From: Anadara kagoshimensis
Taxonomy: Eukaryota; Mollusca; Bivalvia; Arcoida; Arcidae
Direction: 5' to 3'
DNA: 64,000 bases
NCBI GenBank assembly: GCA_021292105.1
Contig: CM037869.1
Location: 14,006,745-14,070,744 of the forward strand
Part shown: positions 1 to 64,000 of the stretch, in pieces
Layout of the letters: every line of letters starts with the position of its first letter
How positions within the stretch are numbered: position 1 is the stretch's first letter
The notes under the pieces: model-generated
What the model saw: only the letters and a program-made list of their open reading frames with translations
Told to the model about the DNA's origin: nothing
Databases searched by the model: none
Translations under genes and position numbers: made by a program

Positions 1-2300
1 ACTGTGGTATTTACCCTCATTTACAATATACATACTTACGTGAATGTAGTTTACCACGATTTTAGTAAACGATAGTTTTGTAAATGTTGGTCGGTCGGAC
101 AGTTTTTACTGTGGAATTTACCCTCATTTACAATATACATACTTACGTGAATGTAGTGTAACGCGAATTTAGTAAACGATAGTTTGTAAATGTTGGTCGG
201 TCGGACATTATTTACTGTGGTATTTACCCTCATTTACAATATATACTTACGTGAATGTAGTGTAACGCGAATTTAGTAAACGATAGTTTGTAAATGTTGG
301 TCGATCGGACAGTATTTACTGTGGTATTTAACCTCATTTACAATATACATACTTAGGTGAATGTAGACAGTTTTAGTAAACGATAGTTTTGTAAATGTTG
401 GTCGGTCAGACAGTATTTACTGTGGTATTTACCCTCTTTTACAATATCTATACTTACGTGAATGTAGTTTACCACGATATTAGTAAACGATAGTTTGTAA
501 ATGTTGGTCGATCGGACAGTTTTTACTGTGGAATTTACCCTCATTTACAATATATATACTTTCGTGAATGTAGTTTACAGCGATTTTAGTAAATGATAGT
601 TTGTGAATGTTGGTCGGTCGGACAGTTTTTACCGTGGAATTTACCCTCATTTACAATATACATACTTTCGTGAATGTAGTTTACGACGATTTTAGTAAAT
701 GATAGTTTGTAAATGTTGGTCGGTCGGACAGTATTTACTGTGGTATTTACCCACATTTACAATACACATACTTTCGTGAATGTAGTTTACCACGATTTTA
801 GTAAAGGATAGTTTGTAAATGTTGGTCGGTCGGACAGTATTTACTGTGGAATTTACCCTCATTTACAATACACATACTTTCGTGAATGTAGTTAACCACG
901 ATTTTAGAAAATGATAGTTTTGTAAATGTTGGTCGGTCGGACAGTACTTACTGTGGTATTTACCCTCATTTACAATATCTGTAATTACGTGAATGTAGTT
1001 TACCACGATTTTTGTAAACGATAGTTTGTAAATGTTGGTCGATCCGACAGTATTTACTCTGGTATTTACCCTCATTTACAATATCTGTAATTACGTGAAT
1101 GTAGTTTACCACGATTTTTGTAAACGATAGTTTGTAAATGTCGATCGATCGGACAGTATTTACTGTGGTATTTACCCTCATCTACAATATCTGTAATTAC
1201 GTGAATGTAGTTTACCATGATTTTTGTAAACGATAGTTTGTAAATGTTGGTCGATCCGACAGTATTTACTCTGGTATTTACCCTCATTTACAATATCTGT
1301 AATTACGTGAATGTAGTTTACCACGATTTTTGTAAACGATAGTTTGTAAATGTCGATCGATCGGACAGTATTTACTGTGGTATTTACCCTCATCTACAAT
1401 ATCTGTAATTACGTGAATGTAGTTTACCATGATTTTAGTAAATGATAGTTTGTAAATGTTTGGTCGATCGGACATTTTTTTACTGTGGTATTTACCCTCA
1501 TTTACAATATCTGTAATTATGTGAATGTAGTTTACCACGATTTTAGTAAATGATAGTTTGTAAATGTTGGTCGATCGGACAGTTTTTACTGTGGTATTTA
1601 CCCTCATTTACAATATCTGTAATTACGTGAATGTAGTTTACCACGATTTTAGTAAATGATAGTTTGTAAATGTTTGGTCGATCGGACAGTTTTTTATTGT
1701 GGTATTTACCCTCATTTACAATATCTGTAATTACGTGAATGTAGTTTATCACGATTTTAGTAAATGATAGTTTGTAAATGTTGGTCGATCGGACGGTTTT
1801 TACTGTGGTATTTACCCTCATTTACAATATCTGTACTTACGTGAATGTAGTTTACCATGATTTTAGTAAACGATAGTTTGTAAATGTTGGTCTATCGGAC
1901 TGTATTTACTGTGGTATTTACCCTTTTTACGATATACATGTTTACGTGAATGTAGTTCACCACGATTCTCGTAAACGATAGTTTGTAAATGTTGGTCGGT
2001 CGGACAGTATTTTCTGTGGTATTTACCCTTTTTTTACGATATGTATTTACTGTGGTATTTACCCTCATTTACAATATACATACTTGCGTGAATGTAGTTT
2101 ACCACGATTTTAGTAAATGATAGTTTGTAAATGTTGATCGATCGGAGAGTATTTACTGTGGTATTTACCCTCATTTACAATATACATACTTACGAGAATG
2201 CAGTGTACCACGATTTTATTAAACGATAGTTTTGTAAATGTGTGTTGGTCGGACAGTATCTACTTACGTGAATATAATTTATCAACAGTTTGGAAAACGA
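1..2300. repeat. Satellite array, ~106-bp monomer
   Basis: Head-to-tail tandem repeat of about 21 monomers; the array continues beyond the left edge of the window. Landmarks in each unit are tttaccctcatttacaatat, then acgtgaatgtagtttacc, a block around gtaaacgatagtttgtaaat, and a CG-rich ggtcggtcggac or gatcgatcggac segment. Between about 960 and 1400 successive units start exactly 106 bp apart, and alternate units are nearly identical, so there is a local 212-bp dimer. Units decay after about 2230. The minus-strand reading frames of 60-107 codons across the array are by-products of the repeat, not genes. Confidence 0.95.
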
Positions 2301-2739
2301 TAGTTTTTAAATCTTAGAATAATTCAATTAATCTGTAATATCTGATTAAAACGTAATCGTACAATATATGTTTTGTATATAATTATTATTATTATTATTA
2401 TTATCATTGTTATTTTGTTTTGGTTAAAGGTATTTTTCTGCTATTACTTTTTTTGTAACGTCGGTTAGTTGTTATATCTATACCATACCAAATTTTGATA
2501 TATTTATGTAATGTTCCTTTGTATATACCCCATAAGCTGGGATATGTTACCATTTACATTTACAGACATTCGTCGTATCTTATCTTATTTACTATCTTTT
2601 ATTACATCTTTTTCTTTCTTTTCTTTCTCTTACTTTCATTAATTTTCTTGTATGTATTTAAAATGTGTTCTTTTGGTTTGAAAATTACAATACGTACATT
2701 ATGGCGTTATCTGACTCTTTTTGACACATTTAGGTTCGT
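2301..2739. other. A/T-rich spacer before the LINE, with (TTA)n
   Basis: No gene is visible. The stretch holds a short TTA/ATT microsatellite near 2383-2404 and T-rich sequence. It may include 5' untranslated sequence of the downstream LINE. No ORF1 (coiled-coil or RRM nucleic-acid-binding protein) of an L1-type element can be read here. Confidence 0.5.
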
Positions 2740-2769
2740 TTGTTTGCTAAATACTATACCAATATTAAT

Positions 2770-5700
2770 ATGGCTTTAAGAATTTTATCTTTGAATTGCC
2801 AAGGTCTAGGGGATAATTTTAAGAGAAAAGACGTTTTTCAATATTTGGCAACACTTGACTACAATATATATTGCTTACAGGACACGCATTTACTTCTGAA
2901 AATCAAGCATCTGTTGAAAGGGAATGGGGGTTCTCTTGTATTTTCAATTCCTATAGGTCAAATGCTAGGGGAGTGGCTGTATTTTTCAAAAATAATTTTG
3001 AATTTAAGCTACTTAAATCAAATTGTGACGATGATAATCTAATTTTACTCGAACTTCTGGTTGATGAAAGGAAAATAACACTCGTAAACCTCTATGGACC
3101 AAATAAAGATACTCCCGCCTTTTATAAAATGGTTTTTGATAAAATTGCTGAATTCGAAAATACCGACTTTATAATCTGTGGCGATTTCAATCTTTGCTTA
3201 AATCCCGACCTAGACTCATTTAATTACATCAATATTAACAATCCAAATGCAAGACAGCTTGTGCTAGATTTCATTCAAGAATGCTTTTCGAGAAAATAAC
3301 CCAGATTTAAAACGTTATACTTGGAGGAAGAAAAATCCAGTGAAACAAGCTAGATTAGATATGTTTATTCTAAGTGAAACTTATTCAACTAACAATTATA
3401 CAACATTTATAAAACCTGGATATCGAACGGATCATTCTATAGTACAACTGCAAATAACATTTAATGACTACAAAAAGGGAAGGGGGCTGTGGAAATTTAA
3501 TAAATCCCTGTTACATGATAAACAATATATAGAAACAATTCAAATTCTTATCTCAGAAATAAAAAGACAATATGCACTTCCAGTTTATAATATAGACACT
3601 ATTCTTAATATTTCAAACGAATCTATAGCCTTTTCGATTAATGATCAATTATTCTTAGAAACTTTATTAATGGAAATAAGGGGCAAAACCATCTCATATG
3701 CTAGTTTTAAAAAGAAGCAAAATGAAAAAACGGAAACAATTTTGATAAGTGAAATAAAACAACTCGAAGATCAATTAAATGATAATAATTTCAACAAGTT
3801 AGAGGAAAAAAAGGAAGTGTTACAAAATCTTAGAAAAGACAAAATTAAAAGTTCTTTGGTTAGATCGAGGGTTAAATGGATAATGGAGGGGGAAAAACCA
3901 ACAAAGTATTTTTGCAGTCTAGAAACTAAAAATTTTCAAAATAAAATAATACCTAGAATAGAGAAAGAAAATGGAAACATTATAACAGATCAAAAAGACA
4001 TCTTACAGGAAATAGAATATTTTTATAAAAACCTTTATTCGGAAAACTCAAACATAATAGACGTAGATTTAAATAATTATATTGGATCGTGTAATTTTAA
4101 AAAATTGAATAAAGTTGAATCTGATCGTTTGGAAGGGGTTATAAGTAATAGGGAAGCTTTTGAAACGTTGAAAAAAATGAAAAATGACAAAAGTCCTGGG
4201 TCAGATGGGTTTACTGTAGAATTCTTTAAAATGTTTTGGAAAGATATTGGGGATTTTGTAGTAAGGTCTCTAAATTATGGTTATGAAAATGGGAAACTCT
4301 CAGTAACTCAGCGGGAAGGGATAATAACTTGTATACCAAAAGAGGGAAAACCAAAACATCTCTTAAAAAATTGGAGGCCAATTACACTTTTAAATACAGT
4401 TTATAAAATAGGGTCTGGAGTAATAGCAAATAGAATAAAACCGTTATTGGAAAACATTATTGGCATAGAACAAACTGGTTTCATTTCTGGGAGGTATATT
4501 GGGGAAAACACAAGGCTTATATATGATATAATGCAATATACGGAAGATAAAAATATTCCCGGTCAACTCCTATTAGTAGATTTCGAAAAAGCTTTTGATT
4601 CAATAAGTTGGTCATTTTTACATAAAGTCTTAAACCTATTTAATTTTGGTTCGTCTATACATAAATGGATTAACACATTTTATAAAGACATAAAGTCTGC
4701 AGTAACGCAGGGTGGACATTTAACTTCCTTTTTTGACATAAAAAGAGGTTGTAGGCAAGGGGACCCATTATCACCTTATCTTTTTCTATTGCGTTGAAAT
4801 TCTAGCTATAAAAATTCGAAACAACAAAGATATAAAGGGAATTAAAACTAATACTAAAGAAGTTAAAATATCGTTATTTGCTGATGACACAAGTCTTATT
4901 CTTGATGGCTCAGAACAATCTCTAAGACAAGCGCTTAACGAATTAAATCTTTTTGCGAAAATTTCGGGTCTTAAAATTAATTTAGAAAAAACACAGATAA
5001 TTTGGATAGGTAGTAAGATATATAGTGATGGTAAATTATGTAGAGAATTTAATCTGCATTGGGGGGATACTAGGTTCACGTTACTTGGGATGATATTTGA
5101 TGTTGACTTGCAAAAAATGCCTCATATAAACTTTGGTAAAAAAGTGAATAATATCAAATCACAGATAAATTTTTGGAAAAAACAAAAACTTACACCTATT
5201 GGGAAAATCACAATTATTAAAACTCTGCTCATTGCTCAGTTAAATCACCTATTTATTTCATTGCCAAATCCAAGCCAAAACTTTATTAATGAACTAAATA
5301 CAATTTTTTATAACTTTATTTGGAATGGGGTTACTCATAGAATAAAAAAAGATGTTATTGTAAAAGAATATGAAGAAGGTGGTTTAAAAATGATCGATTT
5401 GATCCCATATATAAATGCTTTAAAAACAACCTGGATTAAAAAATATTGCATACAAAGGGTTCCTGGTGTAATATCTTAGAATGTTACATAGATACAGGGA
5501 GATTTTTTAGCGTAGGAAATGAATTTATCGTAAAGAACATGAAATACTTTAAAAATGACTTCTGGACAGATGTGTTTAAGGCTTGGATACTATTGACAAA
5601 CAATATTAAAAAACTAAGAATATTCAAAAACGCAGCTGAAAGTTATCTTTGGTATAATAGTGATATTATTATTGGAAATAGTTGTATTTACATTAAGAAA

Positions 5701-6528
5701 TTATACGAAAAAGGGGTAATATTTATCAATGATCTACTTGATACTGATGGGCAATTTTTAAGCCTGCAAGATTTTATTCGGAAATATAACTACAACATAC
5801 ATTATCTTCACTATACTGGAATAATTGAATCGGTAAAACATATGCTGAGAAAAAACAATGAATATTGTCTGTCTAAATCTGAAACTCCTTTCATTCCTAA
5901 CAATCTTAAGATACTATTTAAAAATGAAAAGGGCTCGAGGGACATGTATAAAATCTTGAAGCAAAATAATATCTTACCTACTTCACGGCAAAAATGGCAA
6001 AGCATTTTTGATAATTTAACTGAAAATGATTGGAAACAAATATACAAAATAATTCACCTGACTACTATAAATTCTAAAATACAATGGTTCCAATACAGAA
6101 TAATCCATAATATAATTGCTACAAACTCTTTTTTGTTTAAAATAGGTATTAAAACAGAGGCTCTGTGTAGTTTTTGTAAACAGGAAAGTGAAACAGTTAT
6201 TCATCTCTTTTGGGAATGCGACATAGTACAACAATTTTTAGAAGACTTAGAAAACTATTTTTTATCGAATGGTATTTTGTTAGATCTAACAAAAATGAGT
6301 TTAATTTTTGGATATTTCAGATCGTTTAATAGAGTTAAAAATTTTATCCTTATGCATGTAAAATATTACATTTATAAAACCCGTTGTACTGGTAAAAAAC
6401 TGTCTCTTGAAAAGTTTAAATATATTTTAAAAGATGTGTATTACATCGAAAAAGAAATAGCAATAGGCAAAAATAAGTTAGAAAATTTTGAAAGAGAATG
6501 GCAACACATTCACCGTATTGTTATATAG
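2770..6528 (+). pseudogene. LINE ORF2 (endonuclease-reverse transcriptase), four frameshifts
   Basis: The product would nick target DNA and copy LINE RNA in place. The start MALRILSLNCQG at 2770 is the canonical endonuclease N-terminus. Endonuclease motifs QDTH, GDFNL (about 3180) and YRTDHSIV (about 3425) are visible. RT runs from about 4080, with NWRPITLLN, a GRYIGENTRLIYD block, VDFEKAFDS, GCRQGDPLSPYL and the catalytic FADDTS (about 4875-4892). A CX2C...H...C knuckle (CSFCKQ...HLFWEC) lies near 6165-6220. The frame breaks at about 2886, 3285, 4795 and 5460, each by a single-base shift, so the element is not autonomous in this form. The close amino-acid fit either side of each break suggests a fairly young copy, or sequencing indels in homopolymers. 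Confidence 0.87.
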
Positions 6529-6565
6529 AACAAAAAGAACAATCTTGTATCATAATGTGAAAATC

Positions 6566-6569
<4 letters not shown>

Positions 6570-6636
<67 letters not shown>

Positions 6637-6644
6637 TCTCTTTC
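6570..6644. repeat. (CT)n microsatellite in LINE 3' region
   Basis: About 75 bp of nearly pure CT dinucleotides directly after the ORF2 stop. It probably arose within the element's 3' untranslated region. Confidence 0.95.
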
Positions 6645-6759
6645 TAAAACTATTCAATATATATGTTAATCAAAATATTTGTAATGTTGTATTATCGTCT
6701 TTTTGTGTTATGTATATATTGAATATGAAATAAAGAAAATAAATATAAAAAAAAAAAAG

Positions 6760-7049
6760 TTTCTATGATCCTGAACAGGCTTATGATGTACCATTATTTA
6801 TTTATTTATTAAAAATATAAAATATCTATTTATTTATTTATTTATTAAATATTAAAACTTAAACGATCGGTGGTAAAATTTTACTTAAAATGTTATTTTT
6901 CAAAATTAGATAATATTGCTAGTTATTAGTCTATTAATACTCCCGTAACTCTAGTTTTTATACATAATTATCTTTTCACAATCAGTTTACCTATGTGAAA
7001 TTCTAAATCCAAGACAACATCAAACGATTCAGATAGTATATTTACAGGT
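6760..7049. repeat. Left arm of long inverted repeat, distal piece
   Basis: Reverse complement of about 43830-44110, including the TTTA-rich tract and the gatcggtggtaaaattttac block. It is separated from the rest of its arm (10018-10360) by the LINE at 7050-10017. It is noncoding. Confidence 0.85.
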
Positions 7050-10017
7050 TGTAGTAGTAGTAGTATAATATTTATTAAAGTGTCACATGCCAACATACAG
7101 ATATTACACATAAGAATAAATATTATGTACATTATATAAAAACAGGTTTTAAAATATATGGTACCCTGCCTATAAAGGCATACGAGACACTGGCAAAATA
7201 GCTATATACAATAAAAATCACACGTATCAGAGAAAAATGCTAATAAATTAATCAATATAAAACAGATTTCCGTCGTTTAAACATTAAATTTAAAGTTTTG
7301 GCTAAAATAATTTCTACATCATCATCATTCATAATCAATAAAAATTTACTTAAACTGTCCAAGCTGTAAAAAAGATTGTTCTTGTTATACATATAGTTAA
7401 ACATATCATATCTAATATCATCATAAAAAGGACACTCAATTAAAAAATGTTGTTCAGATTCAACCATATTAAAATCACAATATTTACAAATTCTATCACA
7501 GACTGGTATTTTTGGCTTGGCATATCTGCCGGTTTCAATCTCGAGTGGTAAGGATTCACATCTAAAGTTTGATAGTATTTTCCGTTGGTCTCTAAATTTT
7601 ACACATTTCACATAATTACTTACATTTAAGGAATTTTTAAATTGTCGGAATGTACGTAACTTATTTCCATTTTCACAATTTCTATCATTAAAAAATATCA
7701 GTAACCCATTTTTCACAATCTAAAACACATAATTTCTCTTTTAAAATACACATTTGGTTAAAATTAGTTAAAGAATAAAACTCTTGATTGCACACATTTA
7801 GATTATTTAAAAAAAATATTCTGGAATGCCAAGATCTACTCTTATGCCTACTAGCACTAAAATTTTAAAAACTAGACGGTCTTGTGGTAAGACACGCAAT
7901 TTAACATACAGGCGTGCAGCTTCGATTTTTTGTTTTGTGTCGACCGATATCCATCCCATATCTCCTCTAACTGCAAGATTCTATGCGTTTTTCGATGCCC
8001 CTAGGAAATATTTACAAGCTCTGTGTTGAATCACTTCAAGTTCCTTATATGTATTAATGCCCCAAATACTATATCCATATAACAGAACAGGTTGCACAAG
8101 AGATTCATAAAGTTTCGTATAAACGGTATAATCCCTTCCTCCGCATAATAGAAATTTGTTGTACAAAACTGAGAGGGCTCTACTGGCAGATTTCTTTATT
8201 TCTTGAATAGTAAACTTCCAGTTAAGAGTATCACATAACCATAATCCTAAATATCTGTATTTCGTGTCGTAGTCCAATTTTGTATCACCATAATACATGT
8301 CCTTGTCTGATCGTGGAGTAGGATTTCTAAAATGTAAGCTTTTTCTTTTTTCGAAATTCACTGATAAACGCCATTTGCTACACCAGTTTCTGACATCATC
8401 AATCATGTGTTGTAGACTATGTTCATCGGGTGCCAATAACACGATATCATCGGCGTACAATAATATGGATATTAGTTGATCTTCATTTTCCTGAACACCA
8501 ATGTTTAAACTGTTTATATCGTCCACCAAGTCGTTGATGTATATAGAGAAAAGTGTTGGTGATAACTTACAACCTTGTTTAACTCCTTGGTGTACTCCAA
8601 ACATATCAGTTAATAGTCCGTTGATTTTAATAGAGCATTTAACATCACAATATAGCGACTTTACAGCGGATAAAAAGCGACCCGAAATTCCTACTTGCTG
8701 CATTTAAAATATAACATGTCCTGGTTTACTGTATCAAATGCCTTTTTTCAAGTCAATAAAACACGCAAATGTCTGTTTACGTTCGAGTTTACGAGAGTTT
8801 ATGATTTCTGTAATTGAGTAAAGATGTTCAATACAACTTCTTTCTGTTCTAAATCCGTTCTGTTCGTCCGCTAGTAGCTGATTGTCCTCCAAGTACGATG
8901 AAAGCCTTTTATTTAAAATATCAGAGTATATTTTGCATGGTACCGATATAAGTGCTATGCCTCTGTATCCTAGTGGATCGGTTGGTTCTTTATTTGGTTT
9001 CCAGATTGGGTTAATCATGCTTTTACACCATTCTTCGGGAACTTTTCCGGTCTGAAAGCAGTAGGAGATTATTTTATATAAAATATTTATACAATAGTCA
9101 TTCTTTAAAAATTCTGCCGCGATTTCATCTAGACCGACTGTTTTATTTAATTTGGCTCTATAAACTGCATCTCTGACTTCGCTGAAATCTATGTCGTTGT
9201 TAAGGATAGAAATGTCATTATTTACACGGTTTCTATTTAAATCATAATTTAACTGAATATCAGAGTTATCGCTACCATCGTTATACAATTTTTCAAATGA
9301 TGATTTCCAAGTGTCCATCACTGTATCTATATCGGTACACATTTCACCAGTTTCACTACGTATTTCCCATGGAATGTCAATTTTGCGCTCATTTGCTATT
9401 CCGATTTACCAATGCTCTTCCAGAAGTTCCTTGAGTTGGGCTGTTGATATTGGTCAAGTAGTTCATTTTGTTGTTGTAACTGAAAGCGACGTTTTTCTTT
9501 CTTAAGTGTTTTGTCAAATATATTTCGCGCATCACAAAACTCCGTACGCAGTAATCGTTTTGAACATTTATTCCCTTTGAATTTCAACCAATTATTTTCT
9601 TTCTCGCAAGCTGTGTTCCAAAGTCTTTGTAGTTCATTATTCCAGTACGGTTTCCTTCTGCTTTTACTTTGTTTATATTGATAACGTGGTTTTATTTCCG
9701 GTAATTTGGACTCTACTTCTGTTTTAACGAATTTTAAAAACTCACCGTATGCGTTATCCAGATCCTTTGTAACACGAATTTCACTTTCGATTCTCTCTAT
9801 TGTACTTTGTATATCATTAAAAATATTATCATTACACATAAAATTATCGGGAAGCACACGTTTGAAACTCCTTGGTGCTCGAACATGTTCACGAGATTGG
9901 GTAAAGTTCGTGTTGGTTGTTCATAAACCACATTAAATTTCAATTTGAATTCTATCAAAGAGTGATCTGGCACTTTTACATTTTCATTTAAAAACAATAG
10001 ATTTCTGTTGTCATAAA
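7050..10017 (-). mobile_element. 5'-truncated non-LTR retrotransposon (not L1 type)
   Basis: Minus-strand LINE whose 3' end is a (TAC)n-type tail (gtagtagtag on the plus strand at 7051) rather than poly(A). It begins inside the C-terminal part of the endonuclease (PDHSLIEFKLKF). The insertion splits a block that is continuous at 43830-43850, giving an empty-site comparison: aggt occurs on both sides (7046-7049 and 10018-10021), consistent with a 4-bp target duplication. The word tgtcataaaa occurs both at the LINE 5' end (10009-10018) and in the adjoining flank, so the truncation may have resolved by microhomology. RT features suggest a Jockey/CR1/RTE-like group; I cannot place the clade. Confidence 0.85.
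7252..9997 (-). pseudogene. LINE reverse transcriptase ORF, broken
   Basis: Read on the minus strand, the parts in order are the end of the endonuclease (PDHSLIEFKL, about 9950), a Lys-rich linker (9396-9857), RT fingers/palm (PIWKPNK, YRGIALISVPCKIYS, EQNGFRTERSCIEH), CFIDLKKGI with a frameshift near 8745, VKQGCKLSPTLFSIYINDL, and the catalytic YADDIVLLAPD (about 8440). A C-terminal CX2C...H...C knuckle (CKYCDF...HFLIECP) lies near 7430-7500. Frame breaks occur near 9880, 9400, 8745 and 7720, and an in-frame TAG interrupts SKNA/NLAVRGD near 7983. It is not active. Confidence 0.85.
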
Positions 10018-10360
10018 AGGTGTCATAAAATTACTCTATCCGACACCTGTCAATCAATTTTGTTAATTGTAAGAACACATCTTGTTGATTAAAGGTACGG
10101 GTCTCAATCTAAGGAATGTCAAATAAACAAACATTTTATCAAGGTGGACTAATAATAATTTGCTTAATTATTGGTAGGTGTCAGTACTTAATCAAATGAA
10201 TTTATCGTGAAATATAAAAGAATTTTTAGCTGGTTCATTATATAAGTAATGTAGATAAATAGTATTCTGTGGGGTCTGCTTACTTAAATGACGTCACATA
10301 TTTCAGTTTGGAGAATAATATATTTAAAAATCAAAAATCGTTACAGGTACTCTTTAAAGC
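10018..10360. repeat. Left arm of long inverted repeat, proximal piece
   Basis: Reverse complement of about 43365-43840: the block with gacacctgtcaatcaa, cttaattattggtaggtgtc and tggggtctgcttacttaaatgacgtcac, ending in gttacaggtactcttta. An internal segment of roughly 110 bp present at 43400-43530 is missing here. Noncoding. Confidence 0.85.
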
Positions 10361-11298
10361 ATTTTTATTGGTCAGATTTTTCTGTTACGTTAGTATGAAT
10401 GGATTGGCTCTCACTTCAGATTGCGTACAGAGACATTTGGATTCCTAAGTCGTAGCGTTGCTTTTTTTACTTGCCACGGCTGTATTGCTGTTTAAATTGT
10501 TGAACAATTTCTAAAAATTGAATTATAAGAAATGAAATTAATTTTTCATTTGTTATAAAATAATGAAAGAATTGGACAATATGCACACGTAAATTAAATC
10601 GCGTATCATTCCTATAGTATTATTAACATTTAACGATATAATATCAATAAATGGTTACACAGCCAACAAAATAATGAAGACCAAAGAAGAAAATACAGAT
10701 AATGTGACCACCGATTATATGTCTGATTGTAGGCAGGCACTGGTGTAAATTCACAGTGTCGTGGTTATAATTCCCTTGATGGGCTCTCAGCTATCCAACT
10801 TATTTTACAACTACTGACATATTTACGCGCAAAAGTAAATTTTTAAATTTGTATTACTATGGAAAACAGGCTAATTTGAACATGGAATATTGTAAGTTAC
10901 GTGCATAGAAAAATTAATAGTGCATATTTATTCATTATTCAAAGACCTAACTAAAAGTATATTTTTTCAATACTGCATGTTTTGGTTAACGTCTGTATAC
11001 AGAAAAAAAGTCACATATGTGACAGAAAATATGTATTCCATCTAACCATTGGGCCCCTAAATTGAATAAATGGTGGCTAAAATTTACATTTCACCTGTGT
11101 GATTGAATCCAGAAAATTCACACCTGGATGACTTACTTATAACAAAAAGATAATAAGGAACCTAATAGGAGTATTTATACTTAACCATTTTTATTTTCTT
11201 GAAAAAATGGCAAAAATTAGTATATGTACACACTCAAAATTTATTCGCTATATATGTATGTTAAAAAAGCTGTTATTGAGAGTATGTATTTTACGTAC
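10361..11298. other. No gene seen; terminal SLC17 exon expected but absent
   Basis: In copy B the last exon lies 370 bp after exon 8. The equivalent stretch downstream of copy A contains no reading frame resembling LSREEWKTVF on the minus strand, no repeat I recognise, and only A/T-rich sequence. Confidence 0.6.
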
Positions 11299-14200
11299 GT
11301 TTGTCGTAATGCTGGAGGCAATCATTAATGCTACATAAGCACTGACCGACCCCATCGTATTGGTTATACCAAACACAACTCCACCAAAGTTAGGTGTTAT
11401 ATCCATAGCGTTGATTACAAAACCAGAAAATCGGAATTCTCGAAAACCCATACCAGTAATTAATACAACAACAGCTAGGATGGGTTGTGAACAGTCTATA
11501 TAACCTAGTGATAGTAACAGCACAGCCGGAACCACCATTGCTGTAATTGAATAAAAACATGTTTTAAAACATAGTACATACATAATACATAATGTATACC
11601 GACATTACATACACTCAAGATTTTTGTTCCAAACTTACAATTTGGAGTGAAACAATATAATCTTTTCTGAAATAATGTGTATAATAACATTTAACGATTG
11701 AACTGTCTAGGAATGGCGTTTTTAGTGCTATAACTGCCATTGCCGTGCAAAACAAACCGAGTGGTTAGTTTGCTTTGCACGGCGATAGCAGTTACAGCAC
11801 TATAAACGCCATTTCTAGACAGTTCAGTGGTTGTATTTTTGAAAATCTTATTTCGGTATTTTAATCCTAAAAAAATTAAAACACTGTCGAGTAGGACATG
11901 CATTTCAAATCGCTTGAACAGCCAATCAATGACGTCACGCATAAAGCCAAAAGGAAGAGATGAGTAACGTCACGTTAGCAATGGCATTTATACTCTTATA
12001 ACTGCCATCTGGTCTTAAACAAAGTTTAATACATTAAAACATCACAAATGTAAATATACTCCTATAACTGCCACCTGGTCTTAAACAAAGTTTAATACAT
12101 TAAAACATCACAAATGTAAATATATTCATTATAATAATAATAATAATAAATAAAATTTTAATCAGAACATGTTGGCTGATTGCTGATTCAGCAATGAACA
12201 GAACGACATTTAACTGGAAATCGCTAAGCACATACTAAGTATTATGGAATATTTCTCTACAGCGCAAAAGGTTATCGTTACGGGGATCTTATATGTTAAA
12301 TAATTTGTAATAATAGATAATTTTTCTCATATGACTTAATGAAAGTTCACCACTTTTGATATATAAAACATTTATTATGTAAATTAACTATACGTCATAT
12401 CAATAGTGATGTTTTGTGGTATTCGGGATGCGCATAGTACTTTCACGTAAATTCAAATAAGATAACCATTTTTACTTTAGCTCATTTGATTTTCTTTAAA
12501 GAAGTAATCAAAAACAAACATACTTATCCATGTCCGAATCACAATACAAAAGCAAAGTAAAACTTTTGAAGTGACAAGTTAGGTAAGACACGTGAACTTC
12601 ACCCAGGGAAGTGAGACCGGGTGCTCTGGAAGGGTAAACGCCTCCTGTTAAGCTAGCTACACACGCCACGTGTCTAATCAAAATTGTGTGAAAGGAACAT
12701 GTAACTATGAGACGTCAAATATATCCAGGGCAATCGTAGACACAGAGACATCAAATTTATCAACAATACTTTGATAAAAAATTCACAATCACATTGGCTT
12801 CGATAGGATAGTAGATCAATTTTAGGGAAACAAACATACCTGTTGTATTAAATAACTTTCTTGTATTGGTTCTGCTAAGAAATCGATTTATAACAAAATC
12901 TGATAATCTTCCACTGATCAGTATTGCTGCAGCATGTGGAAGTGATGATATAGCCGAGATAAAGCCATTCTGTAATGGAAGATAGTAATTAACAAATACA
13001 AACAATACCGTTCTGTGGCTTGTTAAACATCAAATCTCACAGAAATCTACGGGAAATATTTTTAAGCTCATAGGATCACAAATGATTTGATGAAACGAAA
13101 ACAAAAACATAAATTCAAGATGCATGTTTGTAGAAAAGATGAACGCTTTCATATTTTGTATTTGAGGAAAGAAACAAGGAAAATGCGAACAAAATCATAA
13201 AGTAAGAAAATGTTATGTTAATTACAAATAATCCCCATTTATTAGTGCTTCAAACATATCAACCTGTATTTCTACACACATTGAAAAGTTTTTGTATATA
13301 AAGGATATCTTATAAAAACATACAGACGGGCCAAACCCGGTAGTATGATTTTTCTTAATTATCCCGAGATAACAAATTTTTCGAGAGGGAATATCATAAC
13401 CTTTGTACTTTTATTTGTACCACTATTTAAACAGCATTGAATTTAAAAATTGTAATTTATTGGTTTAGTCTGTGTTTAATAACCGTTTATACCCCAGTTA
13501 TGTCCCTTGGAATTTTTACTCACAGATTTAGGTACTTTATTTATGAACGGATTATTATGAAACTTAATAAAAATAAGTTATTGTAAAAACTTGGGTGAGT
13601 TAAGGTAACAAACAGAACATTATACATTGTTATATATTATTATTGAATGTATGTCGATTTTGTCAATGCAGCAGCAATGTGTGGCGTACATAAAATAGAA
13701 TAAATGGACGCCTATGTCTGCTTTTGATTTAGTGAAATGGCATTATTATTATCGATAAAAGAAAAGAATTAATCATCAAACAAAAATGTACTTACATATT
13801 CAAAATCAAAATGAAATACATCATTTAAATATGTCGGAACATAGGTAGCCATCAAAATATGAGCCCAATCACTACAAACATTTGTCACCATTATTGCATA
13901 CAGCGGAAGTGACGTTGATAAGGACCGCCAAGGTATATCATTCTTGATTTTCTGAAACAGAAAGTAAATAGCAATAAAAAAACAAACATACTAATCCATA
14001 TCCAAATCTAAACCCAGAAGCAAAGTTAAACCTTTGAACTAACAAATCAGGTTCAACACGTGAACCTCCGCCATTGAAGTCAGGACGGATGCTCGAGAAG
14101 GGTGGGTAACTCCTATTTAGTTAGATGCTAGTAGCCTCCCCTTCCACGTATGTAATTAAAATTACGTGAAAAGGAACATTAAGCTATGGGGCGACCTATA

Positions 14201-17200
14201 GTAAATTTGGAATCTTTGGCTTCAACTGAATTTTGGTGTATTTTCTCTCTAATCAGTTTTTAATCTTTCATAACATTTTGGAGACTGAAACGATAGAAAC
14301 AAACCATATGATAGACGAGAAAAATTTGTCAAAAAAATTACATTGCCTCAATGTTATATAATCGTCTCTCGACCTCAAACCAATAAGAAAAAAATTAACC
14401 GAAAAACTGTATCAAAAATACATACTAATCCATGTCATCCAAAGCACACTCTACAGCAAGGTAAAAACTTTGAAACTAACAAATTAGGTTTAACATGTGA
14501 ACGTCCGCCAGGGAAGTGAGAACAGGTACTCCGGAAGGGTAAAAACCTACTGTTTGGCTAGCTACATGGTTCCAGTAAATTATTTTAAAAATACCCAGCT
14601 AGCAACAACATCATTCCCATTATCAATAGATTATATTCATTTTTATGGTCTTATACTTATAGTTTACCTCGGTATTTCTGTTCTCGTTTTCTTGTGTTAT
14701 ATTCTTTGTTTTGTTTATGTACTCCTTTTCCTGCTTTGATATCCACTTTGACTGTGCAGGTGTATCAGTCACGAAGACAAACCAACACAAACACCAGAGT
14801 AGAGTCGAACCACCTACATTTAGAGAATATGATAAATTTTTGCAACTAAAGCACATTTATATTTATCAAGGAACATGTTATTTAGACTTTCCGATTCAAT
14901 TCCATGCCATGACCTACTTAGTAGATTGTTGTGTTTTATGTTTTGTGTTTTAAACAAAATCTTTTAAATAAAAAATACACCGATGAATGTCCAAATTACA
15001 ATCTCAAAGCAAAGTAAAAATCAAAAACAAACATACTTATCCATGTCCCAATCACAATCCAGAAGCAAAGTAAAAACTTTGGAACTGGCAAGTCAGGTTA
15101 GACACGCGAACATCCACCAGGGAAGCGAGGCCGGGTGCTCCGGAAGGGTAAGCGCCTGCGTAGCTAGCTACACTTTGAAACTGACAAAATTTATTAAGTT
15201 ATACATATAAACTTTGACGAAGGAGGTGGCGCCGGGTACATATATTTGAAAACCCATGAGCGACAAATATGGATACACATTATAAGATATGTATATTTTT
15301 AACTACCCACCTGTAACATAGACTATATATGACCAACCGTTAACTTCAATGATCAGTGAACTTTTTGGAAGAAATAGCTTGGTTTGGGCCTTAAAAGCTT
15401 TAAACTTTGTTTAAATAAAAAAATATCAATTGCAATACAAATTTTAATTATTTCTTTTTCTAGTAGTACCTTTAAAATAAAGCAAATGCTAATACGATGC
15501 AAAATTCAAATAGTAATATATTAGCAATCTCCTACAGTTTTAGAAATGAACAAATGCAAAAGTAATATATTGTTCTGTTGGCGCTACCTGTGTATAAGGT
15601 TTATAGGCTTAAATAGCACCGTTTCGTCTTTAGAAAATATCAATAATTACGAAAGAACGTTCTGACAAGGGATTGTCAAATCAAGGGTGAAATTTATTAA
15701 TACATAATACGTAAAGATATTTTTCTTACTACCCACCTGTAATATAGAATATATATGACCAACCATTAACCCTTATATGATCACACATAAGTCCAGATAT
15801 GAAATAAGTTCCAATTGTCCCAAATTCAGATCCTGCAATTAAAAGTAATCACGTGTACAAATCAAAAATGTAAGTATTCCTTAAACTCTTCTATTATACA
15901 AGGATATCGCAAAGTCAGTAGGCAATAATTGTGTATTATTGTCAGAATTATACTATTGTTTAAATTTGCTGCTACTTAAAATTTGAAAATCCCCAAAAAT
16001 TAAGGTATACTCCATCATGGAAAGTATTTCCTTGGCTGATTTTAGTATGATATATTTTTGTCCTTTAGGTTTCTTTTCAACATCTTGGAAAAAAAGTTTT
16101 GGTTTCATAGTTTTGGTCCAAGCACTACTGCGGAATTTTATTCAGAAACGGTCGTCTAGTGCTGTTAAATGTAAAGTGGTATATTATGCAATAGATCACT
16201 TTTTAAGATAGGTCGGCAAGTTTAGTCAAATAAAATTAAAAATATTTGTCCAATATCAGCAATATCAAGAGTTTTATAATCCGTGGTGCCAATATGGCGT
16301 CTTGTCTATTACCATTACTGTTTGTGTTTGTGTCGTCATGTACAATGTTGCCAAGTATGTGTTTATAGTTTAAAACAAACATAGCAACCCAACATGTTCA
16401 ATCATAATCCTAAATTGTAAATATAAACATTAAACTGCAAAGTTTTCACTTTGTTTTGTGATTTTGGTTTGGACATGGGTCAGTATGTTTGTTTTTGATT
16501 GGAATGTTTACATTTTTTATTAAGATGCTTACAATGACTACGTCATTTAAAAAAACATCTACCAAATTCAATGTAATGTAAAATAAAACAATGGTTACTT
16601 TTAAGATCCGTGTGTCTGTAAGATCCGTATATACAATGATTAATTCTATTTTTTTAAAAACATAAAAAATTTGTCAACAGTTGAAGTTTTACATTCAGCG
16701 GTTGCGTATTTTATTTTTTTATGTATTTGTGTCGCCATGTTTTGTTATCTTTCAGCTAGCGGCTATAAATATAGACGAACAATATTGACCTGTCCGCTTG
16801 ACCTTACGTATAGGGAATACAAGTATTAATGTTACATATCACAGTACCCGGGCATTGTATATACAGTAACTGCGAATCTAAACACTACCCATGTACTTGG
16901 TGGGACCTACTATATGAAGATTTCCAATGTAAGGTCAAGCGGACATGTCAATGTTGTTTTCCTATACCAATGTAACATATAAAACCTACCGACAAAGCAA
17001 ATTGATGAAAGCCTTGTCCTTTCATTTGTAGGTGCCCATCGACCAAACACGTACTGGCAACAAATGACAACACCCGCCTGGAAAAATGTGAAATTTAAGT
17101 TATTAACATAGCCTTGTCCTTTCATTTGTAGGTGCCCATCGGCCAAAAACGCACTGGCAACAAATGACAACACCCGTTAAGTTATTAACTTAAAGAATGT

Positions 17201-20200
17201 TTTATTAATCGCTTGTCATGTACATCTTATTATTCTATAATCTACAATATATATGTATAACATTTTGTTTGATATCTGTTTTTAATCGGTAAACTTTTTC
17301 AAAAGAAAATCATGTAATCATGTGAATTCATGTTATTTTTATACAAATATAAAATATAATTTCAACTTAAATAAACACTTCATTTACATCGGTGAGCTGG
17401 AGCCATGCTTTTTGTTGTTCTTCTTAATGTCTTTATTTGGTATTTAAATTCCTTCTCTCGGTCTAAGGAATTATTGATTGCAAAATAGATACTGTAACCA
17501 ACAACTTTTGTTGTGAAAGTTGAACAGAAATAAATTCTTTCTAAACGGAAGATTGACTATTTTTCTTAACCAAATTTTGAATAAATGTCGGTCCATCTTG
17601 AAACGGCCTTGAAAATCAGAATGCCAACTATGATTTTAAATACTATATATATTGGCAAGTATTTGTGCAAATTTTATACTTAATCCACATTTGAAATATT
17701 TTGGTGAAAAATCTATTTTATCCGCTCCACTATAAACTGAAAACATTTCCTAACCAAGCCCGTACAAATTGCATATCTGTTTCAACGGATTTTTATGTAG
17801 ACCGTAGCTGCTTTTAAATTAAAAGTTTTTCTCTGAAAATTGTTTTGTTTTGATATGATTCACTGTCACGTTAAAGTATTTTAACCTTTCTATAGATGTT
17901 CTGTCTCTTAACAATCCTAAATTTGGAGACTATGTGAATGTCATCTATCATGGCGAGCTTGAAATAAAAGACACGACTGATTTCTCAACTTCTGTTTTAT
18001 ATTTAGACTTATACTAAATTATGACGCCCAGGAATGGCTACATTTTAAACATTATGGCAACTGTGATGAATTCAATTTTTTCTATTGTCAACATTCAACA
18101 TTCCTTTTTCATGCAGCATATACCTGCTTCTGCTCATGGTGCATTTGTTTCCCAATTAATAAGCTATGGTAGAGCTTGTTACCACTACTGGGACTTGGTT
18201 CAACGAAGCGAACTGCTTGCAAATAAATTGTTGACCCAGGGATATTGCAAGCTAATCAAGGTCCTCAAAAAGTTTTATGGCCGTCATCACAATATTGTTG
18301 ATAAGATTGATGTCTCTGTGTCCAGGATTGCTCTGAATACATTTGACGTCCCATAGTTCCATGTTCCTTTCACATAATTTGATTACACACGTGACGGGTG
18401 TAGCTAGCTAAACAGGAAGTACTTACCCTTCCGGATCGGAACACCCAGCTTCACTTCCTTGGTGGAAGTTCACGTGTCTAACCTAACTTGTCAGTTGCAA
18501 AGTTTTTACTTTGCTCCACGATTGTGATTCGTACATGGATTATGTTTGTTTATGATTTCTACAGATAGATTTTCAAGACAATTATAACCAAGTATCAACC
18601 CTCACTTGTCTGACACCATGATTGGAACGTATTGCTCTGTGAAACTAGTACAAGACATCAATTCTATGATACGAATTACCGTCAACATTCCAATGAGGCC
18701 CCTTATAACAACTACGAGTATGAAGCTATAGTTAGCTGCTACTGGGATGAGGATAGTCACAACTGCTGCCAATACCGTAGCCACTCCAAACACTCGACGA
18801 GCTCCGTACTTGGTAATCAACACGCTCGTAGGAGTTTGTGCAATTCCATAGGGAAGATAAAATATACTCAAAATATGACCCTGCATCATCCGGTCCCAAA
18901 CGAATGACCCGTCCTGAAAATGATATTAAACTGATAATGGAATTATATCATACATTTAATAAATCACGCGGTACTGATATGCCTATGAGCATGGGCATAG
19001 AAAAGCCGATATGTAAACGTTGAAGTTACCTTTGAAGATGTCTAACATAGTGAACAGCTGTAGAAGCTGGCGATTAAGTAGTATTGTGTGAACTAAACAT
19101 ATAAGAAATATACAGCTTGACCTTTAATTGGTTTGCTCAGATATTTCACAAAAGATTGCCTCTTTCTGGCCTGTTGATACACGTATATGTTCGTGTTTAA
19201 CTATTGAACATATACAAAAGAAAACGGATTTTGTATGTCTGAAATACCTGAATTTCTACCAGGGAAGTGAGACCATGGTCAACACCTTCTGTTTAGGTTA
19301 TCAGAATCAGCGTACGGTAAACAACGCAAGACCATGAAGTCCATTAAATTACATCCACACAGTAACAGAACTGTGTATCTTCATTTGTCGCATCTACTTT
19401 AACTTCAATTTGAATATTGCCATTTGATTATCAAATTACTTAAAACTTAAATTATCAATTCATTTTTAAAAAATAAACACTAAAAAGTGTCTACGATAAA
19501 AGAAGTAAAATAATATTTTCTAAAATATAAACAAACATTTTAGTCTAGTCATTCTACAGTTTGACCTCAAACTAATTGCAACAGAATATATTTTGTTACT
19601 AATATGCTCTCAAATACATGAAATGATTATAGCAAAAAGTCTATCAAAATTTGATAAGGGGAAAACAGTTTTGGAGGAGTTTTAATTTCTTATGGGGAGG
19701 TTTCTATAGACAAGTGAGATAACTCTTGTAAAACAGGTGTAATTCTAGTCCCATTATCATATGTTTTTTTTGCTATTTGAACAAATGTAAAGCAAAGACC
19801 CTGGAATTAATCAATCATAATTGTTTTCATATATACATTTAACACTTCTGAGCTCATTTAAAGTTATATCATCAGCCCATTTTAATTCGGTTGCATTTTA
19901 TTTTTAGTCTGTCACAATTTAATGTTTCTATCAATGAGGAACTAATGACAAAATACTCAGAGTAATGAAGTAGAAGTATAGAAAAGTTGTGTTTTTTAAA
20001 CTGAGATATACTTATTTTATCATTTTTGTGCATAATAAAATATATCGGAGGTTAATAAATATTTTTTCATCTCCTCAACATGCCCTTATTCAGCGTTTTG
20101 CATAAAGCTTTCAACAAAATAATTTCATTCTTTTAATTTCATTTAAATATTTCATTCTAAATTGTCTTAAATGATTTATTTTAAGTCTATATTTAAATTT

Positions 20201-20696
20201 TTCTATCTGATTTCTAGGCTTCATATAGTAGCAGAGAATACTTGGAGTTTTTTGAAAATTTCTGTGTAAAATTTAGAATCAAAATACAGAGTTATCTCTC
20301 TTTTTTATAGACAATGCTATTGGTAACAATAATGAATAAAAACAACATTCCTGAAAACAATCACATAAAAATATTTTCTGTTGCAATTACTTTGAGGTTT
20401 GACCCTATTTTTTCATAGATTGACTTGACTATATGGTGATGCAGTATAAAAAATATTTTGACGTGGTGAAACGAACAGCAAATTTACCTTGTACTCAAAT
20501 TCAACTAAATTTGTAGTTGTTAAACCACAGTTTGACGAGTTGTCGGTGTGTTCATCCGTATGTATGTTTAGTGCGGTATAATTGACCATACAAACTATTG
20601 CCATATTAACGTTGACCCTTAAGGAAAATGCACAATATAATCCAAACGACAATAAAACTGCCATACCAAATCTGGTCGATATCCAAAATGGAGCAG
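11299..20696 (-). CDS. SLC17-family MFS anion transporter, copy A (terminal exon missing)
   Basis: SLC17 proteins (sialin, vesicular glutamate and Na-phosphate transporters) are 12-helix major-facilitator carriers of organic or inorganic anions in plasma or lysosomal/vesicular membranes. Eight exons with AG/GT borders, minus strand: 20488-20696, 18680-18913, 16990-17077, 15737-15832, 14668-14813, 13796-13951, 12840-12969, 11299-11540. They join in frame to about 433 residues with no stop. Diagnostic stretches are LRVNVNMAIVCMVNY (helix 1), MQGHILSIFYLPYGIAQTP, RGLIGMLT, RWAPTNERTRLSSI, IPWRSLSTSLPLYAIMV and the PNFGGVVFGITNTMGS signature. Sequons NYT and NSS lie in loop 1. An upstream exon with the start codon was not found. 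The last exon, present in copy B, is not seen; reading into the intron adds only 16 residues. It may therefore be a pseudogene or use another 3' exon. Substrate cannot be deduced. Confidence 0.78.
11697..11826. repeat. 130-bp near-perfect palindrome
   Basis: Two arms of about 60 bp, ttgaactgtctaggaatggc... and its inverted partner ending ...tctagacagttcag, meet at a few unpaired bases around 11761-11765. It sits in intron 7 of copy A. The word ggcgtttatagtgctgtaac in the arms recurs in weakened form at 11975-12010 and near 22105, so this may be a foldback element. Confidence 0.9.
11987..12124. repeat. Tandem duplication, ~63-bp unit x2
   Basis: Two adjacent copies of a unit containing ataactgccatctggtctt and acattaaaacatcacaaatg, followed by an (AAT)n run at 12130-12155. 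It lies in intron 7 of copy A. Confidence 0.9.
12507..12775 (-). mobile_element. Penelope-like family fragment (in A intron 7)
   Basis: Reverse complement of the family 3' portion: atcaaaaacaaacatactta at the left edge through the ccagggcaatcgtagacac block. It has the same orientation as gene A. A copy also occupies intron 7 of copies B and C, so this insertion may be ancestral to all three. Confidence 0.85.
13972..14200 (-). mobile_element. Penelope-like family fragment (in A intron 5)
   Basis: Diverged 3' portion of the family, same orientation as gene A, starting 21 bp beyond the exon-6 acceptor side. It retains aacaaacatactaatccat, a gtgaacctccgcca variant and the tagttagatgctag region. 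Confidence 0.75.
14412..14575 (-). mobile_element. Penelope-like family fragment (in A intron 5)
   Basis: Second copy in the same intron and orientation. It is short, ending near ggctagctacatgg. Confidence 0.75.
14965..15235 (-). mobile_element. Penelope-like family fragments, nested (in A intron 4)
   Basis: Two family 3' ends are stacked: a short start aatacaccgatgaatgtcc is interrupted at about 15007 by a fuller copy starting atcaaaaacaaacatactt, and remnants of the outer copy reappear after 15170. This indicates one copy inserted into another. Confidence 0.75.
15303..15345 (-). pseudogene. Partial duplicate of copy A exon 4
   Basis: About 43 bp repeats the 3' end of exon 4 with its donor (acccacctgtaacatagact on the plus strand). 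It lies about 390 bp downstream of the real exon in intron 4. It is too short to encode a helix alone. Confidence 0.85.
15905..16215. mobile_element. Half of a foldback/MITE element
   Basis: Matches the left arm of the palindromic element at 30690-31200 (landmarks aaatttgctgctacttaaaa, agtatttccttggctgattt, ttttggtccaagcactactg). The other arm is absent. It lies in intron 3 of copy A. Confidence 0.75.
16372..16502. mobile_element. Penelope-like fragments in inverted tail-to-tail order
   Basis: An antisense stub (aacaaacatagcaacccaac) is followed within about 25 bp by a sense 3' end (aaagttttcactttg through agtatgtttgtttttgatt). Adjacent inverted stubs of the same element fit the rearranged insertions known for Penelope-like elements. 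Confidence 0.7.
17111..17177 (-). pseudogene. Partial duplicate of copy A exon 3
   Basis: About 67 bp repeats the exon-3 sequence encoding the RWAPTNER region (caaatgacaacacccg border on the plus strand). It lies immediately upstream of the true exon in intron 2. It lacks the exon's 3' end and donor. Confidence 0.85.
17885..18563 (+). mobile_element. Penelope-like RT C-terminal fragment (in A intron 2)
   Basis: One of the longer family copies. It translates DVLSLNNPKFGDYVNVIYH and ELEIKDTTDFSTSVLYLDLY, then a frame change, then HIPASAHGAFVSQLISYGRA, LLTQGYCKLIKVLKKFYGRH and a stop at about 18355. These match the C-terminal part of a bivalve RT family that in intact members carries FRYIDDV followed by SxSYLDL. 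The 3' untranslated part carries tagctagctaaacagg, cttcacttccttggtggaag and the terminal tatgtttgttt. It is antisense to gene A. Confidence 0.85.
19235..19300 (-). mobile_element. Tiny Penelope-like fragment
   Basis: Only the ctaccagggaagtgagacca region of the family is recognisable. It lies in intron 1 of copy A. Confidence 0.5.
19557..20406. mobile_element. Nonautonomous DNA transposon with ~35-bp TIRs
   Basis: The left end (ttgacctcaaactaattgca) and the right end, read in reverse complement (aacctcaaagtaattgcaac), are similar inverted repeats over about 35 bp. A second internal pair (atagacaagtgagataactc near 19710; gttatctctcttttttatag near 20290) is also inverted. The interior of about 780 bp is A/T-rich and noncoding. 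It lies in intron 1 of copy A. Exact ends and target duplication are not certain, so the superfamily is unassigned. Confidence 0.7.
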
Positions 20697-20902
20697 CTAT
20701 AAAGGAAACAAAAGAAAAACACTCCTTATATGGAAATTATTGAATGATTTATTCATGCGATTATCTATAACTTAACTTTGTTAACATATGGAAAATATGG
20801 GTAATGACGGATGTTAATAAAGGAAATAAAACAAAACAAATCACTATCTTGTAATTATTGTAAAAAAAACCGGTCAAAATATAAGTAGGTAGTTTTGAAC
20901 AT

Positions 20903-21108
20903 GAATTGACGTATCGCCGGCCACGCCTTTCATGTTCCGACACTGGCCGCTATTACGGTACAAAAGCAACGTCACGACAAACTCATGACGTACTAGTGTT
21001 AATGACATCATTGAATGACACGATTCAGGTCGAGTTTTCATTCTTTTTGTGTGTACTTCAACCATGCGGGTCATTCTGTCGGAACATGGTGCGTGGCTGG
21101 CGATCCGT
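20903..21108. repeat. ~205-bp foldback repeat upstream of copy A
   Basis: Arms around 20905-20945 (cgccggccacgcctttcatg) and 21063-21108 (reverse complement cgccagccacgcaccatgtt) are inverted, with about 40 bp of similarity each. The CG content is higher than in the surroundings. It lies about 200 bp upstream of the first coding exon seen for copy A, so it could also be a 5' regulatory or untranslated segment. Confidence 0.7.
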
Positions 21109-21464
21109 CAATTATATTATTTCAAGCATTATTCGGTCAGAAAAACATACCGAACATTAAAAAATACACATTAGCAAAGAGGTTTTGATATGTGTTGTTT
21201 GGCAATATAATTTTCCAACAAAATTGGTATACAATGAGTAAAACTGTGCTTACTTGTTTGGTGATTTGTTTTTTTTCGAAGAAAACATCATTTATGCAAG
21301 ACATTGTTAAAATTAAAGATACTGTTCAATCATTCAACACCACATACAAATATGAATATGACGTTCTATTTCTTAATAATTCTTACTTAATTTGTTAACT
21401 TTGTGAATGCCATACATCTTTCACAAATGCCTTTATTTTTTTTAATTTTCATCTTTTTTTTGTC

Positions 21465-21885
21465 TATGCAGCCATATGTCAACTTCTTCTGCTTATGATT
21501 TATTTGTTTGACACTTATGGTTTTGTGTCACAGTTAATACGCTATGGTATAGCATTTCCCACTATGAGCTTCATACAACGAAGTAAGCTGCTTACAAATA
21601 TATCTTAAATAACCAGGCGTATAAAACATTAACGAACTTCTAAAAAGGTTTTATGGCGGTTATAACAATAGTAATGGTAAATATGAAGTCTCTGTATCGA
21701 TTCTGGACATATATGACATCCCATAGCTCCATATGCTCTTTATTCTGAATTTTGATTGAAACTGACGAAACAATCAAAAACAAACATACTAATCTATGTC
21801 CGAATCACAATCCAGAAGCAAAGTAAAAACTTTGGAATTGACAAGTCAGGTTAGTGAGACCGGGTGCAAGTTAGACGGAACACTA
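21465..21885. mobile_element. Penelope-like sense and antisense fragments, adjacent
   Basis: A sense fragment (cagttaatacgctatggtat, ...aggttttatggcggttataa..., to about 21768) abuts an antisense 3' end (caatcaaaaacaaacatact at 21771 to about 21885). This tail-facing inverted pair resembles the one at 16372-16502. Confidence 0.75.
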
Positions 21886-21900
21886 CCTTCCTCCCCTTAT

Positions 21901-22110
21901 GGGACATGACTTGTTTTGCTAGTTTTCATTTTTTTTACTTTGTTTATGTGATTTGAATATTGACAGATTGTATGTCAAACACATATAATTTGGAACGTGA
22001 TATACAAATATATATATGCTGGTGTAGCTTGTTATTTTCACGCCTCTTAAATTATCTTTATCCTGTGATGTTACAAATATTTGCAAATTAAGTAAATATT
22101 GAATGCTACT
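21901..22110. other. No gene seen
   Basis: A/T-rich sequence with no support for coding. The last 50 bp (attaagtaaatattgaatgct, ctataaacgccat) resemble blocks at 52500-52620 and 53030-53170. Confidence 0.4.
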
Positions 22111-22123
22111 GTGACTATAAACG

Positions 22124-22288
22124 CCATCACGCTTCAGGTACGGTGTATTTAGCTCAATCTCTATCAACCACTTTACCCATCACGCTTCAGTACAGTGCAT
22201 TTAGTTAAATATCTATTAACCACTTTACCCATCACGCTTCATGTACAGTGCATTTAGTTTAATCATTATCAACAACTTTACCAATCAC
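22124..22288. repeat. ~53-bp tandem repeat x3
   Basis: Three diverged units, each beginning near atcacgcttca and containing gtacagtgcatttagtt and caaccactttaccc. Confidence 0.9.
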
Positions 22289-22299
22289 CCAAAAAAAAT

Positions 22300-23300
22300 T
22301 ATAATAAAAATTAAATGCAAAATAATAATGTTAATAATAATAATAAAAGATATTTGCATTGATACCATATACATGATGGTCGTAGATTCGTTGTTTAAAA
22401 ATTAAACCTCGTTGATAACTTTAAAATTTGCTGAAATATGGAACATCGTTTTTTAACATTTTGACAGTGTTTTTATACAACGGATGGTGATGGTGATGAC
22501 GCTATTATCATGAACGAAGCTACATTCAATTTTATGTACAAAGAAATAATGAAATTTCTTCATCTGCTCAATTTCTGTTTAAAAATAAATACACAAATAT
22601 TTTGTTGTTAATGCAAAAACATATTGTATGGCTTTCGATCCGTCCGTGCATTAGTCTTAAGAACGCTACTAATTCAATTGTTTGTATAAATGCTACATTT
22701 GTTATTTCTATACAAAGTCTTATTTTTCATCTGGACCCTGTGCATGTCAAGAACCTGTTAAATTTTTCTGATCGGTAATTCACTATTTCCGACTTTATTT
22801 GTATTGAAATAAGTTGTTAAGTGTGTTTGATATTATCTGTTATAAAAATAATTAAATATTTACAAATTAAGCTATTGTGAAAAAATAAATTGTATTTAAC
22901 AAATTAATAGATAGAAATAAAAAATAAAAATGTGTACACAAAAACATCACCTTGATCAATCTTCTGTTTATCTTTGGTATCCATTGCTTGTCAAGATGTT
23001 TGTGTGCAAAAAGACCTTTCTTACAACTCCGGTATTAAATGTATTCCATTTACATTCAATGGGCCTTAACGTGACTGAACTTAGTCGTCAACTCATACTT
23101 TAACCTTGTGTCGAAACTAGTACTATGTTTTAGGTGTGATACTTGTATAAATTAAAGGTAATATTTTACTGTTTTTTTATTTCCAAAGAAAATGTTAGTT
23201 AATAATAATAATCTGATGTTATAAAGATTTTATTTACTAGTATACTTAAAAAGCTTTGTAATTGAAGGAATACACAAACTTCTATTTTGTTAGACTACAT
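22300..23300. other. No gene seen
   Basis: A/T-rich intergenic sequence with short (AAT)n near 22325-22346 and a tggtgatggtgatgacg stretch near 22485. No reading frame, repeat family or RNA gene could be supported. Confidence 0.5.
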
Positions 23301-23364
23301 TTGGTAACTGGTACCCGCTGGTTCTATTGACATCTTTGTAACTTTTTCATCATTCTTGGTAACG

Positions 23365-23465
23365 TTACGTCATTTTTTGTTCCAAATTACGTCATATTTT
23401 GGTTTAGTGGTTCTTCCGGTTCGGGTTTGATATATAAACCAACCGATTTTTGGAACCAGTAGAGT
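23365..23465 (+). promoter_or_regulatory. Promoter-like cluster: two CRE-like sites and a TATA box
   Basis: TTACGTCA occurs twice, at 23365-23372 and 23387-23394 (CRE/ATF-type half sites). TATATAAA follows at 23431-23438, with aaccagtagagttg about 28 bp downstream where initiation would be expected. No downstream coding exon could be recognised up to 23.9 kb. This is motif reading only. Confidence 0.35.
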
Positions 23466-23916
23466 TGTTAATCGTCTGGCACCGGAATCGGCTGTATTTA
23501 TAATAGCTATTTATATATCTAAAATACAAAACATAATATTTATTAAATTCTTTGTCTAAACGTTTATTATAGTTTCCATATAATAAACGGATCCACTTAG
23601 CCAGGTCATATACTTGTTGCCAGCTATAGCCATTTCCATTCTGTGACGATTCCAGTCACATTTGATTACCAAACCTGTACATATACGATAAACGCTTTTC
23701 TTATCTTTTATTAGACATTTCTAACCTTTGGTCGGAGTAGGACTCGGAGTTAGAGATGTACTTCAAAGGGGGTCATCTCAAAATTATTATTGTCTTTAGA
23801 ACATTTCACGCATATGGAAAACGTTTCGATTCATTTGGTAAATGGCAAACTAATGCGACGTATTCTATGTCACAGAACATTAACATGTAACCTTAAAATA
23901 CTATATATGTAACAGA

Positions 23917-24420
23917 CATGGGGCGAATTACATTGCAATGTAATGATTCATTACATTACAATTACTTTGACAAAACTAGCATTATATTACAATTACAATT
24001 ACTTGCATTTTGGAAAGTAATGCATTATATTACAATCACTTTACTAAAGTAATGCATTATATTACACATTACATTTCATAAATTTTATTAGCAAAAGAAT
24101 TTAAACATATTTAGATGAGAGATGTTTCCTGTTTGGAATTTGAAATTTAGGGTTAAGGTTTTCTACAAAGTTCTCAAAGTTTTGACTTTCAACTGTTGTA
24201 AATGGGAGTTAATCACCAGCAATATAATCAATAGGTGCATATCTTTTTGCTTTGGGTCATTCAATTGACATTTCTGCTGGCACCAATATGTTTTACAAAA
24301 TTTGTCAAAGTCGATTGTTCATCTATGTCAAACTTATTATTTTCAAAATATACACCTCTGTGTTTTCTCTTTAAAAAAGATGCTGTAAGGAATTATTCTA
24401 CCATTGTGTTTTTAATATTT
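23917..24420 (-). mobile_element. hAT transposon remnant (BED-type N-terminus plus 3' terminus)
   Basis: The left end reads cagacatggggcgaattaca followed by ATTACA/TGTAAT-rich sequence to about 24085, a layout typical of one hAT terminus. Minus-strand coding sequence next to it gives a BED-finger-like FLKRKHRGVYFENNKFDIDE (about 24395-24335) and, after one in-frame TAA, PFTTVESQNFENFVENLNP then KFQIPNRKHLS (about 24215-24120), a region found just before the hAT catalytic core. The core itself (DDE and hATC dimerisation) is absent, so this is an internally deleted remnant. The opposite terminus was not found; the element may extend to about 24890. Confidence 0.7.
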
Positions 24421-25059
24421 ATTTATCCACTAAATTTTACTGTTATTTAATTACCATTAAATCAAAACAGAAAAAAGAATTGATAGGTATACAAACTAAT
24501 TAGTGGTATTGACAGATGTCAATGATAAACCATACTTAACATATGTCTTCTTTAATCATTCAAGATATGTATTCAATGACTAAAATAACATATAAAAAGG
24601 ATTGTAAAAAAAACAATAGCTGGTGAAAATAATAAAAATATAAAATTGTTTTCATCTCAAGTTATCAGTGAAAGCAAAGTATATCATTAGATAAATATCA
24701 CTGCATCCTTTTGGAGATTTTAGTAAAATATTAAGATATTTAGGAATATGACAAAATGAATGTCTTGTTTGAGTAAAGCTTACTGCACACGTGGTGTCAA
24801 ACGAACCCAAAAAGACACACTTGATTAGTTCAAACCCATTAATTGTTGTCTTTTGATGACATTGAAACCACTGCCCTGTCATGTCACTTTATTTTGCCTT
24901 CAGACGGGTCACAATTTTACCAATCTCCTTGACATAAATTAAAGGCTTAAGCCATGAAGGCAAATACTAGTAAATCTATAAATAAATTATGCATATGTAA
25001 AATTAGTGGATACATATAGAAACAGGGCCTCATAGATGCTACTATTGCTACCTATTTGA

Positions 25060-25225
25060 CGTCACACATAGTTACCTCTGAAAACGGTCGTTACACTTGA
25101 TGGCTTAATTCGTAGATTCAAGCCTATAACTTTTTTCGTCATCATATTTGGTGCGGTTTTCGACATTGTAAAATGGTATTTATAACAAATTTAAAATATC
25201 AATGTTTCGTTACAAGTACTCTTTA
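25060..25225 (+). repeat. Dispersed repeat, TGACGTCAC...AGGTACTCTTT type
   Basis: Begins near tttgacgtcacacatag, contains cctataacttttttcgtcat and gtgcggttttcgacattgt, and ends gttacaagtactctttaa. Relatives lie at 45060-45285 (full), 10280-10360 (internally deleted) and 43365-43570 (inverted). Confidence 0.8.
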
Positions 25226-25773
25226 AGAAACACCCATATTTAATTAACATGTGTCTTTCAACTGATAAGTCTTGTCTCCAAATCCCGTTTTCATTCTTTT
25301 TGTAAAATAAACCCCCGATATTTTAATAATAAACACTAAAATGTTCGGATAAACACGTTGCGACCGGTTGTTTAATTTATGGTGTCATTCTTTACATCGT
25401 TAGTCGTTCTGTATCTATAGAAGTGTAAAATGTATATAATTTCTGTCTTGTCATATTTGAATTTACCGTGAGGCGAATTGACCTGATACCGAATTAAGCG
25501 TAATGTTAGGTTTTTGCTTTAAGAGGTATCGATTGATGTTGTGTTAATACATCTGTCGTGCTGATAATCAGTTTCTCATCTGTGTTATCAATATTGTATA
25601 TATTTTTCGTATTATCATTTAAATATGTTGTAAAGAACACCTGTACATAGACACCCGTTTTTCTAATACCTGATTAAAATGCACATATATTTAACTGTCC
25701 AAAATCTAAACATTTTAATGATGTAATGTACTTATACTAGTCTTTATGTACAGGTGGTCTTAGTGTATTTATA

Positions 25774-25986
25774 CAGTACAGTCCTGTCGAAGGTTTAACA
25801 CTGAACCAGCGAGTTAGTGTCGAATCTTCGACTTACCTCGTTTTTCGTTAATGATATATCAACAACTGATATTATATCATTCGACAGCTATTCGTCAACT
25901 ACATATCCATATCTAGATGGCTCGGCTGCTTAGTTTCTACTCCTTTTCGTCGACTCAATGTTTTAACTTTCGACAGGCCTGTACTG
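25774..25986. mobile_element. MITE, 213 bp, ~34-bp TIRs, TA target site
   Basis: The ends cagtacagtcctgtcgaagg and, in reverse complement, cagtacaggcctgtcgaaag are inverted over about 34 bp. TA flanks both sides (25772-25773 and 25987-25988), as for Tc1/mariner-type nonautonomous elements. The interior is noncoding and contains partly palindromic gatatatcaacaactgatat. Confidence 0.85.
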
Positions 25987-26049
25987 TATATATGTAAACA
26001 ATCTATAGAATATTTATTTAATTGGGTAATATAATGTTTATGTGTAATA

Positions 26050-26130
26050 TATGGCAATGTTAATGGTGATGGCGATGATGAAGACTACGATTAAAATGAT
26101 GTTAACGATATTGGTGATGATGATAATCAA
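26050..26130. repeat. GAT-rich simple sequence
   Basis: Degenerate tggtgatggcgatgatgaag and ggtgatgatgataat runs. The 69-codon Met-rich frame across them is a simple-repeat artefact. Confidence 0.7.
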
Positions 26131-26451
26131 ATCTAATGGTGTTAATTATTGTCATTATAATTACTGTGATTATAATCGTCGACATCACCAGATTCCTGTT
26201 TCGAAACGTTTCTTAACCAACATTTTCATGAACTTAAATCCGGCAATTTTGATACTGTGATAATTTTGTTAATTTTCAAGATATCCAGGAATTTAAGGTA
26301 TCATTTGAAGATCAGTCAAATCTGTTACAACTATAACATAACATAATTTATCGATACTTTTATATGTAATAACTAAAAAGATTGTCAAAATTTGCCAGAT
26401 TTGAGTTAGGGGAAGTCAGGGTTGATGAATGATTGTGAAGATGGACTTGCA

Positions 26452-26475
26452 TTATTATTATTATTATTATTATTA
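26452..26475. repeat. (ATT)n microsatellite
   Basis: About eight uninterrupted ATT units. Confidence 0.95.
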
Positions 26476-26769
26476 TATGACCCTATAAAATCGTTAATCT
26501 AATATACAGTAGGTCAAATTCAGGCTGCTTAAAAAACATTTGAATGCATGAAAACAGCTCTCTTTTTTCCAAATTTATGGCTTCACTCTATTTAATTAAA
26601 GTTCCTTTAGTCCTCTTTCACTTTCTCTACACCCTTATTTTTCTTCTCTTTAGCCCTTTCTACTTTTTCTCATTTTTATTCTTATTATACCTCTTTAAAA
26701 TAACATAGATACACACAAAACCAAATCTATATCCAAAGACAAATACTGCCAATGTAAACAATTACTTAG

Positions 26770-27135
26770 CCACATAATACTTAAACAACATGACTGATAA
26801 CCAGTTTCTGAAAATACTATCTTATAATTGCAGAGGAATAGTGATTTACATAAAAGAAGAGATGTTTTAATATTCTTAATGCTACAGATAATAATATCTA
26901 CTGTTTATAAGACGTACATTTCGGCTGTTCTAGTTTTTTTATCTCACCCCTTTCCTCTGTCAGCATCAATTATGCATGTGCTACTTTTGAATTTTTATAA
27001 AATAATACACTCAAATGTGCTACTTTTGAATACATTGCTTTATAAAAAAATCAGAGGTAGCAGTAACAATTATACTACAATTATTACAAAAAAGTTTAAT
27101 ATTAAATTTCATATTAGAATAAATATTATTCATTG
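26770..27135 (+). mobile_element. L1-like LINE endonuclease fragment, degraded
   Basis: After actgataaccagtttctg the frame gives FLKILSYNCRG and, one frame away, LHKRRDVLIFL. This is the canonical endonuclease start of the same L1/Tx1-like group as the element at 2740. Weak further similarity runs to about 27130. It is heavily decayed. Confidence 0.6.
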
Positions 27136-27139
27136 ATAT

Positions 27140-27740
27140 TTGTATTATTTATTTCAGCATTATTGGCTATGTTGACTTATCTATTGTTTTTGTATTTTGT
27201 GTTAAATAGTAGTATTGATTGTGATTGTTCTATGTCAAAAATATTTGATTTTATGTATTAGTTGTCATGGCGATTTCTGCGTCATATTAATCTAAATGTG
27301 TACATGTATCATTTTGCAAATTGTACTTGGTATTGTATTATTTAAACAATCACAGACCCCTTTACAATCACTCCTTAACAAAGATTTTCCTTTTCTCAGC
27401 CTTTGTTATATTAATCAAATTGAACATAACTTTATTTCTCATAAATCGTATCTTAATTAGTGGTGGATCCGTGGTGAGGTTCCGGAAGTTGGAACCTCTT
27501 TATTTCTGTCAATAATATTATATACGTGTATCACTTGCTCAGATTATTCTGTATCATATTTCAGTAATTTCAGTACTTTGATTTAATTCACTACACCTCA
27601 CCTGCTGATGTCGACACGCTCTAACAAATCTAAAGAATATTTAATGTTTCATTTTTTATAAATCATGTCCTAGTTTCTAACATCTAAGGTTAATCTGAAT
27701 ATCATACTAGACCCATAGATTCATCTTTCTTTTATTCTCA
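27140..27740. other. No gene seen
   Basis: A/T-rich intergenic sequence. A 64-codon frame at 27321-27515 has no recognisable motif. Confidence 0.5.
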
Positions 27741-27744
27741 CCAC

Positions 27745-28062
27745 TACAGTAGCTCAGTTGGTCGTGCTCGCTCCGTGTGTGGGAGGTCGTGGGTAAGAAC
27801 CCCGGTCTGACCAAGACTGGAAAATAGGTAGAGACTGTAGAAACGAAAATCACGAGGTCAGAGGAGATCTTAAAAACCAATGTCCTGTGTCACGACAGGC
27901 GTGGCAAGTAAAAGACCTTCCCTGTGAATTGCACTGAGCACACTACAAAGGTCAAAATTTCTACTACTTCACGTCTCGATATATTCGTGAAATATTCTTG
28001 ACCGGGACCAAAAATACCAATCAAAAACAAAAAACCAATCAATTAATCAATCAATTCATTTT
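27745..28062 (+). mobile_element. tRNA-derived SINE, sense
   Basis: The 5' part has a Pol III A-box-like tagctcagttgg and a B-box-like ggtaagaacccc (tRNA consensus ggttcgaaccc). The middle has gaggtc...ctgtgtcacgacaggcgtgg and a gtgaattgcactgagcac block. The 3' domain is acgtctcgatatattcgtga then atattcttgac, with an (AATC)n tail. I know this 3' domain from bivalve SINEs; naming the family needs a repeat library. Confidence 0.85.
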
Positions 28063-28539
28063 CAGATTTGATTTAATGGTTTAAGCTACTTACTTGCTGG
28101 ACACACACAAATCATCTTACCTATATTACCCTGTGATGTTACACTTACGTAAAAAAGTATCATCATTAATGGTAATTTCCCACGGTAACACGATACCACA
28201 AAACAAAAGTTATAAAAATCATAAAAATATAAAAATCATTAAGTGTTACACAGCCATGCAGTTGTAGGTCATATTCAGCTTGTGCAATGTGATTCAAGTG
28301 ATATTACTTTTTAATAACACGCCCTAATTCATATATGTGTAATATTGTTGGGATATTAAGCGACAGTCAGAAATTACTTCTAAACAAGGATGAAGTTTTA
28401 CAATCTTTCCTTAACCTAAACTTAGCCAATATTAGAAAATCTTTTTTAAAACGTCCTAAAATATTCTTACAGAAGTAATTCAGGTGATTTACGCTAGAAA
28501 TGATCTTCAAACTGTCAGCTAATTTCTTGAAAATCTTAA
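28063..28539. other. No gene seen
   Basis: Noncoding A/T-rich stretch. The 60-codon minus-strand frame at 28367-28549 has no identifiable domain. Confidence 0.45.
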
Positions 28540-28955
28540 TAAAATACAAACATACACATCCATGTCCAAATCACAATCCAGAAGCAAAGTAAAATCTTTG
28601 AAACTGACAAGTCAGGTTAGATACGTGAACTTCTACCAGGGAAGTGAGACCGGGTGCTCCGGAGGTGCAAGCCCCTCTTGTTTAGCCAGCTACATCCGCC
28701 ACGTGTGTAATCAAAATTCTGTGAAAGGAACATAGAAATATGGGACTTCAAATATATATGCTATATAAACATTAATGCTGATACTTCATCAAACAAGACA
28801 ACCGGCAAATTAATTTAAAATGTGAACTTCCACCAGGATGATTCGGAAGGATAAGCACCTCCTTGTGTTAGTTTTGTTAGCCTTGTGTTAGCTACATTCG
28901 CCACATGTAATCAAAATTAAGAATTGAAGGAACATACATCTACAGGACGTAAATT
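28540..28955 (-). mobile_element. Two Penelope-like fragments
   Basis: The first (28540-28760) spans from the family 3' end (aatacaaacatacacatcc variant) through ggaacatagaaatatgggac. A second, more diverged piece (28795-28955) repeats gtgaacttccaccagg to ggaacatacatctacagg. Confidence 0.8.
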
Positions 28956-29094
28956 AAGGATATTTTGCATACATAGAAATCATTCTTATCAACGATATGA
29001 AAAATCTGTTACACGTGAATTTATTCAAAAGCGAAGCGGCTCCTTTGAGAAAAAGGATTAAAATTTATTTGAAACAAACTCAATGTTATCATAG

Positions 29095-30345
29095 TTTAAC
29101 AAGTACTTACTTTAGACCGATTTTTATTCGCGTGTTTAACGAGGACAAAATTATCGCGAAAGTAATCGACTAAAACATGTTTTTGAAAACAGTTTATATA
29201 TACCAAATATTCAGCTACTAGTACAGCCAATATCGCAAAAGTTAACAGACAAAATGGGTTTGCCAAGCGAATTGCGTAAGTCAATATTCGCAACTAAAAA
29301 TTCTAATTCATTCTGTTTGTAATTTAACGCCCGTTTTCATTGGCTGACGTCAAAAATTTGCGACAGTTAAATCACAATATACTGCTTCAAATTTTCCGGG
29401 TACTTGCACGTGCATATTCGGTACCGAACCATCTTGTTCGATGAATGATATCTCAAACGAGGATGAATATTTTCCTGTGGTGTAGGATTCTTTTACTTAC
29501 ACGCAAAAAGGCGATTTGTAAGCAAATATTTGCATCAAATATTCAGTTTTCATGCCACCATCCGTGCCTTCGAAATATGACGTCATTTAATTTTGTTGAC
29601 ATTCTTACGTTATATGATTATGACGTCATAAATTCAGTGTCCGTAAGTGATCGTGTCTCATCCGGAATGCCTTTTATTTTTTCATAGAATTAGATATAAA
29701 AGTCAGAGATGTCCAATTAGTGCGGGAGATGGTCCGTGTGATCTGTCACAACCGTTTCAAATGGATTTGGAAAACCCCGACTTATTTATAGTATCTTTTC
29801 AGAAAATCCTTGCTTTTCCCTTTAAAATATGTTTTGAATTAGAATAGGGATAACTGTCTGACACGTCGCCAATAAAACTAATTTGCGACAGTATAACCAC
29901 CAATATACGTCTGCAAATCAAAAATTACAAGACAGTTGTCCCTTAATTGGAATTCAATAGTTGGTGATATTAAGTTTGTCACTAGTACAATTCAGAAATA
30001 TCAAAGCCATCAAGCAGTTAACTATTTGACTTGGATGATAATGAAGTAACTGACAACAAAACATTCACACACTTCAATTTTGATGTTTAGGAAAAAAATA
30101 CTTTGTCTAATAGTTATAAAACAATATTTGTTCTCATAAAAATGCAATCATTTACTTTAACATACACATTTTTGACAATCAACATAAGATGATTTTCTTT
30201 TAAAGTGTTTTTTAAAAGTAGTAGTCGTTTATCAAAAATGTGTTTTTAAATACGAAGTTTTGTTTTTAAGCTAGTGATTTTTATATCAAACCCAGTACCA
30301 GGTGCGTACGGATTTTTTGTTTACAACTAACGTGATGCATCAAAA
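29095..30345. repeat. Upstream block of copy B, inverted copy at 62040-62640
   Basis: Two parts, 29100-29310 and 29955-30345, match 62430-62640 and 62040-62430 in reverse complement (landmarks ttattcgcgtgtttaa, cgcgaaagtaatcgac, aaaacatgtttttgaaaa, agtaccaggtgcgtacgg). It lies about 0.9 kb upstream of the first coding exon seen for copy B, and the partner lies upstream of copy C, so it may carry 5' untranslated or promoter sequence. No open frame is shared. Confidence 0.75.
29312..29955. repeat. ~640-bp segment absent from the inverted copy, with terminal direct repeats
   Basis: This segment interrupts the block shared with 62040-62640. Near its ends are direct repeats of about 40 bp: atttgcgacagttaaatcac near 29358 and atttgcgacagtataaccac near 29881. 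The interior contains tgacgtcat words and no convincing gene. It could be an insertion here or a deletion in the other copy. Confidence 0.6.
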
Positions 30346-30689
30346 TGAAAAGACAATACATCAAGGTAATTTTTTCACAAATCATGTTTGTTTTCTTTTC
30401 TATCTTTGTTAACTAATTGTTTAACTGCAAAAATTCATTTAATAATTTGTTTGATTTTATTTGATTTCATAAGATATAAAAAAGAATCAATTTATTCACA
30501 GAATTATTGAATTGCAGAGTTGAAAAACAACGAGTACGGGTCAGGAATTGCGTCCATGCAAACTTTATTATTTTTAGAAAGTGAATAATCATCAGACGTA
30601 TTTTAAATTCCTGTTTGTTGGATGTAATTGTTTTATATTGTCATTACCTAACATTTTCCTGCATGAACGTATCGATAATTATATATTAT

Positions 30690-31200
30690 ACAAATATGCT
30701 ATTGTCTAAATTTGCTGCGAGTTGAAATTTGAATTTCTAAAAACTAAGGAATACTCCCTTATGCAAAGTACGAGTATTTCCTTAACTAAATTTGGTAATA
30801 TATATTTTGGTCTTTTGGTAATTTTTTTCATCATCTTAAAAACAATTTTGGTTTCACAATTTTGGTCCAAGCACTACTGAGGAGGTCTTGTATTCCTATA
30901 CGGCCGTATAGTGCTGTAACACATTAACACCGGTATAATATGTAATACAAGTGTTAATTTTGCAACACTATAGGGACGTTTCGGAATACAATTTCTCATC
31001 AGCAGTGCCTACACCAAAATTGTAAAACCAAAATTTCTTTCAAAGGTTTGTAAAAATATCAAAATGATCAATATATATTGAACCGAAGATAGCTAAGGAA
31101 ATACTTTGCATGAGAGAGATTTTGAGAAATTTCAAATTTTAACTAGCGGCAAATTTAGACAATATATTTCTGACAAAACAAAAGTATTGTCTTATGAGTT
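30690..31200. mobile_element. Foldback element with two ~220-bp inverted arms
   Basis: The left arm (aaatttgctgcgagttgaaa ... ttttggtccaagcactactg ... cgtatagtgctgtaac) and right arm (caacactatagggacg ... agtgcctacaccaaaattgt ... ctagcggcaaatttagac) are inverted around 30940. No coding sequence. Half copies lie at 15905-16215, 33655-33965 and 55015-55240. Confidence 0.85.
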
Positions 31201-31265
31201 TGTGATATTCTCTTGGAAACAAGAACCATAATTCAATGATTTCTTTATGCCGGGTCTTTTAATAG

Positions 31266-34200
31266 CTCCATTTTGGACATCGACCAGATTGGGTATGGCA
31301 GTTTTAATGTCGTTTGGATTATATTGCACCATTTCCTTAAGGGTCAACGTTAATATGGTGATAATATGCATGGTCAATTATACATCACTGATAGAACAGA
31401 CGGATAGTCACATCAACAACATTTCGTCCAAATGTGGTATGACATCTACCAATTCAGTTAAATTGGACTACAAGGTAACTCTGCAGTTAATTCTACTATA
31501 ATTCTTACACGTCAAAGGCATAAATCAAAAACAAACATACTAACCCATGTCCGAATCACAATCCAGAAGCAAAGTAAAAACTTTGGAACTATTAAGTTAG
31601 GTTAGACACGTGAACTTCCACCAGGGAAGTGAGGCCGGATGTTGCGGAAGGGAAAGCATAAAAATAATATAATAAAAATAAATATATATAATATTTATGA
31701 AGAGATGTTCCTATTATTCCCAAATATCTAAAGTGGGTTTACAATGTACAGTTTTATATTCTTCTTGCAGTTGAATTCAAACCATAAAACATTAAAACAT
31801 TTACTTGGTTTAAGCAATGATTCCAAAAACTCGAAAACACGGAAACAAAATAAGACAAGGTTAACAATATTAATTACCGTATAGCTAATGAAAAACAAAT
31901 ACTGTAAGCGTTATTTAATTCCGTGTGTATTTATTTTTGCGGTATAGGAAATTAAGACATGTCTGCGTAGTTGAATTTTTGCGTTGTTTGAAATATGCGT
32001 TATAACACAATAAGCAAAATATAATTTTCGCTGGGTATTAACTTTTTCGCAAAAGTAACGACCGCGAAAAAAGCGAAAATTAGAACATTATGAAAATAAA
32101 TACGTTGACAGTATGAAAAAAATTTGATAGACCAGAAACACAACTAATTACGAGGGTCGTTCAAAAAGTCTTGTCCCTTCCTGTAAACCGTAAATAAAAC
32201 ACCGTAATTTATTATATTGTCACTTGTCACGGGTGACTGAGTTCATTCCCAAACACGTGGAACATTTTTAGATTATATATGAATTAGTTTTTTCTTGCCA
32301 TATTTTCATCATAACACTCGTTACACTGCTTGGAAAATGACGGACATGACAGGTAAAAACATTATTGAAATGAGAAGCTTCATGAAAGCCTGTGCAAAAC
32401 TCGTTAAATCGCCCAAACAAACATTCATTGAAATGCAAGATGTTTTTGGTGAGCGAAAGCTGTCATATAGGTCCATCTCACGCTAGATACGTAAATTTAA
32501 AAATGGTGTTAACGACATTTCTGATAAGGCCCGTTCTGGAGGACCAAAAACAGCATGCACCAAAGAAAACATTACATAAATTCAAAAACTGGTCAATAGG
32601 GATGGAAGGTTGACTGTTAAACAGATAGCTGAAGTCGTTGGTTTATCAATGGGGGCCGTACATTTCATTCTCAGTAAAAGAAACTAGTCATGAGAAAGAT
32701 TTGTGCTAGATGGATCCCTCATTTGTTGTCAAAAGAGCAAAAGCTCACACGGGTCAAAATGGCTAAAATCTGCTGAAAATATATGGTAATTGTAACAGCA
32801 GGCGTCTGGCTGATATAGTTACAGGTGACGAAACATGGGTATATTACTTTTAGCCACATGGAAAGATAAATAATAAAATATGGCTAACCAGAAAAGGAAA
32901 ACGACCTGAAATTGCAAGGCGCACTCAACGTACAAAGAAAGTTCTTTATGCTATATTTTTCAATAGTAACGACATAGTTGCCCAAATTCCCATCCTTAAA
33001 GGCCAGGGTATCACGAAAAACATTTATAAAAATAAAATTCTTAAGAAATTAAAAAAAAATTATGAAAAGAAAAGACCAAAGTCAGGAATTCGTGGTATTC
33101 GGTTACTCCATGACAATGCTCCTGCTCACAAATTCATGTTGGTGACTGAATTTTTGTACAAGGAACGTGTTGTTGTTTTACCTCATCCACCTTATTCACC
33201 TGATCTTTCACCTTGTGACTTTTATCTCTTTCCTAAACTTAAGAAACACCTTTCTGGTCGTCGATACAGATCTCGTTCATCGCTAGATTCAGCAATTCAT
33301 AAGTTTCTCAATGGTATATCCAAAAAAGAATATGCAAATGTATTTAGAAAATGGATCCAGCGTCTTAAAAAGTGTGTAGCCGTTAAAAGTGATTATTTTG
33401 AAGGAATGAAAATAAAATATCATAAATAAAACGTCTTAATTTGTGTTTTTATTATAAAGAACAAGACTTTTTGAACGACCCTCGTATATAAACTAATAAT
33501 CATACCGTTTATATCTTATTGGCTTCATGATTTATGACGCTTCTAGCATTGCAAAATCAGATGTATTGTAAGCAAAACATTAAATTTAACATACATGTCA
33601 AGCATTCAAACAAAATAATCTGCATATAAGAAATGGGAACCATTTAAAATGTTCAAATAGGTCTATTACATACTAGTATTATACCAATTTTAATTTTACA
33701 ACACTAGACAGAACTCCGGAACAGAATTCCTCATAGTAGTGCCTGGACCCGAGTTGTAAAACCAAAACTAATTTCAAGATGTTTAAAAGATACCCAAAGG
33801 ACCAAAATATATTTATCAAATTAAGCCTAGGAAATACTTTGCATGACGGAGTATACCTTAGATTTTCAGGAATTTCAAATTTTAACTGGTAGCAAATTTA
33901 GACAATTTAGTATATTTTTGACAATAATGCATAATTATTGCCTACTGAGTGTGTGATATCACCGGGGAAACATCCCCCATCTATATAAAATGAAACATTC
34001 ACAGAACGTTGGTGTATCCTCGCATATTTATCAAATAAAACAGATTACAACGGAGAGGCTTAACATTCCATTTGCTTATTTGAAATATCAGTCATAGTCA
34101 TAATTCTTTTTCAGGAAGGACCATTCGTGTGGGACCGGATGATGCAGGGCCACATTTTGAGTATATTTTATCTTCCGTATGGAATTGCCCAAATTCCTAC

Positions 34201-37200
34201 TAGCGTGTTGATTACCAGGTACGGAGCACGTCCAGTTATTGGAATGGCTATGGTAATGGCAGCAGTTGTGAATATCCTGATCCCTGTAGCAGCCCACTAT
34301 AGTTTCATACTGGTAGTTGTTATAAGGGCCCTTATTGGAGTGTTAACGGTAATTCGTCAATTTATCAAATCATAATTGATATTTGTCAATAAAGTGACGT
34401 TTTGTTTATAAACAAGAGCAAGTATAGAAAATGAATGACTGATATAATAAATAAAGTGTAAGAAGGCGTGATTATATACGAATCACGATATGCTATTATT
34501 GGTTATACACATATAAAACTCGACTGTATTTATCAACAATGCGTCATTTTATCTTTGTTGACCCAAACCCAATAATATTCTTAATAAAATTGACGTATAG
34601 AAGGAACAACGTCAATGCCTTTCAATCAGAAACATATAAAGTGGGCCCTGATTTATTAAGAAAGAATCTATTTCTAAAACGATGAACACAAAGTTTTACA
34701 GTTTGTCAGTTAAGAGAGGTTTTTAGTTTAATCATAGCTTAATATAGACACATTTTTGGTTAACTCAGGATTCATTTAAGACAGGTGCTTGTAAACACAT
34801 GACAAAGATATGTTTTCAGTATTTGTCAGCTTTTGCTTACATCGAGTTCTGTAAAGACAAAAAACTACGTTGAAACGTTGATAAGACATGTAACCGCCCT
34901 CCCCCCCAAAAAACTATTAAATTATTCAAAGCTGTTCCATCACATATTCCGCAGCATATAGAATTTAGGCATTATTTATAGCTAAAGGCGATAAAACTAA
35001 GACCTACTTTTTTCTTTGATGCGTTCTAGGTGATGAATGAAGAAATATTTATTTTTAAAACGGTGTTATTTGTCATTACTTTTGCTCATAGTAGGAGTGA
35101 TATAACTTTTACTCCGATCTGTACTTTGCAATGATCATCCACAAAAATTAAAAAGAAATTCAGACGATTTATGATTAAGTTTCATATTTGAACAAACACC
35201 GACATAAAAATACAGATGGCTTTCAAGTATCTCTTTATGGTAAAAATTCTTCATTTTATGTTTAAATTGTATAATATGAATTTACAAACTCATTTACATG
35301 AGTTGCGTTGAGTTTAGTAATGGTGTTTAACATCCCACTCAAGAATATTTCACTTATATCGAGACGTCACAAGCTATAGGCGAAGGTGTTGAAATTTCGC
35401 ATGTGCGTTAGGCTGATGGTATTATACAGCAGGGTTCTTTATCGTTCAAAGCTTTCCGTGACAGGGGACCTCGTTTATTTTAAGTTCCAATCCGAAAGAA
35501 CCATGACTTTTATTTCGTAATACCGAGTGCTTGGCGAAAGAACAATCACTACCCACTTTCAAGTCTTACTTACGGAGCGATCATTTACATGACATAATAA
35601 AATAATATAGTAAAAATAATAAAGTGTACTCGATCAAAAAGCGACATATATGAGGGTTGTTTTATATAACTTATAGACATGTTGTAGGCTGGTGTTTACA
35701 TTTGCTGCCAGTATATATTTGGCCGATGGGCACCTCCAAATGAAAGGACAAGGCTTTCATCAATTTGCTTCGCCGGTATGTATTATAATTTTCATTTAAC
35801 AATAAAAATGCATTATAAACAGGTTTATTACTATAGAGAAAAGGAAAGCTGACAATTAAAATTAAAGACAGCATATGGTTTTGCTTAGGCAACAAATAAA
35901 AAAAATCATTGTTATAATAAAATATTTTGTTGTTTACTCTTTATTGAAATTGGTTCATTAAAATATATTTTAAACAATAAAATTATTATATCAATGGAAT
36001 TTATTTGATTTAGTGATGGAACTATATTTTTGTCGTATAATATACCTCGTTTTGCGACAGTAAAAATCCACGTTGTACTATCTTAACCCTATAAATGAAA
36101 AATAGTTATCCGACCAATGTGATGACTAAAATGTTTCTACAATATTGTTTCTTTCCTTTTCTAGCGAGCAATATACATGCCTCTTCCACTTAAAAGATTT
36201 GTTTCACGGGCGTAGTTACCTAACCAGTTGTTCTCACCCATCCAGAGCAACCGGTATCGCTTCCCCTGTGAAAGTTCGCGCATTTAACCTAATTTGCCAT
36301 TTTTCAAAGTTTTTACTTTGTTTTGGGATTGTTCTTTGGACATGGATTAGTATGTTTGTTTTTGATTGATATGCTTGTTTTGGATCAGTAAGCTGTGGTA
36401 GTACATGTTCCTACTATGGACAGTTAATACATCGAAGAAAGCTACTCATAAATAAATTGTTGACCCAGGGCAACTTAAGCATATCAAGATACTTAAATAA
36501 ATTATGACCGTAATCACAAAAATACTAATAATGATTATACATGTATTTACTTTACTAATAAATACAAATATTACAGAAAATAATTTTACTGAACAAGTAA
36601 ATACCGGCATGATATACATCGCTTGAAGTAGGTAACCTAGGGTCTTTGTTTGAATTTTTGCAACGCGTAAAAACTGTTCAACGTTGTCTTAGGCCGTTTA
36701 TCAAATTTATTTTAGTTTCAGAATTCATTCATCACTACGGTCTTGAATGTGTCCGTTCGATTATTATGGATATTCTAAGAATTTGAATATAATTTACACT
36801 AGGTGGGTCTGATAATATGAAACATCACTTACCTAATTTTTGATGACAATTAACTTCATCTATACAGCGTGATGGTCTTTTTCCAGTTTACATGAGACTC
36901 ATGCATTATTATGTGATTTTTTTAAGTCTATTCCAAAAAAATCATTACATTTAATTACCACTATTGTTCAGCAAAAATTACATACCAAAAATAGATGATA
37001 TTTTAAATGTTTTCATGAAATATTCTTTAGAAATATTGTTGTTTCTTCTTTCTTGTTTTATTCCAATTCTGTCAAAGCATCGATGTAATGAATAACAAGG
37101 AATAATTTTCATCAAGCATAAAAAACAATTAGTTTTATTCAATAAAGCACGTTATACAAGCAATCAAGAACCTCATTTGTTGAAACCAAAGATTTGCAAT

Positions 37201-40200
37201 GGTTGTAGTTTTTGTCGCTTCAAACATTAACTTCTTATTGTTAAGTCTCGTTTTAAAGTGAGCTTTATTCTTAATTTTAGGAGTTGAATTTGGAACAATT
37301 GGTACTTATTTCTTATCTGGACTTATGTGCAATCATATAAGTGTTAATGGTTGGTCATATATATTCTATGTTACAGGTGAGTTAAAAGAAAAATATCTCC
37401 ACGTATCTTATAAATTCAATGTGTACTGATAAATGCCACACCATGATTTCTCAATCCTTTGTCAGAACTTCTTTCGTAATCATTTATATTTTCTGAAGAA
37501 GAAATTAAATCTCTAAACCTTATACATTGGTAGCGCAAAAAGAACAATACAGCCAAACTTGGTTAAAAGCCACCTCTATAAAAAGGCCACCTGCTTATAA
37601 AGGCCAGTAGAATTGTATCCCAATTTTCTTTAGCCATATAGTTTGAATCTGTATATAAAGGACACCTGCCCATAAAGACCACGTTTACTGGTTCCCTTGG
37701 ACAGCCTTTATAGATAGGTTTAACTGTATATTACTTTTACATAGCTATGTTCATTTCTAAAGCATAAAAATATTGCTGATCTATTACTTCAAAATTTGAA
37801 TTTTGAAGAATTAAAATTTGTATTATTTATTTTAACAATTTTCAAGCTCTTTCAAAATAGTTCTTTATTAATTAAATTTTACCATATCATATTGTTTAAA
37901 TATCTTAATCTAGGAGGTTCAACTCTGCTGTGGTGTTTATGCTGGTTTGTCTTCGTGGCTGACACACCTGAACAGTCATGTTGGATATCAAAGCAAGAAA
38001 AGGAATATTTATACACAGCGATAAATACAAGAAGAGGAATCAAGGACAAAAATTTGGAGGTAAACTACCATTAACAAGTAACATAAAGCTATAATGTCAA
38101 TGACAATGATTTTATTATTAAGCACACATATTATATAATAAGGACAACGTTATTTCGTTAACGTTTAGCATACTGACCCAATGCCCACAGTGATAAAACT
38201 GATACCCTAGCCAATACTAGTAATTTTTTCACACCCTGTTCATTTAGCTAGTTAAACAAAAGGTACCTACCCGACCGGAGCACTAGGTTATATATTTCTG
38301 GTAGAAGTGCATTTGCTTAATACATTTCCCCGGTTTCAAGGTTTTAATTTGTGATTTAAACGTTGACTAATATATATTTTTTTAAATTTTAGCTAAAATG
38401 TGTTCCATTTCTCTTTTCAATAATGCAATATTAAAACCTAATTATAAAACAGATCCTACAAGGGTCAAGCAGTTTGAATATTCTCGCGCAAATTCCATAC
38501 AAAAAGCAACTTTCATAAACACTGTGTTGTATTTTTACATTCTGTTTCAGATAAATAAGCATGTTATACCTTGGCGTTCCTTATTTACGTCTCTTCCGCT
38601 TTATGCAATAATGGTGGCAAACATATGCTTTGATTGGTCACACAAACTGATGTTGACATATATATCCACATATTTAAATGATGTGTTTCATTTCGATTTT
38701 GAATACGTAAGTATCTCAGATATGTGTTTTAATGACTAACTTATTCTGCCTTCGTATCTCTTTGATATCTATGTTTGTGGATTGTCCACTGTTGATAGCA
38801 TTACGCTAAGGTAGAGCTTGTTCTTACTACGGGGACTTTTTACAAAGAAGTAGGCTGATTGAAAACAAATTGTTGACCCAGAAATATCGCAAGCTTAGGC
38901 TTATCAAGGCCTTCAAAAAGTTTTATGATTGTCATCACAGTATTGTTGATGTTTCTGTGTCCACGATTGCCATGAATATATTTGACGCCGCATAGTTCCA
39001 TGTTCTTTTCACACAATTTGATTACACACGTGACGGGTGAAGCTAGCTAACCAGTAGCCGCTTGCCTGACTTTCTTGGTGGAACTCACGTGTCTAACCTA
39101 ACTTGTCAGTTCCAAAGTTTTTACTTTGCTTCTAGATTGTGATTTAGTATGTTTGTTTTGATTGCATTTTATTATGAAACTAACTAGTTTTACAGACATC
39201 CTTCTAAGGACGTCATTTCAATGTTGTATATAAGTATGGTTTATATGTATGCAGAATTACCCTGGTAATATTTGACATATAGTTTTACATTCCTTTTATT
39301 GCCAATTTTGATTACTCACATAGGGGCGTAGCTAGCTAAACAAGGAGAACCCGACCTCTTTCTCCGTTGAAAATTTGATGATCACTTTTATTCCAATACG
39401 ACTGTCTGTTACAAAATTAAAACAAATTTTCAAATAATTGTATTTATTATTCCATTCCATTATAGAATGGTTTTATCTCAGCTATATCATCACTTCCACA
39501 TGCTGCAGCAATTTTGATCAGTGGAAGATTATCAGATGTTGTTATTAATCGATTTCTTCTCAGCAGAACCAATACAAGAAAATTATTTAATACAACAGGT
39601 ATAGTAGATCTTGTTCCGACTACGAGAACTTAATTCAATTAAGAAAGCTTCTTACAAAAATAAACTGTTGACGCAAGGAAATTGTAATCCTAGGATTAAC
39701 AAAACCTTAAAAAAGTTTAATGACTGTCATCACAATATTGTTGATAAGTATGGTGTCTCTATATCCACAAATTATCGAGTATATATTTGATATCCAAAGT
39801 TCCATGGTCTATTCTTTCTTAACTGTGACAAGAAACGTGACGAGTGTACCTAAACAGGAGGTTCTTTTTATTCTGGAGCACTAAGCGTCACCTCAGTGAT
39901 GGAAGGTCCCGGGTTTAACTTAATTTGCCAGTTACTTTGCTTTTAGATTGTGATTTGGACATGGATTGGTATTTTTGTTTATGTTTTACCGCACTTTAGC
40001 GCACGTCTGAATCTCTTTTGTTTGGAGAAAGAGTTTATTACCACATGCAAATTTTAATGTTTTCCCGTAAATATGGCTTTCTTATATAGTAGTGAGTAAG
40101 TGAGTGAGTGAATTACTGTTAAAAGCCGCATCATCAATATTGCAGCTATTCGCGGCTAGAAAAAGTAAAGGATACAATAGTATCAATAACACAAACTATT

Positions 40201-42556
40201 AAAATGTAAAACTTAAAATAACAACAACAAAAAACAATTATATTTTATTATACAAGTTAATTTCCCGAAGGAAGTTTGAAATTTGATGTCCACTGAAATT
40301 ACTAAAAAGATCTTGCATTGATATTGCTGAATAAAAAGTGTCCCTTGTAGGTGCAAAGTCAACACAATCGAAATCCAGCAAAATGTGCTAGAGAAATTGT
40401 TGATCTTGAGAAGGGATACACTGGGAGGTTGTTCTCCTTTTAATATAAATGAATGTGTAAAATAACTATGACCGATTCTACAGCGCCGAAGAACAATACT
40501 TTCATGCGTATTGTACTGGGATAAAGGTGTAAATCCAAGACATGACTGAATTGAAAATAATTTATTATGTTCTTGACTATCCCAATGATTCGACCATTGA
40601 TCATTGATATAATTGCATATCAATGGTTTCAAATTATTATGCGGAATTAAGCAAGCTAATATATTTTTTTAGACAATGCTGCTTTAGCAGCTGAATCGGC
40701 TTTTGTGTTGCCTCTAATGCCAACATGGCTAGGTAGCAACAATAATATTTTTTTTTTATTAAAATCTGAAACTGCATATGTAACTGAACTATGCAATTCC
40801 AGAATTTCACAAATTAGAGGGTGATCAAATTTTCTGCTCTTCATTGCCCGAAGGACAAAAAAAGAGTTAGAGCATATAATAAAATTGTTATGGGGCGATT
40901 TTGAATTAAACTGTAAAGCAAGCAATATTGCTTTAGACTCAGCTGAGAATATGGAGCTGTCATTTGGAAGGCGAATACTTATTGTTTCGTCTCCAATAAC
41001 TGCGATCGCTGATAGGCTGTGTTTTATTAAGAGATTCAATAAACGTTTTACAGTTTATCGTACTTCTCTTTCAACTGAGGGTTATGCTATATCGATTTTC
41101 AAATTAGATAAAGAATAATCTTATTCTCTTTTTTCTCTTTTTCCTGATTGTGCACCTTTTCTGACATTACACATAAAAGTTACAATTTGTTGCTCCTTTA
41201 AGGTATTTCCTCCACACCAAATACGTGTACATACTGGTGACTAATTAAACATTTATTGAATTAAAAGAAATCCAACTAAAATGTTCAATGATATGGTAGA
41301 CTTGTCTATAATGAGTATACATTACATGGCTGGTTGGCTTGATTTATTGATCCTACTTATATGTAGGACTTTAGTATACGATATTGGTAAAACTGTATTT
41401 GACAAAATAGCAAGGATTACTTCCCTTACCTCATACTCAACTATCCCGTCTGCAATAATCTTTAAATTCGAAACAACGACAGTTTCTTCCCTTAAATATT
41501 TCTGGCCATACAGCACATTATTTTAGGTAAAAAGTAATTTACCACCTAAACATCGTCAAATTCATTAAAACTTGGCATGAACCTTAAGAGTATTCTTAAA
41601 ATGACAACAAATGATAGTTGTAATATTAGTACTAGTAAATAAAAAATGAAAACGCATTGTTACATCACAAGATTGCAAATTAAAGTAGATTCTTAGAACA
41701 GACAATAGTGTACATACATCTACCATTTTTAAAAAAAAAAACATGTTCTTATTCAATTACAGCAATGGTGGTTCCGGCTGTTTTGTTAATAGTACTAGCT
41801 TATATAGACTGTTCACAGCCCACCCTAGCTGTTGCTATATTAATTACTGGTATGGCTTTAAGAGGATTCCGATTTTCTGGTTTTACAATTAATGCTGTAG
41901 ATATAGCACCTAATTTTGGTGGAGTTGTGTTTGGTATAACAAATGCAATGGGATCGTTAAGTGCTTATGCAACATTGATGGTTGCTTCCAGCCTCACAAC
42001 AAACGTAAGTTATGAAACTAATGAAAAATTAAAAGAAAAGTAAAACTAATTGGTTGCTGTTATTTTGTAAAATTTAAAAACAAATAATTCTATTTGCTTT
42101 TGTTCCAAGCATTTCAATTGGTCTGATGATTCACCTATTAAAACGCATACATTTTCAAAAAACTTTATTTTACAAAACAATGAACTACACTAATCTAAAT
42201 TGTTAACAATATAAGGCTGAAGGTTACAACTTAAAAATATAGACTTGTATTAAATTATCATTTTGTTAATTTTGTAACATTTCATTTGGTATAGTTTTGG
42301 TTGAATTATATTTTCATAATTGTGATGACCATTCTATTGATAAGTATATTTTTGCATATTTTTTATGTTTCAGCTTTCAAGAGAAGAATGGAAGACCGTA
42401 TTTTTAATAACATCCGCTATAGAAATTTTTGGTTCTTTATTTTATTTGATGTTCGCAAGTGCTGATGTTCAGTCATGGAATGATACACACAATGTCGAAA
42501 TTAATGCGGAAGCACCTAAAGCAGCCTCAGACATTAAAACAACTCATATAGAGTAA
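31266..42556 (+). CDS. SLC17-family MFS anion transporter, copy B
   Basis: Nine exons with AG/GT borders: 31266-31474, 34115-34348, 35688-35775, 37281-37376, 37914-38059, 38551-38706, 39466-39598, 41763-42004, 42374-42556 (TAA at 42554). They splice in frame to about 495 residues without a stop, close to the usual 480-550 of SLC17 proteins; an upstream exon with the initiator Met is still needed or Met at about 31295 is used. Visible features: TSTRLGMAVLMSFGLYC and LRVNVNMVIICMVNY (helix 1, with the family LRVN motif), loop-1 sequons NYT and NIS, MQGHILSIFYLPYGIAQIP, RALIGVLT, GRWAPPNERTRL, WRSLFTSLPLYAIMVANIC, PHAAAILISGRLSD, PNFGGVVFGITNAMGSLSAY and the terminal EEWKTVFLITSAIEIFG helix. Family role: proton- or sodium-coupled anion transport. 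Introns hold a mariner, foldback, SINE and several Penelope-like copies. Confidence 0.87.
31525..31655 (-). mobile_element. Penelope-like fragment (in B intron 1)
   Basis: Starts atcaaaaacaaacatactaa, 50 bp after the exon-1 donor, and breaks off after aagtgaggccggatgttgcg. It is antisense to gene B. Confidence 0.85.
32151..33484 (+). mobile_element. mariner-type transposon, 1334 bp, perfect TIRs
   Basis: The terminal inverted repeats are identical for 24 bp, beginning cgagggtcgttcaaaaagtc, and TA flanks both sides (32149-32150, 33485-33486). The element occupies intron 1 of copy B. The internal transposase is broken, so it can move only with help in trans. Confidence 0.95.
32337..33429 (+). 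pseudogene. mariner DD34D transposase, disrupted
   Basis: From ATG at 32337 the frame runs MTDMTGKNIIEMRSFMKACA into a helix-turn-helix region, with stops and shifts near 32486, 32573, 32685, 32775 and 32852. The catalytic parts remain readable: TGDETWVYYF (first Asp, about 32825), RLLHDNAPAH (second Asp, about 33112) and YSPDLSPCDFYLFPKLK (third Asp, about 33215). There are 34 residues between the second and third Asp, the mariner spacing. The last 98 codons to the TAA at 33427 are open. Confidence 0.92.
33655..33965. mobile_element. Half foldback element (in B intron 1)
   Basis: Matches the right arm of 30690-31200 (caacactagacagaactccg, agtagtgcctggacc, ggtagcaaatttagac). The left arm is missing. 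Confidence 0.75.
34376..35295. other. Intron 2 of copy B, no further feature seen
   Basis: Unique-looking A/T-rich intron sequence with no coding or repeat signal I can support. Confidence 0.5.
35300..35590 (-). mobile_element. SINE related to the 27.7-kb copy, antisense
   Basis: In reverse complement it reads cgctccgtaagtaagac, ctttcgccaagcactcggta, gaggtcccctgtcacgg, gacgtctcgatataagtgaa and attcttgagtgggatgttaa. The final acgtctcgatata...gaaatattcttga block is shared with the SINE at 27745. The tRNA-like head is missing or unrecognisable. It lies in intron 2 of copy B. Confidence 0.8.
36165..36530 (+). mobile_element. Two Penelope-like fragments (in B intron 3)
   Basis: A 3'-end copy (36165-36372, ending agtatgtttgtttttgattg) is followed by an RT-coding piece (36385-36530: taagctgtggtagtacatgt, aaattgttgacccagggcaa). 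Both have the orientation of gene B. Confidence 0.8.
38238..38350 (+). mobile_element. Penelope-like fragment (in B intron 5)
   Basis: Diverged 3' portion starting near ttagctagttaaacaaaagg. It lacks the last 40 bp of the family. Confidence 0.6.
38790..39170 (+). mobile_element. Penelope-like fragment (in B intron 6)
   Basis: Starts about 85 bp after the exon-6 donor, in the RT C-terminal region (acgctaaggtagagcttgtt, ttcaaaaagttttatgattg), passes through cacacgtgacgggtgaagct and ends tagtatgtttgttttgattg. It has the orientation of gene B and is absent from the shorter intron 6 of copy A. Confidence 0.87.
39235..39365 (+). mobile_element. Penelope-like fragment (in B intron 6)
   Basis: Diverged middle part (accctggtaatatttgac, aggggcgtagctagctaaac). 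The 3' end is missing. Confidence 0.6.
39601..39990 (+). mobile_element. Penelope-like fragment at the exon-7 donor of copy B
   Basis: Similarity to the family (cgctatggtagagcttgttc in other copies; here gtatagtagatcttgttccg) begins within the first bases of intron 7 and runs to ttggtatttttgtttatg. The same copy, at the same position, is present in remnant C (50470-50850, inverted). The 5' splice site is therefore directly followed, or partly formed, by retroelement sequence. Confidence 0.85.
40093..41010 (-). mobile_element. I/Nimb-like LINE 3' fragment with RNase H (in B intron 7)
   Basis: Absent from the otherwise matching inverted sequence at 50260-50460, so its limits are well defined. 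On the minus strand it encodes an RNase H domain: DSSIFSAESKAILLAL (Glu kept), NNFIICSNSFFVLRAM (usual Asp replaced by Asn), LLPSHVGIRGNTKADSAAKA (Asp kept), from about 41000 to 40656. After a shift at about 40650 comes a C-terminal region (PLICNYINDQWSNHWD, RRCRIGHSYFTHSFILKGE). The 3' end is a tcactcactcac-type tail (gtgagtaagtgagtgagtga at 40093). It is 5' truncated and inactive. Confidence 0.85.
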
Positions 42557-42908
42557 ATTATCTGCCGTTTGGTAATTCATTTTAGTCTTATGGTAATGAA
42601 ATGCAATATAACGAAATATTACATAGTAAAATTTATAAGAAAAACGACAAAAACTATGTTAGGAAACAGAAACAAAGGAAAATATAAACATTTTAAAGCT
42701 AGTCGGTACAATTTCAATTCTCTCAATTCTATGATTAAACAAGTCTCTTTATTTTCATTTTTGCAAACAAGAAAAGTAAAAAAAGCAAATGTTACCAATC
42801 GCCTACCACAGTATCGTTCAAAAAACCATAAAAGGTCATTGTTTCATATGGGTAATGTAGATTAAGAGATTCTTAGACATAATTTTAGGCATTGACAGGA
42901 CAAGTTTA

Positions 42909-42914
42909 AATAAA
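42909..42914 (+). promoter_or_regulatory. Candidate poly(A) signal of copy B
   Basis: AATAAA lies about 353 bp after the copy B stop codon. It is the first canonical hexamer I found downstream; there is no transcript support. Confidence 0.4.
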
Positions 42915-42954
42915 GATGCTAACAACCCGATCTAATTGTTTGTGGTTGAATACC

Positions 42955-43330
42955 TTGCTTCTTGATTGTTGCTCGGGCATAGATTGGTATGTTTGTTTTT
43001 GAAAAAATGCAAACAGAATAAAAAATCGATTCCCTATGATGATACACAATCAGTCCTCTTTAAAACGATCGGGTTTGTCACAAAGTAATTTTGTCATAAG
43101 AAATTCTTATTAAATCTGTTCCTAAATTAACTTATATCTGACGTTTAATAGTCCCATTTACATTTATGATTTTACTAGTGACTGATATTACTGGAAACAA
43201 ATTGTGTTTACGCTTCCGGACTATTCCCGTCCTTGGTAAAGTTCTCATGTTTTACTTAATTTCCAAACTTCAAAAATTTATTTTGCTTTATGGATTGTGA
43301 TTTTAAACATGGCTGGTTATGTTTATGTAT
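42955..43330 (+). mobile_element. Two short Penelope-like 3' ends
   Basis: 42955-43003 keeps only cttcttgattgttgctcggg to tatgtttgtttttg. 43195-43330 is a diverged copy with cccgtccttggtaaagttct and gattgtgattttaaacatgg. Confidence 0.65.
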
Positions 43331-43364
43331 GGTTTCTATGGTATATTTAGTTTTGATTGTTGTT

Positions 43365-44110
43365 CTAAGCCTCTATGTTAAAAAGTACCTGTAACGATTT
43401 TTGATTTTTACATGTTATTCTCCATACTGAAATATGACTCAATGCGAAAATTTTATAAAAATCCATGCCGAAATAAGGGAGATATCGGCGAGTTTGTAAT
43501 ACACCTCCCGTTAATCCAAATAAAAAAGCTCGGTTTTGGGGACCCCGTGCAGTAACGTCATTTAAGTAAGCAGACCCCACATAATACTTATAGATAATGA
43601 ACCAGCCAAAAATTATTTTATATTTCACGATAAATTCATTTGATTAAGTCGAATTTACATCCGACTGACACCTACCAATAATTAAGCAAATTATTATTAG
43701 TCCTACTTGATAAAAAGTTTGTTTATTAGACATTCCTTAGATTGAGACCCGTACCTTTAATCAACAGGGTGTGTTCTTACAATTAACAACATTGATTGAC
43801 AGGTGTTCGGATAGAGTAATTTTATGACACCTGTAAATATACTATCTGAATCGTTTGATGTTGTCTTGGATTTAGAATTTCACATAGGTAAACTGATTGT
43901 GAAAAGATAATTATGTATAAAAAAACTAGAGTTACGGAAGTATGAATAGACTGATAACTAACAATATTATCTAATTTTGAAAAATAACATTTTAAGTAAA
44001 ATTTTACCACCGATCATTTAATTTTTAATGTTTAATAAATAAATAAATAATTTTTATATTTTTAATTAACAAATAAATAAATAAATAATGGTACATCATT
44101 AACCGATTCA
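43365..44110. repeat. Right arm of long inverted repeat
   Basis: Reverse complement of 10360-10018 followed by 7049-6760. It lies 0.8 kb after copy B just as its partner lies 0.9 kb after copy A. Here the arm is uninterrupted, which shows the LINE at 7050-10017 to be an insertion. It includes TTTA-type runs at 44036-44090. Confidence 0.88.
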
Positions 44111-44309
44111 GGATCGTAGAAACTTGATAGGTTTTGATGTTTGATTAATATTGTTTGAACGCGGGCGACCAGACGGGTATTTTTCAATGTATGTATGAAT
44201 TTAATCACAGCATTTACTTTTATCAAGTTTCTAGTTTTCGTTTTCTTCGTGATCGGGAAAATTTGGCTGTTGAAATACATTGTTTGGAAATCTGGGTTCT
44301 TTTCTGACT

Positions 44310-44343
44310 TACAATTGTCAACATCACATTTATTTATGTATTT

Positions 44344-44374
<31 letters not shown>

Positions 44375-44780
44375 TACTGAACTTTTGTCAAAAAATATTT
44401 AATTGCGCGAACGACTGCCTGTGTTGTATTTGAAGCCGGTGCCACGTTTCACCGATCTTTGGTTGAAAAATTTGCTCTCTGTAGCAGGTTCTGTATGATT
44501 TAATATTAAAATTTATCAATTTTAAAATTTTAACAAGTGACAATTAATTTTCGTAAATTGTCAACATCACATTTATTTATATATTTATTTATTTATTTAT
44601 TAAATAACATTAGATACTGAACATTTGTAAATAATTTAACTTAGTAAAAATCTTCAACTGCGGTGCCACGTTTCGATGTTGGTTTGAAAATTTTCAGGAT
44701 GTCTGTAGTAGGTTCAATATACTTAAATATTAAAATTAATTTTAAAATTTTAACAAGTAACAATTAACTTTTGTATATTT
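44310..44780. repeat. ~235-bp tandem duplication with (TTTA)n heads
   Basis: Two units, each starting ttgtcaacatcacatttatt with a TTTA run (44332-44372; 44572-44602), then ggtgccacgtttc and attttaaaattttaacaagt. The units have diverged moderately. Confidence 0.88.
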
Positions 44781-45059
44781 GATAAATAATACTCGACGCA
44801 TATATTTGGTTATGTCTAGGCTAATTTGCAAAAAATTTGGGTCTCCACTCAGTAAAGTACATCGTATCATCGTCTGTTTCTGGATCGAATAAATACAGCT
44901 AAACGCCAATTTCATCAATTTTAAGGTTGTCTATTTTTTCCAAAAACAATGAGGAATCATATGACATATACAGATGAACGCCAGAGTCGTTATTTTTCTG
45001 TCCATTCATCATATAATACGTCGCTACATTAGCATTACTAATACTGCTCGCCATGTTAG

Positions 45060-45285
45060 TTACTACAACGGTTACTTAAATGACGTCACAAACGGATCAG
45101 CCTCGATATGGGTTGTTTCACTTACAGGTACTCAGAGAGGGCCAAATTCAAGGCCTTCAAACCGCTATAACTTTCTTATTTGGTCATCAATTTTGATGCG
45201 GTTTTCGATATTGTGATATTTAAATGGTATTTAACAAATATTTGAAATAAAAGTTTTACGTTACAGGTACTCTTTAAATGTTAAT
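45060..45285 (+). repeat. Dispersed repeat, TGACGTCAC...AGGTACTCTTT type, full copy
   Basis: Contains ttacttaaatgacgtcac, cgctataactttcttatttg, gatgcggttttcgatattgt and gttacaggtactctttaa. Clear relative of 25060-25225. Confidence 0.85.
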
Positions 45286-45289
45286 CATA

Positions 45290-45675
45290 AAATATAAGTG
45301 AGAACAAAACCAAAAATATTTAATGCTGTTTCTAAGCACTGTGTCATAGGGGTTTAATAAGAACACTTTTGAGGTATGTGGGCATGATTCCAGAATGATA
45401 CAGAGACATTCCCACTATATAAGGATGACATGCTTAAAATTTCAGCAAGAACTTAATAGAATTAATGTAAGCTGAACATCTCATATGCAACTGTTTTCAT
45501 CTTTTTTTCATACTGTAATGTACCCGAATCTCTGTTCTTAATCACAATGGTGATATTGTGAATTTAATCTGTATTGATATAAAAATATAAAAATCTTAAT
45601 AATTGTACTGGAAATTGGACGAAGAGGCACAACAGATTATTAAATAATGCTCGTAATCGCGTTCGAGTCATAATT
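45290..45675. other. No gene seen
   Basis: Noncoding A/T-rich sequence with no family assignment. Confidence 0.45.
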
Positions 45676-45679
45676 CTGG

Positions 45680-46172
45680 CAGTTGTAGCTAGCTAAACAA
45701 ATTGTGCTTACCTTTTCCGAGTACCCGACTTCACTCCCCTGGTTCACATGCTAATTTGCCAGTTTTAGAATATTCACTCTGCTTCAGGATTGTGGTTCTT
45801 ATATGGATTGGTATGTTTGTTTTATTTTATTTTATTTTGTTTTGTTTGACAATACAGCTTTTATCACTATAATATGTTATGGCAATATTTCTCTAATTCC
45901 AGAGATTTGTCAGAATAAATCTTTATACTAACAATACAACCACATCTATCGTCTTCAACTGAGCTTGGCTAATATACATTCACTATGTTGCATTTTGTGC
46001 ATAAGAAATTTCTTAGCTAGCCAAACATTAGGTGCTTACTCTTCTGGAGCACCCGGCCTCACTTCCTGGTGGAAGTTTACTGTCTAACCTAACCTCCTGC
46101 CAGTTGCAAAGTTTTTACTTTGCTTCTGGATTGTGATTCCAACATGGATTAGTATGTTTGTTTTTGTTTCAT
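45680..46172 (+). mobile_element. Two Penelope-like 3' ends
   Basis: 45680-45830 runs tgtagctagctaaacaaatt to ttggtatgtttg, followed by a TTTTA-rich run. 46008-46172 runs ttagctagccaaacattagg to tagtatgtttgtttttg. Both begin close to the tagctagct motif, like several other copies. Confidence 0.82.
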
Positions 46173-46744
46173 ACGGGTAATGTAGATTAAGAATATTTTT
46201 CGACAAAAGTAGGCATTGACAATACGAGTTAAATATATTGGTGTATACTACATATAGACACATGGTATTTTATTTACATTTTGTTGAAATGTGACGCTAT
46301 GTTACATTTTGCGCATATGACATTTCTTAAATAATTTCACCCGTTGCTAAACATTGTCAAGCAATATTACCCTGCTTTTCTTTTTTTTCTTCACCTTTGT
46401 TAAAGCATGTAGAATCGATTTTCAGGAATAAATTTTTATTAATTATCTAATTGCCATTCTAATTAATTTCCCAGTGATAAACTATTGTCGAGCGATTTGA
46501 TTTCAGACACATAAGACCAAATTTCCGACGTAATGAATTATACTAATAAGCAACAAGATCACTTTCCAAAGAGGTTAAAAAACGCACGTTACAAGTAGCG
46601 GTGTATAAACAAAATTATCCTGTCACAGGAAAAAGCAGTGTTCTTTCGCGACTTAGCAGTTACACTTTTAACTACACCTCACAGAAAAGATAACATAAAT
46701 CTTGATAAACAGAGCAAAGGATATTTTCTTTAACGTTGATGGTA

Positions 46745-47880
46745 TTGATAAAAAACGAACACAGTTTAGAAGCAAAGTCTAAACTTTTGAACTGACAAGT
46801 TAACTTCCACTAGGGAAGTGAGGCCGGGTGCTCCGGAAACGTAAGCACCCACTGTTGAGCTAGTTACACCAGCTACATGTGTAATCAAAATTGTGTGAAA
46901 GAAACATGAATCTATGGGACGTCAATATATTCAGGCCGATCCGTGAAACAGAAACATAAAACTTATAAACAGTGCTGTGTTGACGACCATAAAACTTTTT
47001 GAGGGCCTTAATAAGCCTAGGTTTGCAGTATTCCTGGGTAAAAAATTTATTTGCAAGCAACTTGCTACGTTGTTTATAGTCCTCGTAGTAGGAACAAGCT
47101 CTACCATAACGTGTTAATTTGGAAACACATACACCATAAGCAGGAGAGGCAGGTATATTGCTGAATAGAAAAAGACAAATGTAGCCTTTCGTGGGTGTCT
47201 CAATATGAAGCATTCCTTGGAGAATCAGTCGTATTTTTTGTTAAAGGCTCACTATGATAGATGGCATTCACATAATCTCAAAATTTCAGATTGGTATGAG
47301 ACAGAAAGTCATCTATAGAACTGTATACGGAGTTGAAAAATTTGGCGACGGTCTTCTCTCCAGACTTAATAAGCTTCTGCATATATTCTACTTCATAAGA
47401 AAAACGAAAGAAGCAAGCAATAGTACACAGTTTGTACCCGTTGGTATACCGACTGTTTGCTGAAAAACTCCAACATTTGTTCATGGTATCTTCAGTATAT
47501 TTTTGTTTGGAATATATGTGATGCTTGACAAAATAACAAGAATCCCTGTTTAGCACTAGATATTTCTAACTTGGCTTATCGTTTATGTAAAAAAAAAGAC
47601 AAGTGAACAATGTTACGTTCTTTCAATTTAGAATGAGAGGTAGAGTTGTATAGTGTAGAAAAATCAAATGGTTTTTTTTATACTTTTTACACGAGAAAAA
47701 GTGTTAGAAGCAAGATACTCAAGTAATTCTTTAGAATTTTTAAGAATCCAAATTTGGTTACTTAAGTGTGATTGTACTCATATATGTATGCCCATTAACG
47801 TTTTACCTCTAAATTTGTGAATGACAAATATATATTTAATATTGTTGCCTTCACGAGTTAAAATTGTACCAAACTTCTTT
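46745..47880 (-). mobile_element. Longest Penelope-like RT copy in the window
   Basis: From right to left on the minus strand: NQIWILKNSKELLEYLASN, FDFSTLYNSTSHSKLKERN, RDSCYFVKHHIYSKQKYTED, FSYEVEYMQKLIKSGEKTVA, SSIDDFLS (the catalytic YIDD site), KF then DYVNAIYHSE, TTDSPRNASY, NIPASPAYGVCVSKLTRYGR, and a C-terminal KALKKFYGR. These follow the order of intact bivalve RTs with FDFSTLYTTIP and FRYIDDV; the D-F-S-T-L-Y-x-x-x-P block resembles Penelope-like RT motifs, but that placement is inference. Stops and shifts abound. The 3' part ends near 46745 with a worn terminus. Confidence 0.82.
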
Positions 47881-48079
47881 ACAATGAAATAAACGCTTAA
47901 GTCATGAAAGCAAAAAGATCATGGTTCGAAAACTACATCAACTAATAAAACGTTCTTTTTAATCAATAACACAAGACTTTTAAGGCACCGGCCATTTTTC
48001 AAATATAAACTTTAAAATGAACAAACAATTGTAACCATAATTCTATTATTGAAAGGATTTATTTGAACTTTAAGACAAA

Positions 48080-49300
48080 CGTGATGACTTCAAATTTTAT
48101 TGTCAACCTTCCTTTTCAATCCGGTGACATTTTATTTATATAATTTCTCTTTTCTACATTTAAGAAGTAGACTGTGGTTTTCACCATATTCAATCCATTT
48201 AGCCCTTGTTCGTATAAAAAGAACCTTAATATAATTTTCCCTGATTTTTTCCAGGTCATTATTTAATATTTTTTATTTTATTTTAAATATCTTTGGTTGG
48301 TGAGATAACATATTATTAAGAGGCTTTATTGAATTTTTTGCCATGTTTTCTTTTTCATTTTTGTGTTCCCTTGTTTTCTTAGAACTGTTTTAAATATTTC
48401 CCTCTTATTTTGAGTAATAATAAACCCAAAAATAAATTAGTGTTAATGCTTAATTCATAGTTACCCTCCTACCCATTGTTTGAAATTGAATATTCTTGTA
48501 CTCAGTTAACAATCATTATTTTTTTAATTTCACACAATCAGTATCGTACAACAAACTAATGTTGAATTTCTAGAAACTCCTTCCCCTTTCGACATTTGTA
48601 AAGCGAAGTTGAATTTTAACAAAAGAATGATCGGATCGATAGCCTGGTTTAATAGTGTTTTGTTTACCAATGACATAAGTTCTTCAGAAATAAGAATAAA
48701 ATCTAAACGGGCGGCTTTTGATGGATTTTGACAAAACCAAGGATAATGTTTAGTGCGGTTATTACAAATTCTAAAAGGGTCTACTAAATGGTAGAAGTCT
48801 TTAAATGACAACAATTCATTCCTTGCTTTTGGGTTATTTATTCTCTTGTAATTTCGATAGCCAAGAGATAAGTCTTTTACTAAATGAAAATTACCCCTGT
48901 ACTTATAACTTCGTTATCTAAGTCTTTATGGTTAATGATGTATAAAAAATTTGGTTCATCCTGTATTGGGTCCATCAATATTTATTAGAGTAATTCTATA
49001 TTTATTTTCTATTAAAATTTCTAGTTTAGGAAGTTTCCATTGTTATCTTTTAATTCATGTTTAACTTTGAATTCAAAATTATTGTTTAATAAAACCTCTA
49101 GAATTATCTCTGCCGTATGACAAATAAACGTAATAACCCCATAGGGCATATATTTCTTCTTATCTTTATCAATAAACTGAGTATCTTGCAAGAGTCAAAT
49201 ACTGGTTTTTCTTATTTCTTAGGAAATTAATGAAGTTTTTACTCTTATTACTTTGCTCCCCGAGAACACTACAATAAAATGACAAAAACTTTATATCGGT
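48080..49300 (-). mobile_element. L1-like LINE endonuclease fragment, degraded
   Basis: Read leftward: IKFLSFYC (endonuclease start, about 49290), KNFINFLRNKK, LLNNNFEFKVKHELKDNNGN, the region normally ending in GDFN, RINNPKARNELLSFKDFYH, SKAARLDFILISEEL (open over 48530-48814), then the pre-RT linker with LLLKIRGK. Many stops. Same group as the element at 2740 but much older. Confidence 0.75.
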
Positions 49301-49304
49301 CATT

Positions 49305-49850
49305 TAGACAGGAAATATATAACTACGTACACAATATATACATATCATATAAAAATGTATTGTATAACTACTATATGTATGGCAATTACATATGTGTTTT
49401 AAATATTTCAAACCCATCATGTACACACTATTCATTCCAGAGACAAACATTATAAAAACATAAAACAAAATTTTTTTCAGATACAAATATGTGTACATTA
49501 AAAATGAACAAACAATTTTAAGTGAAAGGCACATGAAATATAGAAGGTTGAAGTCTTTCACAAATACACTACTCATAACATTGGATGCCAGTTTGACAAT
49601 ATGTTCTTGATCATTGGGAATTTTATAATCAGTACCTTTAATTTTTATATTTTTCTTGGTTATGTTATACTTATTATTTCTGGGTGTGATGATTGCTGTC
49701 TATATTATATTTGTCTCCCACAAGGATCACATTTCAACAAAATGTAAATTAAATGCATGCGTTTACATGCAGTATACGCCAAAAAACTCGTTTTGTCAAT
49801 GCCTACTTTTATCTAAAAAATCTACTCTTATCTACTCTTAATCAACATTA
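49305..49850. other. No gene seen
   Basis: A/T-rich; a 90-codon minus-strand frame (49304-49576) is hydrophobic but matches nothing I recognise. Confidence 0.4.
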
Positions 49851-49857
49851 TCTGCAT

Positions 49858-49922
49858 GAAACAAAAACAAGCATACTATTTTATGTCCAAATCAGAATCC
49901 AGATGAAAAGTAAAAACTTTGA
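49858..49922 (-). mobile_element. Short Penelope-like 3' end
   Basis: Only aacaaaaacaagcatactat to agtaaaaactttgag remains. Confidence 0.65.
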
Positions 49923-49987
49923 GATATTTGAATATAAAGGTAAGGGCAGTAATCCTTGCTATTTTGTCAAATACAGTTTTATCAATA

Positions 49988-50012
49988 TCGTATATATATA
50001 TATATATATATA
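49988..50012. repeat. (TA)n microsatellite
   Basis: About 12 TA units at the left limit of the sequence homologous to copy B. Confidence 0.95.
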
Positions 50013-50019
50013 AGTATGG

Positions 50020-50851
50020 TCCATAAATCAAGTCAATCAGCCATGTAATTTGTACCCATTATAGATAAGTCTACCATATCATTGAACATTTTAGTTGGAT
50101 TTCTTTTAATTCAAAAAATGTTTAATTAGTCACCAATATGTACACGTATTTGGTTCCGAGGAAATAACCTAAAGGAGCAACAAATGTAATGCAAACTTGT
50201 ATGTGATGATAAAGAAAAGGTGCACAATCAGGAAAGACAAGAAAAAGAGAATAAGATTATTCTTTATCTCAAATAAAAATCAATATAGCATAACCCTCAG
50301 TTGAAAGAGTAGTACGACAAACCACAAAACGTTTATTGAATCTCTTGATAAAACGCAGCTTACTGTATAAGAAAGTCATATTTACGGGAAAACAGTAAAA
50401 ATTACATGTGGTAATAAACTCTTTCTCCAAAAAAAGATTCGGACGTGCGCTAAAGTCGGTAAAACATAAACAAAAATACCAATCCATGTCCAAATCACAA
50501 TCCAAAAGCAAAGAAACTGGCAAAATAAGTTTAACTTGGGACCTTCCATCACCGAGGCGAGGGTGAGTGCTCTAGAGGGGGAAAGAACTTCTAATGTCTA
50601 CGTACACCCGTCACGTGTATTATCAAAATTAAGAAAGAATAGACCACGGAACTTTGGATATCAAATATATCCTAGATAAGTTGTGGATATAGAGACACCA
50701 TACTTATCAACAATATTGTGGTGACGGCCACTAAACGTTTTAAATGCCTTATAAGCATATGATTATAATAACCTTGCGTCAACAGTTTATTTTTGTAAGA
50801 AGATTTCTTCATTAAATAAAGTTCCCGTAGTCGGAACAAGATCTACCATAC
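50020..50851. repeat. Inverted copy of B intron 7 (39599-41370)
   Basis: Reverse complement of B intron 7 without the LINE at 40093-41010. It includes the same Penelope-like copy (50470-50850), the tttggagaaagagtttatta block (as its complement) and the aaacatttattgaattaaaa region. Similarity stops at the TA repeat near 50012, so exons 8 and 9 are not present. Confidence 0.88.
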
Positions 50852-51755
50852 CTGTTGTATTAAATAACGTACTTGTTTTCGTTCTGCTAAGAAATTGATT
50901 TATATCTAAATCTGATAAGCGTCCACTGTTTAACTAATTAATTCCAAAAAGACGCATGAGATTTAATGACCATTATTGTTGAGCAAAAAAATTATGGATT
51001 GATATGTTTGTTTTTAATTACATTTTTTAATTATTAGCTGTACAATAATTTATATTGTTATCTTTGTTATTTTGTGTTCTTAATCGCATTGGGTAAAATG
51101 TTTAAATTCTACTGCAAATATGATTTTCACGTCATTTATAATGCAAGTCTAGGTTTACCAAGGCACTCAAAAAGTTTTATTGCCGCCATCACAGCATTGT
51201 TGATGTCTCTGTATCCAGGATCACCCTGGTTATATTTAACGTTCCATAGTTTCATTTCCTTTCACACAATTTTGATCAACACGTGGCGGGTGTAGGTAAG
51301 TAAACAGTAAGTTCTTACCTTTCCGGAGCGCCCGGCCTCACTTCCCTGGTGAAAGTTTACGTGTCTAACCTAACTTTTCATTTCCAAAGTTTTTACTTTG
51401 CCACTGGATTGTGGTTCGGACATGGATCAGTATGTTTGTTTTTGATATAAGTATATTGTAAGTATAAATATTTGGTAATTCAATGTAAATCTTTGAGATT
51501 AACAATAATGACGAGTAAGGATTGCGTTAAGTTGATCGAAAAATACCATGTATTCAGTTTGAGCCACATTTGTAGCTTTCAAACTACATTTGGACGAAAT
51601 GTTGTTGATGTGACCATCCGTTTGTATTGTTAGTGTTGTATGATAGACCATGCATGCTATGACCATATTAATGTTGACCCTTAAGGAAATGGCGCAATAT
51701 AATCTAAACGATAGTAAAACTGCCATACCAAATCTGGTTGATGTTCAAAATGGAG
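50852..51755 (-). pseudogene. SLC17 copy C remnant (exon 1 and part of exon 7)
   Basis: Exon 1 (51547-51755) is intact at 209 bp with tatag acceptor and GT donor, encoding MAVLLSFRLYCAISLRVNIN, VYHTTLTIQTDGH and NNISSKCSLKATN. The next recognisable coding part is the 3' half of exon 7 (50852-50937: RLSDLDINQFLSRTKTS then LFNTTG with its donor). Exons 2-6 and 8-9 are missing; the gap is filled by Penelope-like sequence (50985-51028, 51135-51445). It cannot encode a transporter. Confidence 0.85.
51135..51445 (+). mobile_element. Penelope-like fragment inside remnant C
   Basis: Runs from tctaggtttaccaaggcact to cagtatgtttgtttttgata. It is opposite in strand to remnant C and abuts its exon 1 by about 100 bp. 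Confidence 0.87.
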
Positions 51756-52057
51756 CTATAAACAAATTAAAACAAAACACTTCTAATATAGGTTTAAAAT
51801 GTTTTACTGATATATTTAACTGTTTTGAAATGGCGTTCATAGTCAATATGAATGCCAAACCTTTGCACGAAAAACTGAATAACTGAATAATACGCGATTA
51901 CATCCAACAAAAACAAACTGATCTTTGAAATATGTCCAATAATTTACAAAATTTGGGTATTGATAATTTTTTTCGGCGAAAATTTGAAAAATCAAAGAAA
52001 TTTCATAAAGTGATATTGTTGAGACATATCTGTAGGTTGTAAAACAAAATGTAAAAA

Positions 52058-52225
52058 TAAAACATACCAATCTCTGCCTAAATCACTATCACAAAGCAAA
52101 TCAAAAACCTTGAAATCTGGCAAATTAAGTTACGTACACGAAATTCTATCAGGAAAGAAAGATCTGGTGCTACGAAAAGATAAACATGGCCTGTTAAGTT
52201 AGCTACACGCGCTACGTATGTAATA
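52058..52225 (-). mobile_element. Penelope-like fragment
   Basis: Worn antisense 3' portion (aaaacataccaatctctgcc to agttagctacacgcgctacg). Confidence 0.7.
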
Positions 52226-52344
52226 TGGTTTTCATAATCATAAAATGAAGAGGTAAACAAAAAGGGAATGAAATTGATCCAAATATTAAATAGACATCGG
52301 AGGAAATGATATAACACGGTATCGTTGAGATATTGGTATAGATT

Positions 52345-53010
52345 GTAAACAGGAGGTACTTACCCTTCCGGAGCACCCGGACTCACTTCCCTGGTGGAAA
52401 TTCACGTGCCTTACCTGACTTGTCAGTTCTTTAGCTTCTGGATTGTGATTTGGACATGTGTTAGTATGTTTGTTTTTTATTGTAAACATCCCAAGTGTTT
52501 TATAATTAGGTCGTTGTCACATATTACTTTAATTTTAAGTAAATTCTAAATACTCTAGATATAAACGTCGTAACGCCTAACATATTTTGACCAGTCACTA
52601 TCATCACTATGGTTATAGTAAAGAAAAGAATGAATTGAACAAAGTAGAGACATCGAATACAATTATACAGATCTAGGCTTATGAAGCCCCTTAAAATGTT
52701 TTATGGTCGTCATCACAATATTGTTGATGAGTATTGCGTCTCTGTATCCAAAATTATCCTGAACATATTTGATTCCCCATAGTTCCATGTTTCTTTTATT
52801 TCCCATTTTGTTTACAGACGTTGCCGGGTAATTTTTCCCATTTCTTTTATACACATCCGCTGGATTTAGCTAGCTAAATGGGAGGAGGTGCTTATCCTTC
52901 AGGAGCAACCGGCCTCACTTCCCCGGTGGAAGTTCACGTGTTCAACCTAATTTGTCAGCTTTAAAATTTTTACTTGTTTGGATTTGTATGTTTGTATGTT
53001 TGTTTTGATA
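52345..53010 (+). mobile_element. Two Penelope-like sense fragments
   Basis: 52345-52485 (gtaaacaggaggtacttacc to tagtatgtttgttttttatt) and 52668-53010 (gatctaggcttatgaagccc through ttttatggtcgtcatcacaa to gtatgtttgttttgat). Between them, 52500-52620 carries a separate small repeat. Confidence 0.83.
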
Positions 53011-53029
53011 TTATGATGTGGTTGAGCTA

Positions 53030-53170
53030 CTGATGTAGGGGGTCTTCTATAATCACGTCTTTCTACACTTTATTACATTTTAAGTACAAATTAAATGCTG
53101 TAGACATAAATGCAGTAACGCCTCGTTTATTTCGACCAGTTACTAGCCAGATTATCATATTCCTGATGCG
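53030..53170. repeat. Small dispersed repeat (second copy at 52500-52620)
   Basis: Shared blocks are ttaagta-aaatt, tagacataaatgcagtaacg or tagatataaacgtcgtaacg, cct, and gaccagt. A weaker relative lies at 22060-22120. Unknown origin. Confidence 0.55.
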
Positions 53171-53234
53171 ACTTATATAATCTAAAACCTTTTAATTGTA
53201 AAACTTAACACGCAAATTTCATAACATTATTTTG

Positions 53235-53305
53235 TGTCCAGGATTGTCCTGGCGTCTCATAATTCCATGTTCCTTTCAAACAATTTTGATTACATACTTG
53301 TTAAT
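53235..53305 (+). mobile_element. Tiny Penelope-like fragment
   Basis: Keeps gtccaggattgtcctgg, cgtctcataattccatgttc and gattacatacttg only. Confidence 0.55.
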
Positions 53306-53629
53306 AGCGATGGACATATATTAAAAACTAAAAACAGGTTTAGTTATATCATTACGAGATATAAAATAAAAGTAATCATATACATATATTCTACTTTGTT
53401 TGGGTAACTATATACATTGATTGCATATTCATTTTATTTATTATTTTAAATTATGCGAATTTATGGAACCATTTTTTTACATTTTGTGTTAAAACGCCCA
53501 TTTTTATAACAAGTGTGATGATGACGGTATTATTCAAACTTTACGCTGCATTGAAATAATAATATAAACATTCAATCTTATGTCAAAAGATATATGGAAA
53601 CATGCTAAATATAAAACAAATACGATGTA

Positions 53630-54115
53630 TACCAATTCATGTCATGTCCAAACCACTAGTTTTAAAAGCTAGTAAATTAGGGTAAACATGTGCACGAAAC
53701 CGGGTGCTCTGGAAGGGTAGGTACCTCCTGTTTAGCTAGCTACAACCGCCACGTGTGTAATAAAAATTGAGAATGAAAGGATTATGGAAAGATGGGACGT
53801 CAAATATTCCCAGGGTTATTTTGGATACAGAGACATCATAACTCAAAAAACTTTTTGAGTGTCTTGATAAACCTAGACTTACGATATATATCGCCAACAG
53901 TTTATTTGTAAGCATTTTTGTATAAAGTTTTCGTAGTGGGAACAAACTCTATCATTGCGTAGGAATTTGCAAACAATACACTAATAAGGTAGGAGAAACA
54001 GGTACAATACTCCACAGAAAAGAAAAGTTTTTAATATTTTGTTGTTATTCCAAAAATATACGCTATACGTTTATTCATTGCTGATCAAAACAAACATACT
54101 AATCCCTATCCGAAT
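53630..54115 (-). mobile_element. Penelope-like fragments
   Basis: 53630-54030 covers the 3' end up to the RT SNIP...SQLIRYARA-type region (gtagtgggaacaaactctat). A 3' stub (gatcaaaacaaacatactaa) follows at 54075-54115. Confidence 0.78.
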
Positions 54116-54679
54116 AATTCAATACTAATGCTACTTAATTATCTGTATACAAATATTTTTTTCACTTCCTAAAAAGAATTCCGTTTGCATGAACGCAATG
54201 CTTGACCCGTACCCGTTATGTTTCTCCAATATTACCCGTACCTGTTATGGGTCTCCAATCTGCAATTTAATAATCTGTGATTAAAATTACCTTTTATGTC
54301 TTATGAAATCAAATAAAATCAAATAAATTGTAAATTAAATAATCGCAGTTAATCAATTAGCAAACAAAGATACAAAATAAAGATGAATTGTAAGATGAAT
54401 TGTAAAAAAATTAACTTGATGTGTTTTTTTCTCATTTTGTGCCGACTCTATGGTTATACAAATAAGGCTTGCGAAGCTATTTGAAAACAAACGAGTAGTT
54501 GTAATATATAAACCCTGTATTTTAGGTATTACATGCATTTAATTTATAATCACTGAGGCTTAACATCGTCCTCTGTCTATACAGGTATCTTTGTACTTAT
54601 TAGTTAACCCATTTACCATTCCCCCAAATATGACAAATACTACTATCATCTTATAGATTTATTTACTAATTGTTCAATT

Positions 54680-54798
54680 AAGAAGGTACTTACCCTTCCG
54701 AAGCACCCGACCTCACTTCCCAGGTGGACGTTTATGTTTTAAACCTAATTTGATTTCTGATTTTGGTTTGGACACGGATTAGTATGTTGTGTTTTATT
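54680..54798 (+). mobile_element. Penelope-like 3' end in unit 1
   Basis: Runs aagaaggtacttaccc to ttagtatgttgtg. Its partner in unit 2 is at 58578-58705, so it predates the tandem duplication. Confidence 0.82.
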
Positions 54799-55014
54799 AA
54801 TTTGAATAGTTAAAGATTTTGATGTTACCCTCTCAGTCAGTCATATTTCCATTTCACCAAATGCAAATGCTGATTGCTACAAAGCATTTTTTTCTCTCAA
54901 TATATTGAGATTGTTTCCTTAACAAATGCAAACTTATAGTTTTATTGCAAATGTAAATTGTAAAATGTAAAACAGACATTAGGTGTGGAGTGTTCAGAAA
55001 TTCTATAATCTTTG

Positions 55015-55240
55015 GGATTTGTCACTGGTCAGGTATATCAAAATATTACAGTATTACATATTATACTAGTGTTATTTTAGAGCAATAGACTGCTATTTCG
55101 GAATACAATTACTCATCATTAGTGCTTGGACCAAATTTTTCTCTAGAGGTTGAAAAAATATCCAAAAAGAAAAATATTTAAACACATTTAACTAAAGAAA
55201 TACTTTACATGAGGCACTAAACCTTTGTTTTTAAGGATTG
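55015..55240. mobile_element. Half foldback element in unit 1
   Basis: Shares gaatacaattactcatcatt, agtgcttggaccaa and aaatactttacatgaggcac with the right arm of 30690-31200. In unit 2 only the last part (from gaggcactatacctttg) is kept. Confidence 0.65.
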
Positions 55241-55365
55241 TCCTCAAAATTTTCGAATTTTACAAGGACATATTTTTGAAATTATTCAATAATTATAAGG
55301 AGTCAACTAACGATTTTCCCAAATTGCATGACCGGCGTATTTTTACATATCTCCATAAACCTATC

Positions 55366-55650
55366 AATCAAAAACAAACATACTAATCCATGTCCGAATG
55401 ACAATCCACAGCAAAGTCAAAACTTTGGAACTGACAAGTTAGGTTAGACACGTGAACTTCCACCTGGGAAGTGAGGCTGGAAGAGTAAGCATCTCCTGTT
55501 TAGCTAGCTACACCCGCCACGTGTGTAATCAAAATTGTGTGAAAGGAACATGGAACTATGAGACGTTAAATATTTCCAGGGCAATCCTGGACACAGATAC
55601 ATCTAACTTATCAAAAATACTGTGATGACGGCAATAAAACTTTTTGTGTA
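55366..55650 (-). mobile_element. Penelope-like copy with an empty site in unit 2
   Basis: Well preserved antisense 3' portion: aatcaaaaacaaacatacta at the left, ggacacagatacatctaac and gatgacggcaataaaacttt at the right. In unit 2 the flanks cctatcaat and gttcaaatgg are joined by only a few bases (58927-58935), so this copy inserted after the tandem duplication, or was removed precisely. No long target duplication is visible. Confidence 0.87.
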
Positions 55651-55654
55651 TTCA

Positions 55655-56240
55655 AATGACAATCCAATAAGAAAATAAAATGCTTGAAAACTGGTAAATT
55701 TAGTGAAACACTTAAACTTCCACCAGGGAAGTGTGGTATGATGCTATCGAGAGTTGGTAAGCATTTGTTTATCAAAATTGAGAATGAAAAGAATATGACA
55801 CCATGTTACGTCAAAAACAGCCAGTGCAACCCTGGATACTTATCAACAATATTGTGATGACGGCATCAAAATTTTAAGGCCTCGATAATCCCATTAACAT
55901 TTTTATAAAAAGACCATTAGCGCCATAATTTAGGTATAGGTCCAAAAATAAAACTGAACTTGAAGAATCAATCGTATGTTCGTTGAAAGCTCACTAGGAC
56001 AGATGTCATTAATAAATTTAAAGATTTTAAAGTTACAATGTATAGGATGTGCAAAACAAATTCTATAATGTTCGTATCAAATTAGCAAACGGGTATTTTC
56101 GAGACTTCTTTTCAGACTTTTTCCTGTGTTATCCTGTCTACTCGGCCTTCATATATAATTGTCTCTCATCGTAAAACATACAAGAGACTCCGTAGTATTC
56201 ACTTTGAATCATAAAATGGTTTAAAACTACATAATAACAC
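55655..56240 (-). mobile_element. Penelope-like RT fragment in unit 1
   Basis: Worn copy reaching into RT: on the minus strand INDICPSELS near 56010 and VLFLDLY near 55925 mark the SASYLDL region. Further upstream the shared sequence to about 56240 shows a possible SYEAEF-type segment. Partner at 58925-59510. Confidence 0.7.
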
Positions 56241-56536
56241 GCTATAAGTTTTAAGAAAGTTTTAATGAGGCAACCTGCGTTTACATGTATATGGCAGAAT
56301 GGTGTATACATGTATTGGAGGTTGTGAAAATAATAAAATGTAGTAGTGAAAATGTACTAGGATAGATGTTAACAAAATCTCGCACTATCTCCAGTTGATT
56401 GGTAATTAAAATGGGCTTGACAGGGAAATATTGAATTCAACCTCTGAATTCATTTTTATCGATGCACCAATGGGGGGGGGGGTATTGCTGTTAGTAAAAG
56501 AGAAGTCAACAAATGAAAAAATCAAAATCATTACGT

Positions 56537-57222
56537 TAGTCACGTCCCTCCTTTAAAATTATCCCTCCGTACGATGGTATTATAATTGGATATCTTTACC
56601 ATATGACGTCATTCAATTGTACTTTGATTGTGAAGTCACTGATAGCCGCACGTGTAAGTGAAGATAAGCACGTGGAGGTAAAGATAGAAATTTCTTCCAT
56701 CGTTTCTTCAATGGGAAATCTTTATCGCAAACATAGGAAGATGGAAGAAAATGTTATCTATGTATCTGTATTGAGGTTGAATAATTCAGCGACAGATTGA
56801 ACAAGGTAATTTCTGATTCATACAAATAAAGATACAAATCAGCAGGCAACGTTGAACAGTTTAAAATTGGTATACGTATTACAGGTATTACATAACCAAA
56901 CATAACAAATATGTTAGTCTATCAAGTAAATTACAATATCAAATACTGTTCCCTAGGTTCTAAAGAAAATTTAGATAACACATTTGACAATTTAATCCGT
57001 CTTAATAATGAAAATTGTCATTCTGATATACAAAATATTTTACAAATTACGTAGCCGAGGTACATGAATCTTAACAATTACAACCATCAATGAAACAATG
57101 TAAAATCCTATGTACCTACAAAATAATGCAATTGCCGAAATGGACTCATGGCATCATAAATTCCGTCAAAAGTGTGAACCCAACCAAAATATTACTAAAA
57201 CGGGGATGCCAACAAATGTTGT
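56537..57222. other. 686-bp segment present only in unit 1
   Basis: Flanked by cattacgtt and gtt gtcttcatg, whereas unit 2 reads atcacgttgtcttcatg. No terminal inverted repeats are visible; a 3-bp gtt is duplicated. It contains a 65-codon plus-strand frame (56603-56800) with no recognised domain. Confidence 0.7.
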
Positions 57223-57592
57223 CTTCATGAAATTAATATATAATCTGCGATTAATCTAAAAATGATAACAAATTGTTGAATTTTCTATGTTAACACTAAC
57301 ATAGTTGTTTTGCATTCTTAGTAAAGAAAACAAAATTAAATCAGGAAATTTTACAACAGTCTTTGCAGTGAAATAATCTTTGTTACAATACAATTTTAGC
57401 CATAGGCAAGATAAAACAGATAATCAAATTGGGACTGAACGATCATTTATTTATCTTCGTCTACATTGATAAGGTAATATTACAAAATATCCAACTCATT
57501 ATTTTATAACCAGTAGTTTATACATCGCAAAATTATAATTTTAATTTACTAACAAATGAACAAGAATTCTTAACGAATAGTTACTTTTATCA

Positions 57593-57728
57593 AAACCAAA
57601 CATACTAATCCATATCTAAACCACAACCCTAAAGTAAAGTAAAATACTTTGAAGCTGGCAAGTTAAATTAAAAACTTGAACTTCCACAAAGGAAGTGAGG
57701 TCGGGTGCTCCGGAAGGTTTAGCATATT
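57593..57728 (-). mobile_element. Penelope-like 3' end in unit 1
   Basis: Runs atcaaaaccaaacatactaa to ggaggtcgggtgctccggaa-like sequence. Partner in unit 2 at 60908-61045. Confidence 0.8.
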
Positions 57729-58924
57729 TTATTTTTTTTTAAATATGAAATGGGTAATTGTGTCAACTAGTCCAGCTGTATGTATGACCATTATTGCATG
57801 CAAGACCCTAAGTAAAAAAGACAAAACAAGTAACATTATTACGTAAACTAGAATGCTCGTATATCTTTATTCTATAAAACATTGAAAAGAAGTAGTATTA
57901 AATTAGGACATTTAATCATATCTGCATGCTTATAAAAGTTACGAAACCATAAAAGCGATTTGTTATGTCATAATCCCCAAAACAAGAAACGATATTTCGT
58001 GACTTAGATACAAGAACATTGGTATCCAATGATTTTCTGATTTGTTAAAGTAGCGTGTGGCTCTTTAGTCAAGATCAAAACGTTATATCACATTTAAACA
58101 TATGTTTGCATTGCTGAGTTGCATTTCGTGTAACATATCTAAAACATGTATAACATATTTAAAACTTTGAATGTTCAGAAAAAATTTCAAATTTGATTCT
58201 AGTCCTCCTGCATCTTGTTTCCATCTACACAAAACTTACGCTATAATAGACCCATCTACACATTTTAAAAAATAATGGCAGTAAAATAATTCGCAACAAA
58301 GATAGAAAATAAACATATTTGTAAACAAAATAACCTTGATGTTCTTTCTTTTCATTTTGTGCCGACTCCATTGTTATACAAATGGATAGTTATATATGTA
58401 ATAACCATGTGTTTTAACTGAGGTATTATATGCATTTAATTTATAATCACTGAAGCATAACATCGTGCCCCGTTTATACAGGTATCTGTGCAATTATCAG
58501 TTGACCCATTTACCATTCCCTCAAATATGACAAATACTACTATCATCTGATGTTTTAATTTACTAATTGTTGCATTAAGAAGTTACTTACTCTTCCGAAG
58601 CACCCGGCCTCACTTACCTGGTGGATGTGTACGTTTTAACATTTAAACATAAATTGCTTTCGGATTTTGGTTTGGACATGACTTGGTTTATTTGTTTTTT
58701 ATTGATTTGAATGGTTGAAGGTTACCCTCTCAGTCAGTCATATCATAATTTCAATTAATTGTATTTTGAATGAGGCACTATACCTTTGTTTTTTAGGATT
58801 GTCCTCAAAATTGTCGGATTTTGCAAGAACATATTTTTTAAATTATTCAATAATTATAAGGAGTCAACTAACGATTTTCCCAAATTGCATGACCGGCGTA
58901 TATTTATATATCTCCATAAACCTA

Positions 58925-59510
58925 TCAATCTGTGTTCAAATGGCAATCCAATAAGAAATTTGAATGCTTGAAAACTGGTTAATTTAGTGAAACACTCAAA
59001 CTTCCACCAGGAAAGTGTCGTAGGATGCTATTGAAAGTAGGTAAGAATTTGTTTATCAAAATTGAGAATGAAAAGAATATGACACCATGTTACGTCAAAA
59101 ACAGCCAGGGAAACCCTGGATACTTATCAACAATATTGTGATGACGGCATCAAACTTTTTAGGGTCTCGATAAACCCATTAACATTTTTATTAAAAAATA
59201 TTAGCGCTATAATTAAGGTCTAAGTCCAAAAATAAAACTGAACTTGAAGAATCAATCGTATGTTTGTTGAAAGCTCACTAAGGCAGATGTCATTGATACA
59301 TTTAGGTATATTAAAGTTATAATGTGTAGGATGTGCAAAACAAATTCTATAATGTTCGTATCAAATTAGCAAAAGGGTATTTTCCAGATTTCTTTTCAGA
59401 TTTTTCCCGTGTTAAACTGACTACTCGGCCTTCATAGATACCTGTCTTTCATCGTAAAACATACAAGAGACTCCGTAGTATTCACTTTGAATCATCAAAT
59501 GGTTTAAAAC
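58925..59510 (-). mobile_element. Penelope-like RT fragment in unit 2
   Basis: Partner of 55655-56240, with the same truncation point. It is slightly diverged and broken by stops. Confidence 0.72.
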
Positions 59511-59959
59511 TATAATAACAAGCTGTAAGTTTTAAGAAAGTTTTAATGATGCAACCCACGTTTACATGTATATGGCAGAATGATATAAAACGCTTGTTAC
59601 TAAAATAATAAATGTAATAGGATAGATTATAATGTTAACAAAATTTCGTACTATCTCCAGTTGATTGGTAATTAAAATGGGTTGGACAGGGAAATATTGA
59701 ATTCAACCGCTATATCATTGTTATTGTTGCACCAATGGGGGGGTATTGCTGTTAGTAAAAGAGAAGTCAACAAATGAAAAAATCGAAAGCATCACGTTGT
59801 CTTCATGAAATTCATATATACTCCACGATTGATCTAATAAATGATAACAAATTGTTGAATTTTCTATGTTAATACTAACATAGTTGTTTTGCATTCTTAG
59901 TAAAGAGAACAAAATTGAATCAGGAAATTTTACAACAGTCTTTGCAGTGAATTAGTCTT

Positions 59960-60690
59960 CACGGGGGTATTTCATTTACGTCAGAGTATTCCGTCGGTTT
60001 TAATTTACGTCCGAGTAAAATGATACATTTTTGGTCGTTACGCTTTACTTTAAAGAGCAAAGAACACAGTTTCTCATATAACTTCACAAAAAATGGAACT
60101 ATAACAGAAAGCAAAAGGTTATTCGCAGTATATTTGATGGTATTTAACTGCCTCGTATAAAATCTTGCAAGAAATAGTCATATTTTTCACGTATCTATAA
60201 CATTTCCATTTTTTGCCGGTCCCTTTGCTTAGCAGCTGATTTTTTAAATAAAACGGATTTTGATTCAAATGATGTTTCTACTCAAAATTCTCAAGAAACG
60301 TCTATACTTTCATATACTTGCGAAGACGGAAGCTTTACTCTACTTTTAAGCGAAATTTAATGTATCGTTTAAGCGGAGTGGCATAAATGTTACGCTTTCC
60401 GACCAGCTGTGTTATGCTTTCCTTGAAGACATGTTATGCTTTCCGTTTAATATGATTCGCAATTGACAGAGCACACTCTTCATTATAACTTTAGATTGAA
60501 CCTCTTTTTCGATTACATCTTTACTGGTTGTTTCAGAAGTGATTCAGAATGCATTGCAGAACAGGATTCAATTTTTGAAAGAGAACAGAACTATACACAG
60601 TCCGTAGCTTGAACCAATAAAAAACTTAAATTAAAACCGACGAGATACTCTGACGTAAACGAAATACGGTGTATCAGGATTACCCCCGTT
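59960..60690. mobile_element. 731-bp nonautonomous DNA transposon with TIRs and 5-bp target duplication
   Basis: The left end is cacgggggtatttc followed by tttacgtcagagtattccgt and cggttttaat; the right end in reverse complement is aacgggggtaat, then gtttacgtcagagtatctcg and tcggttttaat. The right TIR has about 17 extra bases. gtctt flanks both sides (59955-59959 and 60691-60695), and unit 1 has the uninterrupted site (taatctttgtta near 57375). The interior has no transposase frame. The 5-bp duplication and CAC start hint at Transib-like mobilisation, but the other end is not GTG, so I leave it unassigned. Confidence 0.9.
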
Positions 60691-61599
60691 GTCTTTGTTA
60701 CAATACAATTTTAGCCATAGACAGGATAAAACAGATGAACAAATTTGGACTGAATGATCATTTATTTATCTTCGTCCACATTGATATGGTACTATTACAA
60801 AATATACTTATTACTTTAGAACCGGTAGTCCATTAATCGCAAAATTACGATTTCATTTTACAAACAAATGAATAAGAAATTCTAGATTTATAGTTACTTT
60901 TATCAAAATCAAAAACAAAAATACTAATCCATATCCAAACCACAACCCAAAAGCAAAGAAAAAAAATTGAAGCTGGCAAGTTAGATTATAAACTTGAACT
61001 TCCACAAAGGAAGTGAGGTCGGGTGCTTCGGAAGGTTATCATCATTTATTTCCTTTATAAAAATATGAAATGGATCATTAGACCTGCTGTATGTATGACC
61101 ATTATTGCATGCAAGACCCTAAGTGAAAAAGAAAAACGAAGTAACATTATTACGTAAACTAAAAAGCTCGTATATCTTTATTCTATAAGACATTGAAAAG
61201 AAGCAGTATTAAATGAGGACATTTAATCATATCTGCATGCTTATAAAAGTTACGAAACCATAAAAAGCGATTTCTTATGTAACAATCTGTATACTCATAC
61301 ATATAACAAATGTAATAAAGTCATAATCCCCAAAACAAGAAAGGATATTTCGTGACTTAGATGCAAGAACAGTGGTGTCCAATGATTTTCTGATTTGTTA
61401 AAGTAGCGTGTGACTCTTTAGTCAAGGTCAAAACGTCATATCACATTAAAACATATGTTTGCATTGCCGGAGTTGCATTTCGTGTAACATATTTAAAACT
61501 TGAACTTTGAATGTTCAGAGAAAAAATTTCAAATTTGATTCTAGTCTTCCTGTACCATGTTTCCACCTATTCAAACAGATCACTTTTAAAAAAAGATTA

Positions 61600-62035
61600 T
61601 TATTACAGTTCACGTATCTGAAAACGAAAAGGAATATTACAGTTTTCAAATCAAAAGTGAGTTTTAACAATTTTACTCACTATTAGATATTTTTGTTGCA
61701 CAATAACTTCTGAATTCTGTGACATGTAGGCGTTTTATTTTGTCTGCTTCAGTAACTGTGGATATTAGAATAGACTAGTGTAATATGAGTTGTGTTACAT
61801 AACCATATTATTTGTATTTTAGGATATTTAAATCATAAAAAGGTATGTTCTCTTTCGTGTCTTCATGCCATTCTGGCAAATACTCTGGAACAAAATACAG
61901 GTTATATGCAATAACATTACGTGTACAATAAGTTTTTTTTAAAACCTAAATTTTATGCGTAATATGATGTATTGACACCTGTCTATGGTAAAATTACATA
62001 ATGGAATTAAAAAATACAAAGCTTGAGTAAAACTT
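61600..62035. other. No gene seen
   Basis: A/T-rich intergenic sequence between the tandem units and the inverted upstream block. Confidence 0.5.
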
Positions 62036-62039
62036 AACA

Positions 62040-62640
62040 TCACGTCAGTTGTAAACAAAAAGTGCGTACGTACCTGGTACTGGGTTTATTACACAATTCT
62101 ATCACACCACTAGCTAAAAACAAAACTTGGTAATTAAAACACATTTTTGATAAACGACTACTTTTAAAAACGCCTTAAAAGACAATCACCAGAAGTTGTT
62201 GGTCAGCCATATGTTAAAATAAATGATCGCATTTTTATGAGAACAAAGACTGTTTTATAACTATTACACAAAGTATTTTTCCTAAACATCAAAATTGAAG
62301 TTTATCAATGTTTTATTGTCAGCCACTTCATTCTCATTCAATTCAAATGGTTTAGTGTTTGAAAGCTTTGATATTTCTGAATGACACTATTGACAGACTT
62401 AATAACACTAATTATTATGATCCAATTTTTATTTGCGATTGACTTGCCAAAACTATTTCGTGACTCTTAACTTTCGCGATATTGGCTATAACTTTTTTCA
62501 AAAACATGTTTTGGTCGATTACTTTCGCGATTATTTTCTCCTCATTAAACACGCGAATAAAAATCAATCAACAGCAGGTACTTGTTTAAATACGATTACA
62601 TTGTGTTTGTTTCAAATTAATTTTAGGCCTTTATCTCAAT
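62040..62640. repeat. Inverted copy of the copy-B upstream block
   Basis: Reverse complement of 30345-29955 then 29310-29100 (landmarks cgtacgtacctggtactggg, ataaacgactacttttaaaa, aaacatgttttggtcgatta, aacacgcgaataaaaat). It lies 10 kb upstream of remnant C, separated from it by the tandem units. Confidence 0.8.
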
Positions 62641-62644
62641 AGAG

Positions 62645-63300
62645 CAGCTTCGGTCTTGAATAAATTCATGTGTAACTATATTTACCATATTGTTGATAAG
62701 AATTGTTTCTATATATGCAAAAATATATTTAGGTCTTATAGTTGTTGTGATGACTGGATGATTTTCGTATGTTAAGTATGAATGATTTTTGGAATGAATG
62801 GCCTTAACATGTCCTCCTTTAATTTTAAATTTTTAAGTAGTTTGTTGTTGAATTTTAAAGTTAAAATGTTTATCATCAGCCATGACATTAATGGGGTCAT
62901 TATTTACAGAGTTATTATTCTTCAGATTTTAAATGTTTTATTGTACTGAAAGCAATAGTGTCATATTATTTTACTATGTCTATGTCACGTTGACTTCTTA
63001 ACGTAAACAAAGATCGATTTTATTATGTTTACTTCATAATCACAAAGTTTTGTATTTGCTGAAGTACTTACATTAATGTAGCTTCATTGTGTTGCAAATA
63101 TTGCTAACTGGAAAGACTTTTGTTGGTGTTTAAGCTATTTTTTTAATTACTGTTGTTAAACACATGTTTACAGTTGCCGCCATTGTTGATCGGTGACCTT
63201 ACAAGCGAGTACTTCCGGTTCACTGTCAGATTTTTCGTCTGCATAAGTCCAGAGTTTATAAATTTGTAAAATCGAGTAAAAATCAGAATTTAGGTAATAA
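62645..63300. other. No gene seen; short CG-richer patch
   Basis: Mostly A/T-rich. 63175-63240 (gccgccattgttgatcggtg, acttccggttcactg) is less A/T-rich and could be upstream sequence of a gene beyond the window; acttccggt is an ETS-type site. Confidence 0.35.
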
Positions 63301-63310
63301 ATCATAATTT

Positions 63311-63703
63311 TTGGATAGAAAATTGTATTTATATGTTAATCATTCCGTACAAGTCAGTTTTCATGTATTTAAAGCAATATTAATAAGTTACAGAACATTT
63401 TCTGTGACCCCTGTTACAACCCCAGTACAATCCCTGTTTCAAACCCTGTTTCAAGATTTCCCCTGTTTCCGATCCCAGTTTCCAGTATCAAACCCCTGTT
63501 TCACTGAAGTTGTCATAGTAACTGACTGGAGTATAAAAAGGAACACGGATTTGAAACTGGGCTCTTTGTCTTCAGAACAACCAGACACTACACATTATTT
63601 TGATTTTACTAGTTTAGGTACTTATTTTATTTTTGGAGCCTATTTAATTTTAGAGAATATTTTTAGTTTAAAAGAGTATTTAAATAATTATCTATTTGAC
63701 TAA
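63311..63703 (+). other. Open frame of 130 codons, function unknown
   Basis: The frame opens MDRKLYLYVNHSVQVSFHVF, passes a stretch of degenerate cccctgtttc repeats (63410-63510) that gives Pro/Phe/Thr-rich residues, and ends with a hydrophobic FDFTSLGTYFIFGAYLILEN. No domain, signal peptide or splice context is convincing. A TATAAAA at 63532-63538 lies inside it, which argues that part of this region may be a promoter rather than coding. Confidence 0.2.
63532..63538 (+). promoter_or_regulatory. TATA-box-like motif
   Basis: TATAAAA in the context ggagtataaaaaggaacacg, with ctttgtcttcagaacaacca about 30-45 bp downstream. Motif only; no downstream exon is visible before the window ends. Confidence 0.3.
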
Positions 63704-64000
63704 AATTCCAGACAATTTTCTGGAAACCTGTCAAATTAAATCATATTGAAATTCATTTTTATAAGGGAAATATGGACAATGTCAGATTTGACACATATGT
63801 TATTTTAGGGTTATTTTAGGAGTCAAAAAGGAAAATAATTAATTTTTTATATTAAAACTTAACCTACATATTGAAGAATCTCTTGAAATATATCTACAGT
63901 ATTCTGGCACATTTAGATAAATTTTCTAAATCTATACCAGAGTACTGTACTATTTATTTCATTAAAATATAAGCAAGTTGGTCTAGTCAGTGTGAACTTT

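Follow-up and report, generated by a model that had tools for sequence, protein, structure and literature searches.

What kind of locus is formed by two SLC17-type transporter genes that stand head to head with the same exons? The question is raised by a stretch of 64,000 nucleotides (C13:14006745–14070744, hereafter the window; positions without a contig name refer to it, negative ones lying ahead of its first base) in an assembly of 1.115 Gb and 36 contigs. A first-pass annotation had read the pair, here called A and B, as a divergent inverted duplication of possible fold-back or palindromic origin that could share a central promoter. From the sequence, we consider the locus to be probably a cluster in which sialin-like SLC17 transporter genes of an animal evolve by birth and death, and in which exon E3 of A has undergone gene conversion and B has suffered a deletion.

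The gene models themselves are well defined. Coding exons are numbered E1–E10, exon n of the first-pass annotation corresponding to E(n+1). In models built from splice sites, E2–E9 of A run on the minus strand from 20696 down to 11299 and those of B on the plus strand from 31266 to 42004, with lengths of 209, 234, 88, 96, 146, 156, 130/133 and 242 nt in both genes. AG and GT flank the exons, the phases match exon for exon and the frames are open, so that the lengths, phases and frames annotated previously were exact. In A, the exons are E2 (20488–20696), E3 (18680–18913), E4 (16990–17077), E5 (15737–15832), E6 (14668–14813), E7 (13796–13951), E8 (12840–12969, 130 nt) and E9 (11299–11540), which is the final exon of A in the window. 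A partial tandem duplicate of E4 (17106–17174, minus strand) is found without AG directly before and without GT directly after it. In B, they are E2 (31266–31474), E3 (34115–34348), E4 (35688–35775), E5 (37281–37376), E6 (37914–38059), E7 (38551–38706), E8 (39466–39598, 133 nt) and E9 (41763–42004), followed by a terminal E10 of 183 nt (42374–42556, plus strand, ending in TAA) that comprises the final hydrophobic segment, as read by eye, and the C-terminus. The proteins are 78.4% identical over 435 residues (BLASTP E 0.0), a coding likeness far beyond chance. At the DNA level, the likeness ends at, or at most about 35 bases from, the exon edges, dispersed repeats excepted, and the introns are unlike in length and repeat content; the one exception is the 96-base exon, where likeness extends some 170 bases into the intron. 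Two head-to-head SLC17-type genes with identical architecture, similar coding sequence and differing introns are thus borne out. A SINE-like dispersed repeat is found at, e.g., 28520–28757, 12491–12724, 18337–18584 and 55366–55573, the first of these copies having 27 matching stretches in the window, itself counted, and palindromic elements lie at 11693–11832 and 30700–31164.

Family membership is supported by a major facilitator profile (MFS_1; 153 bits for A and 163 bits for B at a cut-off of 33.4) together with best similarity to SLC17 proteins. The ten PDB sequences matched by B are four of sialin, four of VGLUT and two of the D-galactonate transporter. Human sialin (SLC17A5; PDB 8dwi and 8u3d) is the best solved relative, aligning with residues 1–474 of the 495 in B, numbered without E1 (E 2e-83). 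VGLUT2/3 belong to the same family (E 1e-73 to 2e-69) and are less similar than sialin, leaving residues 1–67 of B unaligned. The arginines of TM1 and TM4 (R57 and R168 in sialin) are retained in B and in all six long copies known here (A, B, D, F, A2 and B2; see below). The same six copies have I, T and Q in place of sialin E171, E175 and H183, and thereby lack the TM4 glutamates of the proton-coupled sialin type. The equivalents of R168, E171 and E175 are all encoded by E3.

Three papers describe R168–E171 and R57–E175 salt bridges in sialin, with E171 and E175 as protonation sites (PMC13207226, PMC11649914, PMC11116495). R47, R126 and E133 of DgoT are described as conserved across the SLC17 family (PMC11649914), and E133 is equated with sialin E175 (PMC11116495); equating R47 and R126 with R57 and R168 is our own reading. 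If, as stated there, the E175 equivalent is conserved across SLC17 (PMC11649914), its loss here also speaks against a typical SLC17 mechanism, and the residues suggest a coupling mode unlike that of sialin. Against this reading counts the residual activity of sialin double mutants as described in one of these papers: in HEK cells, E171A/E175A and E171Q/E175Q lost more than 60% of transport and some remained, while an earlier study is quoted there for no transport (PMC11116495).

Loss of the TM4 glutamates as a trait of A and B alone was rejected, being common among the other SLC17-like fragments read. These were 17 fragments fetched of the 23 matches that cover E3 outside the two clusters described below, from a search with B as query that favours B-like sequences. 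The E175 equivalent is E in 2 of the 17 and the E171 equivalent in 1, and the R168 equivalent is R in every one. GT directly follows the E175-equivalent codon in 17/17, which makes this exon boundary common to the family in this genome. The identical architecture is therefore real for A and B but, at the one boundary examined, not special to the pair. The loss, here and at the E175 position of 15 of the 17 other fragments, marks transporters with testable coupling. A search for literature on expansion of the SLC17A5 gene family in molluscs returned no paper.

A and B have company on C13. In the window and 50 kb on each side, tblastn revealed at least six copies, remnants counted, in the order A (minus), B (plus), C (a minus-strand remnant), D (minus), E (a plus-strand remnant) and F (plus); C lies in the window and D, E and F outside it, and 2,500 bases (64001–66500) are N. 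The degenerate third copy C (49923–51756, minus strand) consists of an E2-like stretch with a stop (51756–51550), an E8-like stretch (50933–50826) and intron remnants reaching to 49923, and its introns place it nearest to B. A first-exon remnant of C at 54415–54451 (minus strand) has lost its ATG and donor, and a second first-exon copy at 58335–58371 (minus strand), in the tandemly duplicated upstream region of C, has kept its ATG and GT donor; the duplication pairs 55201–58233 with 58762–61575 at 82–93%. D and F form collinear homologous arms of the kind expected from a fold-back: blocks of 67673–81127 align with 107686–93934 at 88–96%, introns and flanks included, and D–F is a recent inverted duplication of 13–14 kb, outside the window. 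In D, single bases are deleted at two exonic sites and the last exon differs by 2 bases at its extreme end, and F has five frame-changing differences by alignment; part of these frame shifts could be sequencing errors.

The segment also has a counterpart on a second contig, C16. B as a query against its own genome gave 86 matches, including the A–B–C order in reverse on C16 (A2, B2 and C2), and the window from 13705 to 52501 aligns with C16 in collinear blocks of 86–97% identity with several insertions. A2 stops after E7, the duplicate ending at 13705, 91 nt past E7 of A, and its E4 lacks a preceding AG. Among the 55 matches listed for a 1.5-kb probe from the centre (24000–25500), only those at the C13 and C16 loci are full-length; the other 53 are parts of the first 691 bases, a repeat (40 of 1008 candidates scored). 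An element with inverted ends and stop-broken frames in an intron of B (32150–33485), which we take to be Mariner-like, predates the C16 duplication, as it lies within the block common to C16. A satellite spaced at intervals of about 145 bp occurs at −23349 to −15107, around the distant exon of A discussed below, and at C16:21309001–21309860, the outer end of the copy beside C2; it is a possible partner in interchromosomal copying.

The first-pass inventory of eight exons in A and nine in B was right as far as it went, and overlooked a small E1 in both genes. E1 of A (22951–22984, minus strand; 34 nt, 11 codons and 1 nt, donor GTGATG) was revealed by the upstream similarity of A, D and F, and a matching exon is present in D, F and A2. 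Its terminal G before the GT completes the Ala codon of E2 and fits the E2 phase. Similarity to A E1, with up to 12 mismatches allowed, revealed no E1 in B. A splice-phase search placed B E1 at 30335–30365 (plus strand), of which B2 has a longer version (at C16:21348776) with the start context of the other copies. In B, the 5´ part of the exon is replaced and an in-frame ATG stands at the junction (30338–30341, plus strand) of a 4.14-kb deletion, with which the native start codon and the DNA upstream of it are gone. The corresponding segment, C16:21348765–21352903, lacks a counterpart at the junction. It resembles the upstream region of C at 54458–55308, 58378–58756 and 61573–62033, and B 29945–30337 resembles 62427–62038, which directly adjoins the last of these matches; these likenesses show that B lost the segment, as opposed to B2 having gained it. 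B still has a complete frame, open through ten exons from the fused junction ATG to the TAA, although its native start and upstream DNA are lost. B2 retains the 4.14-kb segment, is open through ten exons and keeps its splice sites.

At its other end, A lacks within the window a counterpart to the last exon of B: its half of the window has no significant match to that exon (the best other match has E 0.5). The A strand of the window and its 50-kb flanks, which include 2,500 bases of N, yielded no intact terminal exon. Past E9, the sole candidate for E10 in this stretch of the strand lies at −18403 to −18227, 29.5 kb off with no family exons between; its fifth codon is an in-frame stop, and close to its end it differs by 4 bases. 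Over 1.2 kb, the candidate and its 3´ flank have 79% likeness to D, near the neutral A–D distance (dS 0.23), from which we infer that this distant exon is part of A, although at 95% the exon alone is closer to its counterpart in D than the other A exons are to theirs (84–94%). Without it, the A protein ends ahead of the last hydrophobic segment, and no frame of A in this stretch is open all the way from the start codon to a natural stop. Deletion of the last exon of A relative to the flank of B was considered and dropped, as the match between the two flanks is a dispersed repeat. An extension of the A–B palindrome by 10018–10297 and 6757–7049 against 43552–44125 was also rejected, related sequence being present near −28187 and −3258 as well. 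The repeat is whole at 43552–44125, and its copy in the A flank is split into two halves by a stretch with a LINE-like reverse transcriptase frame (Pfam RVT_1; 7984–9405, minus strand). A second such frame lies at 3268–4794 (plus strand), and a tandem array of 106-bp units occupies 1–2264 and runs on to −296.

The cleanest result concerns E3 of A. Relative to A2, this exon has 24 substitutions in 234 nt (10.3%), all within 18716–18908 (minus strand), compared with 36/2102 (1.7%) in the introns of the whole block; the surrounding intron sequence has 4 substitutions in the 600 nt before the exon and about 11 in the 600 nt after it (24/234 vs 4/600, Fisher p 1.6e-10). At the 24 differing sites, the base of F is found in A at 23 and in A2 at none. 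Changes private to the A lineage are nearly absent from E3 of A (1/233 vs 40/689 in five other shared exons, p 1.4e-4), and E3 of A2 has them at the usual density (14/233, p 0.87). In trees made separately for six exons, E3 groups A with D/F (94%) and the other five group A with A2 (88–100%). The F bases in A and the A-lineage changes lost in its E3 and kept in A2 show that A received sequence from a D/F-like donor; this transfer took place after A and A2 had split and left the introns untouched. No exact donor was found: D differs from A E3 at 13/233 sites and F at 10/234. With exon relationships that conflict with the flanks and a donor-like copy in the genome, the overwriting of E3 is a case of the known process of ectopic gene conversion.

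Other exons give suggestive signals. A permutation of shared runs among A, B, D and F reached the observed value in 0/2000 shuffles for A–F in E3, A–D in E10 and B–F in E9; it shuffles sites along the gene, can be inflated by uneven conservation, and comprised 21 pair tests without correction. D–F (p 0.24) and B–D (p 0.74) gave no such signal, and a significant run shared by A and B was rejected (p 0.067). In E8, A and B are more alike (123/130 identical) than in the other seven exons (p 6.5e-4, uncorrected for picking E8).

The pairwise dN/dS (NG86) among A, B, D and F is 0.27–0.35, a clear indication of long-term coding constraint with omega near 0.3. For A and B, the check proposed by the first-pass annotation gave 0.318 (bootstrap 0.23–0.43), not near 1. 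For the time since the copying to C16, B and B2 differ by 20 non-synonymous and 7 synonymous substitutions (dN/dS 0.83), by itself not distinct from neutral (p 0.64). The non-synonymous rate is lower than the intron rate (20/1142 vs 461/9605, p 2e-7), as is the synonymous rate (p 0.024), and B has probably been constrained since then. Outside E3, A and A2 differ by 10 non-synonymous and 8 synonymous substitutions (dN/dS 0.33, p 0.034), a value that speaks against full neutrality of A. Compared with introns, however, the non-synonymous rate is no lower (p 0.55) and the synonymous rate is higher (p 0.025), leaving the evidence for recent constraint on A in conflict. The earlier conclusion from open exons to persisting constraint may thus be kept for the long term. 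It goes too far for A, with its missing or stop-bearing E10 and a non-synonymous rate not below that of introns, and for B it applies to coding exons that look constrained behind a 5´ end that has been cut away. Open exons and low pairwise dN/dS are no proof that a duplicate is alive.

The reading first proposed, of A and B as a simple fold-back (palindromic) pair, both functional and with a common central regulatory region, accounts for the head-to-head order, the same exons and the dN/dS of 0.318, and the arrangement, centre included, has been kept together on C16. However, A is 89% identical over exons to D/F and 84.5% to B, and the tree splits A/A2, D/F and B/B2 with 100% support each, so that A and B are not mutual nearest relatives; with a dS of 0.37, theirs is an older split than D–F, the recent inverted duplication. 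Homology between A and B comprises exons, dispersed repeats and the intron stretch of about 170 bases, and the intergenic arms are unalignable save for repeats. The start sites of pairs with a bidirectional promoter lie within about 1 kb. The ATGs of A (22984) and B (30335) are 7.35 kb apart, and about 11.5 kb in the C16 copy, a spacing that does not support one central promoter of ordinary short length for both genes. With no intact last exon of A found in the stretch searched and the native 5´ end of B lost, the simple fold-back pair is largely refuted and, in our judgement, very improbable. A could also still be working with an alternative or undetected last exon, A and B being divergently expressed paralogues. 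The absence of a significant match to B E10 in the A half of the window, the lone candidate 29.5 kb away with its early stop, and an A–A2 non-synonymous rate not under that of introns make this doubtful, despite nine open exons with proper splice sites, a long-term dN/dS of 0.32–0.35 and the value of 0.33 between A and A2 outside E3.

Two further alternatives bear on the comparison with C16. The cluster there could be an uncollapsed haplotype of C13, with A/A2 and B/B2 as alleles and not loci. Divergence is merely 2.0% in the centre and 2.4% in the introns of A, values that highly heterozygous marine animals can reach, and several other SLC17-like matches are near pairs on a single contig. Yet both loci are internal to contigs of 59 and 44 Mb, the copy ends at 13705 and near 52501 without alignable continuation in the stretches read and without N, and the introns of B differ by 4.8%; we therefore hold the haplotype reading to be unlikely. 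The conversion of E3 stands whether C16 is a locus or a haplotype. A near-identical SLC17-like exon was also observed on three contigs (L063 on C12, L068 on C3 and L069 on C14), and this and the near pairs on one contig possibly reflect recent dispersal or uncollapsed haplotypes. As for E3, local diversifying selection in place of conversion would fit 14 of the 24 changes being non-synonymous, but the dN/dS of the exon is 0.41, below 1 (p 0.046), A has the F base at 23 of the 24 sites and nearly all A-lineage changes are gone from it. We regard selection as an extremely improbable cause.

In the birth-and-death cluster that we favour, the sequence shows copies in both orientations on C13, D and F as arms of a recent inverted duplication and A and B from an older split. 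A segment that takes in the whole of B, the greater part of A and portions of C is also present on C16. A D/F-like copy overwrote E3 of A after the A/A2 split, and B lost 4.14 kb including its native start. The rearrangements may have been driven by repeats and satellites, and conversion may have been restricted to exons because little other similarity is left between the copies. A would be non-functional, or truncated ahead of the last membrane helix, and the transporter may still be made by B2 and perhaps B. With the substrate arginines kept and both TM4 glutamates gone, the protein is probably a carrier of an organic anion that lacks the proton-coupling path of sialin. It is a more speculative idea, and one we think quite unlikely, that a sialin-like set without the proton glutamates is expanding, dispersing and shuffling exon-sized modules by conversion between inverted, partly dead copies. 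E3 would surely carry a foreign tract in such a scheme, and E8, E9 and E10 suggestively so. If it were true, damaged copies may donate exons to living ones and vary the transport core.

Birth-and-death clusters with ectopic conversion combine duplication, inversion, pseudogenes, dispersal and conversion, and from these the SLC17 cluster shows no essential difference. A closer parallel is the hsp16-1/hsp16-48 pair of Caenorhabditis elegans, a head-to-head module that, in the account of PMC3966223, was duplicated as a unit, like A–B on C16, and underwent conversion between copies in either orientation, as here. The same account notes that conversion is usually reported for exons and that introns diverge faster (PMC3966223). 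The hsp16 module is compact (1.9 kb) with copies 416 bp apart, whereas the SLC17 copies are separated by tens of kb, are rich in repeats and are in part dead. Unlike in hsp16-1/hsp16-48, as described there, the SLC17 tract is confined to one exon between unaffected introns. Head-to-head modules with conversion, mainly exonic, have thus already been described (PMC3966223), and the A–B locus represents ordinary gene-family evolution of a known type, and not a new kind of system, with one very clean tract. In A and A2, it offers an unusually clean natural experiment in which one exon was replaced, the polarity and donor lineage are resolved, and the introns are almost unchanged.
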